Positions 1 through 64,000 of a DNA stretch of 64,000 nt are shown piece by piece. A program made the position numbers and the translations under genes. Location of the stretch: NCBI RefSeq assembly GCF_019797845.1, contig NZ_CP081864.1, forward strand, positions 1,984,001 through 2,048,000, written 5' to 3'. Source of the stretch: Symbiopectobacterium purcellii (lineage in GTDB: Bacteria > Pseudomonadota > Gammaproteobacteria > Enterobacterales > Enterobacteriaceae). Positions within the stretch are counted from its first letter, which is position 1. The number at the start of each line of letters is the position of its first letter. Below the pieces are notes generated by a model, which made no database searches, was not told where the DNA came from, and was given only the letters and a program-made list of their open reading frames with translations.

Positions 1-1198
1 GACGCATCAGGGTGGTATCTTCGGCCAGTGGAATAAATTGGTCCGGGTAGATTTCACCGAATTCGGGGTGTCGCCAGCGAATTAACGCTTCAGCACCAAT
101 CACGCGGCGCGTTTTGATATGCAATTTAGGTTGGTACACCAGATACAGCCCCGGATGGTCGTGCTGCAAGGTATCCGATAAATCATTAAGCAGCGTAAAA
201 GCGCGTTTTTGGTACTCGTCACTCTCCTTGTGATAGGCCATCAACCGCGTATTTTTCTTGAGCGCATCGTGCAGCGCACTCAACGCCTCACGCAGAATGC
301 GTTGTGGGTCATCAATTGGGATCTGAAATTCGGTATAGCCGATAAAAATTTCCAGTTTCAACGGGATATGGCTGGTGATGCTCTGCTGAATTCGGTCAGC
401 ACACGACATCAACGTACTCAGTACCTGCTCTTGTTGTTCTTTTTTGACCAGCAGTGCAAAACGCCCCGCAGAAATGCTGTAGATGCTGGCTTGTCGGCTG
501 ATGTTCAGCCGCAGGAACAGGCCGATATCTTTGAGTACGCTTTCTACGGTTGGCATCCCGAGAGAGCGCGCCATTTCATAGATATAGGTGAGATCGATGC
601 TGTCGAGCAGGATGAGCACGAAATCTTCGAAAATGTCCGTGGACTGGCTGATATCTTCAATAAGTCGCTGGCGATTGGGCAACAGGGTCACGGCATCGAT
701 CAGACCAATGGCGTTGCGGTATTCGATCAGCGCCATGGTAATGGACGCCAGCGTTTTTAAATCACGGCGCTGCATTTTTGAAAACGAACGCGCAACATAA
801 TCCACAACGCTCAGGGTGCCGATGGCATAACCGGCTTTAGTAATCAGCGGGATACCGGCATAAAACCGAATATGAGGTTCACCGCTGACATAGGGGCTGT
901 TCTTAAAACGCTCATCCTGTGACGCATCATTGCAGACCAGCAATTCGTTGGTTTGCATGGTGTACTGATCGAGTGCGCCGACTTTGCGCATTTCGTTGAG
1001 CACAAAGTTATGTTTGGCTTTGATATGCAATGAATGGGTATCACTGACGGTGATCAGCGCGCTAGGCATATTCAATATCTTGCTGGTCAACGAAGTGATT
1101 TGGCTAAGCACATTATCTTGAGAGGTATCCAGGTGAAACAATAGCCTATCGAGCGCATGCATCCGCTGCTCCTCATCATGATTCAACTGTCTTAGCAT
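1..1198 (-). CDS. GAF-GGDEF-EAL domain protein (3' part cut by the window edge)
   Basis: This is a cyclic-di-GMP signalling protein whose 3' end runs off the window. The visible product has an N-terminal GAF-like sensor region (about residues 10-150), then a GGDEF-type domain, then the start of an EAL phosphodiesterase domain. The EAL motif is intact (GAEALIRWRHP). The GGDEF signature reads SAGRF instead of GG(D/E)EF, so cyclase activity is unlikely and the protein is more probably a phosphodiesterase; this is inference from motifs. The start at 1198 is preferred because GGAG lies six bases upstream. An in-frame ATG at 1210 has no clear ribosome binding site. No transmembrane segment is visible, so it is probably cytoplasmic. 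It is transcribed away from ydgD and stands alone here. Confidence 0.85.
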   Translation of the reverse strand, partial: MLRQLNHDEEQRMHALDRLLFHLDTSQDNVLSQITSLTSKILNMPSALITVSDTHSLHIKAKHNFVLNEMRKVGALDQYTMQTNELLVCNDASQDERFKNSPYVSGEPHIRFYAGIPLITKAGYAIGTLSVVDYVARSFSKMQRRDLKTLASITMALIEYRNAIGLIDAVTLLPNRQRLIEDISQSTDIFEDFVLILLDSIDLTYIYEMARSLGMPTVESVLKDIGLFLRLNISRQASIYSISAGRFALLVKKEQQEQVLSTLMSCADRIQQSITSHIPLKLEIFIGYTEFQIPIDDPQRILREALSALHDALKKNTRLMAYHKESDEYQKRAFTLLNDLSDTLQHDHPGLYLVYQPKLHIKTRRVIGAEALIRWRHPEFGEIYPDQFIPLAEDTTLMR

Positions 1199-1401
1199 TG
1201 ATGACTCCATTTATGCGCTATAAGAACACCTCATCTTAGCCTATTCAATAGGGGACAAACCTGTCATTAGGCACCGCTATTCATGATATTTCACAGGATA
1301 AAAAACCGGAGAAGTACCGCGTTTGCATTATCTGATGAAAACGAGAAGGGCGTAGTTAAGCGATTTTACATGAAACCGATCGCCTGGCTAGCGCTTGTAT
1401 G

Positions 1402-1425
1402 CGCGGCGTTTCGCTTTACGCCGCG
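1402..1425. terminator. Stem-loop after ydgD
   Basis: There is a perfect 8-bp stem (CGCGGCGT / ACGCCGCG) with an 8-base loop, just beyond the ydgD stop codon. It has only a short T run, and that is on the + strand. It is a weak terminator candidate or an mRNA 3'-end stabilising hairpin. Confidence 0.35.
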
Positions 1426-1437
1426 TTTGGCGATAAA

Positions 1438-2277
1438 TTATTCTGAATCAGCAGCGTTTTTCATCGCATGGCGTGCCAGCGCCTTCAATTGTCGCTGAAT
1501 GGCGGTGATCGCAACGGCATGGTTGTCAGCGCGCTCGCGTTCGCTGGCATCTGGCGCGGAGCTTTGGATACCAATCAACTGCCAGCCTTGCAGTGTTTTC
1601 AGCATCAGAGGAGAACCGCTGTCACCCGGTAAGGTGTCGCACTGGTGAGATAAAATCGCGGAGGCCGCCCAACCGGTAATCACACAATCCTGATGGCGAT
1701 AGAGCGCTTCCTGGTGGTCTTCGGGATAGCCTGCTTGCGTAACCTTTGCTTGCTGTTGCGCTAGTGCGGCATTCAGTTCTGACTGTGTGCCATTCCAAGT
1801 GGTTAACGGTGTGATACCCGAAGGGGGATCGCGCAACCAAATCAAGGCATAATCCAGCGGTGCGGCGGCAGGAGAAACAATCCACCCTTCGCCGTCGGGC
1901 TGCAATTTTTTGCGTAGCGCGCTATTGGTCACGGCCTCGATGGCGTGCGTTTCATACTTCCATTCGCCATTGACCGCAATAAAACGCAACGCAACCGGTT
2001 TATCGGGTTTTCCTGATGGCGGCGTTAAGACGCAGTGGCCTGCGGTTAATGCTAGATGGGGAGCGATCAGCGTGGCGGTACACAGATTGCCGCTGGCGGT
2101 TTCCAGTTGACCGATGGCCTGCCAGGGCCAGGCAGTAGGGGACGGCACCGGATCGCGATCGTCATGATTAAAAAACAGCGTTTTTTGACGTTCAGCTTCA
2201 GAGGAGGATTGTTCAGCCCAGCTATGGGCGGCGGGTAACGCTATCAAACAGAACAACCAGGCCAGTTTACGCATCAA
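1438..2277 (-). CDS. ydgD: Trypsin-like serine protease, YdgD family
   Basis: This is a predicted exported S1-family peptidase of 279 residues. An N-terminal signal peptide (hydrophobic core [11 protein letters not shown], cleavage after SWA) points to the periplasm. The catalytic triad is visible as LTAGHC (His), LDYALIWL (Asp) and GDSGSPL (Ser nucleophile). Its position downstream of asr and ydgU matches the E. coli asr-ydgU-ydgD order. The substrate is unknown. The neighbourhood suggests a role in the periplasmic acid-stress response, possibly processing Asr, but that is inference from synteny. The start at 2277 gives a proper signal peptide. Confidence 0.88.
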
Positions 2278-2384
2278 TAGAATTACCTTGCGGAAAAGCG
2301 ATATTTTTTTCGTTGCCCACTAACTATAGTCAGGTTTGCCAAGATGGTGGGTTCAGGTGCTACTTGGAATCGCTTTTGTGTTCA

Positions 2385-2468
2385 TCATATAAAGAACAGC
2401 AGCGTGATGAATCCGCACACCAGCACCAACGAAAACGCAATTTCGAATGAGTAGCGATGGAACATCAT
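2385..2468 (-). CDS. ydgU: Small single-span membrane protein, YdgU-like
   Basis: This tiny reading frame of 27 codons lies between asr and ydgD. The product starts MMFHRYSFEIAF and continues with a hydrophobic stretch ending in LLFFI, so it is a single membrane span with a short charged N-terminus. A GGGG ribosome binding site lies six bases before the chosen ATG. An in-frame ATG at 2480 would add four residues but has no comparable site. Length, position and the RYxFE-hydrophobic pattern fit YdgU, the small membrane protein encoded between asr and ydgD in E. coli. The resemblance is recalled from memory, not aligned. The role is unknown. It is probably co-expressed with ydgD or by read-through from asr. 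Confidence 0.7.
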   Translation of the reverse strand: MMFHRYSFEIAFSLVLVCGFITLLFFI

Positions 2469-2545
2469 CAGGCACCCCATAAATAAACCGTATGCGTCCG
2501 GGCATACGGCGGCTTCCGGAAGAGGAGCGGCTGGAATGCCTGTCA

Positions 2546-2572
2546 TAAAAAAACACCCGATTCACCGGGTGT
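2546..2572 (-). terminator. Rho-independent terminator of asr
   Basis: A 7-bp stem (ACACCCG / CGGGTGT) with a 6-base loop is followed by a run of seven T residues on the minus strand. It lies about 100 bases beyond the asr stop codon and before ydgU. Confidence 0.85.
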
Positions 2573-2675
2573 CAGACTCACTATCTCTGTGTGAAACCCG
2601 CTGGTGTTGGCGGCGTTTTGTGGCCAACAAGTCCCTGCCGGAGCAGGGATCTTGAAACAACAAACCGTGATGCGA

Positions 2676-3227
2676 TTACGCGGCGGTTGGAGCCGGTTTT
2701 TTAGCGGCCTTTTTGACGTGTTTTTTGGCAGCCTGGGCTTTCTGAGCGGCAGGTTTAGCGGCTTTCTTCACGTGTTTTTTGGCAGCTTGTGCTTTCTGAG
2801 CGGCAGGTTTAGCGGCTTTCTTCATGTGTTTTCTCGCAGCCTGGGCTTTCTGAGCGGCAGGTTTAGTGGCTTTCTTCACGTGTTTTTTCGCAGCCTGGGC
2901 TTTCTGAGCGGCAGGTTTAGTGGCTTTCTTCACGTGTTTTTTGGCAGCCTGCGCTTTCTGTGCAGCAGGTTTAGCCGCTTTCTTCACGTGTTTCTTAGCG
3001 GCTTGGGCTTTTTGTGCAGCAGCCGGTTTGGCTTTTTTCACGTGTTTTTTAGCCGCTTGAGCCTTTTGTTCAGCCGGTTTAGCGGCTTTTTTCACTGTCT
3101 TTTTCGCGTGTTCCTGAGCATGTGCAGCAGGTGTGGTTGCTGGCGCTGCCGTGGTGTTCGCTGCAAACGCGACAGAGGAGAGACCCAGAGCGGCACCTGC
3201 GATCAACACTAATACTTTTTTCATCAT
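2676..3227 (-). CDS. asr: Acid shock protein Asr, repeat-expanded
   Basis: Asr is an acid-induced, very basic periplasmic protein. The 183-residue product has a signal peptide ([21 protein letters not shown]), a short Ala/Thr/Pro-rich segment, and then a Lys/Ala-rich body. The body consists of seven nearly identical 18-residue units, each an [12 protein letters not shown] segment followed by KKHVKK, and the tail is [11 protein letters not shown]. coli Asr is about 100 residues, so this copy is almost twice as long and the excess is repeat units. The start at 3227 follows a GAGG site; ATG at 3224 is equally possible. An RstA-box-like site lies upstream and a terminator lies downstream. The likely role is sequestering protons or protecting periplasmic proteins at low pH. 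Confidence 0.9.
2709..3086 (-). repeat. Seven tandem 54-bp repeats inside asr
   Basis: Seven direct repeats of 54 bp each encode one 18-residue unit of Asr. They are almost identical at the DNA level, differing by A/T at unit position 2, K/R and V/M swaps, and one shifted unit near the N-terminal end. This suggests recent expansion by slippage or unequal recombination. Confidence 0.9.
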
Positions 3228-3328
3228 CAATTCCTCATTATTCCGTTCACATGTGGGCCTTGAAGCGGCCCGGTGAAAGAAGCATAAGAAAAAGCCCGCT
3301 GAGGGTCTGTGAGTCATTGGTATCGGTG

Positions 3329-3342
3329 TGTAACGCAATGTA
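3329..3342 (-). promoter_or_regulatory. RstA box upstream of asr
   Basis: The minus strand reads TACATTGCGTTACA, which matches 11 of the 12 specified positions of the published RstA consensus TACATNTNGTTACA. It lies about 100 bases upstream of the asr start and overlaps the region just after the rstB stop codon. RstA control of asr is established in E. coli, and here the regulator genes are adjacent. Confidence 0.75.
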
Positions 3343-3347
3343 CACCC

Positions 3348-4655
3348 TCAAGACGGGAGTGCAGGGCGAACGGGGATATCGGTTTTAATCGGCCAGCAGA
3401 AGCGGAAACGGGCGCCGCCCCATTCATTGCTCTCCGCCACAATGGTGCCGTCATACGCCTGCACGATGGCATAAACAATCGCGAGGCCCAGTCCACAACC
3501 TCCGCTGCTGTTTTCTAACCCGGCCTCCAGCCGGATAAACGGCTCAAACACCGTTTCCCGGTCTTCCAACGCAATGCCGGGACCATCGTCATCCACCTGA
3601 AGACAGGCCATTGGCCCATCGCGAGATACGCTGACGCTGATGCGCGAGTGGCAGAAGCGCAGTGCGTTATTGACCAGATTATCCAGCACCCGCTCCATCA
3701 GGCGCATATCGAGATAGCCAATGTCCGTACCCGGCGGCATCGACAGTTCGAATGCTTTATCCGCGTGCAGCATACGCCACTCATCGATTTTATTTTGTAG
3801 CCAGGCAGTGACATCAATCTGTGTCAGGTGGAGTGAGACCTGCGGACGATCGAGGCGTGCGTAGGTCAGTAACTCGTCAATCAGCGCTTCCAATTGCCCA
3901 ATATCGCGGTTGAGCGCGGTTTGTTCCTCCTCACTCAGATTGTCGCTCATGGCGAGGCGATAGCGCAGGCGTACCAGCGGGGTGCGTAATTCATGGGCAA
4001 TGTTGTCAATCAGCCGCTTTTTACTGACAATCAGTTGATTCAGATTATCGGCCATTTGGTTAAATGCGATACCCAGTCGCACCATACTGGAGGTGTTGTC
4101 ATAGTGGAGTCGCTCTTCAAGATGACCTTCCCCCAATCGCTGCGCGGCATTTTCCAGTTTCAACATGGCCTGCCAATGCGGTCGCATCCACAAAAACACG
4201 GGAAGTGCCAGAGAAAGACCAATCAGCATCACAAACAGCAAATCCCACAGCCGCATCTCATGCAGGAAAAACAGATAAGGGATTGGCCCAACCGACAGCA
4301 CATAGTGAGAGCGCGGGATACGCTGGATAAAGGTGTATTGATCTTCAATCGCGATAATTTCGCCCTGATTCAACCGCTGCTGTGCTTTCGGCGATAAACG
4401 GTATTTACTCAGTGGCTCAATGTTCAACGTGAATGACAGGTTCAAATCCATCTCGTTGATGGTTTTATGCCATTCGCGCGGCGGGATGGTACGCAACTCA
4501 TTGCGGATCAGATAGAGCGAGCTTTTCATCAGGTCGTCCATCGACTGGCGGCCAGCGCGCTCTGCGGTCATTTTGTAGACCAGGCCTACCAGCAGCGTCA
4601 TCACCACGAAGCTGGCAAACAGCAACAGAAAAAACTGCACAAACAGTTTTCTCAT
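3348..4655 (-). CDS. rstB: Sensor histidine kinase RstB
   Basis: RstB is the inner-membrane sensor kinase of the RstBA two-component system. The 435-residue product has an N-terminal membrane span, a periplasmic domain (about residues 30-135), a second span near residues 137-160, a HAMP linker and a DHp helix with the phospho-acceptor motif IAHELRTPLVRLRYRL. The ATPase domain has DDDGPGI and GGCGLGLAIV. Length and sequence agree closely with E. coli RstB (433 residues). Its ATG overlaps the rstA stop codon by four bases (ATGA), so the two genes are translationally coupled. In E. coli the pair is induced by PhoPQ; I found no convincing PhoP box here. Confidence 0.96.
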   Translation of the reverse strand: MRKLFVQFFLLLFASFVVMTLLVGLVYKMTAERAGRQSMDDLMKSSLYLIRNELRTIPPREWHKTINEMDLNLSFTLNIEPLSKYRLSPKAQQRLNQGEIIAIEDQYTFIQRIPRSHYVLSVGPIPYLFFLHEMRLWDLLFVMLIGLSLALPVFLWMRPHWQAMLKLENAAQRLGEGHLEERLHYDNTSSMVRLGIAFNQMADNLNQLIVSKKRLIDNIAHELRTPLVRLRYRLAMSDNLSEEEQTALNRDIGQLEALIDELLTYARLDRPQVSLHLTQIDVTAWLQNKIDEWRMLHADKAFELSMPPGTDIGYLDMRLMERVLDNLVNNALRFCHSRISVSVSRDGPMACLQVDDDGPGIALEDRETVFEPFIRLEAGLENSSGGCGLGLAIVYAIVQAYDGTIVAESNEWGGARFRFCWPIKTDIPVRPALPS

Positions 4656-5398
4656 GGTATAGCGCTCTCCCAGGCATTCGGCGCGAAAAGGTAACCTTTG
4701 TTGCGCACGGTCTTGATACGGAAGGGCTCCAGGGCGTTGTCGTGCAATTTTTTGCGCAGACGGGAAATAGCCACATCGATACTGCGATCCATACCGTCAT
4801 AACTGACGCCGCGCAGATTTTTGAGCAACAAATCCCGGTCCATGGTGTGTCCGGCATGGGTTGCCAACTGCCACAGTAAATCGAAATCGGCAGTGGATAG
4901 CACGATATTCTCTTCCGCCAGCGTCACTTCACGGTTAACCGGATCGATACACAGCAACCCGAAATGCAGCGTTTTGTGCACCTGAACTTGCGCCTGTACT
5001 GCGGGCGTTTCCGGCGCAACCTGTGTGGCAGGCTGCGTCGAGTATTGCCGCAGATGGAGCCGCAGGCGGGCCAGTAGCACGGCGGGCGGCGTCGTTTTCA
5101 AAATATAATCATCTGCGCCCATTTCCAGCGCCAATATGTGGTTCATGTCGCTGTCAAGTGAGGTCAGCAGTACGATCGGGCCGCTGTACAGGGGGCGTAA
5201 CTCGCGGCAGATGGTCATGCCATCTTTGCCTGGCAGCATTACATCTAACAGCACCAGATCGGGATTTTGCTGCGCGATGAAGTCGAGCGCTTTATCGCCG
5301 CGCGGCTCCAGATGAACATCTATGTCATGTTTTCCCAGATAAGCCGCAATCAGTTTGCCCACTTCAGGGTCATCTTCCACAAAGGCAATCTTATGCAT
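4652..5398 (-). CDS. rstA: Response regulator RstA
   Basis: RstA is the OmpR/PhoB-type DNA-binding partner of RstB. The 248-residue product has a receiver domain at 1-120 (acidic pocket EDD, phospho-acceptor in LVLLDVMLPGKDG, then the conserved Thr/Ser and Lys region) and a C-terminal winged helix. The start at 5398 (MHKIAFVEDD) aligns with the family. A longer frame reaching 5497 adds residues not typical of the family and was rejected. It is first in the rstA-rstB operon. Known E. coli targets include asr, which lies immediately downstream here. Confidence 0.95.
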   Translation of the reverse strand: MHKIAFVEDDPEVGKLIAAYLGKHDIDVHLEPRGDKALDFIAQQNPDLVLLDVMLPGKDGMTICRELRPLYSGPIVLLTSLDSDMNHILALEMGADDYILKTTPPAVLLARLRLHLRQYSTQPATQVAPETPAVQAQVQVHKTLHFGLLCIDPVNREVTLAEENIVLSTADFDLLWQLATHAGHTMDRDLLLKNLRGVSYDGMDRSIDVAISRLRKKLHDNALEPFRIKTVRNKGYLFAPNAWESAIP

Positions 5399-5715
5399 AG
5401 TCACCGTAGCTTTTGTTGCTCTATCGTCAGCCTGCCGTGTGACAGACCGTTTTCGTCTTGCGTTAGCATAGAGCCCACACATGGGCAGCGCCAGCAATGA
5501 AGCGTAAAAGGGTATAACGCGCAGATACCGGATTTCATTGCAATATCGTGAACTTGATAACGTGCTCGCGCTGTCAAATCACTCACGCTCATGACAATAT
5601 AGGGGGGTAACCCGTGAGCCTGGTAAAACAGGGCAGATGTATTATCGACGCTTGATGAAAGGTGATTGACGTACAAGTGACGCGATGAACCCACTGGCGA
5701 ACAGGAGAGAAGGAC
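5399..5715. other. Divergent intergenic region rstA / hypothetical gene
   Basis: These 317 bases hold no supported gene. They must carry the promoter of rstAB (minus) and of the gene at 5716 (plus). I looked for PhoP-type (T/G)GTTTA direct repeats ahead of rstA and found none. Confidence 0.6.
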
Positions 5716-6153
5716 ATGGGAGATAACCCAGAGTCTGTGTGTTCCAATGAGGCGTTAAGTATTGATTACGCTGAGTATTTGGCAGCGCTGTGTAACAAAC
5801 GCTGGCGTTTTATTGATGCCATGTATGGCGTGTTGCCGATTATCGGCATGGTGACAAAATCTGCGTCGGCCCGTCAGGTAGCCCCGCAAGAGCAAATGAA
5901 AACGCTGGCAATGCAGGTGCTTTCCACTCAGGTCAACGATGAAACCAACCTGACGCGATTGATCGCCTTGGCGCAGCAGCAGAAGCTGACAGCACTGAAT
6001 ATTGTGCTGCCGTATCCGCTGACGTCACAACAGTTAGTGACGATCCGGGAAGCCTGTGCGGCATCAACAACAGTGTCGCAGCGCAATGAGTGTCCAGATC
6101 ACACCGGTCTAGGCCGCTTGCGCGGCCTAATGGGTGGTGAGATTAATCGATAG
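5716..6153 (+). CDS. Hypothetical protein, family not recognised
   Basis: This frame encodes 145 residues and starts after a strong site (AGGAGAGAAGGAC before ATG). Codon use is like that of the neighbouring genes, so it is probably translated. No domain was recognised. The protein has an acidic N-terminus, a mildly hydrophobic stretch MYGVLPIIGMV near residues 37-47, and then a soluble helical region rich in Gln and Leu. The last 15 residues are encoded over a perfect 7-bp hairpin (6111-6128), and the stop codon lies 11 bases inside the 3' end of the convergent dauA frame. The C-terminus may therefore be an altered end. No function can be proposed. Confidence 0.6.
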   Translation: MGDNPESVCSNEALSIDYAEYLAALCNKRWRFIDAMYGVLPIIGMVTKSASARQVAPQEQMKTLAMQVLSTQVNDETNLTRLIALAQQQKLTALNIVLPYPLTSQQLVTIREACAASTTVSQRNECPDHTGLGRLRGLMGGEINR

Positions 6154-7853
6154 ACTGCGTTGCTTCCAACGCTTGGGCCAGCGTGGGATAAAATGTGCGT
6201 CGTCCTGCAATGGGATGCACATTGGCGCGCGCCAAGGTTTTTAGCGGTTGGAACGGAATATCGGTTATCAATAGCTGTTTGTCAGCGGGTAAGGCATCGC
6301 TGAAACGCAAGAACGCATTGAGTCCTCCGGCATCCAGAATCGGCACCGCGTCCCATTGCAGAATGGATGGTCTGATAATGCTCGCTGCGTTGCAGAATAT
6401 CGTTGAAAATGCGTTCCGCCGCGGCGAAAAACAGTGGGCCGTTGACCCGCAGTACCAGTCGCGTCGGCGATGAGGTCTCTGGACGTTCGCTCAGCCGGGT
6501 CATTTGGGCAATGCGGCGCATAAACAGCAGCGACGCCAACACAATCCCCACCGTAATCGCAATCACCATATCAAACAGCACGGTCAACGACATGCAAAGC
6601 AGCATGACAATGATGTCATCTTTGGGGCCATGACGCAGCAAATCCACCACTTTATGGGCTTCACTCATATTCCAGGCGACGAGCAGCAGCAGCGCGGCCA
6701 TGGCGGCCAATGGCAGATAAGAGAGCCAGGGAGCCAGCACCAAAAGCGCCAACAGCACCAACAGCACCAACAGCGCGTGCACCACCGCCGACACCGGGGA
6801 CGTTGCCCCGGCACGCACGTTGGCGGCGGAGCGTGCGATAGCCGCGGTGGCGGTGATGCCGCCAAAGAACGGCGCGACCAGATTACCGAAGCCTTGTCCC
6901 ATCAATTCGGCATTGGAGTTGTGTTTTTTACCGGTCATTCCGTCCAGTACCACCGCGCACAGCAGTGATTCGATAGCGCCGAGCATCGCCATGGAAAATG
7001 CCGCAGGGAGCAGGGCGGAAATGCTCTGCCAGTTGAGCGTCATGGCCGGTTCACCGGCGGCGGACACGTTCCATGGCAGCACCCACTGCGGCAGAATGGG
7101 CGGAATGCCCTGACCCTGCGAGCCATCAGCCAGCATATAGCTAAAGCGGGAACCGATGGTGGCGACATCGTGGCCCATCAGCGACATGATACCCATGACA
7201 GCAACGCCTGCCAGCAGCGCCGGCAAATGGCCTGGCAAGCGGATGCCCAGTTTGGGCCACAACACCAGCACTGCCAACGTTGTCAGGCCGATCAGCGTGT
7301 CAGCCAGCGTCAGGGTGGGAAACGCCTGTGCCAGCGCTATCACCTTTTCGATATAGTGCTCGGGTACGGTGGTCAGGTGCAGACCAAACAGGTCCTTAAT
7401 CTGCATGGTAGCAATGGTGATACCGATACCGGAGGTAAAGCCTAACGTCACTGACAGCGGAATATATTCAATCAGGCGCCCAAAGCGGCAGACGCCCATC
7501 AACACCAAAAATACCCCGGAAAGCAGTGTGGCCACCAACAAGCCAGAGAGGCCAAACTGCTGCGAAACTGGATACAGAATTACCACGAAGGCTGCCGTTG
7601 GACCGGAAACGCTATAGCGTGACCCTCCGGTTACCGCAATGACAATCCCGGCAATCGCCGAGGTGTAAAGCCCGTATTGCGGAGGAACACCACTGGCAAT
7701 CGCCAGCGCCATTGCCAGTGGAATGGCAATAATCCCCACGGTGATGCCCGCGATAATGTCGTGAACCAAACGTTGTGCGGTATATTTTTCGCGCCAACAG
7801 GCGGCGATCAGCGCACTAAAAGGCGTAACCCCGCTTACTCCATGCGTTTTCAT
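6143..7853 (-). pseudogene. dauA: SulP-family C4-dicarboxylate transporter DauA, frameshifted
   Basis: DauA (formerly YchM) is an inner-membrane SulP transporter for aerobic C4-dicarboxylate uptake at acidic pH. The first about 496 codons encode the membrane domain and the beginning of the STAS domain ([16 protein letters not shown]). The frame then breaks near 6365-6366, where one extra base changes ATC ATT CTG CAA into ATC CAT TCT GCA. Removing one G restores [18 protein letters not shown] and the rest of the STAS domain to the stop at 6143, giving about 569 residues. As read, the product would end with 27 unrelated residues and lack most of the regulatory STAS domain. It is either a recent pseudogene or a single-base sequence error. 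Confidence 0.85.
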
Positions 7854-7972
7854 CTTATGTCAGACCAAAAAAGGACAAAAAAATGGCGGGCAGTTGACCC
7901 GTCGTCGATAAGTGAAGTGTAGGATACGCCTGTTAAGCGGGGAGTGTTAAGACTTACATCAAAATGCAGGAT

Positions 7973-7993
7973 GCCCTGACGCAAAATCAGGGC
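7973..7993. terminator. Stem-loop downstream of chaA
   Basis: A perfect 7-bp stem (GCCCTGA / TCAGGGC) with a 7-base loop lies just beyond the chaA stop codon. It has no U tract on the minus strand and only TTT on the plus strand, so terminator function is uncertain. Confidence 0.4.
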
Positions 7994-8005
7994 TTTCCCG
8001 TAGGA

Positions 8006-9106
8006 TTACAGCATGATTGTCATCAAATATGCAGCAAACAGGGCTAAATGTGCGCTGCCGTTCAACACGTTGGTCCTGCCGGTTGAGAACGAAATATGAC
8101 ACAGCATCAACACCGAGACCATGACGACGATGCTTGGCATCTCCAGACCGAAATTCAGCGTATTACCCGTTAGGCTGGCAATCACGGTGACCGCTGGCAC
8201 GGTCAGTGAAATGGTGGCGAGCACCGATCCGAAAAACAGGTTCATTGCACGCTGCACCTGATTGCGCAGCACTGCTTTAATCGCGACCAGCCCCTCTGGA
8301 GAGAGGATAAGCAGCGCCACCAGAAAGCCGGTGAATTGCTCCGGGGCGTTCATGCGCGTCAGCAGTGCGTTAAGCGGCGCGGAGTCCATTTTGGTGATAC
8401 TGATCACCGCTACCAGATGAATCAGCAGCCAGGCGGTGTGCCACAGCGAACTGTGCGCAGAGGGTTTGCAATGGTGCGGGTCGCCGTCATCACTTTCATC
8501 TTCATGTTCGTAGATAAACAGGCTTTGGTGCGTGCGTGTTTGGATCAGGAGAAACACGCCGTACATGGCGGCGGAAATGAGGGCGATAATCAGCGCTTGC
8601 CCGGTGGTGAAATTACCACCCGGCAGTGAAGTGGGGAAAACCAGCACGATAATGGCCAGTGGAAAAATGGCCATCAGGTACTGCTTGATACCGATCAAGT
8701 TGACGTGCTGTGTGGCAAATTTCCGACCGCCTAACAGTAAGGCAAACCCGACCAGGCCGCCGCTGACGATCATAATGATGGAATAAAGCGTATCACGCAT
8801 CAGGTCCGGACCCGCATCCCCCGTGGCCATCAGCGCAGAGATTAAGCTGACTTCAAGGATGACGACGGAGAGACTGAGGATCAGTGAACCATAAGGTTCG
8901 CCTAACCGGTAGGCCAACACGTCAGCATGGCGCACGACGCTAAAGGCGCTGGCGAGAATACCTACCAATGCAATAAAGTTGATACCAAGGATTGCTATCA
9001 GGTTCTGTGCATCGTTCCATTGCAACAAAACAAACAGCGCAATAATGGGGAATATCAGGGAATATTCGTGGTGACGCGTTTTGATCACCTCAGTGTGCGA
9101 CTTCAT
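8006..9106 (-). CDS. chaA: Ca2+/Na+(K+)-proton antiporter ChaA
   Basis: ChaA is an inner-membrane cation/proton antiporter of the CaCA family that exports Ca2+, Na+ or K+ at alkaline pH. The product is 366 residues, the same length as E. coli ChaA, with about 11 hydrophobic segments. Both ion-binding alpha repeats are visible (GEPYGSLILSLSVVILEVSL and LLILSPEGLVAIKAVLRNQ), as is the acidic central loop EHEDESDDGDPHH. The start at 9106 matches the family; the upstream in-frame ATG at 9175 adds a non-conserved extension. It heads the chaA ... chaC ... nar block seen in E. coli, but chaB is absent from the window. Confidence 0.95.
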   Translation of the reverse strand: MKSHTEVIKTRHHEYSLIFPIIALFVLLQWNDAQNLIAILGINFIALVGILASAFSVVRHADVLAYRLGEPYGSLILSLSVVILEVSLISALMATGDAGPDLMRDTLYSIIMIVSGGLVGFALLLGGRKFATQHVNLIGIKQYLMAIFPLAIIVLVFPTSLPGGNFTTGQALIIALISAAMYGVFLLIQTRTHQSLFIYEHEDESDDGDPHHCKPSAHSSLWHTAWLLIHLVAVISITKMDSAPLNALLTRMNAPEQFTGFLVALLILSPEGLVAIKAVLRNQVQRAMNLFFGSVLATISLTVPAVTVIASLTGNTLNFGLEMPSIVVMVSVLMLCHISFSTGRTNVLNGSAHLALFAAYLMTIML

Positions 9107-9246
9107 TGCAGGCGGTTCCTTATCAAAAGTATTGAATCTCACAGGTCGTGCCGCACGCCTTATTGTTCTTTTCACTTATGCCTGACGGGTAGCGACGGCA
9201 ATCCATGTGCAAGGGTGTGGCGTTGCGGAAAGAAATGGCTTACAGG

Positions 9247-9412
9247 TATACCTGTCATACTTCACGTTGCAGATGCGTTCATCCAAATCACTTACTTGAG
9301 TATGCGCATCGGGATGAATGAACCTCATCCTGAGGTTCACCCTACGGGCCAGCATAGGCGCTGTTCAAAGCGTAAACGTTTTGCCCTGCAACACGAATTC
9401 TTTAAGGTATAG
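9247..9412. repeat. ERIC-like (intergenic repeat unit) palindromic element
   Basis: This 166-base non-coding element lies between chaA and the siderophore-interacting gene. Its ends form imperfect inverted repeats: TATACCT, a spacer, then TTC and GTTGCAG at the left, mirrored at the right as CTGCAAC, GAA and AGGTATA. The interior contains CACTTACTTGAGTA, reminiscent of the ERIC core, and an 8-bp hairpin (GAACCTCA / TGAGGTTC, 9320-9338). ERIC elements are non-autonomous intergenic repeats of Enterobacterales. The family assignment rests on recall of the ERIC consensus, not on an alignment. Confidence 0.6.
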
Positions 9413-9569
9413 TTATAGCCTAAAAAACAAAAACAGATTAGCAGAATGCGCGCAGCAGGCGGGAGATTTTAAGTGATTTTACATTCTTGGTGATAAAAAG
9501 AGGGTAAGTGGAGAGAATTTTGCAGTTTTCTCCCCACTGTATTGATGTGGCTAGTGAATTTTAGCAAGC

Positions 9570-10400
9570 TCAATCATCTGGATTATCCATAACATCGTGA
9601 CGTTTCTGGTGATAATCCTCTTCGTTTAACCCTTCACGCCAATATGGCACGGCGTAGAGCTGATTTCTATCAACCTTGAGCTCTCTACGTACATAACGAC
9701 GCAGTTGCACCACGATACGGTCTTCGCCTGCCAGCCAGAAAAATGCGCTGCTGGCGTCAATATCGCGCGTCACAGCGTGGAACTTTTGCAACAACGTATC
9801 CGTGCTAGCGGTCGAGCCGACCACCCAATGCACGCTGAGGCCAATGGGGGCGGTCAGTGGCAGACGATCGGCCTCGCTGTCGACGCGGATAACGGCATGA
9901 CCGGTGGCATCGCGGGGCAATGCGTCTAGCAACGCCGCAATGGCGGGTAGCGAAGAGGGATCGCCTGCCAGGTAATAGGCGCTGGACGCAGGCAGCATCG
10001 GGTGCGGACCGCCCGGTTGAGTAATGCCTACGCTATCTCCTGGCTGTGCGTTGCGGGCAAACGTGACGGCGGGTCCGCCGTGGTCGTGCAGGGCAAAGGC
10101 AACATCCACTTCGCCCAATTCGGGCCGGAAAGCATAAATAGTATAAGTGCGCACGACGGGGCGCGCCTCACCTTCTGGCCATTGCGGGCCTCGCTCTCCT
10201 AATGTGGGTAACGTAGGTGCTTTCTGACCGGGACGCGCTAAAAACAGTTTAATATGTGCAGCATGTCGCCCGACTGCCGGGTAGTCGAGCAGGGTGTCGC
10301 TGTGAAAGGTGATGCAGCGCAAGTGCGGTGAGAGATCGGTGATGCGTTTAACCTGGATTAATCGGGGTTGGGCTGGGCGAAAACCTGTCGGATGAGCCAT
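9570..10400 (-). CDS. Siderophore-interacting protein (FAD-dependent ferric-chelate reductase family)
   Basis: The 276-residue product belongs to the SIP family (ViuB/YqjH type), cytoplasmic flavin reductases that release iron from imported ferric siderophores. The FAD-binding region contains the hallmark RPVVRTYTIYAFRPE, and the NAD(P)H-binding C-terminal domain contains AYYLAGDPSSLPAIAALLDALP and FFWLAGED. A GGAG site sits seven bases before the ATG. The Fur box upstream predicts induction by iron starvation. No siderophore uptake genes are adjacent, so it probably serves receptors encoded elsewhere. It occupies the place of chaB and splits chaA from chaC. Confidence 0.9.
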   Translation of the reverse strand: MAHPTGFRPAQPRLIQVKRITDLSPHLRCITFHSDTLLDYPAVGRHAAHIKLFLARPGQKAPTLPTLGERGPQWPEGEARPVVRTYTIYAFRPELGEVDVAFALHDHGGPAVTFARNAQPGDSVGITQPGGPHPMLPASSAYYLAGDPSSLPAIAALLDALPRDATGHAVIRVDSEADRLPLTAPIGLSVHWVVGSTASTDTLLQKFHAVTRDIDASSAFFWLAGEDRIVVQLRRYVRRELKVDRNQLYAVPYWREGLNEEDYHQKRHDVMDNPDD

Positions 10401-10465
10401 TAAATTTCTCCATCATTCAGCCGATATCATTATTGATTTGATGGACAACATCATAGCATGTTGAT

Positions 10466-10484
10466 GATAGTGATTATCATTTTA
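10466..10484 (-). promoter_or_regulatory. Fur box
   Basis: GATAGTGATTATCATTTTA matches 15 of 19 positions of the Fur consensus GATAATGATAATCATTATC. It lies about 65 bases upstream of the siderophore-interacting gene. Confidence 0.7.
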
Positions 10485-10708
10485 GTGACAGGCAAAAAGC
10501 ACGCGTGGCTAAAAAAGTGTTGTTCACCCTTTTTTGTTACGATTTCAGCGTTACATTAACCCTTTGTGATTAAGATCAAGCTTGATTGCCACACAAAAAA
10601 TGGCATATTCTGGAACCAGTTGCAGAAATTTTAAGCAGTTACGCGGTTTTTGTCAGAAAGTACGCGGCGTTTTTTGTTCGGTTATTGGTTGTTGGGGATT
10701 TTAAGGTA

Positions 10709-11407
10709 TTGTTAACACGCGATTTTTTACAAAAGGCTGATTGTGGTACGTCTTTTGGTTGTATCGAAGAAAACTTGCTGCTCACGCCTTCGCAGCGAGC
10801 GGACTCCCTGAACCAGACGCTATCGCGTCGCCCTGATAGCCCGGTGTGGGTCTTTGGTTATGGCTCACTGATGTGGAATCCGGTATTTACACCGGAGGAA
10901 GCCCGTTTGGCTACACTTTCCGGCTGGCAGCGTGCATTTTGCCTGCGCCTTACGGCAGGACGCGGTACGGCAACCCAACCTGGGCGCATGCTGGCATTAA
11001 CGCCAGGCGGGAAAACGACCGGGATGGCATTTCGTTTGCCGGAGGCCTCGCTGCGTGAAGATCTGGAACTGCTGTGGAAGCGTGAGATGATCACCGGTTG
11101 CTATCGTCCGGAGTGGTGCGATTTGCACTGCCACAGCGGTGAGACACTCACGGCGTTGGTGTTTGTTTCACAAGAACAGCATCCGCTGATCGAAGCGGAT
11201 ACCTGTATACACCGCGTTGCCCCCCTGATTGCCAGAGCTAGCGGTCCGCTGGGAACCAATGCACAGTATCTGTTTGCGCTGGAAGAGGCGCTCAAAAAAC
11301 ACGGTATGGCCGATGAATGCCTAACGGCGCTGGCGCAGCGGGTGCGAGAGCTTCAGGAACAGGCGAAGCAGGCGCATCCACAGCAGGGTGACTGGTGGGG
11401 CGTTTAG
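10709..11407 (+). CDS. chaC: Glutathione-specific gamma-glutamylcyclotransferase ChaC
   Basis: ChaC degrades cytoplasmic glutathione to 5-oxoproline and Cys-Gly. The product contains the family substrate-loop motif VFGYGSLMWNP, the conserved block CLRLTAGRGTATQPGRMLAL, the catalytic-glutamate region around LLWKREMITGCY, and ASGPLGTNAQYLF. I chose the TTG at 10709 (LLTRDFLQKADC) because it aligns with the E. coli N-terminus and gives 232 residues against 231 there. An ATG at 10586 would add 41 unrelated residues. The TTG ribosome site is weak, so expression may be low. Synteny with chaA and nar supports the call. Confidence 0.9.
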   Translation: MLTRDFLQKADCGTSFGCIEENLLLTPSQRADSLNQTLSRRPDSPVWVFGYGSLMWNPVFTPEEARLATLSGWQRAFCLRLTAGRGTATQPGRMLALTPGGKTTGMAFRLPEASLREDLELLWKREMITGCYRPEWCDLHCHSGETLTALVFVSQEQHPLIEADTCIHRVAPLIARASGPLGTNAQYLFALEEALKKHGMADECLTALAQRVRELQEQAKQAHPQQGDWWGV

Positions 11408-11468
11408 CATCGTTAATCAACGCAACATCAATTAACACAGCACTAAACAACCTCTTATCGCGTCGCCA

Positions 11469-11978
11469 TTGACCGCACTACATCAGCCAATGGCGACGAA
11501 ACGGGTTACCAACCTACGCCAAGGCCCAGCGTATGATTTCCCTGCCTGGCAGGCGGAGCCGGTCACGCCGCCCGCGCTGCTGTTGCGCTGTTTGGGGATC
11601 GACGGCGCGGTTGAGGTGCGTGCAGCGCGCGATTATCTGGTGGTGCTGGAAAACCAACAACAGGTAGAGGCGTTAACGCCAGATATTCACGCCATGAAGC
11701 CCCTGGGCAAAATGGTGTGCGTGACAGCACCGGGAGACGACTATGATTTTGTCAGCCGCTTTTTCTGCCCGGGAGAAGCCGTTGCCGAGGATCCGGTCAC
11801 GGGGTCGGCGCACAGCATGCTGATCCCCTATTGGCACGATCGCTTGGGAAAAACCACGATGCGTGCGCGTCAGGTTTCTGCCCGTGGCGGCGATTTGCAT
11901 TGCGAATGGCAAGGCGATCGGGTGCTGATTAGCGGCCAGGCTGTCACCTATTCGGAAGGCAAAATCTTCTTGCGATAA
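11469..11978 (+). pseudogene. PhzF-family isomerase remnant, 5' truncated
   Basis: The frame encodes the C-terminal part of a PhzF/YddE-like protein. The recognisable block is DYDFVSRFFCPGEAVAEDPVTGSAHSMLIPYW followed by ARQVSARGGDLHCEW, and YDFPAWQAEPV marks the domain junction. Full-length members have about 260-300 residues; only about 160 are present. The N-terminal domain with the catalytic glutamate and the CGHAT-type motif is missing, and only about 60 bases separate this frame from chaC. The sole start is a TTG or an internal ATG with no good ribosome site. It is most likely a deletion relic. Confidence 0.75.
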
Positions 11979-12026
11979 CCGCCAACGCGGCACTGCCGGG
12001 ATGGCGCTTACGACGGCTCCCGGCGA

Positions 12027-12689
12027 CTAAAATATTTTCTCTTGCAGTACCCATACCGCTGCTTCCACTCGCGATTTCAGCTTCATTTTTTTCAACAGAT
12101 GCTTAACGTGCACCTTCACCGTACTTTCCGTGATGGAAAGCTTGCGTGCAATCACCTTATTGGCAAGCCCTTGTGCCAGCAGTTTCAAAATATCACGCTC
12201 ACGGGGCGTCAACTGCTGAATGCTGCGATCGCTCCCCTGACGATTTTCCCGCAGGCTGGCGGCGAGGATCGGCATCAGGGTTTCGCTGAGTACCATCTTC
12301 CCTGATGCGGCCTGATGCAATGACGCCAACAGATCTTCCGGCTCCATGTCTTTAAGCAAGTAGCCATCTGCCCCGTTTTTCAAGGCACTCACTACGTCAT
12401 CTTCATGATCGGAAACGCTAAAGACCACAACGCGGCCTGACAGCGCCTTTTCTCGCAAGCGCACCAGCGTCTCCAATCCGTTCATGCCGGGCATGTTCAG
12501 ATCCAGTAAAATCAGGTCTGGATCTAACTCGGCCGCCAATACCACGCCCTGTTCCCCGTCGCTGGCTTCCCCCACCACGCGCAAACCGGGTACCATGCTG
12601 AGCAACTGTTTTACGCCATTGCGCAACATCGGGTGGTCGTCGATCAATAAAAGGGTCGCGCTATCGTCATTTGGCACTTCATTCGTCAT
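12027..12689 (-). CDS. narL: Nitrate/nitrite response regulator NarL
   Basis: NarL is the DNA-binding response regulator that activates narK and narGHJI under nitrate. The 220-residue product has a receiver domain ([14 protein letters not shown], phospho-acceptor in [13 protein letters not shown], Lys in [12 protein letters not shown]) and a LuxR-type HTH ([39 protein letters not shown]). All key residues are present. Its start overlaps the restored 3' end of narX, so the two form a coupled operon. With narX damaged, NarL may depend on another kinase such as NarQ, which is not in this window. Confidence 0.95.
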
Positions 12690-14482
12690 GGTGTTCTCCT
12701 GTTAATTCGGGGCGGTAGCGGTTTTCTGCGTCAAAAGTCACTTTCACCTGCGTTCCACCATCCTGATGGCGCGTAATAACACACTCTCCGTGCAGGCTGT
12801 GCGCGGTCTCGCATGATAATCAAACCGTAATGATTGACGCGCTGGCTATCCTGAACGATGCCGTTATCACGTACGGTCAATTCGATACGTTTATCGTGCC
12901 ATACCAGCGTGATGTCGACCTCGGTTGCCTGTGCATGTTTGTAAATATTGCTGAGCGCCTCACGCACGATTTGCAGGACATGAATTCCCTGATGGGCCGA
13001 TACCGCTTGCGGTGGCAATTGATAATGCAACCGCAAGGTAAATCCCAGCCGTTTTTCATATTCTTCGACGGTGGCCCGCAGCGCGGCTAACAGGCCGGAT
13101 TCGTTGAGTTGAAGTCGAAAGGTGGTCAACAGCTCACGCAGTTGACGGTAGGCGGTGTTCAGCTCTTCACGCATTTCGGTTAACTGGCTGTGTACCTCAT
13201 CCGACAGATTTCCGCCTTGCATCTGAATGCAACTGACATGAATTTTCAGGCAAGAGAGCGATTGGGCCAGTGAATCATGCAATTCACGCGCAATTGCCGC
13301 GCGTTCTTCCATCAATATCAGCTGCTGCTGGTGTTCAGATTGTCGTTCCAGCGCCAATGTACTGGTGAGTTGGCCCAACAGGGTATTTAGCAACTGCTGT
13401 TGATCGGGGTTCAGTTCGCATTCACTGGTACGAGTAGCCAAAACCATACCGTATTGGTGGTGTTGGTCGTGCAGCGTCCAAAATACTGGCTCACCGCTGG
13501 CCGCATTCGCGTTGCTGTATACACCGCAGCTTTGGCAACTGGCGTCAGGACAACTTGCCGCATCGTAAGGCGCTTCGTGACTAAACTGATGAAACTGTTC
13601 CTGGTTATTGCTCTCATACAGTCGCAGTTGGATATTGTTCAGCGGGGTTAACGTGGGCAATTCGTTGAGAATCGGCATCACCCGACTGCACAGCGGTGCG
13701 TTGGTATGCAAACGACGGCTGGCGCGATACAGAAAGGAAAGGGTATCGTTTTTCTGGCGCAGACGGGTGGTCTGTTCCGTGACGCGTTGTTCCAACTGGT
13801 GGTAGATGGCGGAAAGTTCATCCGACATGCTGTTCAACGCTTGCGCCAGCGTGTTCATCTCATCTTTACCGGAGAGGCTGACACGTTCACTAAAATCACC
13901 GTGGCCGATGGCTTGGGCCATGGCGACCAGTTTGCGCAGTGGCGTGAGCAACCGATGGCGCAAATAGAGAATGGTTGCCAGCAGCACGATGCCCATCAGC
14001 ACGATAAACAGGCGTTGGATTTTGGTGACCAGCGCCAGGCGTTCTTCGGTGCTGTGATCGATGGCGGATACCAATGCATCTAACTGCGCGACGAAGGTGG
14101 CAACATCGCTGGCGGCTTCATCCGGACGAGACGCCTGCTGTAACCGGGGACGCAATTGGGTTTGCCAGAACGTGCGCAGTTGAGAAAAAGGGTCGCTCAA
14201 CCCTTCGCGACGCACCGCCTGCTGCAAATCGCTGTTGGCCTCGTCACGTTCGAGATCGTCCAGGTAAATGTGGCTGCTGTTGGATAACGGCACCATGGAG
14301 AGCAGGCGATAACTCTGCATGCGTAAGGAGCCCGCTTTATTGATGGCGTGCGCATTCCCTTGAATGTTCTGTGACATCCAACTGGATATAGCCATGCCTG
14401 CAATGCCGAGTAGTCCGAGTAACAGCATCAGCATTGCGACCTGATGTGTCAGGGACAGTGGTAGCAAAAGGCGTCTCGCCAT
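12679..14482 (-). pseudogene. narX: Nitrate/nitrite sensor kinase NarX, frameshifted near the 3' end
   Basis: NarX is the membrane nitrate sensor of NarL. Present are the first membrane span, the periplasmic P-box (HAINKAGSLRMQSYRLL), the second span, HAMP, the Cys-containing central region, and the H-box IARELHDSLAQSLSCLK. Near 12796-12797 the frame breaks. The read protein ends MRDRAQPARRVCYY and stops at 12731. In the next frame the family sequence resumes (LHGECVITRHQDGGTQVKVTF) to a TGA at 12679 overlapping narL. Loss of two bases (AG of CAGAGC) explains it. The G1 box also reads DNGIVQ instead of DNGxG, which is a separate oddity. The start at 14482 (MARRLLLPL) aligns with E. coli NarX, about 600 residues when repaired. 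Confidence 0.85.
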
Positions 14483-14898
14483 GAGAACGCCACGTCGCCA
14501 TCCTTCGCTCACATTGTTGTTCAACGAATGTCCTGTTTTTGTACGTGTGCTTTGCCGCGAAACAGGGCGACAAAGCGAAAGGTATCTGATAGGTCTGCAT
14601 TCTTCACCATCCTTTGCTATAACCCTATACCCCTTAATAAGTACCCACAAATATCCGTAGCCAGTCATGGCTGGGAGTAGTTGACGTTAAAGCCGCGTTA
14701 ACGGGCTGAATTCGCGGTTTTTATTTTTTTACGCAGGGTTACTCACAAGGTGGTGGGTGGCGTTAGAAGGGCGCTTTTTACCTGACAGTGCGTTGATTCA
14801 TATCAATTTTATTTACACTGGCATCCCTCATGTTGCGCCCTGAATACCCTGTTATTTCCTCAGGGTTATATACCGAGTTTTTACGCACTGAGGTTTTT
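14483..14898. other. narX / narK divergent regulatory region
   Basis: These 416 bases hold no supported gene. They contain the FNR box at 14793-14806 and NarL-type heptamers matching or nearly matching TACYYMT: TACCCCT at 14628-14634, TACCCAC at 14642-14648 and TACCCTG at 14845-14851. The layout fits nitrate- and oxygen-dependent control of narK. Confidence 0.65.
14793..14806 (+). promoter_or_regulatory. FNR box of narK
   Basis: TTGATTCATATCAA is a perfect match to TTGATNNNNATCAA. A class II arrangement would put the transcription start near 14841, before the narK start at 14899. Confidence 0.85.
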
Positions 14899-16299
14899 AT
14901 GACGCAGCCTACTACAACAAAAAATGATCCTACGAGAAAGCCGCTTAACGCGACCATCGGGGAGTGGTATCCGGAAGACCCTGATTTCTGGCAACGGCAG
15001 GGGCAACGCATCGCCACCCGCAATCTGTGGATTTCCATCCCCTGCTTATTGCTCTCTTTCTGTGTCTGGATGCTGTTTAGCACCGTGGCTGTTAACCTGA
15101 ATAAAGTGGGCTTTCACTTCTCGACGGACCAGCTGTTTTTATTAACCGCACTTCCCTCGGTATCCGGCGCGCTGCTGCGCGTACCGTACTCCTTTGTCAT
15201 CCCCCTCTGTGGTGGACGACGCTGGACCACCCTGAGTACCCTGATTTTGGTGATCCCGTGCCTGTGGCTGGGGTTTGTGGTGCAGGATACGCAAACGTCG
15301 TATCACACCTTTGTCATCATCTCGTTGTTGTGTGGCTTTGCCGGGGCGAACTTTGCATCCAGCATGGCGAACATCAGCTTCTTTTTCCCTAAAGCCAGGC
15401 AGGGTGGTGCGCTAGGGCTGAATGGCGGATTGGGCAATCTGGGTGTTAGCGTGATGCAGATTCTGGTGCCACTGGTTATTTTCTTGCCGTTGCTTGGCTC
15501 GGCTGGCGGTGTGACACAGGCGGATGGCAGCACAGTGTGGCTATACCGCGCCGCTTGGATTTGGGTACCTTTCCTGCTGGTGGCCGCGCTGGCGGCCTGG
15601 TTTGGCATGAACGATCTGAGCACCAACAAAGCCTCAATCAGTCAGCAACTGCCGGTACTCAAACGCTTGCATTTGTGGGTACTCAGCTTTCTTTACCTCT
15701 CCACGTTTGGTTCGTTTATCGGGTTCTCAGCGGGATTTGCCATGCTCGCCAAAACCCAATTTCCCGATATTGTTATCCTGCACTACGCCTTTTTCGGCCC
15801 TCTGCTTGGGGCATTAGCACGACCGGTGGGAGGCATGCTGTCCGACCATTTCGGCGGCGTACGCGTCACCTTGATCAACTTTATCCTGATGGCGCTATTC
15901 TCGGTATTACTCTATCTGTCGCTGGCTGCGGATGGCCATGCGGGCAGTTTTGCCGTGTTCTTCGGGCTGTTTATGCTGCTGTTCCTCACCGCAGGGTTAG
16001 GCAGTGGCTCGACCTTCCAGATGATAGCCGTGATTTTCCGGCGTTTGACCGCAGAGCGCGTTAAAGCGCGCGGCGGCAGCGATGACGACGCACTGCGTGA
16101 AGCGGCGACGGACTCCGCCGCCGCACTTGGCTTTATCTCTGCCATTGGCGCGATCGGTGGGTTCTTTATCCCCAAAGCGTTCGGCACGTCGCTTGAGTTG
16201 ACCGGTTCACCGGCGGGGGCAATAAAAGTGTTTATCCTGTGTTATGCGGTGTGCGTGTTGATCACCTGGCTGTTCTATGGGCGTAAAACAGTGCGATAG
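14899..16299 (+). CDS. narK: Nitrate/nitrite antiporter NarK
   Basis: NarK exchanges nitrate for nitrite across the inner membrane during nitrate respiration. The 466-residue product has about 12 hydrophobic segments of the major facilitator fold. Both nitrate signature motifs are visible (GFAGANFASSMANISFFFP with GGALGLNGGLGNLGVS, and GLGSGSTFQM), as are the substrate-binding arginines in LRVPYSF and near GSTFQMIAVIFRR. The N-terminal region IGEWYPEDPDFWQRQGQRIA is as in E. coli NarK. The start at 14899 follows GAGG; an earlier in-frame ATG at 14830 was rejected. FNR and NarL sites lie upstream and a terminator lies downstream. Confidence 0.96.
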   Translation: MTQPTTTKNDPTRKPLNATIGEWYPEDPDFWQRQGQRIATRNLWISIPCLLLSFCVWMLFSTVAVNLNKVGFHFSTDQLFLLTALPSVSGALLRVPYSFVIPLCGGRRWTTLSTLILVIPCLWLGFVVQDTQTSYHTFVIISLLCGFAGANFASSMANISFFFPKARQGGALGLNGGLGNLGVSVMQILVPLVIFLPLLGSAGGVTQADGSTVWLYRAAWIWVPFLLVAALAAWFGMNDLSTNKASISQQLPVLKRLHLWVLSFLYLSTFGSFIGFSAGFAMLAKTQFPDIVILHYAFFGPLLGALARPVGGMLSDHFGGVRVTLINFILMALFSVLLYLSLAADGHAGSFAVFFGLFMLLFLTAGLGSGSTFQMIAVIFRRLTAERVKARGGSDDDALREAATDSAAALGFISAIGAIGGFFIPKAFGTSLELTGSPAGAIKVFILCYAVCVLITWLFYGRKTVR

Positions 16300-16364
16300 C
16301 CGATAATCTGGTGGTGAACCCTCCGCTGCCGATGAAGATCAACGTCATCATTTCTGCAACCTCG

Positions 16365-16390
16365 CGCGGCGCACATTTGCGCCGCGTTTT
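16365..16390 (+). terminator. Rho-independent terminator of narK
   Basis: A perfect 9-bp GC-rich stem (CGCGGCGCA / TGCGCCGCG) with a 4-base loop is followed by TTTT. Confidence 0.8.
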
Positions 16391-16571
16391 GCTTTCTGCC
16401 TGCGTCTCACCGCTCTACCTACCTCCAAATAGTCACGTACTGCAATTATCTTTATCCATGTGGGTATGAAGGTTATTAAAAGCTATTATTTTCATATGGA
16501 TATCGGTTTCATTATCCATAATCCCTTGGTGGTATTTCGTTCGTTCTCACCGTTTAACACCCCGGAGGAGC

Positions 16572-16585
16572 TTGATCGGTATCAA
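16572..16585 (+). promoter_or_regulatory. FNR box of narGHJI
   Basis: TTGATCGGTATCAA matches the FNR consensus perfectly. A TTACCC element about 22 bases downstream is in the right place for the -10 box, so transcription should start near 16620. Confidence 0.88.
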
Positions 16586-16711
16586 TTTTGGACCCGTCTC
16601 AGGTCGTTACCCTAGCGCCAATTGGAGCAATGTGCCGTAGGCAACACACCGTATCGACTACGCGCATTCATAACGACAGAAGCCAGCAGGCTTCGCAGCA
16701 GGAGAGTCCGG

Positions 16712-19700
16712 ATGAGCAAATTTCTTGACCGGTTACGTTACTTTAAACAATTAGCCGAGCCCTTTGCTGATGGGCACGGTCAGACGCTCAATACCAACCG
16801 GGATTGGGAAGACAGTTACCGCAGCCGCTGGCAACACGATAAAGTGGTACGCTCAACGCACGGCGTCAACTGTACGGGATCGTGCAGTTGGAAAATCTAT
16901 GTGAAAAATGGTCTGGTCACCTGGGAAACGCAGCAGACCGACTATCCTCGCACCCGCCCGGACCTGCCGAACCATGAACCGCGCGGTTGCCCACGCGGTG
17001 CCAGCTACTCCTGGTATCTCTACAGCGCCAATCGCCTGAAATACCCGATGATGCGCAAGCGCCTGCTCAAACTGTGGCGCGCAGCCAAACTGGCACATCC
17101 GGATCCCGTCGATGCCTGGGCTTCTATCGTGACCGACCCGGAAAAAGCCGCTTACTACAAGAAAATCCGCGGTCGCGGTGGTTTTGTGCGCTCTGATTGG
17201 AATGAGGTCAACGAACTGATCGCGGCCTCCAACGTGTACACCGCTAAAACCTTTGGGCCCGACCGCATTATCGGATTCTCGCCAATCCCGGCGATGTCGA
17301 TGGTGTCTTATGCCGCAGGGGCGCGCTACCTGTCGCTGCTCGGCGGTGTCTGCCTGAGTTTTTACGATTGGTATTGTGATTTGCCGCCGGCCTCGCCACA
17401 AACCTGGGGCGAGCAGACCGACGTGCCGGAATCCGCGGACTGGTACAACTCGTCATACATCATCGCCTGGGGTTCCAACGTACCGCAAACGCGTACCCCG
17501 GATGCGCACTTCTTTGCCGAAGTGCGTTACAAGGGCACCAAAACCGTGGCCGTCACGCCGGATTATGCGGAAATTGCCAAACTGTGTGACCAATGGCTAA
17601 ATCCGAAACAGGGCACCGACAGCGCCATGGCGCTGGCGATGGGCCATGTGATCCTCAAAGAGTTTCATCTGGATAACCCAAGCCGCTATTTCACTGACTA
17701 TGTGCGCCGCTATACCGACATGCCAATGCTGGTGTTGCTGGAGCCGCGTGAAGCGGGTTACTACGCGGCAGGCCGCATGCTGCGCGCATCCGATTTGCTG
17801 GACAATCTCGGTCAGGAGAATCACCCGCAGTGGAAAACGGTGGCGATTGATGAGCAGAGTGGCAATCTCACCGCGCCGCAAGGCTCCATTGGCTACCGTT
17901 GGGGCGATCAGGGCAAATGGAACCTGGAGCAGCGTGACGGCGTCAGTGGCGAAGAAGTACAACTGCGCCTGAGTCTGCTGGGTGCGCACGATGAAGTGGC
18001 GGACGTTGGTTTCCCGTATTTTGGTGGGCTACCGAGTGAGCACTTCAGCAGCGTTGCCCTTGACGAGGTGTTGCGTCATAAACTGCCGGTAAAACGCCTG
18101 ACGCTGGCCGATGGCAGAGAAGCACTGGTCGCCAGCGTTTATGACCTGACACTGGCGAACTACGGGCTGGATCGCGGACTGAACGATGACAACTGCGCCC
18201 GCAACTATGATGAGGTGAAAGCCTACAGCCCGGCGTGGGCCGAACAGATCACCGGTGTTTCGCGCCATAACATCGTGCGTATCGCCCGCGAATTTGCGGA
18301 TAACGCTGACAAAACCCACGGCCGTTCGATGATTATCGTCGGTGCCGGTATCAACCACTGGTACCACATGGACATGAACTACCGTGGCTTAATCAATATG
18401 CTGGTGTTCTGCGGCTGCGTCGGCCAAAGCGGTGGCGGTTGGGCACACTATGTCGGGCAGGAAAAGCTGCGTCCGCAAACCGGCTGGACGCCGCTGGCAT
18501 TCGGTCTTGACTGGCAGCGTCCGCCGCGCCACATGAACAGCACGTCATTCTTTTACAACCACTCCAGCCAGTGGCGTTACGAAACGGTAGCACCGCAGGA
18601 ATTCCTGTCGCCGCTGGCGGATAAATCCCGTTTTACCGGCAGTATGATCGATTTCAACGTGCGTGCTGAACGCATGGGCTGGCTGCCCTCTGCGCCGCAG
18701 TTGAATGTCAATCCGCTCAGTATTGCCGCCAGCGCGCAGCAAGCGGGAATGACGCCGCAAGAGTATGCCGTACAGGCGCTGAAAGCGGGCACTATCGCGT
18801 TTGCCGCTGAACAGCCGGACAACCCGCAAAACTTCCCGCGTAACCTGTTTATCTGGCGTTCTAACCTGTTGGGGTCGTCCGGTAAAGGGCACGAATACAT
18901 GCTCAAATACCTGCTCGGCACTGAACACGGTCTGCAAGGTCAGGATCTCGGTAAGCAGGGCGGCGTTATGCCGGAAGAGGTGGAGTGGCAGGCGCAGGGC
19001 GGTGAAGGCAAGCTGGATCTGGTGGTGACGCTGGATTTCCGTATGTCCAGCACCTGTCTCTATTCCGATATCGTATTGCCGACGGCCACCTGGTACGAAA
19101 AAGACGACATGAATACCTCGGATATGCATCCGTTTATTCATCCGTTGTCAGCGGCGGTCGATCCTGCCTGGGATGCCAAGAGTGATTGGGAAATCTACAA
19201 AGGCATTGCCAAAACCTTCTCGCGTGTGTGCCAGGGGCACCTTGGCGTGGAAAGCGATCTGGTGACGTTGCCGATCCAACACGATTCCGCGGCGGAACTG
19301 GCGCAGCCGTTCGGCGTGGATGACTGGAAAAAGGGCGAGTGCGATCTGATCCCCGGCAAAACCTCACCGCACCTGATGGTGGTTGAACGGGATTACCCGA
19401 ATCTCTATGAGCGCTACACCTCGGTGGGCCCGTTGCTGGACAAACTGGGTAACGGCGGTAAAGGCATTGGGTGGAATACCCAAACTGAAGTCGATTTCCT
19501 AAAAAAACTCAACTACACCAAGGCGGAAGGGGCAGCAGCAGGGCGGCCAAAAATTGACACCGCTATCGACGCGGCGGAAATGATCCTGACGCTGGCACCG
19601 GAAACCAACGGCCAGGTGGCGGTAAAAGCCTGGGAGGCGTTGAGCAAATTTACCGGTCGCGATCACACGCATCTGGCGCTGAACAAAGAAGATGAAAAAA

Positions 19701-20461
19701 TCCGCTTCCGTGATATTCAGGCCCAGCCGCGCAAAATCATCTCCAGCCCGACCTGGTCGGGTTTGGAAGATGAACACGTCTCCTACAATGCCTGCTACAC
19801 CAACGTGCATGAGCTGATCCCGTGGCGCACGCTGTCAGGCCGTCAGCAGTTGTATCAAGATCATGAATGGATGCGCGCCTTTGGCGAAAGCCTGCTGGTG
19901 TACCGCCCACCGGTGATTAATCAGAAACCAAACGGCAACCCGGAGAAGCCGCTCAACTTCCTGACGCCGCACCAGAAGTGGGGCATTCACTCCACCTACA
20001 GCGACAACCTGCTGATGCTGACGTTGGGGCGCGGTGGGCCGGTTATCTGGCTGAGTGAGGATGATGCCCGGGATTTGGGCATTGTGGACAACGACTGGGT
20101 GGAAGCATTCAACACCAACGGTGCGCTGACGGCACGCGCGGTGGTCAGCCAACGCGTACCGGCAGGCATGACCATGATGTACCACGCGCAGGAGCGCATC
20201 GTGAACCTGCCCGGATCAGAGATCACCGCCCAGCGCGGCGGTATTCATAACTCGGTGACGCGTATTACGCCAAAGCCCACGCACATGATCGGTGGTTATG
20301 CGCAGCTAGCCTATGGCTTTAACTACTACGGTACGGTCGGGTGTAACCGCGATGAATTTGTGGTGGTGCGCAAAATGAAACGTATCGATTGGCTGGATGA
20401 TGAAGACCAGGATTACCAACAGCCCGCAGCCCACTCACTGACCGCGCAGGAGAAAGCCTGA
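16712..20461 (+). CDS. narG: Respiratory nitrate reductase A, alpha subunit
   Basis: NarG is the molybdo-bis-MGD catalytic subunit that reduces nitrate to nitrite on the cytoplasmic face of the inner membrane. The 1249-residue product (E. coli 1247) carries the FS0 iron-sulfur ligands in HGVNCTGSCSWKIYVKNG and downstream GCPRGASYSWYLY, and the N-terminal leader region MSKFLDRLRYFK. The start at 16712 has a GGAG site; an upstream in-frame ATG at 16622 lies near the predicted transcription start and was rejected. The stop codon shares one base with the narH start (TGATG). It is first gene of narGHJI, expected to be induced by FNR and NarL. Confidence 0.98.
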   Translation: MSKFLDRLRYFKQLAEPFADGHGQTLNTNRDWEDSYRSRWQHDKVVRSTHGVNCTGSCSWKIYVKNGLVTWETQQTDYPRTRPDLPNHEPRGCPRGASYSWYLYSANRLKYPMMRKRLLKLWRAAKLAHPDPVDAWASIVTDPEKAAYYKKIRGRGGFVRSDWNEVNELIAASNVYTAKTFGPDRIIGFSPIPAMSMVSYAAGARYLSLLGGVCLSFYDWYCDLPPASPQTWGEQTDVPESADWYNSSYIIAWGSNVPQTRTPDAHFFAEVRYKGTKTVAVTPDYAEIAKLCDQWLNPKQGTDSAMALAMGHVILKEFHLDNPSRYFTDYVRRYTDMPMLVLLEPREAGYYAAGRMLRASDLLDNLGQENHPQWKTVAIDEQSGNLTAPQGSIGYRWGDQGKWNLEQRDGVSGEEVQLRLSLLGAHDEVADVGFPYFGGLPSEHFSSVALDEVLRHKLPVKRLTLADGREALVASVYDLTLANYGLDRGLNDDNCARNYDEVKAYSPAWAEQITGVSRHNIVRIAREFADNADKTHGRSMIIVGAGINHWYHMDMNYRGLINMLVFCGCVGQSGGGWAHYVGQEKLRPQTGWTPLAFGLDWQRPPRHMNSTSFFYNHSSQWRYETVAPQEFLSPLADKSRFTGSMIDFNVRAERMGWLPSAPQLNVNPLSIAASAQQAGMTPQEYAVQALKAGTIAFAAEQPDNPQNFPRNLFIWRSNLLGSSGKGHEYMLKYLLGTEHGLQGQDLGKQGGVMPEEVEWQAQGGEGKLDLVVTLDFRMSSTCLYSDIVLPTATWYEKDDMNTSDMHPFIHPLSAAVDPAWDAKSDWEIYKGIAKTFSRVCQGHLGVESDLVTLPIQHDSAAELAQPFGVDDWKKGECDLIPGKTSPHLMVVERDYPNLYERYTSVGPLLDKLGNGGKGIGWNTQTEVDFLKKLNYTKAEGAAAGRPKIDTAIDAAEMILTLAPETNGQVAVKAWEALSKFTGRDHTHLALNKEDEKIRFRDIQAQPRKIISSPTWSGLEDEHVSYNACYTNVHELIPWRTLSGRQQLYQDHEWMRAFGESLLVYRPPVINQKPNGNPEKPLNFLTPHQKWGIHSTYSDNLLMLTLGRGGPVIWLSEDDARDLGIVDNDWVEAFNTNGALTARAVVSQRVPAGMTMMYHAQERIVNLPGSEITAQRGGIHNSVTRITPKPTHMIGGYAQLAYGFNYYGTVGCNRDEFVVVRKMKRIDWLDDEDQDYQQPAAHSLTAQEKA

Positions 20462-22017
20462 TGAAAATTCGTTCCCAAGTGGGCATGGTGCTGAATCTGG
20501 ATAAATGCATCGGCTGTCATACCTGCTCCGTTACCTGTAAAAACGTCTGGACCAGCCGCGAAGGGATGGAATACGCCTGGTTCAACAACGTCGAAACCAA
20601 ACCGGGTGTGGGCTATCCCCACGCCTGGGAAGATCAGGACAAATGGAAAGGCGGCTGGATCCGTAAAATCAGCGGCAAACTTGAACCGCGCATGGGCAAC
20701 CGCGTCAGCGTACTGTCCAAGATTTTTGCCAATCCGGATGTGCCGCAAATCGATGACTATTATGAGCCGTTTGACTACGACTATGAAAACCTGCGCAAAG
20801 CGCCGGAAGGGAAGCATCAGCCGATAGCGCGTCCGAGCTCGCTGATTACCGGTCAGCGCATGAAGAAAATCGAAATGGGGCCGAACTGGGAAGATGACCT
20901 GGGCGGTGAGTTTAGCGGACGTGCCAAAGATAAAAACTTTGAGCATATGCAAAAGGAGATGTACGGCCAGTTCGAAAACACCTTCATGATGTATTTGCCG
21001 CGCCTGTGTGAGCACTGTCTGAACCCGGCCTGCGTTGCGACCTGCCCGAGCGGTGCGATTTACAAACGGGGTGAAGATGGCATTGTGCTGATCGATCAGG
21101 ATAAATGCCGCGGCTGGCGCATGTGCCTGACCGGCTGCCCGTACAAAAAAATCTACTTCAACTGGAAGAGCGGAAAATCCGAAAAATGCATCTTCTGCTA
21201 CCCGCGCATCGAAAGCGGGCAACCGACCCTCTGCGCTGAAACCTGTGTTGGCCGTATCCGTTATCTCGGTGTGCTGCTGTACGACGCCGATCGTATCGCG
21301 GAAGCGGCGGCCACAGAAAATGAGCAGGATCTCTACCAGCGTCAGCTTGATGTCTTCCTCGACCCGAACGATCCAGACGTGATTGCTCAGGCGCTGAAAG
21401 ACGGCGTACCGCGCGGGGTTATCGAAGCGGCACAGCAATCACCGGTCTACAAAATGGCGATGGAGTGGAAGTTGGCGCTGCCGCTGCACCCGGAATATCG
21501 CACGCTGCCCATGGTGTGGTACGTGCCGCCGTTGTCACCGATCCAATCTGCCGCCGATGCGGGCGTGCTGGCACACAGCGGTGTGTTGCCGGACGTGGAA
21601 AGTCTGCGTATTACGGTGCAGTACCTGGCCGATCTGCTGACGGCGGGCGATACCGCACCGGTACTGTTGGCGCTGAAACGCATGCTGGCAATGCGCCACT
21701 TTAAACGGGCAGAAACGGTAGACGGGGCGATCGATACCCGCGCGCTGGAACAGGTGGGTTTGACCGAATCTCAGGCGCAGGAAATGTACCGCTATCTGGC
21801 GATTGCCAACTATGAAGATCGCTTCGTGGTGCCGTCTAGCCACCGTGAATTGGCGCGTGACGCCTTTCCTGAAAGCAAAGGGTGCGGTTTCAGCTTCGGC
21901 GACGGTTGCCACGGCAGCGACAGCAAATTCAACCTGTTTAACAGCAAACGCATTGATGCCATTGATGTCACCAGCAAAACGCGTGACATGAACAGCAAAG
22001 TGATGCAGAAGGATTGA
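20461..22017 (+). CDS. narH: Respiratory nitrate reductase A, beta subunit
   Basis: NarH is the four-cluster iron-sulfur subunit that carries electrons from NarI to NarG. In the 518-residue product the cysteine groups are clear: CIGCHTCSVTCK, CEHCLNPACVATCP, CRGWRMCLTGCP (where a Trp replaces one Cys, as in the family's 3Fe-4S cluster) and CIFC...CAETC. The C-terminus is a few residues longer than in E. coli (512). The start overlaps the narG stop by one base, and the stop is coupled to narJ in the same way. Confidence 0.98.
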   Translation: MKIRSQVGMVLNLDKCIGCHTCSVTCKNVWTSREGMEYAWFNNVETKPGVGYPHAWEDQDKWKGGWIRKISGKLEPRMGNRVSVLSKIFANPDVPQIDDYYEPFDYDYENLRKAPEGKHQPIARPSSLITGQRMKKIEMGPNWEDDLGGEFSGRAKDKNFEHMQKEMYGQFENTFMMYLPRLCEHCLNPACVATCPSGAIYKRGEDGIVLIDQDKCRGWRMCLTGCPYKKIYFNWKSGKSEKCIFCYPRIESGQPTLCAETCVGRIRYLGVLLYDADRIAEAAATENEQDLYQRQLDVFLDPNDPDVIAQALKDGVPRGVIEAAQQSPVYKMAMEWKLALPLHPEYRTLPMVWYVPPLSPIQSAADAGVLAHSGVLPDVESLRITVQYLADLLTAGDTAPVLLALKRMLAMRHFKRAETVDGAIDTRALEQVGLTESQAQEMYRYLAIANYEDRFVVPSSHRELARDAFPESKGCGFSFGDGCHGSDSKFNLFNSKRIDAIDVTSKTRDMNSKVMQKD

Positions 22018-22751
22018 TGATGATGACGTTACGCATTATTGCCCGCCTGCTCGATTATCCCGATGGGGAACTGTGGGCGCATCATCAGGAACTGATTGAG
22101 GTGCTGGCACAAGATGACATGCTGTCATCGCCACTGCGTGAGCCATTAGCGCGGTTTATCCGGCAACAGTGTGCACAGGATCTGCTGGATAAGCAGGCCC
22201 AATACTGCGCGCTGTTCGACCGGGGCCGCGCGACGTCGCTGCTGTTGTTCGAACATGTGCACGGTGAATCGCGCGATCGCGGCCAGGCGATGGTGGACCT
22301 GATGCAGCATTACCACGCGGCGGGTCTTGAGCTGGATTGTCGCGAACTGCCGGATTTTCTGCCGCTCTATCTCGAATACCTCTCGCGATTGGCATCAGCA
22401 GAAAGTCGTGCGGGACTATTGGATATCGCGCCCATTCTGGCCTTGCTCGGCGCACGTTTACAGCGGCGCAACAGCGATTATGCCCTGTTGTTCGATGTGT
22501 TGCTGACGCTTTCTGGTAGCGCCTTAAAAAGTGACGATGTCACGCACAAAGTGGCGGACGAAGCCCGTGACGACACACCGCAGGCGTTGGATGCGGTTTG
22601 GGAAGAAGAGCAGGTGAAGTTCTTTGCGGATAAAGGGTGCGACAGTGCGCAGCAGACCGCGCACCAGCGTCGTTTTGCAGGCGCGGTAGTACCCCAGTAT
22701 CTGGATCTTGACGCACAACCTGCCGGAGGAAAAAACCATGCACTACGTTAA
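22017..22751 (+). CDS. narJ: Nitrate reductase maturation chaperone NarJ
   Basis: NarJ is a cytoplasmic chaperone for molybdenum cofactor insertion into NarG and membrane attachment; it is not part of the final enzyme. Hallmark blocks are [29 protein letters not shown] and [23 protein letters not shown]. Three consecutive ATG codons (22017, 22020, 22023) follow an AAGGA site; the first overlaps the narH stop. Comparison with E. coli suggests the effective start is near [13 protein letters not shown]. The 3' end overlaps narI by 14 bases. Confidence 0.95.
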
Positions 22752-23415
22752 TATGCTGTTGTTTGATATCTACCCTTATCTGGCTGGCACGGTTTTTCTG
22801 GTGGGAAGCTGGCTGCGCTATGACTATGGGCAATACTCATGGCGTGCCGGTTCTAGCCAGATGCTGGATAAAAAGGGCATGCGCTTGGCCTCAAACCTGT
22901 TTCACCTGGGGATCTTAGGGATTTTTGCTGGTCACTTTTTGGGGATGCTTACACCGCACTGGATGTATGAAGCCTTTTTGCCCATTGAGGTAAAGCAAAA
23001 AATGGCGATGATTGGTGGTGGATCGGCCGGTGTACTGACGTTCGTGGGCGGTATTTTGTTGCTTAAGCGCCGGCTCACTCATCCGCGCATTCGCGCTACA
23101 TCGAGCGTAGGCGATATTCTCATCCTGTCGTTGTTGGTGATTCAGGCCGGGTTGGGGCTGTTGACCATTCCGTTTTCCGCGCAGCACATGGACGGCAGCG
23201 AAATGATGAAATTGGTCGGCTGGGCGCAGTCGATTGTGACCTTCCACGGCGGCGCATCGGCACACCTGGAAGGTGTTGCCTGGGTGTTCAAACTGCATAT
23301 TGTGCTCGGGTTGACCCTGTTTGTGATGTTTCCGTTCTGCCGCCTGGTTCACATCTGGAGCGCGCCGGTAGAATATCTCACGCGTCGTTATCAGTTGGTG
23401 CGCAATCGCCGCTAA
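22738..23415 (+). CDS. narI: Respiratory nitrate reductase A, gamma subunit (cytochrome b)
   Basis: NarI is the membrane diheme cytochrome b that oxidises quinol and passes electrons to NarH. The 225-residue product, the same length as in E. coli, has five hydrophobic spans. Candidate heme histidines lie in [15 protein letters not shown] and in the C-terminal [25 protein letters not shown]. The start at 22738 has a GGAGG site. A strong bidirectional terminator ends the operon. Confidence 0.97.
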
Positions 23416-23432
23416 GCGATACCGATATAGAA

Positions 23433-23463
23433 AATCCCGCCGTTATTCAGCGGGATTTTTTTT
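23433..23463 (+). terminator. Rho-independent terminator of narGHJI
   Basis: An 8-bp stem (AATCCCGC / GCGGGATT) is followed by a run of T residues to 23463. An A run on the other side makes it usable from the convergent ulaA-like gene as well. Confidence 0.9.
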
Positions 23464-23478
23464 GTTCCTGTATTGCTG

Positions 23479-24756
23479 TTATTTAAACAGCCCCAGCACA
23501 AAATTCAGGATCAGCGATGGAATGGTGAAATCCGGGTCAGCAAAGGTCACCCCTTTCGCGCCCAGATCGGCAAACAGCGGCAGCGTAAGGGCAGGCAATA
23601 CACAAAGCAACAGCCCATTGATAAAGCTGGCAACGATGGCACCTCTGAATCCGCCAGTCGCATTGCCGAAAATGGCTGCTGCGCCGCCGGTGATAAAGCT
23701 CGCCATAATGCCGGGGACAATGATCGGCAGGCCGATAAACGGAAAGATCAAAATACAAATCAACTCAACCAGGAAGCTCACCAAAAAACCGATCAGCGTC
23801 GCGTTCGGCGCTTTATCGAACAACACCATCACGTCAACCGCAGGAACTGCTCCGGGGGCGAAGACTTTGGCAAATCCCTTAAATGCCGGAACGATTTCAG
23901 CCGTAAACAGGCCGACGCCCGCTTTTGCCAAATAGAGACCACAGGCGAAGGTAGCGGATTGCTCCAAAATGAAAATCAGCACGTTTTTATCCGCCGCGCC
24001 GCTACCATATACCATTACCATGGCGTCTTTAATTTGCGGTTGGGTGGCAAAAATGCAGGAGATAACCAGCAAGATAAGCATGGTCAGCAACGTGGCGACA
24101 TTCGGCTCGCGCAAAAAGTCGAAGCGATTACTGATTTCCAAATGCTCGGTGTCATGCTGGGTGTTACCAAACCATTTCCCCATGTAAGAGCCTAGAATAT
24201 AGGAGGAAATTGCCGCATGGGAGATAGAGTATTCATCAGAACCGATGATTTTACGGCTGAATCGCCCTAACACATGAGGAGCAAATGCCATGTAGAACCC
24301 GATGAATACCGATGCGATGATAACGATAGACATCACGCTGTAGCCTAATTGCGCTAAGACGGCGGTCAGCGCGAAGGCCATAAACAACACCAGATGCAGC
24401 GATAAATAGATATTTTTCATACGGGTAAAACGAGCTAACAAGATATTGATGATCATAGAGAACAGCAATATCAATGCTGCGGTGGCACCTATTTTGTCAA
24501 TAGTCGCTGCCATAATGGCTTCATTGCTGGGCACGACACCAACAATGTTAAAGGCATGAGAAAATAAACTGCTAAAAGCGGTAAGCACTTTCATTAAAAT
24601 GCCGCCACCCACTTTTATCATGGTAAAACCAATAAAAGACAGAAATGTCCCGGTTATTAATCGCGATAGCGTGGCTTTTTGGAATAATAATCCTAAAAAA
24701 GCGACGATGGCGATGATGACAGACGGCGTTTTAACCAGACTTAATAATATGTCCAT
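23479..24756 (-). CDS. PTS IIC component, UlaA/SgaT (ascorbate) family
   Basis: The 425-residue product is a polytopic membrane protein of the PTS L-ascorbate IIC family, with blocks such as GSDEYSISHAAISSYILGSYMGKWFGN, AKAGVGLFTAEIVPAFKGFA and VPAVDVMVLFDKAPNATLIGF. Such proteins import a sugar acid or related sugar with phosphorylation by IIB and IIA partners. No IIA, IIB or sugar-phosphate enzyme is adjacent, so the substrate cannot be inferred and the partners would have to be encoded elsewhere. The start at 24756 (MDILLSLVK) has AGGG five bases upstream. It ends at the shared nar terminator. Confidence 0.88.
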   Translation of the reverse strand: MDILLSLVKTPSVIIAIVAFLGLLFQKATLSRLITGTFLSFIGFTMIKVGGGILMKVLTAFSSLFSHAFNIVGVVPSNEAIMAATIDKIGATAALILLFSMIINILLARFTRMKNIYLSLHLVLFMAFALTAVLAQLGYSVMSIVIIASVFIGFYMAFAPHVLGRFSRKIIGSDEYSISHAAISSYILGSYMGKWFGNTQHDTEHLEISNRFDFLREPNVATLLTMLILLVISCIFATQPQIKDAMVMVYGSGAADKNVLIFILEQSATFACGLYLAKAGVGLFTAEIVPAFKGFAKVFAPGAVPAVDVMVLFDKAPNATLIGFLVSFLVELICILIFPFIGLPIIVPGIMASFITGGAAAIFGNATGGFRGAIVASFINGLLLCVLPALTLPLFADLGAKGVTFADPDFTIPSLILNFVLGLFK

Positions 24757-24880
24757 GTTGACCCTGTAGATATAGTGATGACTAACGTACTTGCATAACA
24801 GCGGCTCTTGGCACAGCGGTACAGGAGAACAAACGTGGCCGTTCCCGCCAATGTTATGCGACATGCGTTGACGTTATTAA

Positions 24881-24986
24881 GAGCCTATCCCAATTGGCCA
24901 CCTTTCCTGCCTGCGTGAACTGTAATTTCGGCATACTCTCGGTGGCGCAAACAGGCTGCGTCAATGACGCCTATTGGGATAGGCTC
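24881..24986. repeat. Palindromic MITE-like intergenic element
   Basis: This 106-bp element is bounded by 17-bp inverted repeats that match at 16 positions (GAGCCTATCCCAATTGG at the left, CCTATTGGGATAGGCTC at the right). It contains no reading frame of note. The structure fits a short non-autonomous repeat of the kind scattered through enterobacterial intergenic regions. I could not test its copy number. Confidence 0.65.
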
Positions 24987-25498
24987 TGCATCTTTAAAAT
25001 TTAGCGTTACGATAATTATTACCCTATTACTACAGCACGAATAACACATTTTTCTCAGCGTATTTTTTTTAATATGAGATCTGAATCTAAAAAAATAAAA
25101 CACCGCTCCCAAATTGTAAAACATTGTTTCTTTCTTTTGTAAATAAGAATACTGCTAATTAACACAAGGTGGTTTTACTAGTTGGTTTTTCTGGGTAAAC
25201 ACTGGTTAATTTTTTGTTATTGTTCTTTTGTAAAATATCAATCATAAAGAGTTTTATCTATCGAATAGGTTTTATTTTTTGTTTTAAGAATGAAACTACA
25301 CGCTATTAAATATGATGAATTTTCTTAGGTTGGTCGGGCGGTATTAATAGTAAACCTTTAATCTTCAATTACATTGTCCATAAAGCGTTGCAACGCAAGA
25401 TAACTTGCTCGCTGCCATTTTTGCCTATACTTGATCAAGAACGGGTCGTTCGCGTGTGTCTTGGATACGCGTTTTCATGGGTAAAACACGAGGTGGTT
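24987..25498. other. AT-rich gene-free region
   Basis: About 510 bases, clearly more AT-rich than the flanks and full of A and T runs. No supported gene or convincing RNA structure was seen. It contains the promoter of yeaQ near its right end. Confidence 0.6.
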
Positions 25499-25747
25499 AT
25501 GGGAATCTTGTCCTGGATTATCTTTGGGTTGATCGCCGGTATTTTGGCAAAATGGATCATGCCGGGCAAAGACGGGGGTGGTCTTATTATTACGGTACTG
25601 CTCGGCATCGTCGGCGCGGTGGTGGGCGGTTATATCAGCACTTTCTTTGGGTTTGGTCGCGTGGACGGTTTCAATCTTGGCAGCTTTTGTGTTGCAGTGA
25701 TTGGCGCTCTGGTGGTGCTATTGGTGTACCGTAAAATTCGTGAGTAA
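25499..25747 (+). CDS. yeaQ: GlsB/YeaQ/YmgE-family small membrane protein
   Basis: The 82-residue product has three hydrophobic segments and the family pattern GLIAGILAKWIMPGKDGGG ... GIVGAVVGGYIS. It is nearly identical in layout to E. coli YeaQ (82 residues). The family (transglycosylase-associated protein) is linked to general stress, but its biochemical role is unknown. The start at 25499 has GAGG six bases upstream; a longer in-frame extension was rejected. Confidence 0.92.
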   Translation: MGILSWIIFGLIAGILAKWIMPGKDGGGLIITVLLGIVGAVVGGYISTFFGFGRVDGFNLGSFCVAVIGALVVLLVYRKIRE

Positions 25748-25782
25748 TCGACGGTGGCGGGATAACTTTCCCGCCTTTATCC

Positions 25783-26394
25783 CTATAGATAAGGCCACAG
25801 GGTGAGGCCCAGCAGCAGGATTCCACCGCCGAGATTGATAGTGGTTTCCATCCTCCGCATAGTGATTGTGCGCGCCGAACGCAGCAGCACCAGCGTTGTC
25901 AGCAGTAACCACCCGCCCATGATGGCGACGTGCACCGTTGCCAGCGCCATAAAACTCATCGCGCTCTGTGCCAGTCTATCACGCTCAGGCGCGGCGCCGG
26001 CAAACAGAGGCACTACCGTCACATACAGTAAAATGGCTTTGATATTGAGCACATTGGCAACGTAGGCAGTGCGAATCCCCAATGAACGTCCGGACGCAGG
26101 GGCGTGTGCAGAACCTTGCCAGCCGCGTTGTATCAGGCGCAATGCCAGATAGACCAGGTAGCCGGTGCCGAGCAGTGTGAGCACGCGCATCAGTACGGGA
26201 TAGTGTAGCAACAGCGCTGAGATCCCAATGCTTGCCAGTATCGCGTGCGTATATATGCCCAATGCGGTGCCGGCAATTATACGCAGTACGCCACGAGCAC
26301 CCTGTGTCACCGCATTATTGAGCGCTAACGTTAAGCTGGCCCCAGGTGCCAGGGCGATGGGCATCATGGTAGCGATAAATCCGATTACATCCAT
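25783..26394 (-). CDS. LysE/RhtB-family amino-acid exporter
   Basis: The 203-residue product has about six hydrophobic segments. The family signature appears near the N-terminus (PIALAPGASLTLALNNAVTQGARGVLRIIAGTALGI). LysE/RhtB proteins export amino acids or their derivatives. The specific substrate is unknown. The start at 26394 (MDVIGFIATM) matches the family; an upstream frame to 26529 overlaps the ATPase gene and was rejected. It follows the PotA-like gene on the same strand, separated by a hairpin. Confidence 0.87.
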   Translation of the reverse strand: MDVIGFIATMMPIALAPGASLTLALNNAVTQGARGVLRIIAGTALGIYTHAILASIGISALLLHYPVLMRVLTLLGTGYLVYLALRLIQRGWQGSAHAPASGRSLGIRTAYVANVLNIKAILLYVTVVPLFAGAAPERDRLAQSAMSFMALATVHVAIMGGWLLLTTLVLLRSARTITMRRMETTINLGGGILLLGLTLWPYL

Positions 26395-26487
26395 GTGGTT
26401 AGCCGAAAAAGTGTCTGTTTGCTGATGGTAGCAAATCGTGACCTGAAAGGCTGTGACAAGAAGAGAAGATTTGGCGTTGAATAGCAA

Positions 26488-26506
26488 ACCCGGGCTGAAC
26501 CCGGGT
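26488..26506 (-). terminator. Terminator-like stem-loop after the PotA-like gene
   Basis: A 7-bp GC-rich stem (ACCCGGG / CCCGGGT) with a 5-base loop lies ten bases beyond the ATPase stop codon. The minus strand continues TTTGC, so the U tract is short. Confidence 0.55.
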
Positions 26507-26515
26507 AGGTGGTGG

Positions 26516-27610
26516 TTAATGGGTAACAATCACATCCAGTGCGCGCAGGTGCTCTGGTTGCCAGGAGAGCATTAATTCTGTGCCGGGCTTCCAGTGTGGC
26601 TGAATTTCGCTGGCAGGCAGTTTCACCATAAAGGACGATTGCCCTGCGACCTCCGTCATCATACGTACATGATCGCCCAGATAAATAAACTGCTGAATAC
26701 GCGCACGGACCTGTTCTGAACCGGCGGTCAGCGGATTGGCGTTGACGCGAATACGTTCCGGACGGATACACAGACTGATTTTTTTGCCGGGCGAACTCGG
26801 GCGAACCTTGAGGGCGTGTAAAATAGTGCCGTCGTCCAATGTTGCCAGATAGTAATCACCATCCATGCCGCTTTGCGTGGCAACCAGCGTATTATTTTCA
26901 CCGATGAACTGTGCAACAAAGGTGTTCTGCGGGCGTTCATAAATATCGCTCGGGCTGTCCATTTGCTGGATGATGCCATCATTGAACACGGCAACGCGGT
27001 TCGACATGGTCATGGCTTCGCTTTGATCGTGAGTCACATACACAACGGTCAGATCCAGTGATTCATGCAGCGCTTTAATCTCCAACTGCATGTGCTCGCG
27101 CAACTGTTTATCCAATGCGCCCAACGGCTCATCCATCAGCACCAGCTTCGGTTCAAAGACTAAAGCGCGCGCCAGTGCCACACGCTGTTGCTGCCCACCG
27201 GACATCTGCGCCGGGTAGCGATCCGCCAGGGCGGTCAGCTTGACGCGATCCAGAACGCGATCCACCTTCTCCTTGATATCACTCTTGTTCATACGACGAA
27301 TGGAGAGGGGAAACGCCAGATTCTCGGCAACCGTCATATGTGGGAACAGTGCATAGTTCTGGAACACCATGCCAATGCCGCGCTGGTGTGGCGGCAGGCT
27401 GTGCAGCGGGGTATCTTTCAGTAAGATTTCGCCTTGAGTGGGGGTTTCAAACCCGGCCAACATCATCAAACTGGTGGTTTTACCGGAGCCGGAAGGGCCC
27501 AGCAGGGTTAAAAATTCCCCTTCCTGGATGTCCAGATTCAGGTTCTTGACCACCAGACGATCGCCGTCGTAGGTTTTCTGAATATTCTTGAAGCTGACGT
27601 AGGTTCTCAT
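26516..27610 (-). CDS. ABC transporter ATPase, polyamine (PotA) type
   Basis: This 364-residue protein is the nucleotide-binding subunit of a spermidine/putrescine-class importer. It has Walker A (GPSGSGKTT), Q-loop (VFQNYALFPHMTV), the signature MSGGQQQRVALARAL, Walker B (LVLMDEPLGALD), the switch His in YVTHDQSEA, and a C-terminal TOBE domain. No permease or binding protein lies on its strand. The matching subunits are the divergent set at 32.5-35.7 kb, which has no ATPase of its own, so this is probably their motor. The start at 27610 is preferred over a TTG/ATG-type extension upstream. Confidence 0.92.
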   Translation of the reverse strand: MRTYVSFKNIQKTYDGDRLVVKNLNLDIQEGEFLTLLGPSGSGKTTSLMMLAGFETPTQGEILLKDTPLHSLPPHQRGIGMVFQNYALFPHMTVAENLAFPLSIRRMNKSDIKEKVDRVLDRVKLTALADRYPAQMSGGQQQRVALARALVFEPKLVLMDEPLGALDKQLREHMQLEIKALHESLDLTVVYVTHDQSEAMTMSNRVAVFNDGIIQQMDSPSDIYERPQNTFVAQFIGENNTLVATQSGMDGDYYLATLDDGTILHALKVRPSSPGKKISLCIRPERIRVNANPLTAGSEQVRARIQQFIYLGDHVRMMTEVAGQSSFMVKLPASEIQPHWKPGTELMLSWQPEHLRALDVIVTH

Positions 27611-27814
27611 GCGTCCAATCTCTCGCGTAACAGTATTATCACAGCCGTAATGCATAAAGCATGCCCACTCAATGAAATCGTTGTGTAACTAAGCGGTTAA
27701 AAGTCAAAACAGGGTGTGAACGGTTATTGTTATGCGCCATCGTGGGGCGTCATTGCGGTGGTTTGCTTGCGTGTGGTGCAGTGCGCCGCAGGAGCAGCGC
27801 ACGATAACGGGGCG

Positions 27815-29302
27815 CTACCGCGCCAGGCCGGGCAGGGTGCGCAGGCAGGCAACCACCACGTCAAAAGCGCGCACAATTTCACTCTCTTCGACGCTGGCGT
27901 ACCCCAGCAACAAGCCGCGTTCCGCAGTGGGGCGCAGGTAGTAGCTGGAGAGCGGTTTCACCATGACGCCGTGGCGAAGAATCTGCGTACTGAGTAATAC
28001 GTCGTCCACCTGTGCAGGCAGCTTTAACAACATATGCAGCCCGGCATTGCTGCGATCGCCGACATACTCGCTGCCAAGGTGGCTTTCAATCAGTTGCGTC
28101 AATAGCGCGCGTCGCCGGGCATAAAGCAAACGCATACGGCGAATATGTGCCGCATAGTGGCCTTCACGAATAAACTCACTCAGGGTCGATTGCGTTAGCC
28201 AGTGTCCACCACGGTACAGTTCGGCGTGGGCGATTTTGAGTTCCTGTGCCAACTGCGGTGGCAGCACCATATAGCTGACGCGCAAACCGGGATAGAGCGT
28301 CTTGCTGAAGGTGCCGATGTAGATCACCGGTGCATTTCTGTTCAGCCCTTGCAGCGCGGGCACCGGGTTGCCGGAGAAGCGGAATTCGCTGTCATAATCA
28401 TCTTCCACGATCCAGCTATTGTGCTCTTGTGCTAGTGCCAACAGCCGTTGGCGGCGTGCCAGACTCATCACGGCACCCAGCGGGTACTGGTGCGACGGGG
28501 TTACGCAAACCAGACGCGGCGCGCGTCCGGGGGGCGGCGTTTCCGGTGGCGCCATCCCTTGATCGTCCACGGCAATGGGCGTCACGCGTAATCCATTAAT
28601 GGTCAGCACGTTACGCATCCCCCAGTAGCAGGGGTCTTCAATCCATGCGGTATCACCGGGGTTACACAGCATCTTGGCCAGCAGGTCCATGCCCTGGTGG
28701 GTGCCTTCGGTGATCAGTACTTGCTCCGGCGTGCACTCCACTGAGCGAGCCACGCGCAGATACTCCGTCAGAGCCAATTGCAACTCTGGGCTGCCACCCA
28801 TCGGTGAATAAGAGAGCTGTTCCGGCTTCATGCGTCGCATCAAGCGTGTTTGCGTGCGTCGCCAGAGATCGTGCGGAAAACTGGCAATATCGGGAATGCC
28901 TGGCATAAACGCGCCCCACTGGCGTGCTGAAGCACCGGCGTAACCTAGCAGGTTCATTCCGCGCCGAGACAGCGCCGGGGCAGCAGCATGTGAAGCGCCT
29001 TCCTGCGCATCAGGTACCCGCTCCATATTGCCATCCGGCAGTTGCTCGGTGACAAAAGTGCCGCTGCCGGGCCGGGTTTCGATATATCCCTCCGCCAGCA
29101 GTTGTTCATAGGTGGCCAGGACCGTGTTGCGTGACAGGCTGAGCTGCTGCGCCAGATCGCGGGATGAGGGTAAACGACAGCCCGGCGTGATAGCGCGCGC
29201 CAGTATCGCCTGGCGCAGCGTATCGTATAGCCGCTTGTTCAGCGTGCCTGACGTCTGTTTGGCTAACCGTTGCATCAATAAGTCGGTAAGCAGCGAGCGC
29301 AA
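27815..29302 (-). CDS. MocR/GabR-type regulator (GntR HTH fused to aminotransferase fold)
   Basis: A winged helix (PSSRDLAQQLSLSRNTVLATYEQLLAEGYIETRPGSGTFV) is followed by a class I aminotransferase-like domain with the PLP-binding lysine in GTFSKTLYPGLRVSY. MocR proteins use PLP and an amino-group effector to control nearby amino-acid or vitamin B6 genes. It is divergent from the puuE-gabD pair, so GABA is a likely effector, as for GabR; this is inference. I chose the TTG start at 29302 (MRSLLTDLLMQRL) because GAGGGA lies seven bases upstream. TTG at 29317 and ATG at 29275 are alternatives. Confidence 0.88.
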   Translation of the reverse strand: MRSLLTDLLMQRLAKQTSGTLNKRLYDTLRQAILARAITPGCRLPSSRDLAQQLSLSRNTVLATYEQLLAEGYIETRPGSGTFVTEQLPDGNMERVPDAQEGASHAAAPALSRRGMNLLGYAGASARQWGAFMPGIPDIASFPHDLWRRTQTRLMRRMKPEQLSYSPMGGSPELQLALTEYLRVARSVECTPEQVLITEGTHQGMDLLAKMLCNPGDTAWIEDPCYWGMRNVLTINGLRVTPIAVDDQGMAPPETPPPGRAPRLVCVTPSHQYPLGAVMSLARRQRLLALAQEHNSWIVEDDYDSEFRFSGNPVPALQGLNRNAPVIYIGTFSKTLYPGLRVSYMVLPPQLAQELKIAHAELYRGGHWLTQSTLSEFIREGHYAAHIRRMRLLYARRRALLTQLIESHLGSEYVGDRSNAGLHMLLKLPAQVDDVLLSTQILRHGVMVKPLSSYYLRPTAERGLLLGYASVEESEIVRAFDVVVACLRTLPGLAR

Positions 29303-29326
29303 AAGTGGATCCCTCAAATTGTATGA

Positions 29327-29353
29327 ACTGGCTCTGGATTATAGGACCAGATA
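29327..29353 (-). promoter_or_regulatory. MocR gene promoter and probable operator
   Basis: The minus strand has a perfect TATAAT at 29338-29343. It is flanked by short inverted arms TCTGG / CCAGA and a further CTGG, so a regulator bound here would cover the -10 box. This fits autoregulation and shared control of the divergent puuE operon. Confidence 0.5.
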
Positions 29354-29458
29354 GCGCATAAATAGAATCAAATTTGATAACGGGTCTGTCGTCCTCTCAT
29401 TCACTGGCCCGTCAATACGACCTTGTGCTTTGGGTACGAACGTAATCGGGAGCTGAAA

Positions 29459-30724
29459 ATGAGTAATAGCGAATTGAACCAACGCCGTTTAGCCGCTACG
29501 CCGCGTGGTGTGGCTGTCATGTGTGATTTCTATGCGGCGCGTGCCGAGAACGCCACGCTGTGGGATGTGGAAGGTAACGAGTATATCGATTTTGCTGCCG
29601 GTATTGCTGTGCTGAACACCGGTCACCGTCACCCGAAAATTGTGGACGCAGTGCGTAAGCAACTGGATTGCTTTACGCATACGGCTTATCAGGTGATCCC
29701 TTACGGCAGCTACGTGGAGCTGGCTGAGCGCATCAATGCGCGTGCCCCGATCGAAGGAACCGCTAAAACCGCCTTTTTCACCACCGGTGCCGAAGCGGTA
29801 GAAAATGCCGTGAAGATTGCGCGTGCCTACACCAAACGCCCCGGTATCATCGCCTTTAACGCTGCGTTTCATGGTCGCACGCTGCTGACATTGACGTTAA
29901 CCGGTAAAGTGGCACCGTATTCTACCGGTGTTGGTCCATTCCCCGGTTCGATCTTTCATGCGCTGTATCCGAATGAAGCGCGTGGTATCTCGGTTGAACG
30001 TGCGCTGGAGAGCCTGGATATTCTGTTGCATACCGATATCGGTGCCGATCAGGTGGCAGCCATTATTCTTGAGCCGGTTCAAGGGGAAGGGGGATTTATC
30101 CCGGCACCGCCGGCATTCATCACCGCCATTCGCAAGCTGTGCGACGAACATGGCATCCTGTTGATTGCCGACGAAGTACAAACCGGCTTCGCCCGCACCG
30201 GCAAACTGTTTGCCATGGAATACTATGCGGAGAAAGCGGATCTGATCACCATGGCGAAGAGTCTGGGCGGCGGTTTCCCGATTTCTGGCGTTGTGGGTCG
30301 CGCTGACGTAATGGATGCACCTGGCCCTGGCGGATTGGGCGGCACTTATGCAGGCAACCCGCTGGCCGTTGCTTCTGCACTGACCGTGCTCGATATTATC
30401 GACGAAGAACAGCTGTGCCAACGAGCGCAACGCCTCGGGGCGCAGTTGGTGGAAACGTTGCAAGGTGCCAAGGCATCTTGTCCGGGGATTGTGGCGATCC
30501 GCGCCCAAGGGGCAATGGTGGCCGTTGAGTTTAACGATCCGGCGACGGGCAAACCTTCCGCTGAACTGACGCGCCGTTACCAACAGGCGGCGTTGGAACA
30601 AGGTCTGCTACTGTTAACCTGTGGGGTACACGGCAACGTGATTCGTTTCCTGTATCCGCTGACCATCCCCGATGCGCAGTTTCGTCAGGCGCTGAAGATT
30701 TTGACCAGCGTGTTGGCGAAGTAA
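29459..30724 (+). CDS. puuE: 4-aminobutyrate aminotransferase, PuuE/GabT type
   Basis: This PLP enzyme transfers the amino group of GABA to 2-oxoglutarate, giving succinate semialdehyde and glutamate. The 421-residue product resembles E. coli PuuE more than GabT. Its N-terminus (NQRRLAATPRGVAVMCDFYAARAENATLWDVEGNEYIDFAAGIAVLNTG) follows PuuE closely, and the length agrees. Active-site features are TTGAEAVENAVKIARA, FHGRT, IIEPVQGEGG-type loop, DEVQTGFARTG and the PLP lysine in MAKSLGGGFP. GGGAG precedes ATG 29459. It is followed after 13 bases by gabD and divergent from the MocR gene. Confidence 0.93.
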   Translation: MSNSELNQRRLAATPRGVAVMCDFYAARAENATLWDVEGNEYIDFAAGIAVLNTGHRHPKIVDAVRKQLDCFTHTAYQVIPYGSYVELAERINARAPIEGTAKTAFFTTGAEAVENAVKIARAYTKRPGIIAFNAAFHGRTLLTLTLTGKVAPYSTGVGPFPGSIFHALYPNEARGISVERALESLDILLHTDIGADQVAAIILEPVQGEGGFIPAPPAFITAIRKLCDEHGILLIADEVQTGFARTGKLFAMEYYAEKADLITMAKSLGGGFPISGVVGRADVMDAPGPGGLGGTYAGNPLAVASALTVLDIIDEEQLCQRAQRLGAQLVETLQGAKASCPGIVAIRAQGAMVAVEFNDPATGKPSAELTRRYQQAALEQGLLLLTCGVHGNVIRFLYPLTIPDAQFRQALKILTSVLAK

Positions 30725-30737
30725 CCAGAGGAATATT

Positions 30738-32189
30738 ATGCAATTGAAAAACAACGTGCTTTTCCGTCAGCAATGTTTGATTGACGGTGAATGGCAGAAC
30801 AGCGAACGCAGTGACACCCTGGCGGTGACTAACCCGGCGACCGGGGCAGTGCTTGGTTCTGTACCATTAGTGACGGCGTCACAAACGTCGATAGCCATCG
30901 CAGCAGCGGAAAAGGCGCTGGTGAGCTGGCGGGCGTTGACGGGGAAAGCCCGTGCCAGCCTGCTGCAAACCTGGGCTCGTCTGATCGTAGAACATCAGGA
31001 TGCGCTGGCGGCGATCTTGACGGCTGAGCAGGGCAAACCACTGGCGGAAGCCAAAGGTGAAATCACCTATGCCGCTTCCTTTATTGAGTGGTTTGCCGAA
31101 GAGGCAAAACGCATCGAAGGCAGCGTGTTGCAGACACCGCAAGGGCATCAACGTTTATTGGTGATCAAACAGCCGATCGGCGTGTGTGCGGCTATCACCC
31201 CGTGGAATTTCCCGGCGGCAATGATCACGCGCAAAGTGGGGCCGGCACTGGCAGCAGGCTGCACCATGATCGTTAAACCGGCTGAGCAAACGCCCTTTAC
31301 CGCGTTAGCGTTGGCGGAGCTGGCTAATCAGGCAGGCATTCCGCGCGGCGTGTTGCAGGTGATCACCGGTGAAGCGGCTGACGTGGGTAAAGTGCTGTGC
31401 GACAGCCCGGTGATCCGCAAGCTGAGTTTTACCGGGTCAACGGAAGTGGGCCGCATCCTGATGGCGCAGAGTGCGCCGACGGTGAAAAAATTGTCGCTCG
31501 AACTCGGTGGCAACGCCCCGTTTATCGTGTTTGATGATGCTGATTTGGAATCCGCCATCAAAGGCATTCTGGCCTCGAAGTTTCGTAACAGCGGGCAAAC
31601 TTGCGTTTGTGCGAACCGCATCTACGTACAGCAGGGCATCTACCCGGCGCTGAAACAGCGGCTGGTTGAAGAGGTTGAGAAGCTGAAAGTGGGTGAAGGT
31701 ACGCAGCCTGGTGTCACGCAAGGGCCGCTGATCGATGCTGATGCCGTCGATAAAGTCGAGCAACACATTGCCGATGCGCTGGGTAAAGGCGCAACGTTAC
31801 TGACCGGTGGCAAGTTGCATGCGCTGGGCGGCACGTTCTTTACGCCGACCGTGATTGCCGATGTTACACCGCAAATGCGCTTTGCGCGCGAATAGACCTT
31901 TGGCCCGGTGGCACCGTTGTTCCCGTTTAAGGATGACGCCGAGGTTATCGCCATGGCCAACGACACGGAGTTTGGTCTGGCGGCCTACGTGTATACCCGT
32001 GATGCGGTACGCCAGTGGAAGGTGCCGGAAGCGTTGGATTACGGCATGGTCGGTATCAATACCGGTCTTATCTCCAACGAAGTGGCACCGTTTGGTGGGG
32101 TGAAACAGTCGGGGTTAGGACGTGAAGGCTCGCGTTTCGGCATTGAAGATTATCTGGAGATGAAATATCTCTGCGTCGATTTATCGTAA
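30738..32189 (+). pseudogene. gabD: Succinate-semialdehyde dehydrogenase GabD with internal amber codon
   Basis: GabD oxidises succinate semialdehyde to succinate, the second step after PuuE/GabT. The frame has the NAD(P) site (TPWNFPAAMITRKVGPALAAGC), the catalytic Glu (LSLELGGNAP) and catalytic Cys (NSGQTCVCANR). At 31893-31895 a TAG replaces the GAG expected in the conserved EETFGPVAP block. The same frame then continues perfectly to a normal GabD C-terminus at 32189 (483 codons, E. coli 482 residues). The truncated 385-residue product lacks the C-terminal substrate and oligomerisation parts and should be inactive. It is a point nonsense mutation or a base error; suppression is possible but unproven. 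Confidence 0.9.
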
Positions 32190-32513
32190 TGCCAAGGTGG
32201 TACGGTTCAGAAACCCGTTTCTGGCCGTGCCGCATTCTGGCGCGATGTTCTGGCAGTCTCCGCCTTTTGCTGGTGCAGCGTGTAACACGATGCACCACAA
32301 CAAAGCAAAAAACGCGGTGTCAGGACAGTGTAGCCAGCCATAAAAATTCCCTATGCCTTTTTCAGGCTCCAATCGCGGTAATTCAGCTAATCAACCAGGG
32401 GGAATCCGAATTCATGGCACAGATTATGCTTTTTTTTGATGCATGATGCATCAAAAAAATTGTGATGGGTACAGCCCGCATTTTACGTTGACGAACTCTC
32501 CAGGAGCCGCACT
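32190..32513. other. gabD / binding-protein intergenic region
   Basis: These 324 bases have no supported gene. The one striking element is the long palindrome at 32431-32459. A clear terminator for gabD was not found, so partial read-through into the transporter genes is possible. Confidence 0.55.
32431..32459 (+). promoter_or_regulatory. 29-bp perfect palindrome, candidate GntR/FCD operator (site A)
   Basis: Two perfect 14-base arms (seven T, then TGATGCA T-type arm, mirrored) flank one central G. It contains TGATGCATCA at 32444-32453, the same 10-mer found at 35912 and 54417. T-rich on the left and A-rich on the right is the reverse of a terminator, so an operator for the genes from 32514 is more likely. 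Confidence 0.65.
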
Positions 32514-33575
32514 ATGTTGACCAAGAAGTTACCGTCCAAGATGTCCGCAGTGAAAAAAATGGCGCTCGGCGCGCTGGTTACTGCCATGGCTTCACAGGCC
32601 TATGCCGAAACCGTAACCGTTGTCTCGTTTGGCGGCTTGAACAAGGACGCTCAGGACAAAGCTTTCTACAAACCTTTCGCTGCGGCGGGCAAAGGCACGG
32701 TAGAAGCGGGTGAATACAACGGGGAGATGGCCCGTATTCGCGCGATGGTGGAAAACGGTCAGGTTGGCTGGGATGTGGTTGAAGTGGAAGGGCCGGAGCT
32801 GGTACGCGGCTGTAACGAAGGGATGTTTGAGCCGCTGGATTGGAAAAAACTGGGTAACCCTTCTGACTTTGTGCAGGGCGCGGTTTCTGAGTGCGGCGCA
32901 GGGATTTTCCTCTGGTCTACCGTATTGACCTATAACGCGGCCAAACTGCCGCAGGCACCGAAAAGCTGGGCCGATTTCTGGGATGTGAAAACCTTCCCCG
33001 GCAAACGTGCCCTGCGTAAAAGCGCCAAGTTTACGCTGGAGTTCGCGCTGCTGGCGGATGGCGTAAAACGCGAAGATCTCTATAAAGTGCTGGCAACCCC
33101 TGCGGGTGTTGACCGCGCGTTCAAGAAGCTGGACCAAATCAAACCGAATATCCAATGGTGGGAATCCGGCGCGCAGCCGCTGCAATGGCTGGTGTCTGGC
33201 GATGTGGTGATGACCTCCGCCTACAACGGTCGCGTTACTGCGGCACAGAAAGAAGGGCATGACTTCCGCATCGTGTGGAATGACAGTATTTACGATCTGG
33301 ACAGTTGGGCCATTGTTAAAGGCACCAAACACAAAGCGCTGGCAGAACAGTTTATTGCCTTTGCCAACCAGCCGGAAAACCAGAAAGTGTTTGCTGAGAC
33401 CATCCCCTATGGTCCAACGCACGTTAAAACGACCAGCCTGATTTCTCCTGACGTGGTGAGAAACCTGCCGACCGCGCCGGATAACCTGGCACAGGCCTTG
33501 CAAGTAGACACTGAGTTTTGGATTGACCACGGCGAAGAACTGGAACAGCGCTTTAACGCCTGGGCTGCGCAGTAA
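32514..33575 (+). CDS. ABC transporter substrate-binding protein, spermidine/putrescine type
   Basis: The 353-residue periplasmic protein has a signal peptide ending in SQAYA before ETVTVVSFGG. The mature protein is a PotD/YdcS-like type II binding protein (WDVVEVEGPELVRGCNEGMFEPLDW, TYNAAKLPQAPKSWADFWD, VVMTSAYNGRV). This class binds polyamines or related small cationic or amino compounds. The true ligand is unknown. AGGAG lies seven bases before ATG. It heads the operon with two permeases and follows palindrome site A. Confidence 0.9.
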   Translation: MLTKKLPSKMSAVKKMALGALVTAMASQAYAETVTVVSFGGLNKDAQDKAFYKPFAAAGKGTVEAGEYNGEMARIRAMVENGQVGWDVVEVEGPELVRGCNEGMFEPLDWKKLGNPSDFVQGAVSECGAGIFLWSTVLTYNAAKLPQAPKSWADFWDVKTFPGKRALRKSAKFTLEFALLADGVKREDLYKVLATPAGVDRAFKKLDQIKPNIQWWESGAQPLQWLVSGDVVMTSAYNGRVTAAQKEGHDFRIVWNDSIYDLDSWAIVKGTKHKALAEQFIAFANQPENQKVFAETIPYGPTHVKTTSLISPDVVRNLPTAPDNLAQALQVDTEFWIDHGEELEQRFNAWAAQ

Positions 33576-33611
33576 GTTGGTTTTGCCGTATCTGTGATTG
33601 GAGGTGAAAGT

Positions 33612-34883
33612 ATGTCCCAGAATAACCTGGCCGCGGCGCTGCCGCCAGCCAACGAAAGAGAAGGGAGCCCGCTGCTCAAACAGCAGCTTAAAACGGCCGA
33701 AGCGCTGTATAAAAAGCGTTCTTTGTTGTTGATTGCGCCGCTGTTCCTTTTTTTGGTGGTTAGCTTTCTCTTTCCGATATTTTCGATTCTGGGAAAAAGT
33801 ATCTCGAATCCAGAACTGCGGGAAGCCATGCCGATGACCATTGCCGCGTTGCGGCAATGGTCTGGCAACGAATTACCCAATGACGCGGCGTTTAATGCCG
33901 TGGCTGCCGATTTGCGCCAGGCGCGTAGCGCTGGGCAGGTTGCCATGATCACCAAACGCCTCGGCTACGAAGGATCGGATTACCGTACCCTGATTAACCG
34001 CACATTGCGCCAACTGCCTACGCTCGACAGCGGTAACGTGCGTGAACAACTGATACAAACGCAACCAATGTGGGGAGAGCTCTCCACCTGGCGCACGCTG
34101 GATCGCGCCTCGCGTCCTTTCACCAGCTATTACCTGCTGGCAGTGTTTGATCATCGCGTCGATCCGGCATCAGGAAACATTGTTGCCCAACCGCCGGAGC
34201 AATCGCTGTATGTTGATGTGCTGTTGCGCACGCTGCTGATGGCCGGTGTCGTGACGCTGCTGTGCGTTGGCTTCGGCTATCCGCTGGCCTATTGGCTGGC
34301 AAAACAGCCGACAAACCGCGCTAACTTGCTGATTATCCTGGTGTTGCTGCCATTCTGGACCTCGCTGATTGTGCGTACTGCCAGTTGGATTGTGCTGTTG
34401 CAATCGGGCGGACTGATTAACCGTGCCTTGCTAAGTATCGGCATTATCAATGAGCCGCTGGTGATGGTGTTTAACCGCATTGGTGTCTATATCTCGATGA
34501 CGCACATTCTGTTGCCGTTTTTGATCCTGCCGCTGTATGCGGTGATGAAGGGCATTTCTCCCAGCTATATGCGCGCGGCCATTTCGCTGGGTGCGCATCC
34601 GTTTGAAGCGTTCTGGCGTGTTTATGTGCCGCAAACCTACGCCGGGATCACCGCCGGTGCGCTGCTGGTGTTCATGATGGCGATCGGCTACTACATCACA
34701 CCGGCCTTGCTGGGTGGGCCCAGCGATCAGATGCTGAGTTACTTCGTGGCGTTCTTCACCAACACCACCATGAACTGGGGGATGGCGGCAGCGCTGGGTA
34801 CACAACTGCTGATTATCGTAACGCTGCTCTATATTGTTTATATTCGCGTGACCCGCACCGACGCCGAAGCGGCGGCGCGTTAA
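33612..34883 (+). CDS. ABC transporter permease, PotB type with large periplasmic insertion
   Basis: This 423-residue inner-membrane permease is longer than E. coli PotB (about 275). The extra length is a roughly 130-residue loop between the first membrane span (IAPLFLFLVVSFLFPIFSILG) and the second (LLRTLLMAGVVTLLCVGFGYPLAYWL). The EAA loop contacting the ATPase is visible at AAISLGAHPFEAFWRVYVP. The start at 33612 has a GGAGG site; a GTG 18 bases upstream was rejected. It is co-transcribed with the binding protein and the next permease. Confidence 0.9.
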   Translation: MSQNNLAAALPPANEREGSPLLKQQLKTAEALYKKRSLLLIAPLFLFLVVSFLFPIFSILGKSISNPELREAMPMTIAALRQWSGNELPNDAAFNAVAADLRQARSAGQVAMITKRLGYEGSDYRTLINRTLRQLPTLDSGNVREQLIQTQPMWGELSTWRTLDRASRPFTSYYLLAVFDHRVDPASGNIVAQPPEQSLYVDVLLRTLLMAGVVTLLCVGFGYPLAYWLAKQPTNRANLLIILVLLPFWTSLIVRTASWIVLLQSGGLINRALLSIGIINEPLVMVFNRIGVYISMTHILLPFLILPLYAVMKGISPSYMRAAISLGAHPFEAFWRVYVPQTYAGITAGALLVFMMAIGYYITPALLGGPSDQMLSYFVAFFTNTTMNWGMAAALGTQLLIIVTLLYIVYIRVTRTDAEAAAR

Positions 34884-34901
34884 GACGCAAGGAGAACCCT
34901 G

Positions 34902-35720
34902 ATGAGACAACAAGGTGCCGTGGTCCTGCGTTTATGGAAAGGCTTCTTTAATTTTTACGGTGCAGCGATGCTGCTGTTCTTGGTGGTGCCGGTGCTGGTT
35001 ATCGTGCCGCTGTCGTTTAATGCCGGCTCTTTTCTCAGCTATCCGCTGACCGGATTTTCGTTGCGCTGGTATCAGGAATTTTTCAGTTCAAGCGCCTGGT
35101 TAGGCGCGTTGGGCAACAGCCTGATGATTGCCCCGTTATCAACGCTGTTAGCCACGGTGCTTGGTGTGCTGGCCTCCATAGGTCTGGTACGCGGTGAGTT
35201 TCGCGGCAAAGCGTTGGTGATGGCGGTGCTGATCTCCCCGATGATCGCGCCGGTAGTCATTGTGGCGGTCGGGATGTTCTTTTTCTTCGCCAAACTTTCG
35301 CTGCTCAATAGTTATCTCGGCTTGGTGTTGGCCCATGCGATGCTCGGCGTCCCCTTTGTGGTGATCACCGTAACGGCCGTGTTGAAAAATTACGATCATA
35401 ACCTGACCCGTGCAGCCGCCAGCCTGGGCGCGCCACCGCTGTATGCGTTTCGCAAAGTGACGTTGCCGCTTATCGCGCCGGGCGTGTTCTCCGGTGCGCT
35501 GTTTGCCTTCGCCACCTCGTTCGATGAAGTGATCGTCACGCTGTTTCTCGCCAGTCCGCGCCAGCGCACACTGCCGCTGCAAATGTTTGCCGGTATCAGG
35601 GAAAACCTCGATCCCACCATTGCTGCTGCTGCCTCTATGATGGTGGGGGCAGCGCTGGTGCTGCTGATTGTGATGGAAGTGCTGCGCCGTCGTGCGGAGA
35701 AACTCAGAGGTGGTCGCTAG
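34902..35720 (+). CDS. ABC transporter permease, PotC type
   Basis: The 272-residue permease has six hydrophobic spans and the EAA motif AAASLGAPPLYAFRKVTLPLIAPGVFSGALFAFATSFDEV. It pairs with the upstream permease. AAGGAGA precedes the ATG. No ATPase follows it, so the importer must borrow one, most plausibly the divergent PotA-like protein at 26.5 kb. Confidence 0.9.
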   Translation: MRQQGAVVLRLWKGFFNFYGAAMLLFLVVPVLVIVPLSFNAGSFLSYPLTGFSLRWYQEFFSSSAWLGALGNSLMIAPLSTLLATVLGVLASIGLVRGEFRGKALVMAVLISPMIAPVVIVAVGMFFFFAKLSLLNSYLGLVLAHAMLGVPFVVITVTAVLKNYDHNLTRAAASLGAPPLYAFRKVTLPLIAPGVFSGALFAFATSFDEVIVTLFLASPRQRTLPLQMFAGIRENLDPTIAAAASMMVGAALVLLIVMEVLRRRAEKLRGGR

Positions 35721-35752
35721 TACGGTCAGTCGAGTACTGTTTTTTGATTGTG

Positions 35753-35788
35753 AGTCTCCCGCATTGGGTGTGAACTTCGCGGGAGACT
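35753..35788. repeat. Inverted repeat after the permease operon
   Basis: A 10-bp perfect inverted repeat (AGTCTCCCGC / GCGGGAGACT) with a 16-base loop. It lacks a T run on the right, so it may be a 3'-end mRNA structure and not a classical terminator. Confidence 0.45.
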
Positions 35789-35911
35789 GAAAAATCCGGC
35801 TGCCTAAACGCCGAAAATTTCACACCGCTGCCTGTATACCGTATGCAGAGCTTATCGGTGCAGATTTTGCTGAACAGCGTGCTGTTTCAGTTTTTTTTAA
35901 CGCTAAATTTA

Positions 35912-35921
35912 TGATGCATCA
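35912..35921 (+). promoter_or_regulatory. TGATGCATCA palindrome, candidate GntR/FCD operator (site B)
   Basis: This self-complementary 10-mer lies 20 bases upstream of the SDR gene start. It is identical to the core of sites A and C. Confidence 0.6.
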
Positions 35922-35940
35922 AATATCTAATGAGGTGCCT

Positions 35941-36675
35941 ATGTCCGAGCAAAAGACCTTGTTGTTGACCGGCGCGAGTCGCGGGATCGGTCACGCCACG
36001 GTGAAGCATTTCCATGCGGCTGGATGGCGTATTTTCACTGCCTCACGGCAGAACTGGGTAGAGGATTGTCCGTGGGTGGAAGGGGTGCTAAACCATATCC
36101 ACTTCGATCTGGAAGATATCGATAGCGTGCAGGAGACGCTGCCGCTGATCAAAGAAAAACTCGGCGGCAGGCTGGATGCGTTGGTCGATAACGCCGGTAT
36201 TTCGCCCAAGGGCGTGGATGGCAGTCGCCTTGGCGTGCGCCAGACCGACTACGCCACTTGGCTCAGGGTGTTTAACGTCAACCTGTTTTCCTGCGCATTG
36301 CTGGCCAATGGACTGTTTGATGAACTGCGTGCCAGTCAGGGCAGCATCATCAATATCACCTCCATTGCCGGTGCGCGCGTGCATCCGTTTGCTGGTAGCG
36401 CCTATGCCAGCTCCAAAGCGGCACTCTCAGCGCTGACGCGGGAAATGGCAAACGAGTTTGGCCGCTACGGTATTCGCGTCAATGCGATTGCGCCGGGGGA
36501 AATTGAAACCAGCATCCTGTCGCCGGGTACCGATGAGATCGTAGCTCGTCAGGTCCCGATGCAGCGTTTGGGTAAACCCGAAGAGGTGGCTAGCCTGATC
36601 TATTTCCTGTGCAACAGCGGTGCCTCCTATGTCAATGGGGCGGAAATTCAGGTTAACGGAGGCCAGCATGTGTGA
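35941..36675 (+). CDS. Short-chain dehydrogenase/reductase
   Basis: The 244-residue classical SDR has the cofactor motif TGASRGIG, the structural LVDNAGIS, catalytic Ser in NITSIAG, and YASSK with catalytic Tyr and Lys. The C-terminal block GKPEEVASLIYFLCNSGASYVNGAEIQVNGGQ is typical. It would oxidise or reduce a hydroxyl or carbonyl group; the substrate is not predictable from sequence. GAGG lies before ATG 35941. An upstream in-frame ATG at 35911 sits inside operator site B and was rejected. The last eight bases overlap the kinase gene, so SDR, kinase and aminotransferase are one operon. Confidence 0.9.
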   Translation: MSEQKTLLLTGASRGIGHATVKHFHAAGWRIFTASRQNWVEDCPWVEGVLNHIHFDLEDIDSVQETLPLIKEKLGGRLDALVDNAGISPKGVDGSRLGVRQTDYATWLRVFNVNLFSCALLANGLFDELRASQGSIINITSIAGARVHPFAGSAYASSKAALSALTREMANEFGRYGIRVNAIAPGEIETSILSPGTDEIVARQVPMQRLGKPEEVASLIYFLCNSGASYVNGAEIQVNGGQHV

Positions 36676-37726
36676 CGCGCAGGACACGGGCACGCTAATG
36701 ACGCAGGCGGTACCGGAGGTTTCTTGCCAGCAGGCGCAGGCGCTGATCTGGCAATACTATGGTCTGCAAGGGGATGTCACCCTGCTCACCGGCGAACGGG
36801 ATAAAAATTTTTGCCTGACCGTGCCCTCCGGGCGTCGCTATATGTTGAAAGTGATCAATGCTGCCGAATCTGTCGCCGAAAGCCACTATCAGACTGCGCT
36901 GTTGCTGCATGTCGCTCAGCAAGCGGCGGCGCTGCCGGTACCACGCGTGGTACTGACGCGCTATCAACAGGCGGAACCGGTAGTGGATATTGACGGCAAC
37001 GCGTTGCGCATTCGTCTGGTGAGCTTTCTGGAAGGCACGCCGCTGTATGCGGTAACACCGTCTATCGCGCTGATGGAAAGTTTAGGAAGCACGCTGGCAC
37101 AGTTAGATGTGGCACTGAGCCGCTTTTCTCATCCGGCGGAACAGCGGCAACTGTTGTGGGACATAAGCCGCGCTGAGCAAATTCGTCCTTATCTTGCGTT
37201 TGTACATGACATTGAACAGCAAGCGGCCATCACGCAGATCCTGCAACGCTACGATAGCCATGTGACACCGCAGCTAAAAACGCTGCGTCAACAGACTATC
37301 CATAACGACATGAACCCACACAACGTGCTGGCAGACGTGGGGGACGCAACGCGCGTCAGCGGTATCATCGATTTCGGTGATGCTCTTTATGCACCATTGA
37401 TCAATGACCTGGCGACGGCGTTAGCGTATCAGATACATGACGGGGAGGATCCCTTCGCTTTTATCGTGCCGTTTATCGCGTCTTATCATGCGCATCTGCC
37501 GTTGACCGAGCAGGAGATCGCGCTGTTGCCCGATCTCATCATGACGCGCCTGGCGCTGATCATGACCATCGCACAGTGGCGTGCCGCACGCTATCCGGAG
37601 AATCGTGACTATTTGTTGCGCAATTTGCCGCGCAGTTGGCGCAGCCTGCAACAGATAACCCGTTATTCGCACGACCAGTTCTGCCAGCGGATATGGCAGG
37701 GGATAAAGGAGATAAATCATGACTGA
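36668..37726 (+). CDS. APH-type small-molecule kinase (hydroxylysine kinase-like)
   Basis: The 352-residue protein has the aminoglycoside phosphotransferase/choline kinase fold. The Brenner motif HNDMNPHNVLAD supplies the catalytic Asp and Asn, and IIDFGDA is the metal-binding DFG-like motif. The N-terminal lobe shows DKNFCLTVPSGRRYMLKVINAAE, with Lys for ATP. Because the next gene resembles amino-alcohol-phosphate phospho-lyases, I infer phosphorylation of a hydroxyl group on an amino compound, as hydroxylysine kinase does. This is not a claim of antibiotic resistance. GGAGG lies five bases before ATG 36668. Confidence 0.82.
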   Translation: MCDAQDTGTLMTQAVPEVSCQQAQALIWQYYGLQGDVTLLTGERDKNFCLTVPSGRRYMLKVINAAESVAESHYQTALLLHVAQQAAALPVPRVVLTRYQQAEPVVDIDGNALRIRLVSFLEGTPLYAVTPSIALMESLGSTLAQLDVALSRFSHPAEQRQLLWDISRAEQIRPYLAFVHDIEQQAAITQILQRYDSHVTPQLKTLRQQTIHNDMNPHNVLADVGDATRVSGIIDFGDALYAPLINDLATALAYQIHDGEDPFAFIVPFIASYHAHLPLTEQEIALLPDLIMTRLALIMTIAQWRAARYPENRDYLLRNLPRSWRSLQQITRYSHDQFCQRIWQGIKEINHD

Positions 37727-39008
37727 AGTGACAACGTCACCAGTAAATGCCAGCGCTGAACTCTTGGCGCGTCGCCAGCGCGTATTGGGCCAGGGTTATC
37801 GACTCTTTTATCAGGAGCCGTTGCATCCGGTGCGCGGCGAGGGGGTATGGCTGTTCGATGCGCAGGGCAAGCGCTATCTGGATGTGTACAACAACGTAGC
37901 GTCGGTCGGGCATTGCCATCCGGCGGTAGTGGACGCCATTGCTCGGCAGAGTGCACAGCTTAATACCCATACCCGCTATCTGCATCATGCTATCGTTGAT
38001 TTTGCCGAAGATTTGCTGCGTGAATTCCCGGCTGACCTGGATAACCTGATGCTGACCTGCACCGGCAGTGAGGCTAACGATTTGGCCCTGCGCATTGCGC
38101 GACATGTGACGGGCGGCACCGGGGTTATCGTGACACGTTGGGCTTATCACGGCGTTACCAGTGCGTTGGCAGAACTTTCTCCGTCACTCGGCGACGGCGT
38201 GACACGCGGCAATTATGTAAAACTGATTGATGCGCCAGACAACTATCGTCAGCCCGGTGCATTTTTGGCGTCGGTGCAGGCCGCATTGGCAGAGATGCGT
38301 GCAGAAGGCATCCGTCCTGCGGCGCTGCTGTTCGATACCATTTTTTCCAGTGATGGCGTCTTTTCCCCGTTGGCTGGAGAAGTGGCGCAAGCGGTACAGT
38401 GGGTGCGCGATGCTGGGGGACTGTTTATTGCCGATGAAGTGCAGCCGGGTTTTGGCCGCACCGGTGAAGCCATGTGGGGATTCGCCCGCCATCAGGTGGT
38501 GCCGGATCTGGTCAGCTTAGGCAAGCCGATGGGCAACGGGCATCCGATCGCAGGATTGGTAGGAAAATCGGCGCTGTTTGCCGCATTTGGTCGTGATGTT
38601 AGCTATTTTAATACTTTTGGTGGTAACCCGGTGTCGTGTCAGGCGGCACATGCGGTGTTGCGTGTGATCCGCGAAGAGCAACTGCAACAGAACGCGTTGT
38701 GGGTCGGGCATTGCCTGCGTGAAGGGTTGCAAGCGTTAGCACAGCATCATGCACTGTTGGGCGATGTGCGCGGCAGCGGGCTGTTTGTCGGTGCGGAACT
38801 GGTTAGCGACCGTGAAAACAAAACGCCAGCCAGCGCTGAGGCGGTAGCGGTGGTGAATACCATGCGCCAGCGCGGCGTGTTGATCAGCGCTACGGGGCCA
38901 GCGGGCAATATTCTGAAGATCCGGCCACCGCTGGTGTTCAGGGAAGAGCATGCCGCGCTGTTTCTCGATACGCTGGACGCCGTGCTGACAGAAGTGGCGC
39001 AGCGCTAA
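37719..39008 (+). CDS. Class III aminotransferase-fold protein, phospho-lyase-like
   Basis: This 429-residue PLP enzyme has the fold-type I class III pattern with GSEANDLALRIAR, DEVQPGFGRTG and the PLP lysine in VSLGKPMGNGHPIAG. The segment RYLDVYNNVASVGHCHPAVVDAI, then LNTHTRYLH, resembles the ethanolamine-phosphate and 5-phosphohydroxylysine phospho-lyases more than GABA or ornithine aminotransferases. Those enzymes eliminate phosphate and ammonia to give an aldehyde. Pairing with a kinase supports this reading. A plain omega-aminotransferase remains possible. The start overlaps the kinase stop by eight bases. Confidence 0.85.
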   Translation: MTEVTTSPVNASAELLARRQRVLGQGYRLFYQEPLHPVRGEGVWLFDAQGKRYLDVYNNVASVGHCHPAVVDAIARQSAQLNTHTRYLHHAIVDFAEDLLREFPADLDNLMLTCTGSEANDLALRIARHVTGGTGVIVTRWAYHGVTSALAELSPSLGDGVTRGNYVKLIDAPDNYRQPGAFLASVQAALAEMRAEGIRPAALLFDTIFSSDGVFSPLAGEVAQAVQWVRDAGGLFIADEVQPGFGRTGEAMWGFARHQVVPDLVSLGKPMGNGHPIAGLVGKSALFAAFGRDVSYFNTFGGNPVSCQAAHAVLRVIREEQLQQNALWVGHCLREGLQALAQHHALLGDVRGSGLFVGAELVSDRENKTPASAEAVAVVNTMRQRGVLISATGPAGNILKIRPPLVFREEHAALFLDTLDAVLTEVAQR

Positions 39009-39037
39009 TGGCTGCACCCGTCAGGTAGACGTTGCGA

Positions 39038-40135
39038 TTACCACACGCGCGCCTGTGATGTGCTGACGCCTTCTTGCAACGTTCGGGTAAACTCAGTGAA
39101 AGAGAGTGCATCGAGTTTCAGGGAGGGCAGCACATCATTTTGGCTCCGAAGGTCGCATTGCCATACGGCGCTGGCAAGGGTAATCGATGCACTGTGTAGC
39201 GGCAGCGCGATCCCCGCTTTGCGTGCGATCGCTTCGGCAAATACCAATCCATAGGGTGTATCTTCCAAAATAAAACGGGTATTCATGTCGATCGGGCCGG
39301 GTGGTCCACCGCGTCGGCGGTGCAACTCGGCGGCGATCTCACTCAGCGTATGGCAGGAAACATCGAATGATTGCTGAAAATGCGCTTCAATGCTGTGCAG
39401 TCTCAGGCCAAAGGCGTGTGCCAAGGCCTGACGTTCCTGCTCCAGTGCCAGAATCAGATTCGCCACCCCATCGGTCATATAGTGATATTGCGGCCAGCGT
39501 TCCTGATGCTCGATGCGTGTGACATTGCACAGCGCCAATCCCAGATGCGCAATGGGATTGATATTGATTAATGAGGTCGCCAGGATATTGGATTGTGGCT
39601 GGAACCGTTTGCCAAACAGCTGCTCACACAGGGTGATGGCCGCCGCATTCTGTTCGGCAGGGAGCGTGGCGACATGCACACAGCGGCGTGCGGTCATCAG
39701 GGTGACGCTGTTTTCCTCTTTGCGTCGGGCGGTGAACGCGGTGGTTCCCCAGGTAATAATCGGGGTGCGAATGGCGCGTTGTGCCAGCAACTGTGACAAA
39801 AACAACGCGCTTAATGAGCACGCGGAATTGATGATAACCGGTTGTCCCGTGGTCAGATGGGGGGCCAGCGCTTCCATCACCGTACGGTGACCATAGCCTG
39901 GAACGCACAGCAGCACCGCATCGGCACCGCGTACCGCAGTGGCGATGTCGGTGGTAACGGCTGGGCGACATTCCCCTTCAATCACGCCAGTGTAGTGTAG
40001 CCCGGAGTGGGCGTTAGAAATGCCTGCCAACGCATGTGCTTCCCTTGCCCAAAGCACCGTCTGGTGACCGTGATGGCACAGCCAGGCCGCGCTGGCAAAC
40101 CCGATATTCCCTGCACCTAACAGTGCTATTTTCAT
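39038..40135 (-). CDS. Opine (octopine/nopaline) dehydrogenase-family protein
   Basis: The 365-residue product has an N-terminal NAD(P) Rossmann motif (IALLGAGNIGFASAAWL) and the C-terminal opine dehydrogenase domain, with the conserved His in ININPIAHLG. The family catalyses reversible reductive condensation of an amino acid with a keto acid; bacterial members next to importers often work in the oxidative direction to degrade opines. Here it follows a Tct transporter on the same strand, which fits uptake and cleavage of a carboxylated amino compound. The start at 40135 is used; a TTG 18 bases upstream is possible. Confidence 0.85.
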   Translation of the reverse strand: MKIALLGAGNIGFASAAWLCHHGHQTVLWAREAHALAGISNAHSGLHYTGVIEGECRPAVTTDIATAVRGADAVLLCVPGYGHRTVMEALAPHLTTGQPVIINSACSLSALFLSQLLAQRAIRTPIITWGTTAFTARRKEENSVTLMTARRCVHVATLPAEQNAAAITLCEQLFGKRFQPQSNILATSLININPIAHLGLALCNVTRIEHQERWPQYHYMTDGVANLILALEQERQALAHAFGLRLHSIEAHFQQSFDVSCHTLSEIAAELHRRRGGPPGPIDMNTRFILEDTPYGLVFAEAIARKAGIALPLHSASITLASAVWQCDLRSQNDVLPSLKLDALSFTEFTRTLQEGVSTSQARVW

Positions 40136-40175
40136 CTGTGATAATCCTTTCAATCACGCGAAAGTCGGTATCAGG

Positions 40176-40196
40176 CAAGGTGAATATTTCACCTTG
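40176..40196. repeat. Perfect inverted repeat between tctA and the opine dehydrogenase gene
   Basis: Nine-base arms (CAAGGTGAA / TTCACCTTG) with a 3-base loop. No U tract follows on the minus strand, so it may be an operator, processing site or weak attenuator within the operon. Confidence 0.5.
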
Positions 40197-40237
40197 CGTA
40201 ATACAATAGGTAGTCGTGTTTTCAAACCCTGGCTATT

Positions 40238-41728
40238 TCAGGCTGGACGTAGCTTGCGGCGAAAACGCCAATAAGGGGTAACAAAAATAAAGAGTGTAAG
40301 CAGCACCAGAATAATAGACAGCGGCGAACTGACTAACGCGAGGGTATTACCGCCGGAAATAGTCAATGCGAGATGTAATTGTGTTTCTGCAATAGGGCCA
40401 AGGATCACCCCCAAAATAATCGGTGCACTCGGGTAGTCCAGTTTTTCCAGAAAATAGGCGACCACGCCAATAGCAAAAAAGAGATACAGATCGAAGAGGG
40501 TGTTATTAACCGCATAGACCCCAACGGTAATAAACAGCATGATGACTGGCACCAGCAATATAGTGGGGAGTCTTAATACCTGACCAAATAATCGCGTGGC
40601 GGTTAATCCCCCGACCACGGCCAGTAACAATGCAGACAACAGCATTTGCAGCATAAATCCGTAGACAATATCGGGGTAATCCTGAAACAGTTGCGGACCG
40701 GGGCGTAACCCTTGTACCAGCAGACCACCCAAGATCACCGCCGCAATTCCCGAACCGGGAATACCCAGTGTTAAGGCCGGAATCAGTGAGGCAGCGTTAT
40801 CGGCTCCGTTACCGGCTTCTGAGGCGGCGACGCCTTTGGGATTCCCCTTACCGTAGCTATCCGGGTCGCTGTCGTGCCGCTTTGCGTCGTTATAAGCCAG
40901 ATAACAAGACATGCTGCCGCCAGCCCCCGGCAGCACGCCAACGATAATGCCAATCACCGAGCTTCGCAGCCAAACGGGTAAGAAGGTACGCCATTGCGCG
41001 AGTACCGACCCCTGTCGTTTGAGTTTCAGCAGGTGCCCGGGCATGCCTGCGCTAATCGGCTGTTCCAGCATATGAATCAGAGGAGGGAACGCGAACAGCG
41101 CGGTTAACAACACCACCAGATCCAGCCCCTCGGTCAATTCAAGAATACCAAAGGTGTAGCGCTCATCGCCGGTGGAAATATCCAGCCCTACGGTGCCGAT
41201 CAACAGACCGACAATGGCGGCAATAATACCTTTGATAAAATCATCACCGAGTAACGAGGTTACGGTTGCCAGGCCCAACAGCGCCATCCAGAAATACTCC
41301 GCCGGACCAAAAAACAAGCTCATCGAGGCCAGGCCCGGTGCGAACAGAATCAGGGCCAGGGCTGAAAGTGCACTGCCGATCACCCCTGACGCAACCGCCA
41401 CCTGCAACGCATAGGCTGTCTTTCCTTGCCGGGTCAGGGCGTAGCCATCCAGTACGGTAGCCACGGATGCCGGGGTGCCGGGAATGCGTAACAAAATGGC
41501 CGGAATGGCCCCCCCATAGCTGCCGCCGTTATACATCCCGGCCATCATGCCGAGTGCAAACAGCGGATCGACGCCGAACGTCAGGGGGATCAGGATGGCG
41601 ATGCCGGTGGTGACCGTCAGGCCGGGTAGTGCTCCCACAACCAGTCCCGCCACGGTGCCCAGCGCCACGGCAAAGAGATTGGCCGGTGCAAACACGTGCG
41701 GCAATGCACTGAGCAGCGCGTCAATCAT
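40238..41728 (-). CDS. tctA: Tripartite tricarboxylate transporter, large membrane subunit (TctA family)
   Basis: The 496-residue polytopic protein has TctA signatures: ALPGLTVTTGIAILIPLTFG near the N-terminus, GMYNGGSYGGAIPAILLRIPGTPAS, GVLPGAGGSMSCYLAYNDAKR, and EAGNGADNAASLIPALTLGIPGSGIAAVILGG. TctA is the channel-forming subunit of secondary TTT importers for carboxylic acids. The ATG overlaps the tctB stop by four bases (ATGA). Confidence 0.94.
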   Translation of the reverse strand: MIDALLSALPHVFAPANLFAVALGTVAGLVVGALPGLTVTTGIAILIPLTFGVDPLFALGMMAGMYNGGSYGGAIPAILLRIPGTPASVATVLDGYALTRQGKTAYALQVAVASGVIGSALSALALILFAPGLASMSLFFGPAEYFWMALLGLATVTSLLGDDFIKGIIAAIVGLLIGTVGLDISTGDERYTFGILELTEGLDLVVLLTALFAFPPLIHMLEQPISAGMPGHLLKLKRQGSVLAQWRTFLPVWLRSSVIGIIVGVLPGAGGSMSCYLAYNDAKRHDSDPDSYGKGNPKGVAASEAGNGADNAASLIPALTLGIPGSGIAAVILGGLLVQGLRPGPQLFQDYPDIVYGFMLQMLLSALLLAVVGGLTATRLFGQVLRLPTILLVPVIMLFITVGVYAVNNTLFDLYLFFAIGVVAYFLEKLDYPSAPIILGVILGPIAETQLHLALTISGGNTLALVSSPLSIILVLLTLFIFVTPYWRFRRKLRPA

Positions 41729-42195
41729 AGTAGGGGCTCCAATAATGCAGTTATCACGCCTGAAGGCAGAGGGCGCTCAAGCAGCAGGCGAAACACCACC
41801 AGAATAAAACAGAGTGTGCCCAACACCACGGGCAGTGATAGACGCCAGTGTCGGTAACCGAACAGCCACGGTATTCCGAGGCCAAAAATCACGCTGGCGA
41901 GAACATAGCCGATCGCATCCATCGCCGTGATATAAGCAAACATCAGCAAAAAGCCCATGACTACGCGTGCCGGCTGTGCGAACAGTGGGCGTTCAGCCTC
42001 TGCCGGAAACTTGATTTCACGCACGATGATCACCAACGCACACACCGCCAGCAGTACGGTTAACACGCGTGGAAAGGCGGCTCCGGTGCTACTGAAATGG
42101 CCCGCTTCCTGATAAAGCATGCCTGCGGCTAGTATCAAGACGCTCGCAAACGCGATATCCGCACGCCGATGTGTCAGTGAAGCACTTAACGCCAT
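41725..42195 (-). CDS. tctB: Tripartite tricarboxylate transporter, small membrane subunit (TctB family)
   Basis: The 156-residue protein has four hydrophobic segments and an N-terminal TctB-like region (ADIAFASVLILAAGMLYQEA, FSSTGAAFPRVLTVLLAV). It partners TctA. ATG at 42195 has AAGGTG seven bases upstream; ATG at 42210 is an alternative. The gene overlaps the end of tctC by about ten bases. Confidence 0.88.
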   Translation of the reverse strand: MALSASLTHRRADIAFASVLILAAGMLYQEAGHFSSTGAAFPRVLTVLLAVCALVIIVREIKFPAEAERPLFAQPARVVMGFLLMFAYITAMDAIGYVLASVIFGLGIPWLFGYRHWRLSLPVVLGTLCFILVVFRLLLERPLPSGVITALLEPLL

Positions 42196-43163
42196 GGTGT
42201 CACCTTCCATGTGTCAGAAAGATCGGCACTGATGCGGTCGATGAGCGTGCGATATTCCACCGCATTAAGATAGTTAAGGGGGATCTCCGCTTTTTGCGCC
42301 GCCGCGAGATACTCGGGATCGGTGATGACGCCTGCCAGCGCTTTTTCCAGTGCGTGGACAATTTCTGGCGGCGTGCCTTTCGGCGCGGCAATACCGCGCG
42401 AAGCGCCGGCAATCAGATCGATATTTTGCTCACGAAAGGTAGGGGCGTTAGGCAGATAATCGGCACGTTTGTCTGCCATCAGCCCCAGTACGCGGATTTG
42501 ACCGTCGCGGGCCAATTGCAAGGCTTCGCTCAGGTTCATGGTTGCGGCGGGAACGTGTCCCCCCAGAATCGCCTGGCGCACCGGTGCCGTGCTGCCAAAG
42601 AACGCGGGGGTAAACGTCACCCCTGTCAGGCGATTGAGGTTTAGGATGGCGATATGCTCCGAAGAGCCTGATGCGCCGGACGTGCCTATCACCAGCTTTT
42701 CCGGTGCTTGCTGTGCTGCGCTGATAAGCTGGTTTAAGGTGTGGTAAGGGCTGTCTTTGTTCACGACCAGGATCGCCGGGTCGTACACAATATTGGCGAT
42801 GGGCTGATAGTCACTCATGGTGAACTTGGCTTTGCCTTCCACCACAAGTCCGTTAATGGCCGGAGGATTGATCATGCCGATGGTATAACCGTCAGGCTTG
42901 GCGCGTGCCAGCGCGGTCCAGCCAATTTCTCCACCTGCGCCCGGTTTATTGATCACGGCGATACGCGCATTATTACCTAAATGTTTTTCCAGATAATGCG
43001 CAATAGAGCGTGCGGCAATATCGGTGCCGCCGCCGGGCGCAAAAGCGACCAGCATTTCGATGGGTTTATTCGGGTAGGCAGCGTAACTGCTAACCGGTAA
43101 TGCGGCGGTTAGCATAATAAAAACCGCACGGTAATGCGTTCCACGAGATATTATTGGCAACAT
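42186..43163 (-). CDS. tctC: Tripartite tricarboxylate transporter, substrate-binding protein (TctC/BugT family)
   Basis: The 325-residue periplasmic protein has a signal peptide (cleavage near SSYAA before YPNKPIEMLV) and the Bug-family motifs VAFAPGGGTDIAARSIA, VINKPGAGGEIGWTALARAKPDGYTIG, and GTSGASGSSEHIA. Bug proteins bind mono- to tricarboxylates and amino-acid-like acids. The ligand here is likely linked to the downstream opine dehydrogenase. AAGGA lies five bases before ATG. It is first in the tctCBA-dehydrogenase operon. Confidence 0.92.
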   Translation of the reverse strand: MLPIISRGTHYRAVFIMLTAALPVSSYAAYPNKPIEMLVAFAPGGGTDIAARSIAHYLEKHLGNNARIAVINKPGAGGEIGWTALARAKPDGYTIGMINPPAINGLVVEGKAKFTMSDYQPIANIVYDPAILVVNKDSPYHTLNQLISAAQQAPEKLVIGTSGASGSSEHIAILNLNRLTGVTFTPAFFGSTAPVRQAILGGHVPAATMNLSEALQLARDGQIRVLGLMADKRADYLPNAPTFREQNIDLIAGASRGIAAPKGTPPEIVHALEKALAGVITDPEYLAAAQKAEIPLNYLNAVEYRTLIDRISADLSDTWKVTPWR

Positions 43164-43362
43164 ATATTTCCTTATCGTGATAGTGTAAAGAAATCAGCGT
43201 TAAAAAATAGTCCGGAGAAATAATTCCTGATAGTGTTTTAGTAATAACCCCGTATTAAGGGTATGAGCGTCCGTTCTTGTCAGGGATGACAAAAATAAAA
43301 GTGCTGTATTTATGCGCCACTTACGTGGCGAAAATTAAATGACGCTTATACTGTTCCCAACA

Positions 43363-44328
43363 TTAACTATTAAGTGACACCATAATTTTATGGTGCTCAT
43401 CAGAATGAAATAGCGTAAATGCCGGAAGTAATTCCCGCGCGCGTTGTTCCAGTGCATCAATTAATTGCACAACGATAGGGCGCACTGTTTTTGCCTGAGG
43501 CGTAATAACGCCAAAGTAATAGGGAATATCCACGTCCAGTTCTCTGACTGCCACTCCGTGCAAGGGGAAGCCATAGGCTGTCACCGGTTCCGTAATGGCA
43601 ACCCCCAATCCGCTGCAGACGCATGCCAACAGATTGGCTGACGCGTTGGTTTCAATCACGTATTGCGGTGTAATCTTGGCCTTCTTCATTGCCAGCTCAA
43701 AACGGTGGCGCTGGCGATACGGATTGTACAGCGTAATGATTTTACGCGCCGCCAGAGCCTCTAATGCGATACGCTCCTGCTGTGCTAGCGGATCGTCCTC
43801 GTGTAACACCACAACGCAGCGCGTTTGTCCGATCCAGTGCCGTTCAACGTTTTTGTGCTCCAGCGGCAAACTGCTGATAGCCATGTCCGCTCGCCCCTCA
43901 ATCACGCTGTGTACCGCCTGTTCCGCTGTATAACTGAGGATTTGCAGCGGCATGGTCAGCGCCAGTTTGGCCAGCGCGTCAGGCAATAATCCCGCCGCCA
44001 TGGCTGGCGTGGCGGCAATCACCAGCGGTTTCTCTTCCGCTGCACTGATCTCCTGAGCGCGCACCTGCACCTGATGCAGTGAAATCAACGCATGTTCCAC
44101 CGATTCGTGCAGCTGTAATGCCTGCTCAGTGGGGTGGATGCGTGGCCCTTTGCGCACAAACAGCGGATAGCCAATCTTGTTTTCAAATTCCTGAATCAAT
44201 CGTGTCACGGCGGGTTGGGAACGATGTAACTGCTTGGCGGCGGCCGTAATGCTTCCCGCAGAAATCACCGCAGAAAAAGCGTCCAACTGGCGTAGATCCA
44301 AATCGTCGATCAAAGGCGTTTTCAACAT
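43363..44328 (-). CDS. LysR-family regulator
   Basis: The 321-residue protein has an N-terminal HTH (LRQLDAFSAVISAGSITAAAKQLHRSQPAVTRLIQEFE) and a periplasmic-binding-like effector domain. It lies upstream of tctCBA on the same strand and divergent from the flavoprotein operon at 44589, so it could control either. Family habit favours the divergent target or the adjacent transporter; the sequence does not decide. Confidence 0.9.
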   Translation of the reverse strand: MLKTPLIDDLDLRQLDAFSAVISAGSITAAAKQLHRSQPAVTRLIQEFENKIGYPLFVRKGPRIHPTEQALQLHESVEHALISLHQVQVRAQEISAAEEKPLVIAATPAMAAGLLPDALAKLALTMPLQILSYTAEQAVHSVIEGRADMAISSLPLEHKNVERHWIGQTRCVVVLHEDDPLAQQERIALEALAARKIITLYNPYRQRHRFELAMKKAKITPQYVIETNASANLLACVCSGLGVAITEPVTAYGFPLHGVAVRELDVDIPYYFGVITPQAKTVRPIVVQLIDALEQRARELLPAFTLFHSDEHHKIMVSLNS

Positions 44329-44487
44329 ATTCCGTTATTTTCCAACCAGGAAGCCAGCCTGTCATTATACACCCTAATCTCACGGTGTACCTGCCAAGCG
44401 ACGCGTTGGCGTGATGGTAATGCATGGTGCCAAGCATGCGTGAAAATGCGCGGTCTGTATATTTCCTTTTTCGCATATCTTCATGCG

Positions 44488-44500
44488 GAATAATTATTAA
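44488..44500 (+). promoter_or_regulatory. GAATAATTATTAA motif before flavoprotein gene 1
   Basis: This 13-base motif is identical to one before the paralogous flavoprotein gene (53597-53609). It lies 88 bases upstream of the start at 44589 and may be a shared regulator site. Confidence 0.4.
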
Positions 44501-44588
44501 GAATAAGCATGAACAATGAATGATAATTCAAGTAACGCATAATTAAAGTGGTAACGAATAGGCAACATGATGAAAGGAGCAGAGCTGA

Positions 44589-46034
44589 ATGATCACAAGT
44601 GATGGCGCTGGACTCTCTGCGCTGGAAGCACGGTTATATGACGATCTGAGCCTGCTGGAACTGCCAGCCAAATCCTGGGTGCCGTTGCACTATGTCGAGC
44701 AACAGCCGGTATTGGATGTGGCTATCCTCGGTGCGGGCATGTGTGGCCTGACCGCGGCAGCGGCGCTACGCATGATTGGGGTGGATAATGTTCTCTGTTT
44801 CGATCGGGCACCCGCAGGTCAGGAAGGCCCGTGGGGAACCTATGCGCGCATGGAAACCTTGCGTTCGCCAAAGCAGTTGACCGGCCCGGCGTTGGGATTG
44901 CCCACGTTAACGTTTCGTGCCTGGTATCAGGCACAATTCGGCGCTGCGGCGTGGGATGCGCTGGATAAAATCCCCCGAACCCAGTGGATGGATTATCTCA
45001 TCTGGTATCGCCGCGTGCTAAGGTTGCCGGTGGCCAATCACACGGAAATTGTGGCGTTGACACCTTATCAGCACAAGCTTATCGCGGTGGATACGCGTCA
45101 TCGACTCACCGGCGAAACGCGGCGGTACTACGCGCGCCGTGTGGTATTGGCGAATGGTCGCGATGGTTTAGGTGGGCCCGCCGTGCCGGATCTCGCGCAC
45201 CGGATTGCCCGACGCTATTGGGCACACTCGGCGCAACCGATCGATTTCTCTGCGTTGCAAGGTAAACGGGTGGCGGTTGTTGGGGCCGGAGCCTCCGCCA
45301 TGGATAACGCGGCCACGGCGTTGGAGGCAGGCGCACAGCGCGTCGATCTCTTTATTCGGCGCGACGATATCCCACGCGTGAATAAATTCACCGGAATTTC
45401 CAGCCAGGGGGTAGTTCAGGGATTTGTCGGACTTAGCGATGCCTGGAAGTGGCAGTTTCTTGCTACGACGCTCTCGGCACAAACGCCGCCACCGCGCGAT
45501 TCTACGCGTCGGGTGTCACGCCATGCCAACGCGCATTTTCATCTGGCAAACCCGATCGTTGACCTGGAGGAGGAGCAACAACACCTGGTGTTGGCCACGC
45601 CCAAAGGGCGCTACGAGGTCGATTTCGTGATTTTTGCTACGGGTTTTGATGTTGATGTCTCTAAGCGCGGTGAGTTGCACCATTTTGCTCATGAGATGCT
45701 GTTTTGGTCGGATGTGTATACGCCGCCCGTGGGGATGGAAAACCGCGAGCTGGCGTCAGCGCCATACCTGGGCCCGGCCTTTGAGCTTCAGGCTAAAACG
45801 CCGGAGAACAGCCCGTTGATTTCACGTCTGCATTGTTTCAATTACCCCTCGACGCTCACGCACGGCAAGTTATCGGGGGATATTCCTGCGGTAAGCGAAG
45901 GCGCAAAACGGTTGGCTCAGGGGATTGCGCGCCACCTGTTTGTCGAGGATTGCGCGCTGCATTATGACGCGTTAACGGCGTTTGATACGCCAGAATTAGT
46001 GGGAGATGAGTGGCACGATGCTGAGGCACAGTAA
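44589..46034 (+). CDS. FAD/NAD(P)-dependent oxidoreductase, flavin monooxygenase-like (paralogue 1)
   Basis: The 481-residue product has two Rossmann motifs: VAILGAGMCGLTAAAAL (FAD) near residue 50 and VAVVGAGASAMDNAATAL (NADPH) near residue 230, with FATGFDVD late in the domain. The order resembles class B flavoprotein monooxygenases, which insert oxygen into amines, sulfur compounds or ketones. It is clearly paralogous to the gene at 52089-53540. The start has a GGAGC site. It is followed by two CMD/AhpD-like genes with coupled starts, so these act in one operon. Substrate unknown. Confidence 0.85.
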   Translation: MITSDGAGLSALEARLYDDLSLLELPAKSWVPLHYVEQQPVLDVAILGAGMCGLTAAAALRMIGVDNVLCFDRAPAGQEGPWGTYARMETLRSPKQLTGPALGLPTLTFRAWYQAQFGAAAWDALDKIPRTQWMDYLIWYRRVLRLPVANHTEIVALTPYQHKLIAVDTRHRLTGETRRYYARRVVLANGRDGLGGPAVPDLAHRIARRYWAHSAQPIDFSALQGKRVAVVGAGASAMDNAATALEAGAQRVDLFIRRDDIPRVNKFTGISSQGVVQGFVGLSDAWKWQFLATTLSAQTPPPRDSTRRVSRHANAHFHLANPIVDLEEEQQHLVLATPKGRYEVDFVIFATGFDVDVSKRGELHHFAHEMLFWSDVYTPPVGMENRELASAPYLGPAFELQAKTPENSPLISRLHCFNYPSTLTHGKLSGDIPAVSEGAKRLAQGIARHLFVEDCALHYDALTAFDTPELVGDEWHDAEAQ

Positions 46035-46539
46035 TATCACCTTGCAGGAGTCGGAAAACGACCTCATTAATCAGATGGCGGGTATTGATGCAGGCTCAAC
46101 GCGCGATAGGCTACGTCGGCTACGTCCGGACTATGTTTCTGGCGTGGAGGCTTGCCGTTGCAGCGTGTTGACGCCGCACGACGATCAGGGATTACCGGCG
46201 GCGCTGCGTGCGTTGCTCGCCCTGCGTATGGCGCGCACATTGGGTGTGTCAGCACAGGTGGCCTTTTACCAACGGCTCGTCGATAGTTTGCCATCCTCGC
46301 AGACGGATCTGGCGTTAAACGCTGACGGTAAGCAGGGAACGCGCGCTTTTCAGGCGCTGGTTTATCATTGTGACGTTGTCACTAATAATCCCGCCGCGAG
46401 TTCACAACAGGATCTTGAGCATTTACAGCAGGCAGGGTGGACAACGCCGCAAATCATTGCGCTGTCCGAACTGATCGCTTTTATCAATTTTGAATCACGC
46501 CTTGTGGTTGGGCTATCAGCATTAGGTGAAGGACAATGA
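46018..46539 (+). CDS. CMD-domain protein (carboxymuconolactone decarboxylase-like)
   Basis: The product of about 173 residues has an all-helical pattern like the CMD proteins of the Avi_7170-type family, which lack the usual CxxC pair. Family identity rests on recall of the pairing with a following alkylhydroperoxidase-domain protein. Function is unknown; CMD-like proteins often have redox or peroxide-handling roles. ATG at 46018 is chosen and 46006 is an alternative. It overlaps the flavoprotein 3' end, and its stop overlaps the next start (ATGA). Confidence 0.7.
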   Translation: MLRHSNITLQESENDLINQMAGIDAGSTRDRLRRLRPDYVSGVEACRCSVLTPHDDQGLPAALRALLALRMARTLGVSAQVAFYQRLVDSLPSSQTDLALNADGKQGTRAFQALVYHCDVVTNNPAASSQQDLEHLQQAGWTTPQIIALSELIAFINFESRLVVGLSALGEGQ

Positions 46540-47126
46540 AGCGTGAAAAAACCACGATACCTGCGGTAAAGGTCCGTGTGTTGCCTCTGACCTGGCATCC
46601 CTATCTGACCCCGGTGGATCTGAATAACGCTACGCCCGCTCAACGGATCGCGATGCAGGTGACGCCGTCAAGCACTCACGTTTCTCCCTATGTGCGCACT
46701 CTGGCACACGATCCTGACTCCTATGTGGCGCGTACCACGCTGTTTAACGCCATTATGTACAGTGACGGTGGATTAGGGCGCGCAGAACGAGAATTGGGCG
46801 CGCTGGTGGCTTCCGCCGTTAACGGCTGCGCGTATTGTGGTTCGGTTCACGCACGGCGTTATGAAACGCTGTCAGGGCGCAACGATGTGGTCAGTGCGAT
46901 ATACACGCGTGGGTTAGATGCGCCTTTCGATGAAAAGACTCAGGCGCTTGTCGATTTTTGCCGTGCCCTGTCGCAGACACCTGTGGCGCTTGAACCTCAT
47001 CATGTCACTGCTTTGCGCCAACAGGGATTTAACGACGCTGACATTATTGATCTGGTGCATTCCGCAGCGATCTTTGGCTGGGCCAACCGCTTGATGCACA
47101 CCCTTGGTCATTCCCAGCGCCGTTAA
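46536..47126 (+). CDS. Alkylhydroperoxidase (AhpD)-like, peroxidase-related protein
   Basis: The 196-residue product has the AhpD active-site pattern: a glutamate-bearing segment RAERELGALVASAVNG followed by CAYCGSVHARR with the redox CxxC and His. AhpD proteins reduce peroxides or act as thiol adaptors. Downstream of a flavin monooxygenase-like gene it may detoxify leaked peroxide or process an oxidised product; this is inference. AAGGA precedes ATG. Confidence 0.85.
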   Translation: MKREKTTIPAVKVRVLPLTWHPYLTPVDLNNATPAQRIAMQVTPSSTHVSPYVRTLAHDPDSYVARTTLFNAIMYSDGGLGRAERELGALVASAVNGCAYCGSVHARRYETLSGRNDVVSAIYTRGLDAPFDEKTQALVDFCRALSQTPVALEPHHVTALRQQGFNDADIIDLVHSAAIFGWANRLMHTLGHSQRR

Positions 47127-47138
47127 TCCTGCCGCTAT

Positions 47139-47155
47139 GCCGGGACATTCCCGGC
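47139..47155. terminator. Hairpin between convergent operons
   Basis: A perfect 7-bp stem (GCCGGGA / TCCCGGC) with a 3-base loop sits between the convergent stop codons at 47126 and 47159. T tracts are short on both sides. Confidence 0.5.
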
Positions 47156-47158
47156 AGC

Positions 47159-47956
47159 TTATAACGCTTTGCGTAGCCCGATCAGCCGCTCCAACACCAC
47201 CACCACAGCAAGGGATATCAGGATTAAAATCACTGACAACGCCGCTATCTGCGGGTCAGTGGCGTATTCAAGATAGCGGTAAATCTCGGTCGGCAACGTG
47301 GAAGTGCGTGTGGATACCAGAAACAGGGACAGGGTGGCCTCATCGAAGGAGATCAAGAAGGCGATTGCGCCACCCGCCACAATACCCGGACGAATCAGCG
47401 GCAGCGTGATGCGATGAAACACCTGCCAGGGCGATGCGCCGTGGATACGCGCTGCCTCTTCAATACGCACATCGACGGCGAGCAGACTCATGGTGATGGT
47501 TCTGACCGTATAAGGCAGCGTAATGCCCAGGTGCGCTACCGCAATGCCGGTATAGGTATCGAGCAGGCCTAGCGGTGCCAATACCAACATCAGCCCCACG
47601 GCCAATACGATATGCGGTACCAAAAACGGTGCCACAGCCAGAAAAGCGATAACCGACCGACCGCGAAACTGAAAGCGCGTCAGGGCGAAAGCCAGCAGCA
47701 CGCCCACTACAATGGCCCCCGCGCCTACGGAAATACCCAGCGTCAAACTGCGCCCAAACGCGGCAATAAACACCGGATTATTCAGAACCTTGATATAAGA
47801 ACCCAGCGACAGATCGACGGGAGGGAAGGCAAGATACTGGCGTGTGTCGAATGAGATGATAAACACGATGATAATCGGTGCCAGCAGAAAAAGATAAAGC
47901 AGAAAGATCAGGCTGTGCCAGGCGATAGTGCCCGGCTGCCAAGCGCGAGATATCAT
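47159..47956 (-). CDS. ABC transporter permease, PotC type (second importer)
   Basis: The 265-residue permease has six hydrophobic spans and an EAA motif AARIHGASPWQVFHRITLPLIRPGIVAGGAIAFLISFDEATLSLFLV. It is last in the operon flavoprotein 2 - M19 peptidase - binding protein - ATPase - two permeases. The start at 47956 (MISRAWQPG) has GAGAA nearby; a longer frame overlapping the upstream permease was rejected. Confidence 0.9.
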   Translation of the reverse strand: MISRAWQPGTIAWHSLIFLLYLFLLAPIIIVFIISFDTRQYLAFPPVDLSLGSYIKVLNNPVFIAAFGRSLTLGISVGAGAIVVGVLLAFALTRFQFRGRSVIAFLAVAPFLVPHIVLAVGLMLVLAPLGLLDTYTGIAVAHLGITLPYTVRTITMSLLAVDVRIEEAARIHGASPWQVFHRITLPLIRPGIVAGGAIAFLISFDEATLSLFLVSTRTSTLPTEIYRYLEYATDPQIAALSVILILISLAVVVVLERLIGLRKAL

Positions 47957-47963
47957 GATGTTC

Positions 47964-48830
47964 TCACTGTTCCAGCGCCCGCAAGGCGCGTTGGTAAAGC
48001 ACAATAACGCTGCTGAACAATACCAGCAACAGTACGGAAAGCGCTGCTGCCAGCGGCCAATTGAGGGTCACGGTAGCCTCGCTGAAAATTTCGGTACCCA
48101 GCACAAACACCCGTCCACCGCCCATCAGACGCGGTGTGACAAACGCCGAGATGGCCAGCACGAAAACCAGCAGAGCAGCGGTTAAGACCCCCGGCAAACT
48201 GAGCGGCAGCGTGATGCGTAAAAACACGCGCCAACGCGCGGCTACCAGCATCTGCGCCGCCTCTTCCAGTGGCTGACTCAGCCGCCCGAACCCGCTCAGC
48301 ATGGCGAGAATGACGTAGGGCATCAGGATTTCAATTAGCGCAAGGGTAGCGCCGAGCGTATTGTTGCTCAGACGCCAGGGCGTTGTGGTCAGCGATAACG
48401 CCTGCAGCGTCGCATTGATGACCCCTCTGTCCCCCAACAGCACCATCCAGCCGTAGGTACGCACCACGGAGGATGTCAGCAACGGGGCGATGGCTAATGC
48501 GGTCAGCACGCCTTTCCAGCGGCTGGTGCTGCGGTGCAGGAACAGGGCGAGCGGGTAGGCGAGTGCAACGGCAGGCAGACTAACCATCAGCCCCAGCCAT
48601 AGGGTATTGCCGGCCACGCGCCAGTAAAAAGGATCGAACAGCACGGCGGCATAGGCGCTGGTGCTCCAGGGGGCGGATGGGGCGATCATACTGCCGATGG
48701 GGCTGAAGGAGGCGCGAATCAACCATGCCAACGGGGCGGCAAAGGTGATCCCGAGTGTCAGCAGCCCTGGCAGCAACAATGCCAGCAGGAGCAGTCGGGA
48801 ATGCCGTGTCGTTGGGCGCATTACTGTCAT
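47964..48830 (-). CDS. ABC transporter permease, PotB type (second importer)
   Basis: The 288-residue permease has an N-terminal span and five more, with EAA loop AAQMLVAARWRVFLRITLPLSLPGVLTAALLVFVLAISAFVTPRLMGGG. Its ATG overlaps the ATPase stop (ATGA), showing translational coupling. Unlike the PotB-like protein at 33.6 kb it lacks the long periplasmic insertion. Confidence 0.9.
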   Translation of the reverse strand: MTVMRPTTRHSRLLLLALLLPGLLTLGITFAAPLAWLIRASFSPIGSMIAPSAPWSTSAYAAVLFDPFYWRVAGNTLWLGLMVSLPAVALAYPLALFLHRSTSRWKGVLTALAIAPLLTSSVVRTYGWMVLLGDRGVINATLQALSLTTTPWRLSNNTLGATLALIEILMPYVILAMLSGFGRLSQPLEEAAQMLVAARWRVFLRITLPLSLPGVLTAALLVFVLAISAFVTPRLMGGGRVFVLGTEIFSEATVTLNWPLAAALSVLLLVLFSSVIVLYQRALRALEQ

Positions 48831-49900
48831 GGCGTGTGCCTCCCAACCGAGGTGATATCGGCGGGCGCTACCGTCAGCATCAGGCTGTCACCCTGCGCTG
48901 GCGTGCTGCCAGCCTGGGTAGGCAGATCGGCGAGTAAGTAATGTGGGCCGACCTGCACGCCGAGGGTGTGATGCTGTCCGCGATAAACGCGCTGTGTGAC
49001 ACGGCCTGAAAACGCGTTGAGCGGTAACGGCGAGCCAGAGGGCACACAGCGCAGGCGGTGTGGGCGAATCAGCAAGCGCACGCGGGTGCCGGGCGTTAAC
49101 GCATCGGCGAGGTGCAGTTGTCCCAGGCCTTCGATGTGGACCCGATGAGGCTGGAGTACCGTGGCGTCAAAAAAATTACCGTTACCGATAAAACGCGCCA
49201 CGAACTCGGTTTCCGGTTGGTCGAATATGGCATCCGGGGTGCCGATCTGCTCAAGTTTTCCCTGCGACATCACGGCAATGCGATCGGCCATCGACAGCGC
49301 TTCATCCTGATCGTGCGTGACGAACAGCGCGGTGATGCCGGTACGGCGTTGCAGATCGCGAATTTCATCACGCATTTCATCACGCAGTTTGGCATCCAGA
49401 TTTGACAGCGGCTCATCAAACAGCAGGAGTTCTGGCTCAATCACCAACGAACGGGCGATGGCGGCGCGCTGTTGCTGCCCACCGGAGAGTTGGCTGACGC
49501 GGCGATCGCCTAACCCCTCGAGTTTGACCAACGCCAGCGCCTGCTGTACCCGTTTGGCGCGCTCGGCGCGTTTGATGCCACGCATCTCGAGCCCGAACGC
49601 GATGTTTTGCGCCACGCTCAGGTGGGGAAATAGCGCATAGGCTTGAAACACCATGCCCATGTTGCGCTGATGCACGGGAATGGCCGAAATGTCCCGGCCA
49701 TTAAGCTGAATACTGCCTGATGTGGGCGCAATCAAACCCGCGATCATGCGCAGCAGGGTAGTTTTTCCACAGCCCGACGGGCCGAGCAGCGCCAGCATTT
49801 CGCCGCGCGGCACGTGCAGACTGACGTCATCAACGGCGGGGGCCTGCGCCCCCGGATAGGATTTCGCCAATTGGTTGACGGAAAGGTGAACATCGGACAT
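48827..49900 (-). CDS. ABC transporter ATPase, PotA type (second importer)
   Basis: The 357-residue ATPase has Walker A GPSGCGKTT, Q-loop VFQAYALFPHLSV, signature LSGGQQQRAAIARSL, Walker B LLLFDEPLSNLD, switch His FVTHDQDEA and a C-terminal TOBE domain. It powers the importer formed with the flanking permeases and the binding protein at 49952. Confidence 0.93.
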   Translation of the reverse strand: MSDVHLSVNQLAKSYPGAQAPAVDDVSLHVPRGEMLALLGPSGCGKTTLLRMIAGLIAPTSGSIQLNGRDISAIPVHQRNMGMVFQAYALFPHLSVAQNIAFGLEMRGIKRAERAKRVQQALALVKLEGLGDRRVSQLSGGQQQRAAIARSLVIEPELLLFDEPLSNLDAKLRDEMRDEIRDLQRRTGITALFVTHDQDEALSMADRIAVMSQGKLEQIGTPDAIFDQPETEFVARFIGNGNFFDATVLQPHRVHIEGLGQLHLADALTPGTRVRLLIRPHRLRCVPSGSPLPLNAFSGRVTQRVYRGQHHTLGVQVGPHYLLADLPTQAGSTPAQGDSLMLTVAPADITSVGRHTP

Positions 49901-49951
49901 ATGGCGTCTATCTCATGAGCGATAACAGGGGTAATCGTGGCGTGTCAGTCA

Positions 49952-50995
49952 TCAATGCAGCGCGATCACGTCGCGACGAATCCGTTGGATCCACGGCGCG
50001 TAGCGTTCTGCAACCCAAGGCCAGTCGAGCGCCCATTGCGCCTGCTGTGCCTCTTTACTGCCATAAATGCGCGCTGCCGCTGGTGCACTCAAGGTCACTT
50101 GCGTGTTGACGGGCCCATAGAAACTTTGCTCGGCGAAGGTGCGCTGCGCCTCGGCGCTGAGCGCGTAGTCAATAAATTGCTGCGCCGCACTGGCCTGTTT
50201 GGAGCCTTTTACCAGACTAATGGTATTGATCTGACCGATGCTGCCTTCCCGCGGTAATGCGATACCAATTTTTCCATCTTGTTTATCATGCAGATACTGT
50301 GCACGCCCGTTCCAGCAGATAGCCAGATCCACTTCACCACTCTGGACCACCGCATAGCAGTCAGGGGCGGGATCCCAGGTGGCGACATTAGGGGCGATGG
50401 CCTTCAGCACGGTAAAACCCGGTTCAATATCCTGCTTGTAGTCACCGCCTTTTAACCGGGTGAGGATAGGCAGCAGTGTGACGCCACGGGTATCCGCTAA
50501 CGGTGCCGCAATGCGTCCTTTATATTTGGCATCGGTCAGATCGTTCCAACTGGTTGGCGGTTGTTTGACCCGATCGGTGTTATAGAGGATGGCGAGGTTA
50601 TCCTGTGAAAAAGCGACAGAGCGTTGTCCACCGATAACCGCCCAGTCGGGCTGGGCATGCAGATTTTTGACCTCGCCGTTATCCAGTGGCGCAAATAAAT
50701 CCTGGGTATTGGCGCGGATGGCAACGGAAATATCCAGCAGCGCTACGTCCACATGGGGGTCGTTACGCTGCAAGGTCAGTAGCGCCAGCGATTCCGCGGA
50801 GTTCTTGCTTTGCTGGTAATTTATCTTGATATCCGGGTGCTGTGCCTCGAAGGGGGCGATAACCAGTTTCTGGTAGTTGTCAGCAAACACGCCGGAAAAC
50901 CCTACCACGTTGACGGTAGTGGGGGCCGCCTGCGCAAACAACGGCAACAGCGTGAGTGCGAGGATGCTGCGATGCAAACCTGTAGTAGCAGACAT
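49952..50995 (-). CDS. ABC transporter substrate-binding protein, polyamine/thiamine type (second importer)
   Basis: The 347-residue periplasmic protein has a signal peptide (ILALTLLPLFAQAAP) followed by TTVNVVGFSGVFADNYQKLVIAPFE. The pattern WDPAPDCYAVVQSGEVDLAICWNGRAQYLHD and SIGQINTISLVKGSKQ is that of PotD/FbpA-like type II binding proteins. The ligand is unknown; the adjacent peptidase and flavoprotein suggest an amino compound that is hydrolysed and oxidised. AGGAG lies before ATG. Confidence 0.88.
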   Translation of the reverse strand: MSATTGLHRSILALTLLPLFAQAAPTTVNVVGFSGVFADNYQKLVIAPFEAQHPDIKINYQQSKNSAESLALLTLQRNDPHVDVALLDISVAIRANTQDLFAPLDNGEVKNLHAQPDWAVIGGQRSVAFSQDNLAILYNTDRVKQPPTSWNDLTDAKYKGRIAAPLADTRGVTLLPILTRLKGGDYKQDIEPGFTVLKAIAPNVATWDPAPDCYAVVQSGEVDLAICWNGRAQYLHDKQDGKIGIALPREGSIGQINTISLVKGSKQASAAQQFIDYALSAEAQRTFAEQSFYGPVNTQVTLSAPAAARIYGSKEAQQAQWALDWPWVAERYAPWIQRIRRDVIALH

Positions 50996-51036
50996 GGTGA
51001 ATCTCCTGGTGATTATGATTGTTATTGTGGTGGTTA

Positions 51037-52071
51037 TTATTGTGGTGGTAGCAAGGAGGGCGTCTTGCGCGCAGCGGGTTGCCAGGCGGTGCCCAGAACC
51101 CGAAGCCAGTTCTCTCCCAGCAGTTTGCGCACGCGCGCTTCACTCCATCCGCGCGCCAGCATCCGGGCAGTGAGGTTGGGGAACTCCCGAATGCGCGCAA
51201 TGCCCTGAGGTTTATTGATCGTTGCTGACCCGAAGGGGGTCAATGTGCGTGCCGTTCCCTTGTCGCGATTGGCCCACAGCAACCAGGGCCCCGGACGCGG
51301 GCGATCCTGAGAAAAGTCAGTGCCGATACCCACGTGGTCTTCCCCGACCAGATCGATGACATAGCTCATGGCATCCAGATAGTCTTCGATCGTGGCATCA
51401 TTGCCTGCTGCCAGACCGGGTGAGAACAGGCTGATACCAATAATGCCGCCCCCTTGAGCACAGCCGACCAGCAACTCATCGGGTTTGTTGCGTTTGACGT
51501 CTTTGAGCGCGCGGGGTAACACATGAGAAATACACACCGGCGCTCGTGATGCCGCGATAACATCGGCGCTGGTGCGATCGCCAACGTGGCTAAGGTCACA
51601 CAGCACCCCTACACGGTTCATCTCTGCCAGCACCTCGTAACCAAACCCGGTTAAGCCGCTGTCCCGGGTTTCCAGATAGCCCGCACCCGAGTAGTTTTGG
51701 GTGTTATAGGTTAACTGCATCACTCCGACGCCGAGGTCTTTGAATATCTCGACGTATTCCAGGTTGTCTTCCAACGGGGAGGTATTTTGCCAACCGAGGA
51801 TAATCCCGGTCCGTTGCTCTGCTTTGGCGGCGTAGATGTCTGTCAGCGTGCGCACGGGCCTAATCAGGTCATCGTTTTCACGCCAAAACCGTTTCCACTG
51901 CGAGACATAATCGATGCCTTCCCGAAAGTTTTCCCACAGCAGGGAGGCGCAGTTAACGGCAGTAATGCCCCCTTCGCGCATCTCTTCAAATATGGCGCGA
52001 CTCCAGTCGCAGGTTTGCAGGCCATCAATCACGATGGATTGTTGGTGCAGCGTCTCTTGCTCGATGGACAT
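51037..52071 (-). CDS. Variant M19 (renal dipeptidase-like) amidohydrolase
   Basis: The 344-residue product belongs to peptidase family M19. The second-half metal histidines are present in LCDLSHVG and CISHVLPRAL. The family's first metal motif HxD (usually VIDGHND) is replaced by VIDGLQTCDW, so the first His is missing. A related subfamily with DGLI/DGLQ at this point is known near choline and dimethylglycine catabolic genes, as I recall from Pseudomonas. It may therefore be a different amidohydrolase and not a dipeptidase. GGGAG precedes ATG 52071; an upstream extension was rejected. Confidence 0.82.
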   Translation of the reverse strand: MSIEQETLHQQSIVIDGLQTCDWSRAIFEEMREGGITAVNCASLLWENFREGIDYVSQWKRFWRENDDLIRPVRTLTDIYAAKAEQRTGIILGWQNTSPLEDNLEYVEIFKDLGVGVMQLTYNTQNYSGAGYLETRDSGLTGFGYEVLAEMNRVGVLCDLSHVGDRTSADVIAASRAPVCISHVLPRALKDVKRNKPDELLVGCAQGGGIIGISLFSPGLAAGNDATIEDYLDAMSYVIDLVGEDHVGIGTDFSQDRPRPGPWLLWANRDKGTARTLTPFGSATINKPQGIARIREFPNLTARMLARGWSEARVRKLLGENWLRVLGTAWQPAARKTPSLLPPQ

Positions 52072-52088
52072 AATGACTCCCTGGTTGA

Positions 52089-53540
52089 CTATGGTGCGAG
52101 TGGCAGCGCGCTGAAAGGGGCGGTTTCCTGCCACTCATCGCCGAGCAGTTCCGGCGTGTCGTAAGCCTGAAACCGGGCAAGCAGTTCGGCGCGGTCTTCG
52201 CGCAACAGCGAACTGACAATGCCGCGGGTTAAGCGTTGGGCACCTTCGGCGATTGAGGGGATACCGCTGGTTAATTTGCCGTGACTCAGCACTGCCGGGA
52301 ACGCGAAACAGTAGAGGGTCGATATCGTTGCTGGTTCGGCATCCACGCCCGGCTTGGGCAACAATTCAAAGTGTTTGCCCAGATAAGGCGCAGACGCTAG
52401 CCCGTCATGTTGCTGGTCCGCGGCGGGGTGATAGCGATCGCGCCACTGGCAGATAGTGTTGGCGAAAGAGGCAAATTCAGGGCGCGCCTGAAAATCCACA
52501 CGAAAACCAGTCGCAAAAATAATAAAGTCAACGTGGAACTGGCCGTGTGGCGTTTGCAGCGCAATCGCCTCATCCTGCTCGCGCAGTGAAGTCAGTGGAC
52601 TGGCACGGTGGAAGGCGACGTTGGCATGCTTTGTTACGCGCTGCACGCTGTGACGCGGTGGCGGGATTTGGGCGTGCTCTCCCGCCAGCATCAACTGCCA
52701 TTTGGTTTCATCGGGCAGATGGACATACCCCAGCGTAAGCCCCTGATGGCCGATACCGGTAAATTTATCAATGCGTGGCAAGGTGGTGCGACGATAGAAA
52801 ATGTCGACCCGTTCGGCACCGTTTTCCAGGGCAAAGGCGGCATTGTCCATTGCCGACGCGCCGGAACCAACCACGGCCACGCGCTTTCCGGCAACCTGTG
52901 TGGGAGGGATGATATCTGCGCTGTGGGCGATGTAACGCGCCGGTATCTGCCGAGCGACAGGGGGCAATGTGGGCCCACCTAGCCCATCAATACCGGTAGC
53001 CAGAACGACGCGCCGGGCACGCAGTTGCTGCTTTCCTTGTGCCGTCGCGATATCCACCTCAACCCAGCCCTGTTGGCCCGGTTCGACCCGCGTCACCGGC
53101 GCGTGGTTACGCACAGGCAGGTTCAACACCGTGCGATACCAGGTCAGGTAAGCCATCCACAGTGCGCGCGGAATGCGCGCCATGGCCTGATAGGCCGATG
53201 TGCCATATTGGGCTTCATACCAAGCGCGGAAGGTGAGAGAGGGAATGCCGAGCGCCGGTCCTGCGGCTTCTTTACGCGTGCGCAGATCGTCCATGCGCGC
53301 GGAGGTGATCCACGGGCCTTCCTGTCCGGCGGGGGCTTTATCCAGGCACAGAATGCGGGTTACGCCTGCCAGCGTGAGTGCGGCGGCGGCGGTCAAACCG
53401 CACAGCCCGGCACCGACGATGATCACATCGTAATCGGGTGCGCTCTCCTTCAACCAGGGGCGTGCAGGTAATTCCAACAGTGCCAGATCGGCACTCAGGC
53501 GTTGTGCCAATTGAGAGAGAGGGGGTTCTGGGTGTGTCAT
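52089..53540 (-). CDS. FAD/NAD(P)-dependent oxidoreductase, flavin monooxygenase-like (paralogue 2)
   Basis: The 483-residue product has FAD motif VIIVGAGLCGLTAAAAL, NADPH motif VAVVGSGASAMDNAAFAL and FATGFRVD. It shares long blocks with the gene at 44589 (AGQEGPW, GPALGxPxLTFRAWYxAQ, DTPELLGDEW), so the two are paralogues in opposite operons. It heads the operon with the M19 protein and the ABC importer. The same 13-base motif lies upstream of both paralogues. Confidence 0.85.
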   Translation of the reverse strand: MTHPEPPLSQLAQRLSADLALLELPARPWLKESAPDYDVIIVGAGLCGLTAAAALTLAGVTRILCLDKAPAGQEGPWITSARMDDLRTRKEAAGPALGIPSLTFRAWYEAQYGTSAYQAMARIPRALWMAYLTWYRTVLNLPVRNHAPVTRVEPGQQGWVEVDIATAQGKQQLRARRVVLATGIDGLGGPTLPPVARQIPARYIAHSADIIPPTQVAGKRVAVVGSGASAMDNAAFALENGAERVDIFYRRTTLPRIDKFTGIGHQGLTLGYVHLPDETKWQLMLAGEHAQIPPPRHSVQRVTKHANVAFHRASPLTSLREQDEAIALQTPHGQFHVDFIIFATGFRVDFQARPEFASFANTICQWRDRYHPAADQQHDGLASAPYLGKHFELLPKPGVDAEPATISTLYCFAFPAVLSHGKLTSGIPSIAEGAQRLTRGIVSSLLREDRAELLARFQAYDTPELLGDEWQETAPFSALPLAP

Positions 53541-53596
53541 GATCGTGTGATACCTGGTCTAAAGTCGTACCGCTGCAGAGCAGGGCAGTACGTGGC

Positions 53597-53609
53597 GAAT
53601 AATTATTAA
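53597..53609 (-). promoter_or_regulatory. GAATAATTATTAA motif before flavoprotein gene 2
   Basis: This 13-mer, 57 bases upstream of the start at 53540, is identical to 44488-44500. It is embedded in a longer near-palindrome with GCGAAT / ATTCGC arms. Confidence 0.45.
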
Positions 53610-53675
53610 TTCGCATTATTACAGGCTGATCATGTGATATTTAAATGCTTTAATCGCATTTGCTTATGAGGGGAA

Positions 53676-54359
53676 CTACGCTTGTGGCTGATTCTCCTCG
53701 GCGTGCTCGATGAACGCCAACATGGTGTCGCTGCCATCGAGGATATCCTGCTGAATGGCATGCTGTGCGGCGGTTCCATCCTGATGGCGCAGGGCTGCCA
53801 CTACCTCTTGATGGTGCTCAATTGCCATCTGATGGGAGAAATGGGCATAGGCCTGGGCAATCAGTGGGCCGGTGCGCATCCACAAACTGCCGATAAATTG
53901 GCTGAGCAGCGGCATATCAGCCATCTGTGCCAGCATGAGGTGAAACTCGCTGTTAAGACGCAACGCCGCGCTTAAATCGTTATCATCAATCGCCTGAAGA
54001 TTTTGCGTGATATTGGCGTCCAATTCGGCAAGCTTACTCGGTGTCATCAGCGCAGCAGCGTGCAGCGCGCCGCTGCCTTCCAGCGACACGCGCAAGGTAC
54101 GAATCTCAATAAACTGTGCACAGGTGAGCAGCGGGACGCGGATATCGCGCGGCGTTTTCAGGATCAGCGCCTGTTCTTTGGCGAGTTGCAGGATGGCATC
54201 ACGCACCGGGGTGACGCTGGTGCCAACCTGGGCGGCCAACTCGCGAATGCGCAGCCGATCGTCCGGTTTTAGCCGCCCCATAATCAGCGCTTCGCGCAGC
54301 ATGGTGTACACACTGGAACCCAGATAACTGTGGTTGATTTGCCCAATTGGATAATTCAC
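53676..54359 (-). CDS. GntR-family regulator with FCD domain
   Basis: The 227-residue protein has a winged helix (LREALIMGRLKPDDRLRIRELAAQVGTSVTPVRDAILQLAKE) and an FCD ligand domain with spaced Asp/His residues (LNSEFHLMLA, IEHHQEVVAAL). Such proteins repress catabolic operons until a carboxylate or amino-acid ligand binds. I chose GTG 54359 because GGGGTG lies upstream and because the -10 box (54406-54411) overlaps the earlier ATG at 54407. The palindrome ATGATGCATCAT sits beside that -10 box, which points to autorepression. It lies upstream of, and on the same strand as, the flavoprotein 2 operon. Confidence 0.88.
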   Translation of the reverse strand: MNYPIGQINHSYLGSSVYTMLREALIMGRLKPDDRLRIRELAAQVGTSVTPVRDAILQLAKEQALILKTPRDIRVPLLTCAQFIEIRTLRVSLEGSGALHAAALMTPSKLAELDANITQNLQAIDDNDLSAALRLNSEFHLMLAQMADMPLLSQFIGSLWMRTGPLIAQAYAHFSHQMAIEHHQEVVAALRHQDGTAAQHAIQQDILDGSDTMLAFIEHAEENQPQA

Positions 54360-54405
54360 GCATTCACCCCGAGAAACAGCGCAGTCCTGTCGCTTCAATT
54401 GGCGC

Positions 54406-54427
54406 ATTATACAATATGATGCATCAT
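54406..54427 (-). promoter_or_regulatory. GntR gene promoter with ATGATGCATCAT operator (site C)
   Basis: The minus strand has a perfect TATAAT (54406-54411) directly preceded by the 12-base perfect palindrome at 54416-54427. The palindrome therefore lies in the -10/-35 spacer, a repressor position. Its core equals sites A and B. Confidence 0.7.
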
Positions 54428-54589
54428 CGCGCACCGGCTAGCCGAAAAAGAAAACCGTTTTCCTCGGCGTAGGTGAAGAGAAAAATGCGTGGCAGCGCAA
54501 TTTTGTTCTAAACCCAGTGAGAATGCGGAGTGACAATGGTGTGAATATCCGGATACTGCTAACAGAAGCGGTAACAGTAGGGGCACTCT

Positions 54590-55456
54590 ATGAGCAAATC
54601 AACGCCACGTGAACAGGCGCAGTACCATCGATTAGAAGCCTTCGGTGGCTTGGAAATGTTGCAAGCGCGCTATTATCGCCAACGCTTTTCCCGCCATGTG
54701 CATGACACGTTTTGTGTTGGTGTGATTGAAGAAGGCGCTCAGCGTTTTTACCGCACCGGTGGGGAGCACGTTGCGCCGCAGGGCGACATCATTTTGGTCA
54801 ATGCGGATGATGTGCATACCGGGTGCTCGGCCCGAGAGAACGGCTGGGCCTATCGCGCCATTTACCCACATCCGGATCTGTTTCGCGCGATCTCCCAGGA
54901 TCTCCACCACGCCGAGGGAACAGTGCCGTGGTTTCCTGATGCGGTGCTGCACGATCCGGGGCTGGCGCAGCAGTTACAGATGGCGTTTCGCTTATTGGCT
55001 CAGCCGGGCAACACGTTGTTAAAAGAGACGCTGCTGTTTTCATCGCTAAGTTGGTTGATGTTGCGTTACAGCAAAACCCGTCGTCCGCCGCGCCCGCTGC
55101 CCTTTTCCGAACTGCGCGTGTTACAGACCAAAATGCTGCTGGATGATACGCCAGAGCAAGAGTGGTCGTTGACCACGTTAGCAGCGATGGCAGAACTGAG
55201 TCCGTGGCACTACTTACGCCAATTTAAGGCGCTGGTGGGCATTCCGCCACATGCATATCAAGTGCAGGCGCGGTTGCGCAAAGCGAAAACGCTGATGCTG
55301 CATGGGCATGCGCTCGCAGCCGTGTCGTCGCAGTGCGGTTTTTCCGATCATAGTCACTTCACCCGTCATTTTAAAAATGCATTTGGTGCAACGCCCGGCA
55401 GTTTTATTCAAAGCATCGTTTGGGATCATTCGACGCGTGAGCCGCTGTTGGGGTAA
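54590..55456 (+). CDS. AraC-family regulator
   Basis: The 288-residue protein has an N-terminal cupin-like sensing domain (RHVHDTFCVGVIEEGAQRFYRTGGEHVAPQGDIILVNADDVHTG) and a C-terminal double HTH (LTTLAAMAELSPWHYLRQFKALVGIPPHAYQVQARLRKAKTLM, VSSQCGFSDHSHFTRHFKNAFGATPGSF). It is directly followed by azlCD, a common arrangement in which the regulator controls the exporter. Confidence 0.92.
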   Translation: MSKSTPREQAQYHRLEAFGGLEMLQARYYRQRFSRHVHDTFCVGVIEEGAQRFYRTGGEHVAPQGDIILVNADDVHTGCSARENGWAYRAIYPHPDLFRAISQDLHHAEGTVPWFPDAVLHDPGLAQQLQMAFRLLAQPGNTLLKETLLFSSLSWLMLRYSKTRRPPRPLPFSELRVLQTKMLLDDTPEQEWSLTTLAAMAELSPWHYLRQFKALVGIPPHAYQVQARLRKAKTLMLHGHALAAVSSQCGFSDHSHFTRHFKNAFGATPGSFIQSIVWDHSTREPLLG

Positions 55457-55564
55457 TTAATCGCGTTACAACGACCGGGTTAGGCAGCAATCTTGTTCAA
55501 TACGCTGTCCCCGAGGTTTAGCTAGCCTGAATGACCGCATCTATTACAAAGGTCTCAGGTCGCT

Positions 55565-56308
55565 ATGGAAAAGCATGCTTTATCACAACCGGGCGCTGCG
55601 CCAAACGCCAGCTTACCCGATTCGCGGTGGCGCGACATTCGCGCCGGTGTTCTTGATATGTTTCCGTTTTGTCTGGCGGTACTGCCCTGGGGCATTCTGG
55701 CAGGTTCAATGGCCGTGCAGGCTGGGTTGCCGCTCTGGCAATCCATTGGGTTGTCGGCGCTGGTGTTCGCGGGTGCTGCACAGTTGGTCACGCTGGGATT
55801 AGTCATGAGCGGTGCCAATGTCGTCACGATTTTGATCACCGTTTTCTTCATCACCACCCAACATATTATCTACGCGTTGACCTTGCGTGATTACGTGTCC
55901 CGCCTGGCGCTGCGCTATCGTCTGCCGATAGGCTTCTTGCTGACGGATGAACTGTTTGCGCTGAGCGGAGGCAAATCGGCACAGCAGCCGCGTTCTGTCA
56001 GCTATTTGATTGCTGCGGGTGGTTTTTTTTATGTCTGTTGGGTGATCTTTAGCCTTGCCGGTATCGTCATGGCTACACGGATACCTGATTTGGCCCGCTA
56101 TCATTTGGATTTCTCGATTATTGCCACCTTTATTACCATCGTTGTACCGATGGTACGCAGCATCAGTACGTTGCTGGGCGTGGTGCTGTCGCTGGCGCTC
56201 TCGATGGTGCTGGCCTTATTCCACGTAGAAGGTGCAGTGGTGATCGCCGGTCTGAGCGGCATGTTCTTTTCAGCGTTGCTGTCACGACGCAGGGAGGACG
56301 TACTATGA
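55565..56308 (+). CDS. azlC: Branched-chain amino-acid export protein AzlC
   Basis: The 247-residue AzlC-family protein has about seven hydrophobic spans, with FPFCLAVLPWGILAGSMAVQAGL and FAGAAQLVTLGLVMSGANVVTILITVFFITTQHIIYA. It is the large subunit of a two-component exporter with AzlD. The real substrate may be any hydrophobic amino acid or analogue. Its stop overlaps the azlD start (ATGA). Confidence 0.9.
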   Translation: MEKHALSQPGAAPNASLPDSRWRDIRAGVLDMFPFCLAVLPWGILAGSMAVQAGLPLWQSIGLSALVFAGAAQLVTLGLVMSGANVVTILITVFFITTQHIIYALTLRDYVSRLALRYRLPIGFLLTDELFALSGGKSAQQPRSVSYLIAAGGFFYVCWVIFSLAGIVMATRIPDLARYHLDFSIIATFITIVVPMVRSISTLLGVVLSLALSMVLALFHVEGAVVIAGLSGMFFSALLSRRREDVL

Positions 56309-56613
56309 GTGGTGCACTGTTATTTGCGCTGGCGGGCATTGTGTTTTTCAATCGCTATCTTTTTCTGGAACCGCGTCTGCCGATTCGCTTGCCTGCACTG
56401 GTACAGCAAGCGCTGAAATATTCAGCCCCCTGCCTGCTGACGGCGATATGCGGTCCGATCATCTTAATGGATCACGGTATTGTGCGACCGCTCGACGATA
56501 ACCCCTATTTGTGGGGGGCGCTGTTCAGCGTGATTATCGCGTTCTTTATCCGCAATATGCTGCTGGCGGTGGTGCTGAGTTTGATCTTTTTTGCGCTCCT
56601 GCTTTCGCTCTAA
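56305..56613 (+). CDS. azlD: Branched-chain amino-acid export protein AzlD
   Basis: The 102-residue AzlD-family protein has four hydrophobic segments and the motif RLPALVQQALKYSAPCLLTAICGP. It is the small partner of AzlC, with a coupled start. Confidence 0.9.
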   Translation: MSGALLFALAGIVFFNRYLFLEPRLPIRLPALVQQALKYSAPCLLTAICGPIILMDHGIVRPLDDNPYLWGALFSVIIAFFIRNMLLAVVLSLIFFALLLSL

Positions 56614-56722
56614 TCGACGATCGTAAAGGCGGTTTATTATGCAAGGCGCAGTATATCCATCCCTGTTCTGGGGGGACTGCGCTTTTTGTCTCATCGCATC
56701 TCACGTTGAATTTGCAACATGG

Positions 56723-57514
56723 TTACACGGCCTGCAGCTCAGATTGCGCATTGAGCCAATGGATAAAACGAGAGGTTGATGAGCTATCCGGATCGCAAAA
56801 ATCCATGTGGGTTCCCTGCGCGATGTATATTTGTTCGACGGGAGTGCCATTTTGCCGAGCTTGCCGTGCATAGTCGTCTATTTCGCCAATCGGGAGTACT
56901 TCATCATGCTCGCCGTGAAAAATAACCTGTTTACCCTGTGCAGGTAGCAGGGCGATAGGAGAGGTCTGGTGGTAAATATCCCTATTTTCATCGGGCGTGC
57001 AACCGAGGAATGCCGTGATAAATTCCCGTCGTTGCATGTCGCGGTAGCTTTCTACTAAATCAACCACTGGGGCCAGACCGATGAACACGTCGGGAACAAT
57101 GGTCAATGCATGCTTACCCAAGCGAGCTTTATGATTGCCTAGCCACAGACTCAAATGCCCTCCCGCAGAATGACCGGCGACATATAATGGACGCGGAGCC
57201 AACTGGGGATATTTTTTACTTAACGGCGCTAATTGATTGATGGCGGCGATCGCATCAATAAACGTCTCAGGGTATCCTTGCGGGAGATAGCCGACTCGAC
57301 GATATTCGATATTCCAGACACAAAAGGTGTTCTCAACCAGTTTTACTGCCACCGCATCGAGTTGGCTTTTATCGTAAGGCATTTTCCAGAAACCGCCATG
57401 GAACAGGCAGACGGTCCCTTTACTTTTCTGGGCGGGGATGTATAAATCCCCGGTCTGGTGCGGGTCAGTACCATATTGTTCCGTAAAAACCTGATATTGC
57501 AGGTTGTTGTGCAT
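56723..57514 (-). CDS. Alpha/beta hydrolase (esterase / arylformamidase-like)
   Basis: The 263-residue product has the oxyanion-hole motif FHGGFW and the nucleophile elbow GHSAGG, followed by an Asp in FHGEHDEVLP and His in QGTHMDF, completing a catalytic triad. HGGFW plus GHSAGG is typical of kynurenine formamidase-like and related carboxylesterases. No kynurenine genes are near, so the substrate is open. It is convergent with azlD and without signal peptide. Confidence 0.85.
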   Translation of the reverse strand: MHNNLQYQVFTEQYGTDPHQTGDLYIPAQKSKGTVCLFHGGFWKMPYDKSQLDAVAVKLVENTFCVWNIEYRRVGYLPQGYPETFIDAIAAINQLAPLSKKYPQLAPRPLYVAGHSAGGHLSLWLGNHKARLGKHALTIVPDVFIGLAPVVDLVESYRDMQRREFITAFLGCTPDENRDIYHQTSPIALLPAQGKQVIFHGEHDEVLPIGEIDDYARQARQNGTPVEQIYIAQGTHMDFCDPDSSSTSRFIHWLNAQSELQAV

Positions 57515-57781
57515 AACCCTGTTTCCTTAGTCCTCTCTTCTAAAAATGAGAAAGCTGGTTTGCTTTTTTATTCATTGACGCAACGCTCATTTCTCACTAC
57601 TTTAACATAACGATATAATAATGTTTATATTGTTGTTTTATATATGTTATTTATCTTGACGTTCCCCTCGTGACATAAATAAGTAGCCAAACAGACAGGC
57701 CGCGCACAGCCGTATTCCGTCAGTAGCGATGTTCCTGCAACGTATCCATTATCCGCATTCACGAGAGGAGTTAACCCGGTC

Positions 57782-58804
57782 ATGATTCGGTTAGAAGGCG
57801 TGTGCGTGGACTTTCCCGGTGGTAACACCGGTCAGGTCAGAGCCGTCAACGATGTTAATTTAACGATCCGCTCCGGCGAAGTATTCGGCATTGTCGGCAC
57901 CAGCGGTGCAGGGAAAAGCACGCTGCTACGCACTATCAATATGTTGCAACGTCCTACGCAGGGCCGTATCCGTATCGGTGAGACGCTCATCAGCCAGGCG
58001 TCGGGACGCGAATTACGCCAGCATCGTCAGCGTATTGGTATGATATTCCAGCATTTTAACCTGATGCATACCCGCACCGTGTTTGAAAACGTGGCATTTA
58101 GTTTGCGTGCCGCCGGGAAATCCCGCGCGGAGATCGCGCAACGGGTGCCGGAAATTCTTGAACTGGTCGGGCTGTCCGAACGTGGTGATGCCTATCCGGC
58201 GCAGTTGAGCGGCGGACAAAAACAACGGGTGGGTATTGCTCGCGCCATTGCCAACCATCCTGATGTGTTGTTGTGCGATGAACCGACCTCGGCGCTCGAT
58301 CTGGAAACCTCAGCATCGATTCTGGCACTACTGAAAAATATTAATCGCCAGTTGGGCATTACCATGGTGCTTATCTCCCACGAAATGAACGTCATCAAAA
58401 GCATCTGCCACCGTATGGCGGTGATGAATGGCGGCAATATCGTGGAGGAAGGGGATGTGTTTGATGTGTTCTGCGCGCCAAAACACCCTTTTACCCGGCA
58501 GTTGGTGCAGCACGCCAACAAGATAGATTTACCCGAGCGGTTTTATCGCTCAGACAAAGGCCCGTTGCTGAAAATCATGTTTGCCGATGACTCCGTAGAG
58601 CAACCGGTGCTATCCGAAGTGGCTCAGCGTTTTCAGGTTTCAATCAATATCCTGCACGGCAATATTGAATACATCAATGAGCGTGCGCTCGGGCATATCG
58701 TTGCTCAGATTTCGCATCAGGATGGCGCACAGGCAGAGAACGTCGGTGCCGCACTGGCCTATATTGGTCAACACACCTTTGGCGTGGAGGTTGTCCATGA
58801 ATGA
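57782..58804 (+). CDS. ABC transporter ATPase, MetN type
   Basis: The 340-residue ATPase has Walker A GTSGAGKST, Q-loop IFQHFNLMHTRTVFENV, signature LSGGQKQRVGIARAI, Walker B LLCDEPTSALD, switch His LISHEMNV and a C-terminal NIL domain (ILHGNIEYINERALGHIVAQI). This is the layout of methionine-type (MUT) importers, where the NIL domain senses substrate inside the cell. No Met box (AGACGTCT) was seen upstream, so this is probably a second, dedicated system and not the housekeeping metNIQ. Confidence 0.92.
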   Translation: MIRLEGVCVDFPGGNTGQVRAVNDVNLTIRSGEVFGIVGTSGAGKSTLLRTINMLQRPTQGRIRIGETLISQASGRELRQHRQRIGMIFQHFNLMHTRTVFENVAFSLRAAGKSRAEIAQRVPEILELVGLSERGDAYPAQLSGGQKQRVGIARAIANHPDVLLCDEPTSALDLETSASILALLKNINRQLGITMVLISHEMNVIKSICHRMAVMNGGNIVEEGDVFDVFCAPKHPFTRQLVQHANKIDLPERFYRSDKGPLLKIMFADDSVEQPVLSEVAQRFQVSINILHGNIEYINERALGHIVAQISHQDGAQAENVGAALAYIGQHTFGVEVVHE

Positions 58805-59456
58805 GTTAATGGGTGAATTGAGCGTTGCGTTTGGTGAAACCTTTACCATGGTGTCGATTTCGACGTTGGGCGCGGTGTTGCTTGGGTTGCCGCTCGGTAT
58901 CGCCATTTATGTGACCGATCGGCATCTTTTCTGGCAGAACCGCGTGGTCTACCTGCTCTCCACCGTGCTGGTCAATATTATCCGCTCGGTGCCGTTTGTG
59001 ATTCTGCTGGTGTTGCTGTTGCCGCTTACGCAGTGGTTGTTGGGCAGCACCATTGGTCCGGTGGCGGCGGCAGTGCCGATGTCGGTGGCGGCCATCGCAT
59101 TTTATGCCCGACTGGTGGACTCCGCGCTGCGTGAGGTTGATCCCGGTATCGTGGAAGCGGCTGAGGCGTTTGGTGCCAGCCCGATGCGGATCATTGCTAC
59201 CGTTTTGTTGCCGGAAGCGTTGGCGGGGCTGCTGCGTGGATTGACTATTACACTGGTCAGCCTGATTGGTTATTCGGCGATGGCCGGTATTGTGGGTGGC
59301 GGTGGCGTCGGAGATCTGGCGATCCGTTTTGGCTATTACCGTTATGAAACCGAAGTGATGGTGATCACCGTGATCGCGCTGGTCGTACTGGTGCAACTGG
59401 TGCAAACCGCCGGGGATTGGGTATCACGCCGGGCCAACAAGCGTGAGAAACGCTGA
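58797..59456 (+). CDS. ABC transporter permease, MetI type
   Basis: The 220-residue permease has five hydrophobic spans and the EAA loop EAAEAFGASPMRIIATVLLPEALAGLLRGLTITLVSLIGYSAMAGIVGGGGVGDLAIRFGY, the MetI hallmark. ATG 58797 follows GGAGG and overlaps the metN-like stop by eight bases. Confidence 0.93.
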   Translation: MNELMGELSVAFGETFTMVSISTLGAVLLGLPLGIAIYVTDRHLFWQNRVVYLLSTVLVNIIRSVPFVILLVLLLPLTQWLLGSTIGPVAAAVPMSVAAIAFYARLVDSALREVDPGIVEAAEAFGASPMRIIATVLLPEALAGLLRGLTITLVSLIGYSAMAGIVGGGGVGDLAIRFGYYRYETEVMVITVIALVVLVQLVQTAGDWVSRRANKREKR

Positions 59457-59489
59457 GGCCAGACACTGAGAATACAGGGTTAAAGACGC

Positions 59490-60602
59490 ATGAAAATTGA
59501 CAAGATTGTACTGCGCAAAATGAAGATGGCGCTGAAGACGCCGTTTACCACCAGTTTTGCCACCCAAACGGAAAAGCACTTTACCATTGCGGAAGTCCAT
59601 GCCGGAGGCGTTATCGGTTACGGTGACTGCTCCGCGATTTCGTTGCCGTTCTATAACGAAGAGACGAACGTTACTGCCTGGCACATCATGCGGGATTTTC
59701 TGATCCCGATGGTGAAACAGGCCGGAACGATTTCCCATCCCTCTGAAGTGCGTGAAATCTTTATGCCGGTTAAACGCAATAATTGTGCTAAAGCGGCGAT
59801 TGAAGGCGGTATCTGGGATGCCTTTGCCAAGCAGCAAGGCATTTCGCTGCATCAGGCGATTGGTGGCACGCGCGATCGGGTGGAAGCGGGGGTCAGCATC
59901 GGTATTCAATCTTCCCCGCAAAAGTTGGTCGAGGTGGTCGCTGGCTATCTGGAAGAGGGCTATCGCCGTATCAAGATAAAAATCAAACCGGGCAAGGATA
60001 TCGATTACATCGAGGCGCTGCGCAGCACCTTTGGCGATATCACACTGATGGCCGATGCCAACTCCGCCTATTCGTTGGACGATATCGATTTCTTCAAGCG
60101 TCTCGACCGTTTCAATTTGTTGATGATTGAACAGCCACTAGCGCACGATGACATCGTCGATCACCGCAAACTTCAGGCGGCGATTGCTACCCCCATTTGT
60201 TTGGATGAAAGCATTGCCTCAGTAGAAGACGCGCGCAAAGCCATCGAGTTGGGCAGCGCCCGCATCATCAATATCAAAGTGGCGCGGGTGGGTGGTATCA
60301 CCGAGACCCTACTGATCCATGACTACTGTCAGGCGAACCAGATCCCCGTATGGTGTGGTGGCATGCTAGACACCACGGTGGGCAAAGCGCACAACATTGC
60401 GGTGGCGACGTTGCCCAACTTCGTTTACGCCCACGATATTCCGCCTTCCAGCCGCTACTGGCATGAAGATTTTATGCTACCGCTGGTGGAAATGGATGCG
60501 GATAGCTGTGTCGCGGTGCCAAACGCACCCGGGATTGGTTTTGATATCAATCCCACGCTGTATCAACGCTACTGCTACGGCGAAGAAACGTTTCAATTTT
60601 AA
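59490..60602 (+). CDS. Enolase-superfamily N-acylamino-acid racemase / o-succinylbenzoate synthase-like
   Basis: The 370-residue protein has the muconate-lactonising-enzyme subgroup motifs: Lys pair in RIKIKIKPGKD, metal Asp in LMADANSAY, Glu in MIEQPLAH, Asp in CLDES and Lys in NIKVARVGG. The N-terminal cap and WDAFAKQQGISLHQAIGGTRDRVEAGVSIGI resemble NSAAR/OSBS enzymes. Lying between a MetI-like permease and a MetQ-like binding protein, with an M20 peptidase nearby, it more likely racemises N-acyl amino acids than makes menaquinone. Dipeptide epimerase is a further possibility. Confidence 0.85.
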   Translation: MKIDKIVLRKMKMALKTPFTTSFATQTEKHFTIAEVHAGGVIGYGDCSAISLPFYNEETNVTAWHIMRDFLIPMVKQAGTISHPSEVREIFMPVKRNNCAKAAIEGGIWDAFAKQQGISLHQAIGGTRDRVEAGVSIGIQSSPQKLVEVVAGYLEEGYRRIKIKIKPGKDIDYIEALRSTFGDITLMADANSAYSLDDIDFFKRLDRFNLLMIEQPLAHDDIVDHRKLQAAIATPICLDESIASVEDARKAIELGSARIINIKVARVGGITETLLIHDYCQANQIPVWCGGMLDTTVGKAHNIAVATLPNFVYAHDIPPSSRYWHEDFMLPLVEMDADSCVAVPNAPGIGFDINPTLYQRYCYGEETFQF

Positions 60603-60669
60603 TGCTGGATTCAGCATTGGGGCGTCAACACCAGGGAAACGCCCACTCTACTAAAACAGGAAACGCAAC

Positions 60670-61497
60670 ATGACATTCAAAAAATGGTTACCGCTGCTGC
60701 TCGTTCCCTTGCTGGGGTTCGGACAAGCTTATGCCGCTGATGCGGCTAAAGAGATCACGATCGGCGTTTCACCCGGTCCCTATGGCGATATGGTAAAACA
60801 AGCCATCAAACCGGAGCTGGCTAAGAAAGGCTATACCGTAACTGTGCGCGAATTCAGTGACTATATTCAGCCTAATTTGGCGCTGTCCAACAACAGCATT
60901 GATGCCAACTTGTTCCAAAACCGCCGCTATCTGGATCGTTTTAGCGCTGACAAAGGATTGAAACTGTCTGAAGTGATCACCGTACCGACGGCGAGCATGG
61001 GCTTCTATTCCAACAAGGTGAAACATCTTGATGAACTGAAAGCCGGTGATGTGGTGACGCTGCCGAACGATCCGTCCAATCTGGCGCGTTCGTTAGATTT
61101 TTTGCAGAAATATGGGCTGATCAAGATTAACCCGGATATTACCCCCACCAAGGCATCGCTACGCGATATCACCGAAAACCCCAAGGGTTTGGTGTTTAAA
61201 CCGTTGGAAGCGGCACAACTGCCACGCGCGCTAGGCGGCGTAACCGGGTCACTGATCAACGCCAATTTTGCCATTTCTGCGGGTTTGAAATTGGCCGATG
61301 CCATTCAGTTGGATATTCTGCCGGAAGACCTGAAAAACATGATCGTGGTGCGAACAGAAGATGCCGATAAGCCTTTTGCGCAGGATTTGAAAGCGGCTGT
61401 TGAATCACCGGAGTTTGAAGCCTTTTTCGATCGTAAAGACACCATGTTCTCTGCGTTCCAGAAACCAGAATGGATGACGGCGCGTCACAAACCGTAA
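60670..61497 (+). CDS. ABC transporter substrate-binding protein, MetQ/NlpA type
   Basis: The 275-residue product has a signal peptide ending GQAYAAD and the NlpA-family body KEITIGVSPGPYGDMVKQAIKPELAKKGYTV, with NNSIDANLFQNRRYL and VTLPNDPSNLARSLDFLQKYG. Most MetQ proteins are lipoproteins with a Cys lipobox; none is visible here, so this one should be soluble in the periplasm. The ligand is probably an amino-acid derivative, consistent with the racemase encoded just upstream. Confidence 0.9.
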   Translation: MTFKKWLPLLLVPLLGFGQAYAADAAKEITIGVSPGPYGDMVKQAIKPELAKKGYTVTVREFSDYIQPNLALSNNSIDANLFQNRRYLDRFSADKGLKLSEVITVPTASMGFYSNKVKHLDELKAGDVVTLPNDPSNLARSLDFLQKYGLIKINPDITPTKASLRDITENPKGLVFKPLEAAQLPRALGGVTGSLINANFAISAGLKLADAIQLDILPEDLKNMIVVRTEDADKPFAQDLKAAVESPEFEAFFDRKDTMFSAFQKPEWMTARHKP

Positions 61498-61517
61498 TCC
61501 TGTTCTCTCCACTTTGC

Positions 61518-61541
61518 AAAGGCCGCGTAAGCGGCCTTTTT
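61518..61541 (+). terminator. Rho-independent terminator of the MetNIQ-like operon
   Basis: A 9-bp stem (AAAGGCCGC / GCGGCCTTT) with a GTAA tetraloop runs into a T tract. It probably also serves the convergent M20 gene. Confidence 0.9.
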
Positions 61542-61547
61542 CGTACT

Positions 61548-62963
61548 TTATTCCTGGCTATACTCGCGATGTTTTGCCAACAGGGCGCTACCTTGTTCTC
61601 CCAGTTCCCAGAACAACCCTGTCATGATCGCCGTACCTTCCTCCACCACTGGTTTTAGCAGGTGCTCATTGACCGCATGCTGTCCGCAGGTGGGATAAGA
61701 GTGGGGGATCCACAGTGTCGGCAATCCCAGAATATCCGCAAATACATCATTGGGCAGTGAGCCACCCAGATTGGGCAGCAGCGTTGGTGACTTACCGCTG
61801 ATTTCGCGCATTAGGTCCAGTGTCCAATCTACCAGCGGATTTTGTGGATCAAAACGGGTGGCGGGGGAGCTGTTGAGCAGTTCAACGTCAATATGCCCGT
61901 AGCCGTGCTGGGCCAAATGACGACGCACATGGTCAATCAGCCGGTCACTGTCAGTACCGACCACAAAGCGCAGTTGGCATACGGCCGTCGCCGACGCCGG
62001 AATGGCGTTGACCGGACGTGGCGGATTGCCGGTAACAAACGAGAGCACCTCAAGCGCGTTCCATCCCAGCAATTTCTCTGCGGCGCTCAGACCCGGCTCA
62101 CCCCAGTGTGGGTCGATGTCTGGGTCGCCTGGATTACCCGCCGGTATCACATCTTGCAGTATCGTGCGCAGCGCAGGCGTCATCGGTGGCGGCAGTAAAT
62201 CGTCGATCAGAATCTTGCCGCTGCCGTCAACCAGCGTGGCGATGGCGTTGGCAAGCTGTGTGCCGGGGTTGCTGAGCCGTCCCCCCCAGTTGCCAGAGTG
62301 ATAGGCGCGATCGCGCCCGCGCACATGCAGTTTAAAGTTAATGCAGCCGCGGGAGCCTAAAAACAGCGTTGGACGATCGGCATGCAAGCGTGGACCATCG
62401 GAGGCGATAAAAATATCCGCTGCCAGCAGCGCTGCGTGTTGGCGACATACTTCGGCCAGCCCCGGAGAACCAATCTCTTCGCCCATTTCAAACAACAGCT
62501 TGCAGTTGAACCCCAGCCGCGCACCGCGTGCCAGATAGACCTGTTCCAGCGCCAGTAAATTGATCGTGTGCTGGCCTTTATTATCCGCGCTGCCGCGTCC
62601 GTACCAGCGGTCCTGCTCTGCGATCAGTTGCCACGGATCCAAGCCTGCGCGCCAGTTGGCCGCATCACCGAACACCACATCCCCGTGCCCATAAGAAAGG
62701 AGAGTGGGGAACGCAGGATCTTCGATGCGCTCTGCCAACATAAAGGGCATCTCCGGTGCGGCCTCTGTGGTAAGAAAATGGCAGATAAAGCCCATGGTTT
62801 CCAATGCCGGACGCAGCTCATCGCTCAGATAAGCGCGCAAGGCGGCATGATTATCGGGTTTCTGGCTCTCGGTGGCCAGCGCCAGGCGGCGCGCCAGCGT
62901 GTGAGCAAAATCACCACGCGTCACACAGCGGGTGGCGCGGCGAATGACATCGGAACGTGTCAT
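61548..62963 (-). CDS. M20-family metallopeptidase / amidohydrolase
   Basis: The 471-residue enzyme has the di-zinc M20 pattern: His-x-Asp in LLSYGHGDVV, bridging Asp in RWYGRGSADNKGQ, EE pair in FEMGEEIGSPG, a later Asp in ASDGPRL, and the dimerisation-domain region SRGCINFKLHVRG. M20 enzymes remove acyl groups from N-acyl amino acids or split dipeptides. Next to an N-acylamino-acid racemase-like gene, deacylation of an imported N-acyl amino acid is the best guess. ATG 62963 has an AAGGA site; an upstream ATG at 63047 was rejected. Confidence 0.88.
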   Translation of the reverse strand: MTRSDVIRRATRCVTRGDFAHTLARRLALATESQKPDNHAALRAYLSDELRPALETMGFICHFLTTEAAPEMPFMLAERIEDPAFPTLLSYGHGDVVFGDAANWRAGLDPWQLIAEQDRWYGRGSADNKGQHTINLLALEQVYLARGARLGFNCKLLFEMGEEIGSPGLAEVCRQHAALLAADIFIASDGPRLHADRPTLFLGSRGCINFKLHVRGRDRAYHSGNWGGRLSNPGTQLANAIATLVDGSGKILIDDLLPPPMTPALRTILQDVIPAGNPGDPDIDPHWGEPGLSAAEKLLGWNALEVLSFVTGNPPRPVNAIPASATAVCQLRFVVGTDSDRLIDHVRRHLAQHGYGHIDVELLNSSPATRFDPQNPLVDWTLDLMREISGKSPTLLPNLGGSLPNDVFADILGLPTLWIPHSYPTCGQHAVNEHLLKPVVEEGTAIMTGLFWELGEQGSALLAKHREYSQE

Positions 62964-63098
62964 AGATTCCTTTATGATTGTTTTGGAAAAGCAAAGGCTA
63001 TTTAAGGGAAAAACGGGGTTTGCCACCATAATAAAATTTGCAATCAAGCTTTGCTTTTCATATAAACCTCGAACGGCCTATTGGGAATTTCTTAGATT

Positions 63099-64000
63099 AT
63101 GTTGAGCAGTGAACTCCGTTATTTTCTGGCTGTGGCAACGACGGGCTCACTGAGTGCCGCCAGTCAGCAGCTCTTCGTGGCGGTGTCCGCCATCAGTCGA
63201 CAGGTTCAGCGTTTGGAAGAACGTATGGGCGTGTCTCTGTTTGAGCGCCACGCGCGCGGCATGATTTTGACTGATGCAGGCCGTATTCTGGAAAATCATG
63301 TGCGTAAAAGCATGATGGATTTAGACGCGGCGGTGGCAGAAATTCAGGGACTGAGCGCGCAACATAAAACGCAGATTAGCGTCGGATGCACCGAAGGAAT
63401 GGCTTTCGATGCATTGCCCAATCTGTTTGCCCGGTTTCAGCAATCCCACCCGGAAACCGCGTTCCACTTAAAAGTGGGATCGGCACAACAGGTCTCGCAG
63501 ATGGTTCGTCACGGTGAAGTGGACATCGCGTTGCAATTTGCGTTTGCGCCAGAGCACGGTGTTGAAGTACTGCTTTCGCTACCTGCGCCGTTACTGCTGT
63601 TGATGGCGGAGGATCACCCGCTGGCAGGCAACACCGTTCTGTTAGCCGATCTGGCCACTTACCCGTTGGCATTGCCTGAACCGACCACCACGCTGCGTCA
63701 ACTGTTCGATCTCTCCTGCCGCATGCAGGGCACTTATCTGGAGCCCACGCTCTGTTGCAGCAACTTTACCACCCTCTATCACTATGTACTTTCCACGCCG
63801 CAGGCGGTAACGGCATGTAGCTTTTATTCGGTGATGTATAAGTGCCGACAAGCGCCGCTCCGGCTGGCGAAGTTGGCGATGCGACAACTGGAACAGCGTG
63901 CCTTGCAGGTGCAAATCCAGTCCGGACATACACTCACATATGTGCAGCAGGCGTTTATCGCGATGATGCAAGACGAATTTTACGATGCGGAGCGTTACTG
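63099..64000 (+). CDS. LysR-family regulator (3' end cut by the window)
   Basis: The visible 300 codons show an HTH (ELRYFLAVATTGSLSAASQQLFVAVSAISRQVQRLEERMG) and most of the effector domain. It is divergent from the M20 gene across about 135 bases and so is the likely regulator of it and perhaps of the MetNIQ-like operon. The frame is still open at the last base and probably ends just beyond it, since the family is about 300 residues. Confidence 0.9.
   Translation, partial: MLSSELRYFLAVATTGSLSAASQQLFVAVSAISRQVQRLEERMGVSLFERHARGMILTDAGRILENHVRKSMMDLDAAVAEIQGLSAQHKTQISVGCTEGMAFDALPNLFARFQQSHPETAFHLKVGSAQQVSQMVRHGEVDIALQFAFAPEHGVEVLLSLPAPLLLLMAEDHPLAGNTVLLADLATYPLALPEPTTTLRQLFDLSCRMQGTYLEPTLCCSNFTTLYHYVLSTPQAVTACSFYSVMYKCRQAPLRLAKLAMRQLEQRALQVQIQSGHTLTYVQQAFIAMMQDEFYDAERY

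Follow-up and report, generated by a model that had tools for sequence, protein, structure and literature searches.

The window, by which we mean the whole 64-kb stretch of Symbiopectobacterium purcellii DNA that was analysed, contains the genes of an ABC importer, an operon for a short-chain dehydrogenase (SDR), a kinase (KIN) and a phospho-lyase (PLY), neighbouring gab genes and the gene of a GntR/FCD regulator. A ten-base palindromic word, TGATGCATCA, stands before both operons and the regulator gene, and is treated here as a predicted operator. The features on which the analysis rests are as follows.

26516..27610, minus strand: ABC ATPase, probable ATPase of the SBP1 importer (Pfam ABC_tran and TOBE_2)
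29459..30724, plus strand: 4-aminobutyrate transaminase (gabT), a neighbour of the regulon (PRK06777, 819.8 bits, cut-off 725)
30738..32189, plus strand: succinate-semialdehyde dehydrogenase family gene (gabD; PRK11241/SSADH on its first part)
32261..32307, plus strand: NtrC-like site pair, a weak candidate (8/12 and 9/12 bases)
32415..32430, plus strand: sigma-54-type promoter TGGCACAGATTATGCT (10/12 consensus bases, GG-N10-GC kept)
32437..32453, no strand: predicted double overlapping operator of the importer operon, within the 29-bp palindrome 32431-32459
32514..33575, plus strand: substrate-binding protein SBP1 (nearest solved relatives are the GABA sensor/binding proteins 9d57, 6dgv, 4i1d and 4eq7)
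33612..34883, plus strand: importer permease 1a (gene order kept in relatives)
34902..35720, plus strand: importer permease 1b (Pfam BPD_transp_1; gene order)
35912..35921, no strand: predicted operator of the SDR-kinase-phospho-lyase operon, ending 19 bases before the SDR start codon at 35941
35941..36675, plus strand: SDR (4x54, 2e-94)
36668..37726, plus strand: APH-fold small-molecule kinase, KIN (Pfam APH 7.9e-29; start codon uncertain)
37719..39008, plus strand: PLP-dependent phospho-lyase of the class III aminotransferase fold, PLY (5g4i, 1e-114)
53676..54359, minus strand: GntR/FCD regulator (Pfam GntR and FCD domains)
54417..54426, no strand: predicted operator in the regulator's own promoter, 5 bases upstream of TATAAT (54411-54406, minus strand)

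The regulator scores 115.5 bits against PRK11414, which we take to be the McbR/YncC model, below the curated cut-off of 225. An N-terminal GntR winged helix (PF00392, 6.4e-13) and a C-terminal FCD domain (PF07729, 1.5e-19) are both above cut-off, and the nearest solved structure by sequence is E. coli McbR (4p9f, 2e-23). PLY lies closer to phospho-lyases than to transaminases, its nearest solved relatives being the phospholyase 5g4i (1e-114) and human ETNPPL (6tor, 2e-101) and the next, a 4-aminobutyrate aminotransferase, reaching only 2e-51; KIN and PLY correspond to the two ends of the fused family PRK06148 (positions 4-331 and 583-1013, respectively). Permease 1a has no Pfam match at 1e-10, gabD contains an in-frame TAG at 31893, and in five related loci (L057, L066, L068, L081 and L104) a 62% homologue of the ATPase stands behind the operator, ahead of SBP1 and the permeases.

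TGATGCATCA occurs at 32444-32453, 35912-35921 and 54417-54426 and nowhere else in the window, each copy directly 5' of an operon, whereas 100 dinucleotide shuffles gave a mean of 0.16 copies and a maximum of 1. This confirms the claim of an earlier, sequence-only reading that three copies all lie in promoter regions, with 0.16 expected in place of its estimate of about 0.06; the perfect 29-bp palindrome that it described before the importer genes is likewise there, at 32431-32459, symmetric about one central base. Within this palindrome lies a second, overlapping copy with one mismatch, at 32437, and the same overlapping importer copy is present in L036, L037 and L172, which together with the window are the genus's four regulon-carrying genomes. 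Both the SDR and the GntR operator fall in upstream in-frame extensions of those frames (codon scores 13 and 12), and an alternative in-frame SDR ATG at 35911 overlaps the operator; we count these copies as promoter sites because conserved protein starts lie downstream. No complete sigma-70 promoter was found at any of the three starts by consensus scan, and no structured RNA at the palindromes matched Rfam at gathering score within 25000-58000. An intrinsic terminator at 32431-32459 was considered and rejected, as the terminator scan found none there. At 54435-54418 the scan did mark a stem resembling a terminator, overlapping the GntR operator, which we take as a by-product of the operator palindrome.

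Across the whole genome (4.94 Mb), there are 10 copies of TGATGCATCA against none of its reversed control. The remaining seven comprise six within open frames of approximately 300-640 codons, a coding count in which one copy (L010) has a weak codon score (6), and one over the stop codon of a long frame (L002); the genome scan proposed with the sequence-only reading thus adds no promoter copy to the three. In general the word is somewhat over-represented: six relatives have 8-16 copies, compared with 0-3 for the reversed control. One of the six (G001) has eight copies against none of the control, though neither the regulator nor the SDR reaches the applied thresholds in it, and at least two of the eight (L152 and L157) fall outside frames that look coding. 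In Pectobacterium-like genomes, some promoter-like copies precede unrelated genes.

Conservation upstream of the regulator is pronounced. A perfect TGATGCATCA lies within 1 kb upstream in 63 of 77 relatives of the GntR/FCD gene, while the runner-up among the 1,024 ten-base palindromes is found in the same regions of only 7; after removal of similar upstream regions the counts are 31/40 and 3/40. The site is within 300 bp in 30 of the 77 relatives and at 830-922 bp in 33 more, and in all of the latter (33/33) the intervening gene is the SDR, heading an SDR-GntR operon. These 33 loci, nearly all from Pseudomonas, have KIN and PLY running the opposite way, as does SBP1 in 28 of them. Flanking A and T accompany the word in 55 of the 92 copies across the 77 loci. 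Fourteen relatives have no perfect site within 1 kb: L036 and L105 carry it with one mismatch, L084 has it at -1673 instead, before a kinase homologue, L108-L111 are distant relatives (26-41% identity), and seven (L067, L094, L095 and L100-L103) are without the site, a point against the regulon. Five of these seven (L067, L094, L095, L101 and L103) have the same TSVTPVRDAILQLAKEQAL despite the absent site; each of the 19 residues of this GntR-domain segment is conserved in 97% or more of the 67 sequences aligned (67 of 78 used, eleven left out).

The regulator had been suggested to repress itself, and this stands in part: 14 of the 23 GntR genes in the family (window included) have a perfect site at their own promoter and 5 have it with one mismatch, but 4 have neither, so self-control is not universal. 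Three of those four genomes (G309, G343 and G463) have the site at the SDR, not at GntR. The link proposed between the regulator and two distant operons is similarly supported, but the distance is due to a block specific to the lineage, since several relatives have the regulator next to the operon or almost so. In G130 the regulator lies at 567 kb, the SDR site at 630 kb and the importer site at 633 kb, and all the sites are perfect.

Co-occurrence gives the same picture. Of the 27 SDR loci counted in the family, the window's own among them, 21 belong to genomes that have the regulator, and 18 of these carry the site; the 6 from genomes lacking the regulator carry none (Fisher value 2.8e-4, uncorrected for relatedness). 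This count leaves out G337, in which the SDR has an internal stop and was not located by motif, and includes G880 twice, for its two SDR loci; G880 has two regulator copies and no perfect site at either SDR locus. A further set of 22 genomes, chosen from the 77, yielded 13 SDR loci, every one with the site, four of them (G343, G862, G946 and G987, by coordinates) already in the family count and nine new. A class-wide SDR search at 1e-85 retrieved 2 of 369 genomes, one being the window's own. Site, conservation, co-occurrence, sigma-54 element (see below) and gene families are shown by sequence comparison, and site conservation and co-occurrence support the single regulon over import and kinase/phospho-lyase catabolism that had been proposed. 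Because TGATGCATCA stays with the same regulator gene across distant bacteria, it is very probably the regulator's docking site, and we hold with high confidence that the predicted operator, the FCD regulator at 53676-54359 and its importer and SDR-kinase-phospho-lyase targets form one regulon.

Two explanations would do without this regulator. Coincidence, of chance or of sequence composition, could appeal to the fact that 10 copies in 4.94 Mb is not far from the ~4.7 expected of a random 10-mer, and that relatives give similar counts with or without the regulator; the word is nevertheless kept in diverged intergenic DNA at the same genes and is absent together with the regulator, which argues strongly against coincidence, and we reject it on the shuffles, the upstream conservation in 77 relatives and the SDR-regulator co-occurrence as practically excluded. 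It is also very improbable, if slightly less so, that the operators belong to another regulator in the same genomes, such as the MocR-type protein at 27815-29317: its gene runs divergently from gabT in the window, in L052 and in L105, but the 77 mapped loci, extending up to 10 kb each side, show a homologue in just 2 cases, and from Enterobacterales to Pseudomonas and Nitrincola the site goes with the FCD gene, in its promoter or its operon.

FCD-subfamily GntR proteins typically use a short palindromic operator and govern a local catabolic regulon with self-control. Under the single-regulon reading, the FCD protein would repress its own promoter together with the importer (32514-35720) and SDR-kinase-phospho-lyase (35941-39008) operons, and a ligand from the pathway would release it from the operator. 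The importer operator lies at the expected start point of the sigma-54 promoter, and this position, together with those near the GntR -10 element and the SDR start codon, suits repression by obstruction of RNA polymerase. Binding and repression, like the ligand, the substrate and the order of reactions, are inferred.

The sigma-54 consensus has a GG-N10-GC core in a TGGCAC/TTGC context. The importer's element begins 29 bases upstream of its operator, and 10 of the 11 importer promoters examined have such an element at 10-11 of 12 bases, against a background of 0.003 per 60 bases of one strand. The 12 SDR promoters scanned match at no more than 8/12, at positions that are not conserved, and matches in the SDR/SBP region of 8 Pseudomonas-type loci reach at most 9/12 and are scattered. 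Two further sigma-54-like words at 10 or 11 of 12 occur in the window, one of them inside SBP1 (33487). NtrC sites upstream of promoters follow TGCACC-N5-GGTGCA, and the best match is 9/12 in the window and 11/12 in L052 and L105. Chance gives 0.10 matches of at least 9/12 per 150 bases, and a 9/12 match is therefore not rare. The conserved sigma-54 element suggests nitrogen control on top of repression, and nitrogen limitation probably activates the importer as well, through sigma-54 and possibly with NtrC.

The binding protein offers a view of the substrate. The SBP1 pocket reads FNFWYRDY, matching four of the eight GABA-contacting residues of Pf622 (equivalents of F100, R205, D228 and Y264), and changed by alignment at W9F, T13N, F102W and W202Y. 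These letters are identical in 42 of 42 proteins compared, window included (SBP homologues at at least 58% identity over 300 residues). In place of a simple amino alcohol, the substrate may be a hydroxy amino acid resembling GABA. The importer would take up a GABA-like amino acid bearing a hydroxyl next to the amino group, KIN would phosphorylate that hydroxyl, and PLY would eliminate phosphate and ammonia to give an aldehyde; from 4-amino-3-hydroxybutyrate this would be succinate semialdehyde, the substrate of gabD. That the substrate is this hydroxylated GABA is a tentative proposal, and the scheme gives the SDR no role. In four loci (L057, L066, L081 and L104) the site stands at SDR, importer and gabD alongside a class III transaminase, while the mapped region contains no lyase and such kinase homologues as the genomes have are distant ones; the kinase route is therefore not the constant core. 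We propose that in some Pseudomonas the importer, the SDR and the operator are retained and a class III transaminase, accompanied in L057 by EtfAB, takes the place of kinase and lyase.

Within the same regulon, two other substrates are each somewhat less likely than hydroxy-GABA. If the substrate were an amino alcohol (ethanolamine or 1-amino-2-propanol), a doubtful reading, the SDR would handle aminoacetone/aminopropanol, and kinase and lyase would yield acetaldehyde or propionaldehyde. Amino alcohol kinase and phospho-lyase activities were reportedly described from Erwinia in the 1970s, PLY is nearest to phosphoethanolamine phospho-lyases, and the SDR-kinase operon with the site is present in 12 of 14 Pectobacterium and Brenneria genomes searched. 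SBP1 nevertheless keeps the GABA-site Arg and Asp, odd for a carboxylate-free ligand, and gabT and/or gabD adjoin in Symbiopectobacterium, Rahnella, Rouxiella, L105 and four Pseudomonas loci. Another hydroxylated amine, for instance 5-hydroxylysine or 2-hydroxyputrescine, is about equally doubtful: a known kinase/phospho-lyase pair acts on hydroxylysine, to go by the title of a cited reference, and SBP1 is in the polyamine/GABA class, yet hydroxylysine leaves gabD unaccounted for, and hydroxyputrescine would lack the carboxylate that the conserved Arg would bind.

A dedicated hydroxy-GABA utilisation system, with a reshaped GABA-type importer, kinase and phospho-lyase, an FCD repressor and sigma-54 nitrogen control of the importer, is thus our leading but still tentative reading. 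We know of no gene set for a 4-amino-3-hydroxybutyrate utilisation route, and a literature search on hydroxy-GABA catabolism in Pseudomonas gave no match. Judged by title, among the matches listed, none for the 10-mer concerned this regulator and none for RB-TnSeq with phospho-lyase or transaminase concerned this system; the 10-mer with 'regulon' gave only an unrelated title, and no hydroxyputrescine title dealt with this system. For bacterial phospho-lyase, kinase, ethanolamine and aminopropanol, PMC8154272 appears pertinent from its title, among the matches listed.

These results provide a predicted operator and target set for an uncharacterised FCD regulator that ranges from Enterobacterales to Pseudomonas and Nitrincola, the operator word marking the putative switches of a single system for taking up and breaking down a nutrient in bacteria associated with plants and insects. 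The analysis also gives a handle on the substrate of an SDR-kinase-phospho-lyase system common to plant pathogens, symbionts and soil pseudomonads. Were this hydroxy-GABA, the system would be a new nitrogen-scavenging route; were it an amino alcohol, these would be candidate genes for the enzyme activity said to have been seen in Erwinia decades ago.

Compared with known systems, the regulator shares the GntR winged-helix and FCD domains of McbR/YncC (4p9f), but has other target genes and scores under the PRK11414 cut-off. PLY resembles the phosphoethanolamine/5-phosphohydroxylysine phospho-lyases (5g4i of Arthrobacter, 6tor) in its class III fold, over a nearly full-length match, and in its partnership with an APH-fold kinase, and differs from those systems in its company of SDR, GABA-type importer and gabTD, its own substrate being putative. 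SBP1 belongs to the family of Pf622 (9d57/6dgv) and Atu4243 (4eq7) and has their anchoring Arg, Asp, Tyr and one Phe, but departs from Pf622 at the four changed positions, which are invariant in the 42 proteins compared.

A single regulon, in which a GntR/FCD protein governs import and kinase/phospho-lyase catabolism, had been proposed from the sequence-only reading, and both the conservation of its predicted operator and the co-occurrence of site and regulator support it. We consider the regulon (site, regulator and targets) very probably real, about as well supported as comparison of sequences allows. Its parts are:

32444-32453, operator TGATGCATCA of the importer
32514..33575, SBP1, binding protein of the importer, which also has permeases
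35912-35921, operator TGATGCATCA of the SDR operon
35941..36675, SDR; 36668..37726, kinase (KIN); 37719..39008, phospho-lyase (PLY)
53676..54359 (-), regulator
54417-54426, operator TGATGCATCA of the regulator gene

A sequence search recovered these three copies and no other in the window, where dinucleotide shuffles gave a mean of 0.16 and a maximum of 1. The reported 29-base palindrome at 32431-32459 is indeed perfect about its central base; within it a further copy at 32437, one base off the word, overlaps the first. Across the host genome (a single 4.94-Mb contig) the word occurs 10 times, against 0 for its reversed control. The genome scan that had been proposed, in which open frames and a codon score served to tell coding from non-coding positions, places all seven additional copies in or at the end of open frames: six lie within frames, and one (locus L002) overlaps a long frame at its stop codon. 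The codon score splits the copies imperfectly, as the copy at L010 scores 6 in a 298-codon frame, and two of the operators fall within upstream in-frame extensions of SDR (score 13) and GntR (12).

Among 77 loci of regulator relatives, obtained by scanning genome contigs, a perfect TGATGCATCA lies within 1 kb upstream of the regulator in 63, bearing out the expected conservation in genomes with this GntR, while the runner-up among the 1,024 ten-base palindromes does so in 7; once similar upstream regions are discarded, the counts are 31/40 and, for the next palindrome, 3/40. The site is less than 300 bases from the regulator in 30 loci and 830-922 bases upstream in 33 (labelled Pseudomonas in 32 and Plasticicumulans in 1); the intervening gene is SDR in 33/33 of the latter, with KIN and PLY in the opposite direction, accompanied by SBP1 in 28. 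No perfect site was found within 1 kb upstream in 14 of the 77. Within the family, 23 GntR genes including the window's have a perfect site within 300 bases in 14 cases, a one-mismatch site in 5 and neither in 4. The regulator carries GntR and FCD domains, and among solved proteins McbR is the closest to it in sequence. Each residue of its TSVTPVRDAILQLAKEQAL segment is identical in at least 97% of 67 aligned sequences, window included; the segment is kept in the site-less relatives L067, L094, L095, L101 and L103, and not in the distant L108 and L111. Loci L125 and L224, from related genomes (G400, G930), have an internal TAA in the regulator gene, although both the GntR and the SDR operator remain perfect. 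An identical 400-base stretch starting in the regulator gene is present in L094, L095 and L097-L103, whose labels name Janthinobacterium and several species of Pseudomonas, and a single 4055-base contig occurs in two species as L095 and L100; together these suggest recent transfer of a mobile segment. The operator is absent in L094, L095 and L100-L103.

One set of 392 family genomes was searched for both SDR and regulator (regulator cut-off E 1e-60), counting an SDR site when it preceded the conserved TG[AG]SRG motif by no more than 320 bases and excluding one unplaced SDR locus (genome G337). Site and GntR orthologue co-occur, as the sequence-only reading anticipated: a perfect site is present at 18/21 SDR loci in regulator-bearing genomes (one in G1001 has one mismatch, and the remaining two are both in G880) and at 0/6 in genomes without the regulator. 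By genus, each of eight with the regulator has at least one perfect site, and none of five without it has any; a smaller earlier search agrees, its three site-less genomes lacking a regulator match even at 1e-15. Separately, 22 genomes were chosen from the 77 loci (L038-L051, L057, L061, L066-L068, L081, L084, L104). Thirteen have a close kinase and SDR in the locus, with a perfect site at 13/13 SDRs (9 new, 4 from genomes already in the 392-genome count); two have no kinase at 1e-30, and seven have 30-39% kinase homologues without an adjoining SDR, although the site is present in the locus of one of these seven (L249, Winslowiella). Two Brenneria kinase-SDR loci carry a second perfect TGATGCATCA besides the SDR-upstream one (L237 position 2123, L238 position 1880).

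The word is also frequent in its own right. Six relatives' genomes hold 8-16 copies versus 0-3 of the reversed control, and the count is raised even in G001, which has neither regulator nor SDR at the thresholds used, so part of the word's general frequency is unrelated to the regulon. Several of the 63 copies over the six relatives, beyond the regulon's own, lie outside coding-like frames. The Pectobacterium-like G130 and G202 share promoter-like copies outside the regulon (L140/L148, L134/L142), some of them between rph and an epimerase-like gene, others next to an aminotransferase-like gene (names assigned by eye).

Distance between regulator and operon is, on these comparisons, lineage-specific. 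The regulator adjoins or lies near the lyase-kinase genes in L037, Rahnella (L053, L054, L076, L106), Rouxiella (L052), Nitrincola (L091, L107) and L105; octDH alone intervenes in L036; in the window and L035 it is followed by a block of FMO2, M19 peptidase, second ABC importer, cmd genes, FMO1 and LysR, with a Tct transporter in the window; and in G130 ~62 kb separate regulator and operon, with sites at both. The sites thus go with the genes, not with the neighbourhood. In the window, 44589-53540 between operon and regulator holds two similar FAD-dependent oxidoreductases (FMO1, FMO2), an M19 dipeptidase and the second ABC importer. L035 and L036 are labelled Candidatus Symbiopectobacterium. 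Two other labels may be wrong: L105 (Martelella alba), because its PLY, SDR and importer are 67-81% identical to the window's, and L037 (Serratia marcescens), because its regulator is 91% identical and it is classed in the same genus.

At the regulator gene, TATAAT follows the operator at a distance of 5 bases, and operator position argues for repression rather than activation. A consensus scan found no complete sigma-70 promoter at the regulator, importer or SDR starts. At the importer, TGGCACAGATTATGCT, which starts 29 bases before the operator, agrees with the sigma-54 consensus at 10/12 positions, GG-N10-GC core included. Comparing the window with ten loci from five lineages, such an element (10 or 11 matches) occurs 27 to 46 bases upstream of the operator in 10/11 importer promoters, having been lost in L036; background predicts 0.003 such words per 60 bases of one strand, and two of such score occur elsewhere in the 64 kb. 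NtrC-like sites lie further upstream, at a score not rare by chance. The SDR promoters and Pseudomonas loci scanned showed no conserved sigma-54-type element.

KIN and PLY correspond to opposite ends of the fused protein family PRK06148, and PLY is closest to solved phospho-lyases, with transaminases far behind. SBP1 is closest to GABA sensor and GABA-binding proteins. According to the eLife paper describing it, the GABA site of iGABASnFR2 comprises W9, T13, F100, Y102 (mutated from F), W202, R205, D228 and Y264 (PMC12999171); by alignment the SBP1 equivalents are F39, N43, F132, W134, Y237, R240, D263 and Y299, the same in 42/42 proteins compared (window included) and different in the window's second binding protein. 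PA0222 and PA4985 of P. aeruginosa, of the same Pfam class, bind GABA according to PMC6829864 and PMC11113362. Beside the regulon, gabT (29459..30724) scores above the curated cut-off, and gabD (30738..32189) belongs to the SSADH family, with an in-frame TAG at 31893-31895 that gives two same-frame open frames, 30738-31895 and 31908-32189. The importer would take up a GABA-like acid, the kinase would phosphorylate the hydroxyl adjoining the amine, and the lyase would eliminate to an aldehyde; 4-amino-3-hydroxybutyrate (hydroxy-GABA), which would yield succinate semialdehyde, fits the parts. Hydroxy-GABA is a possible substrate, proposed tentatively. SDR has no assigned step. Site-bearing L057, L066, L081 and L104 have a class III transaminase and gabD in place of close kinase and lyase. 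In L057 (Pseudomonas), EtfB/EtfA (6724-8409) come immediately after the importer genes that the operator precedes.

A literature search by the 10-mer, judged by title among the matches listed, found no publication on the operator, target set or proposed layered sigma-54 control. The kind of system is already known; these three features are, as far as we are aware, new.
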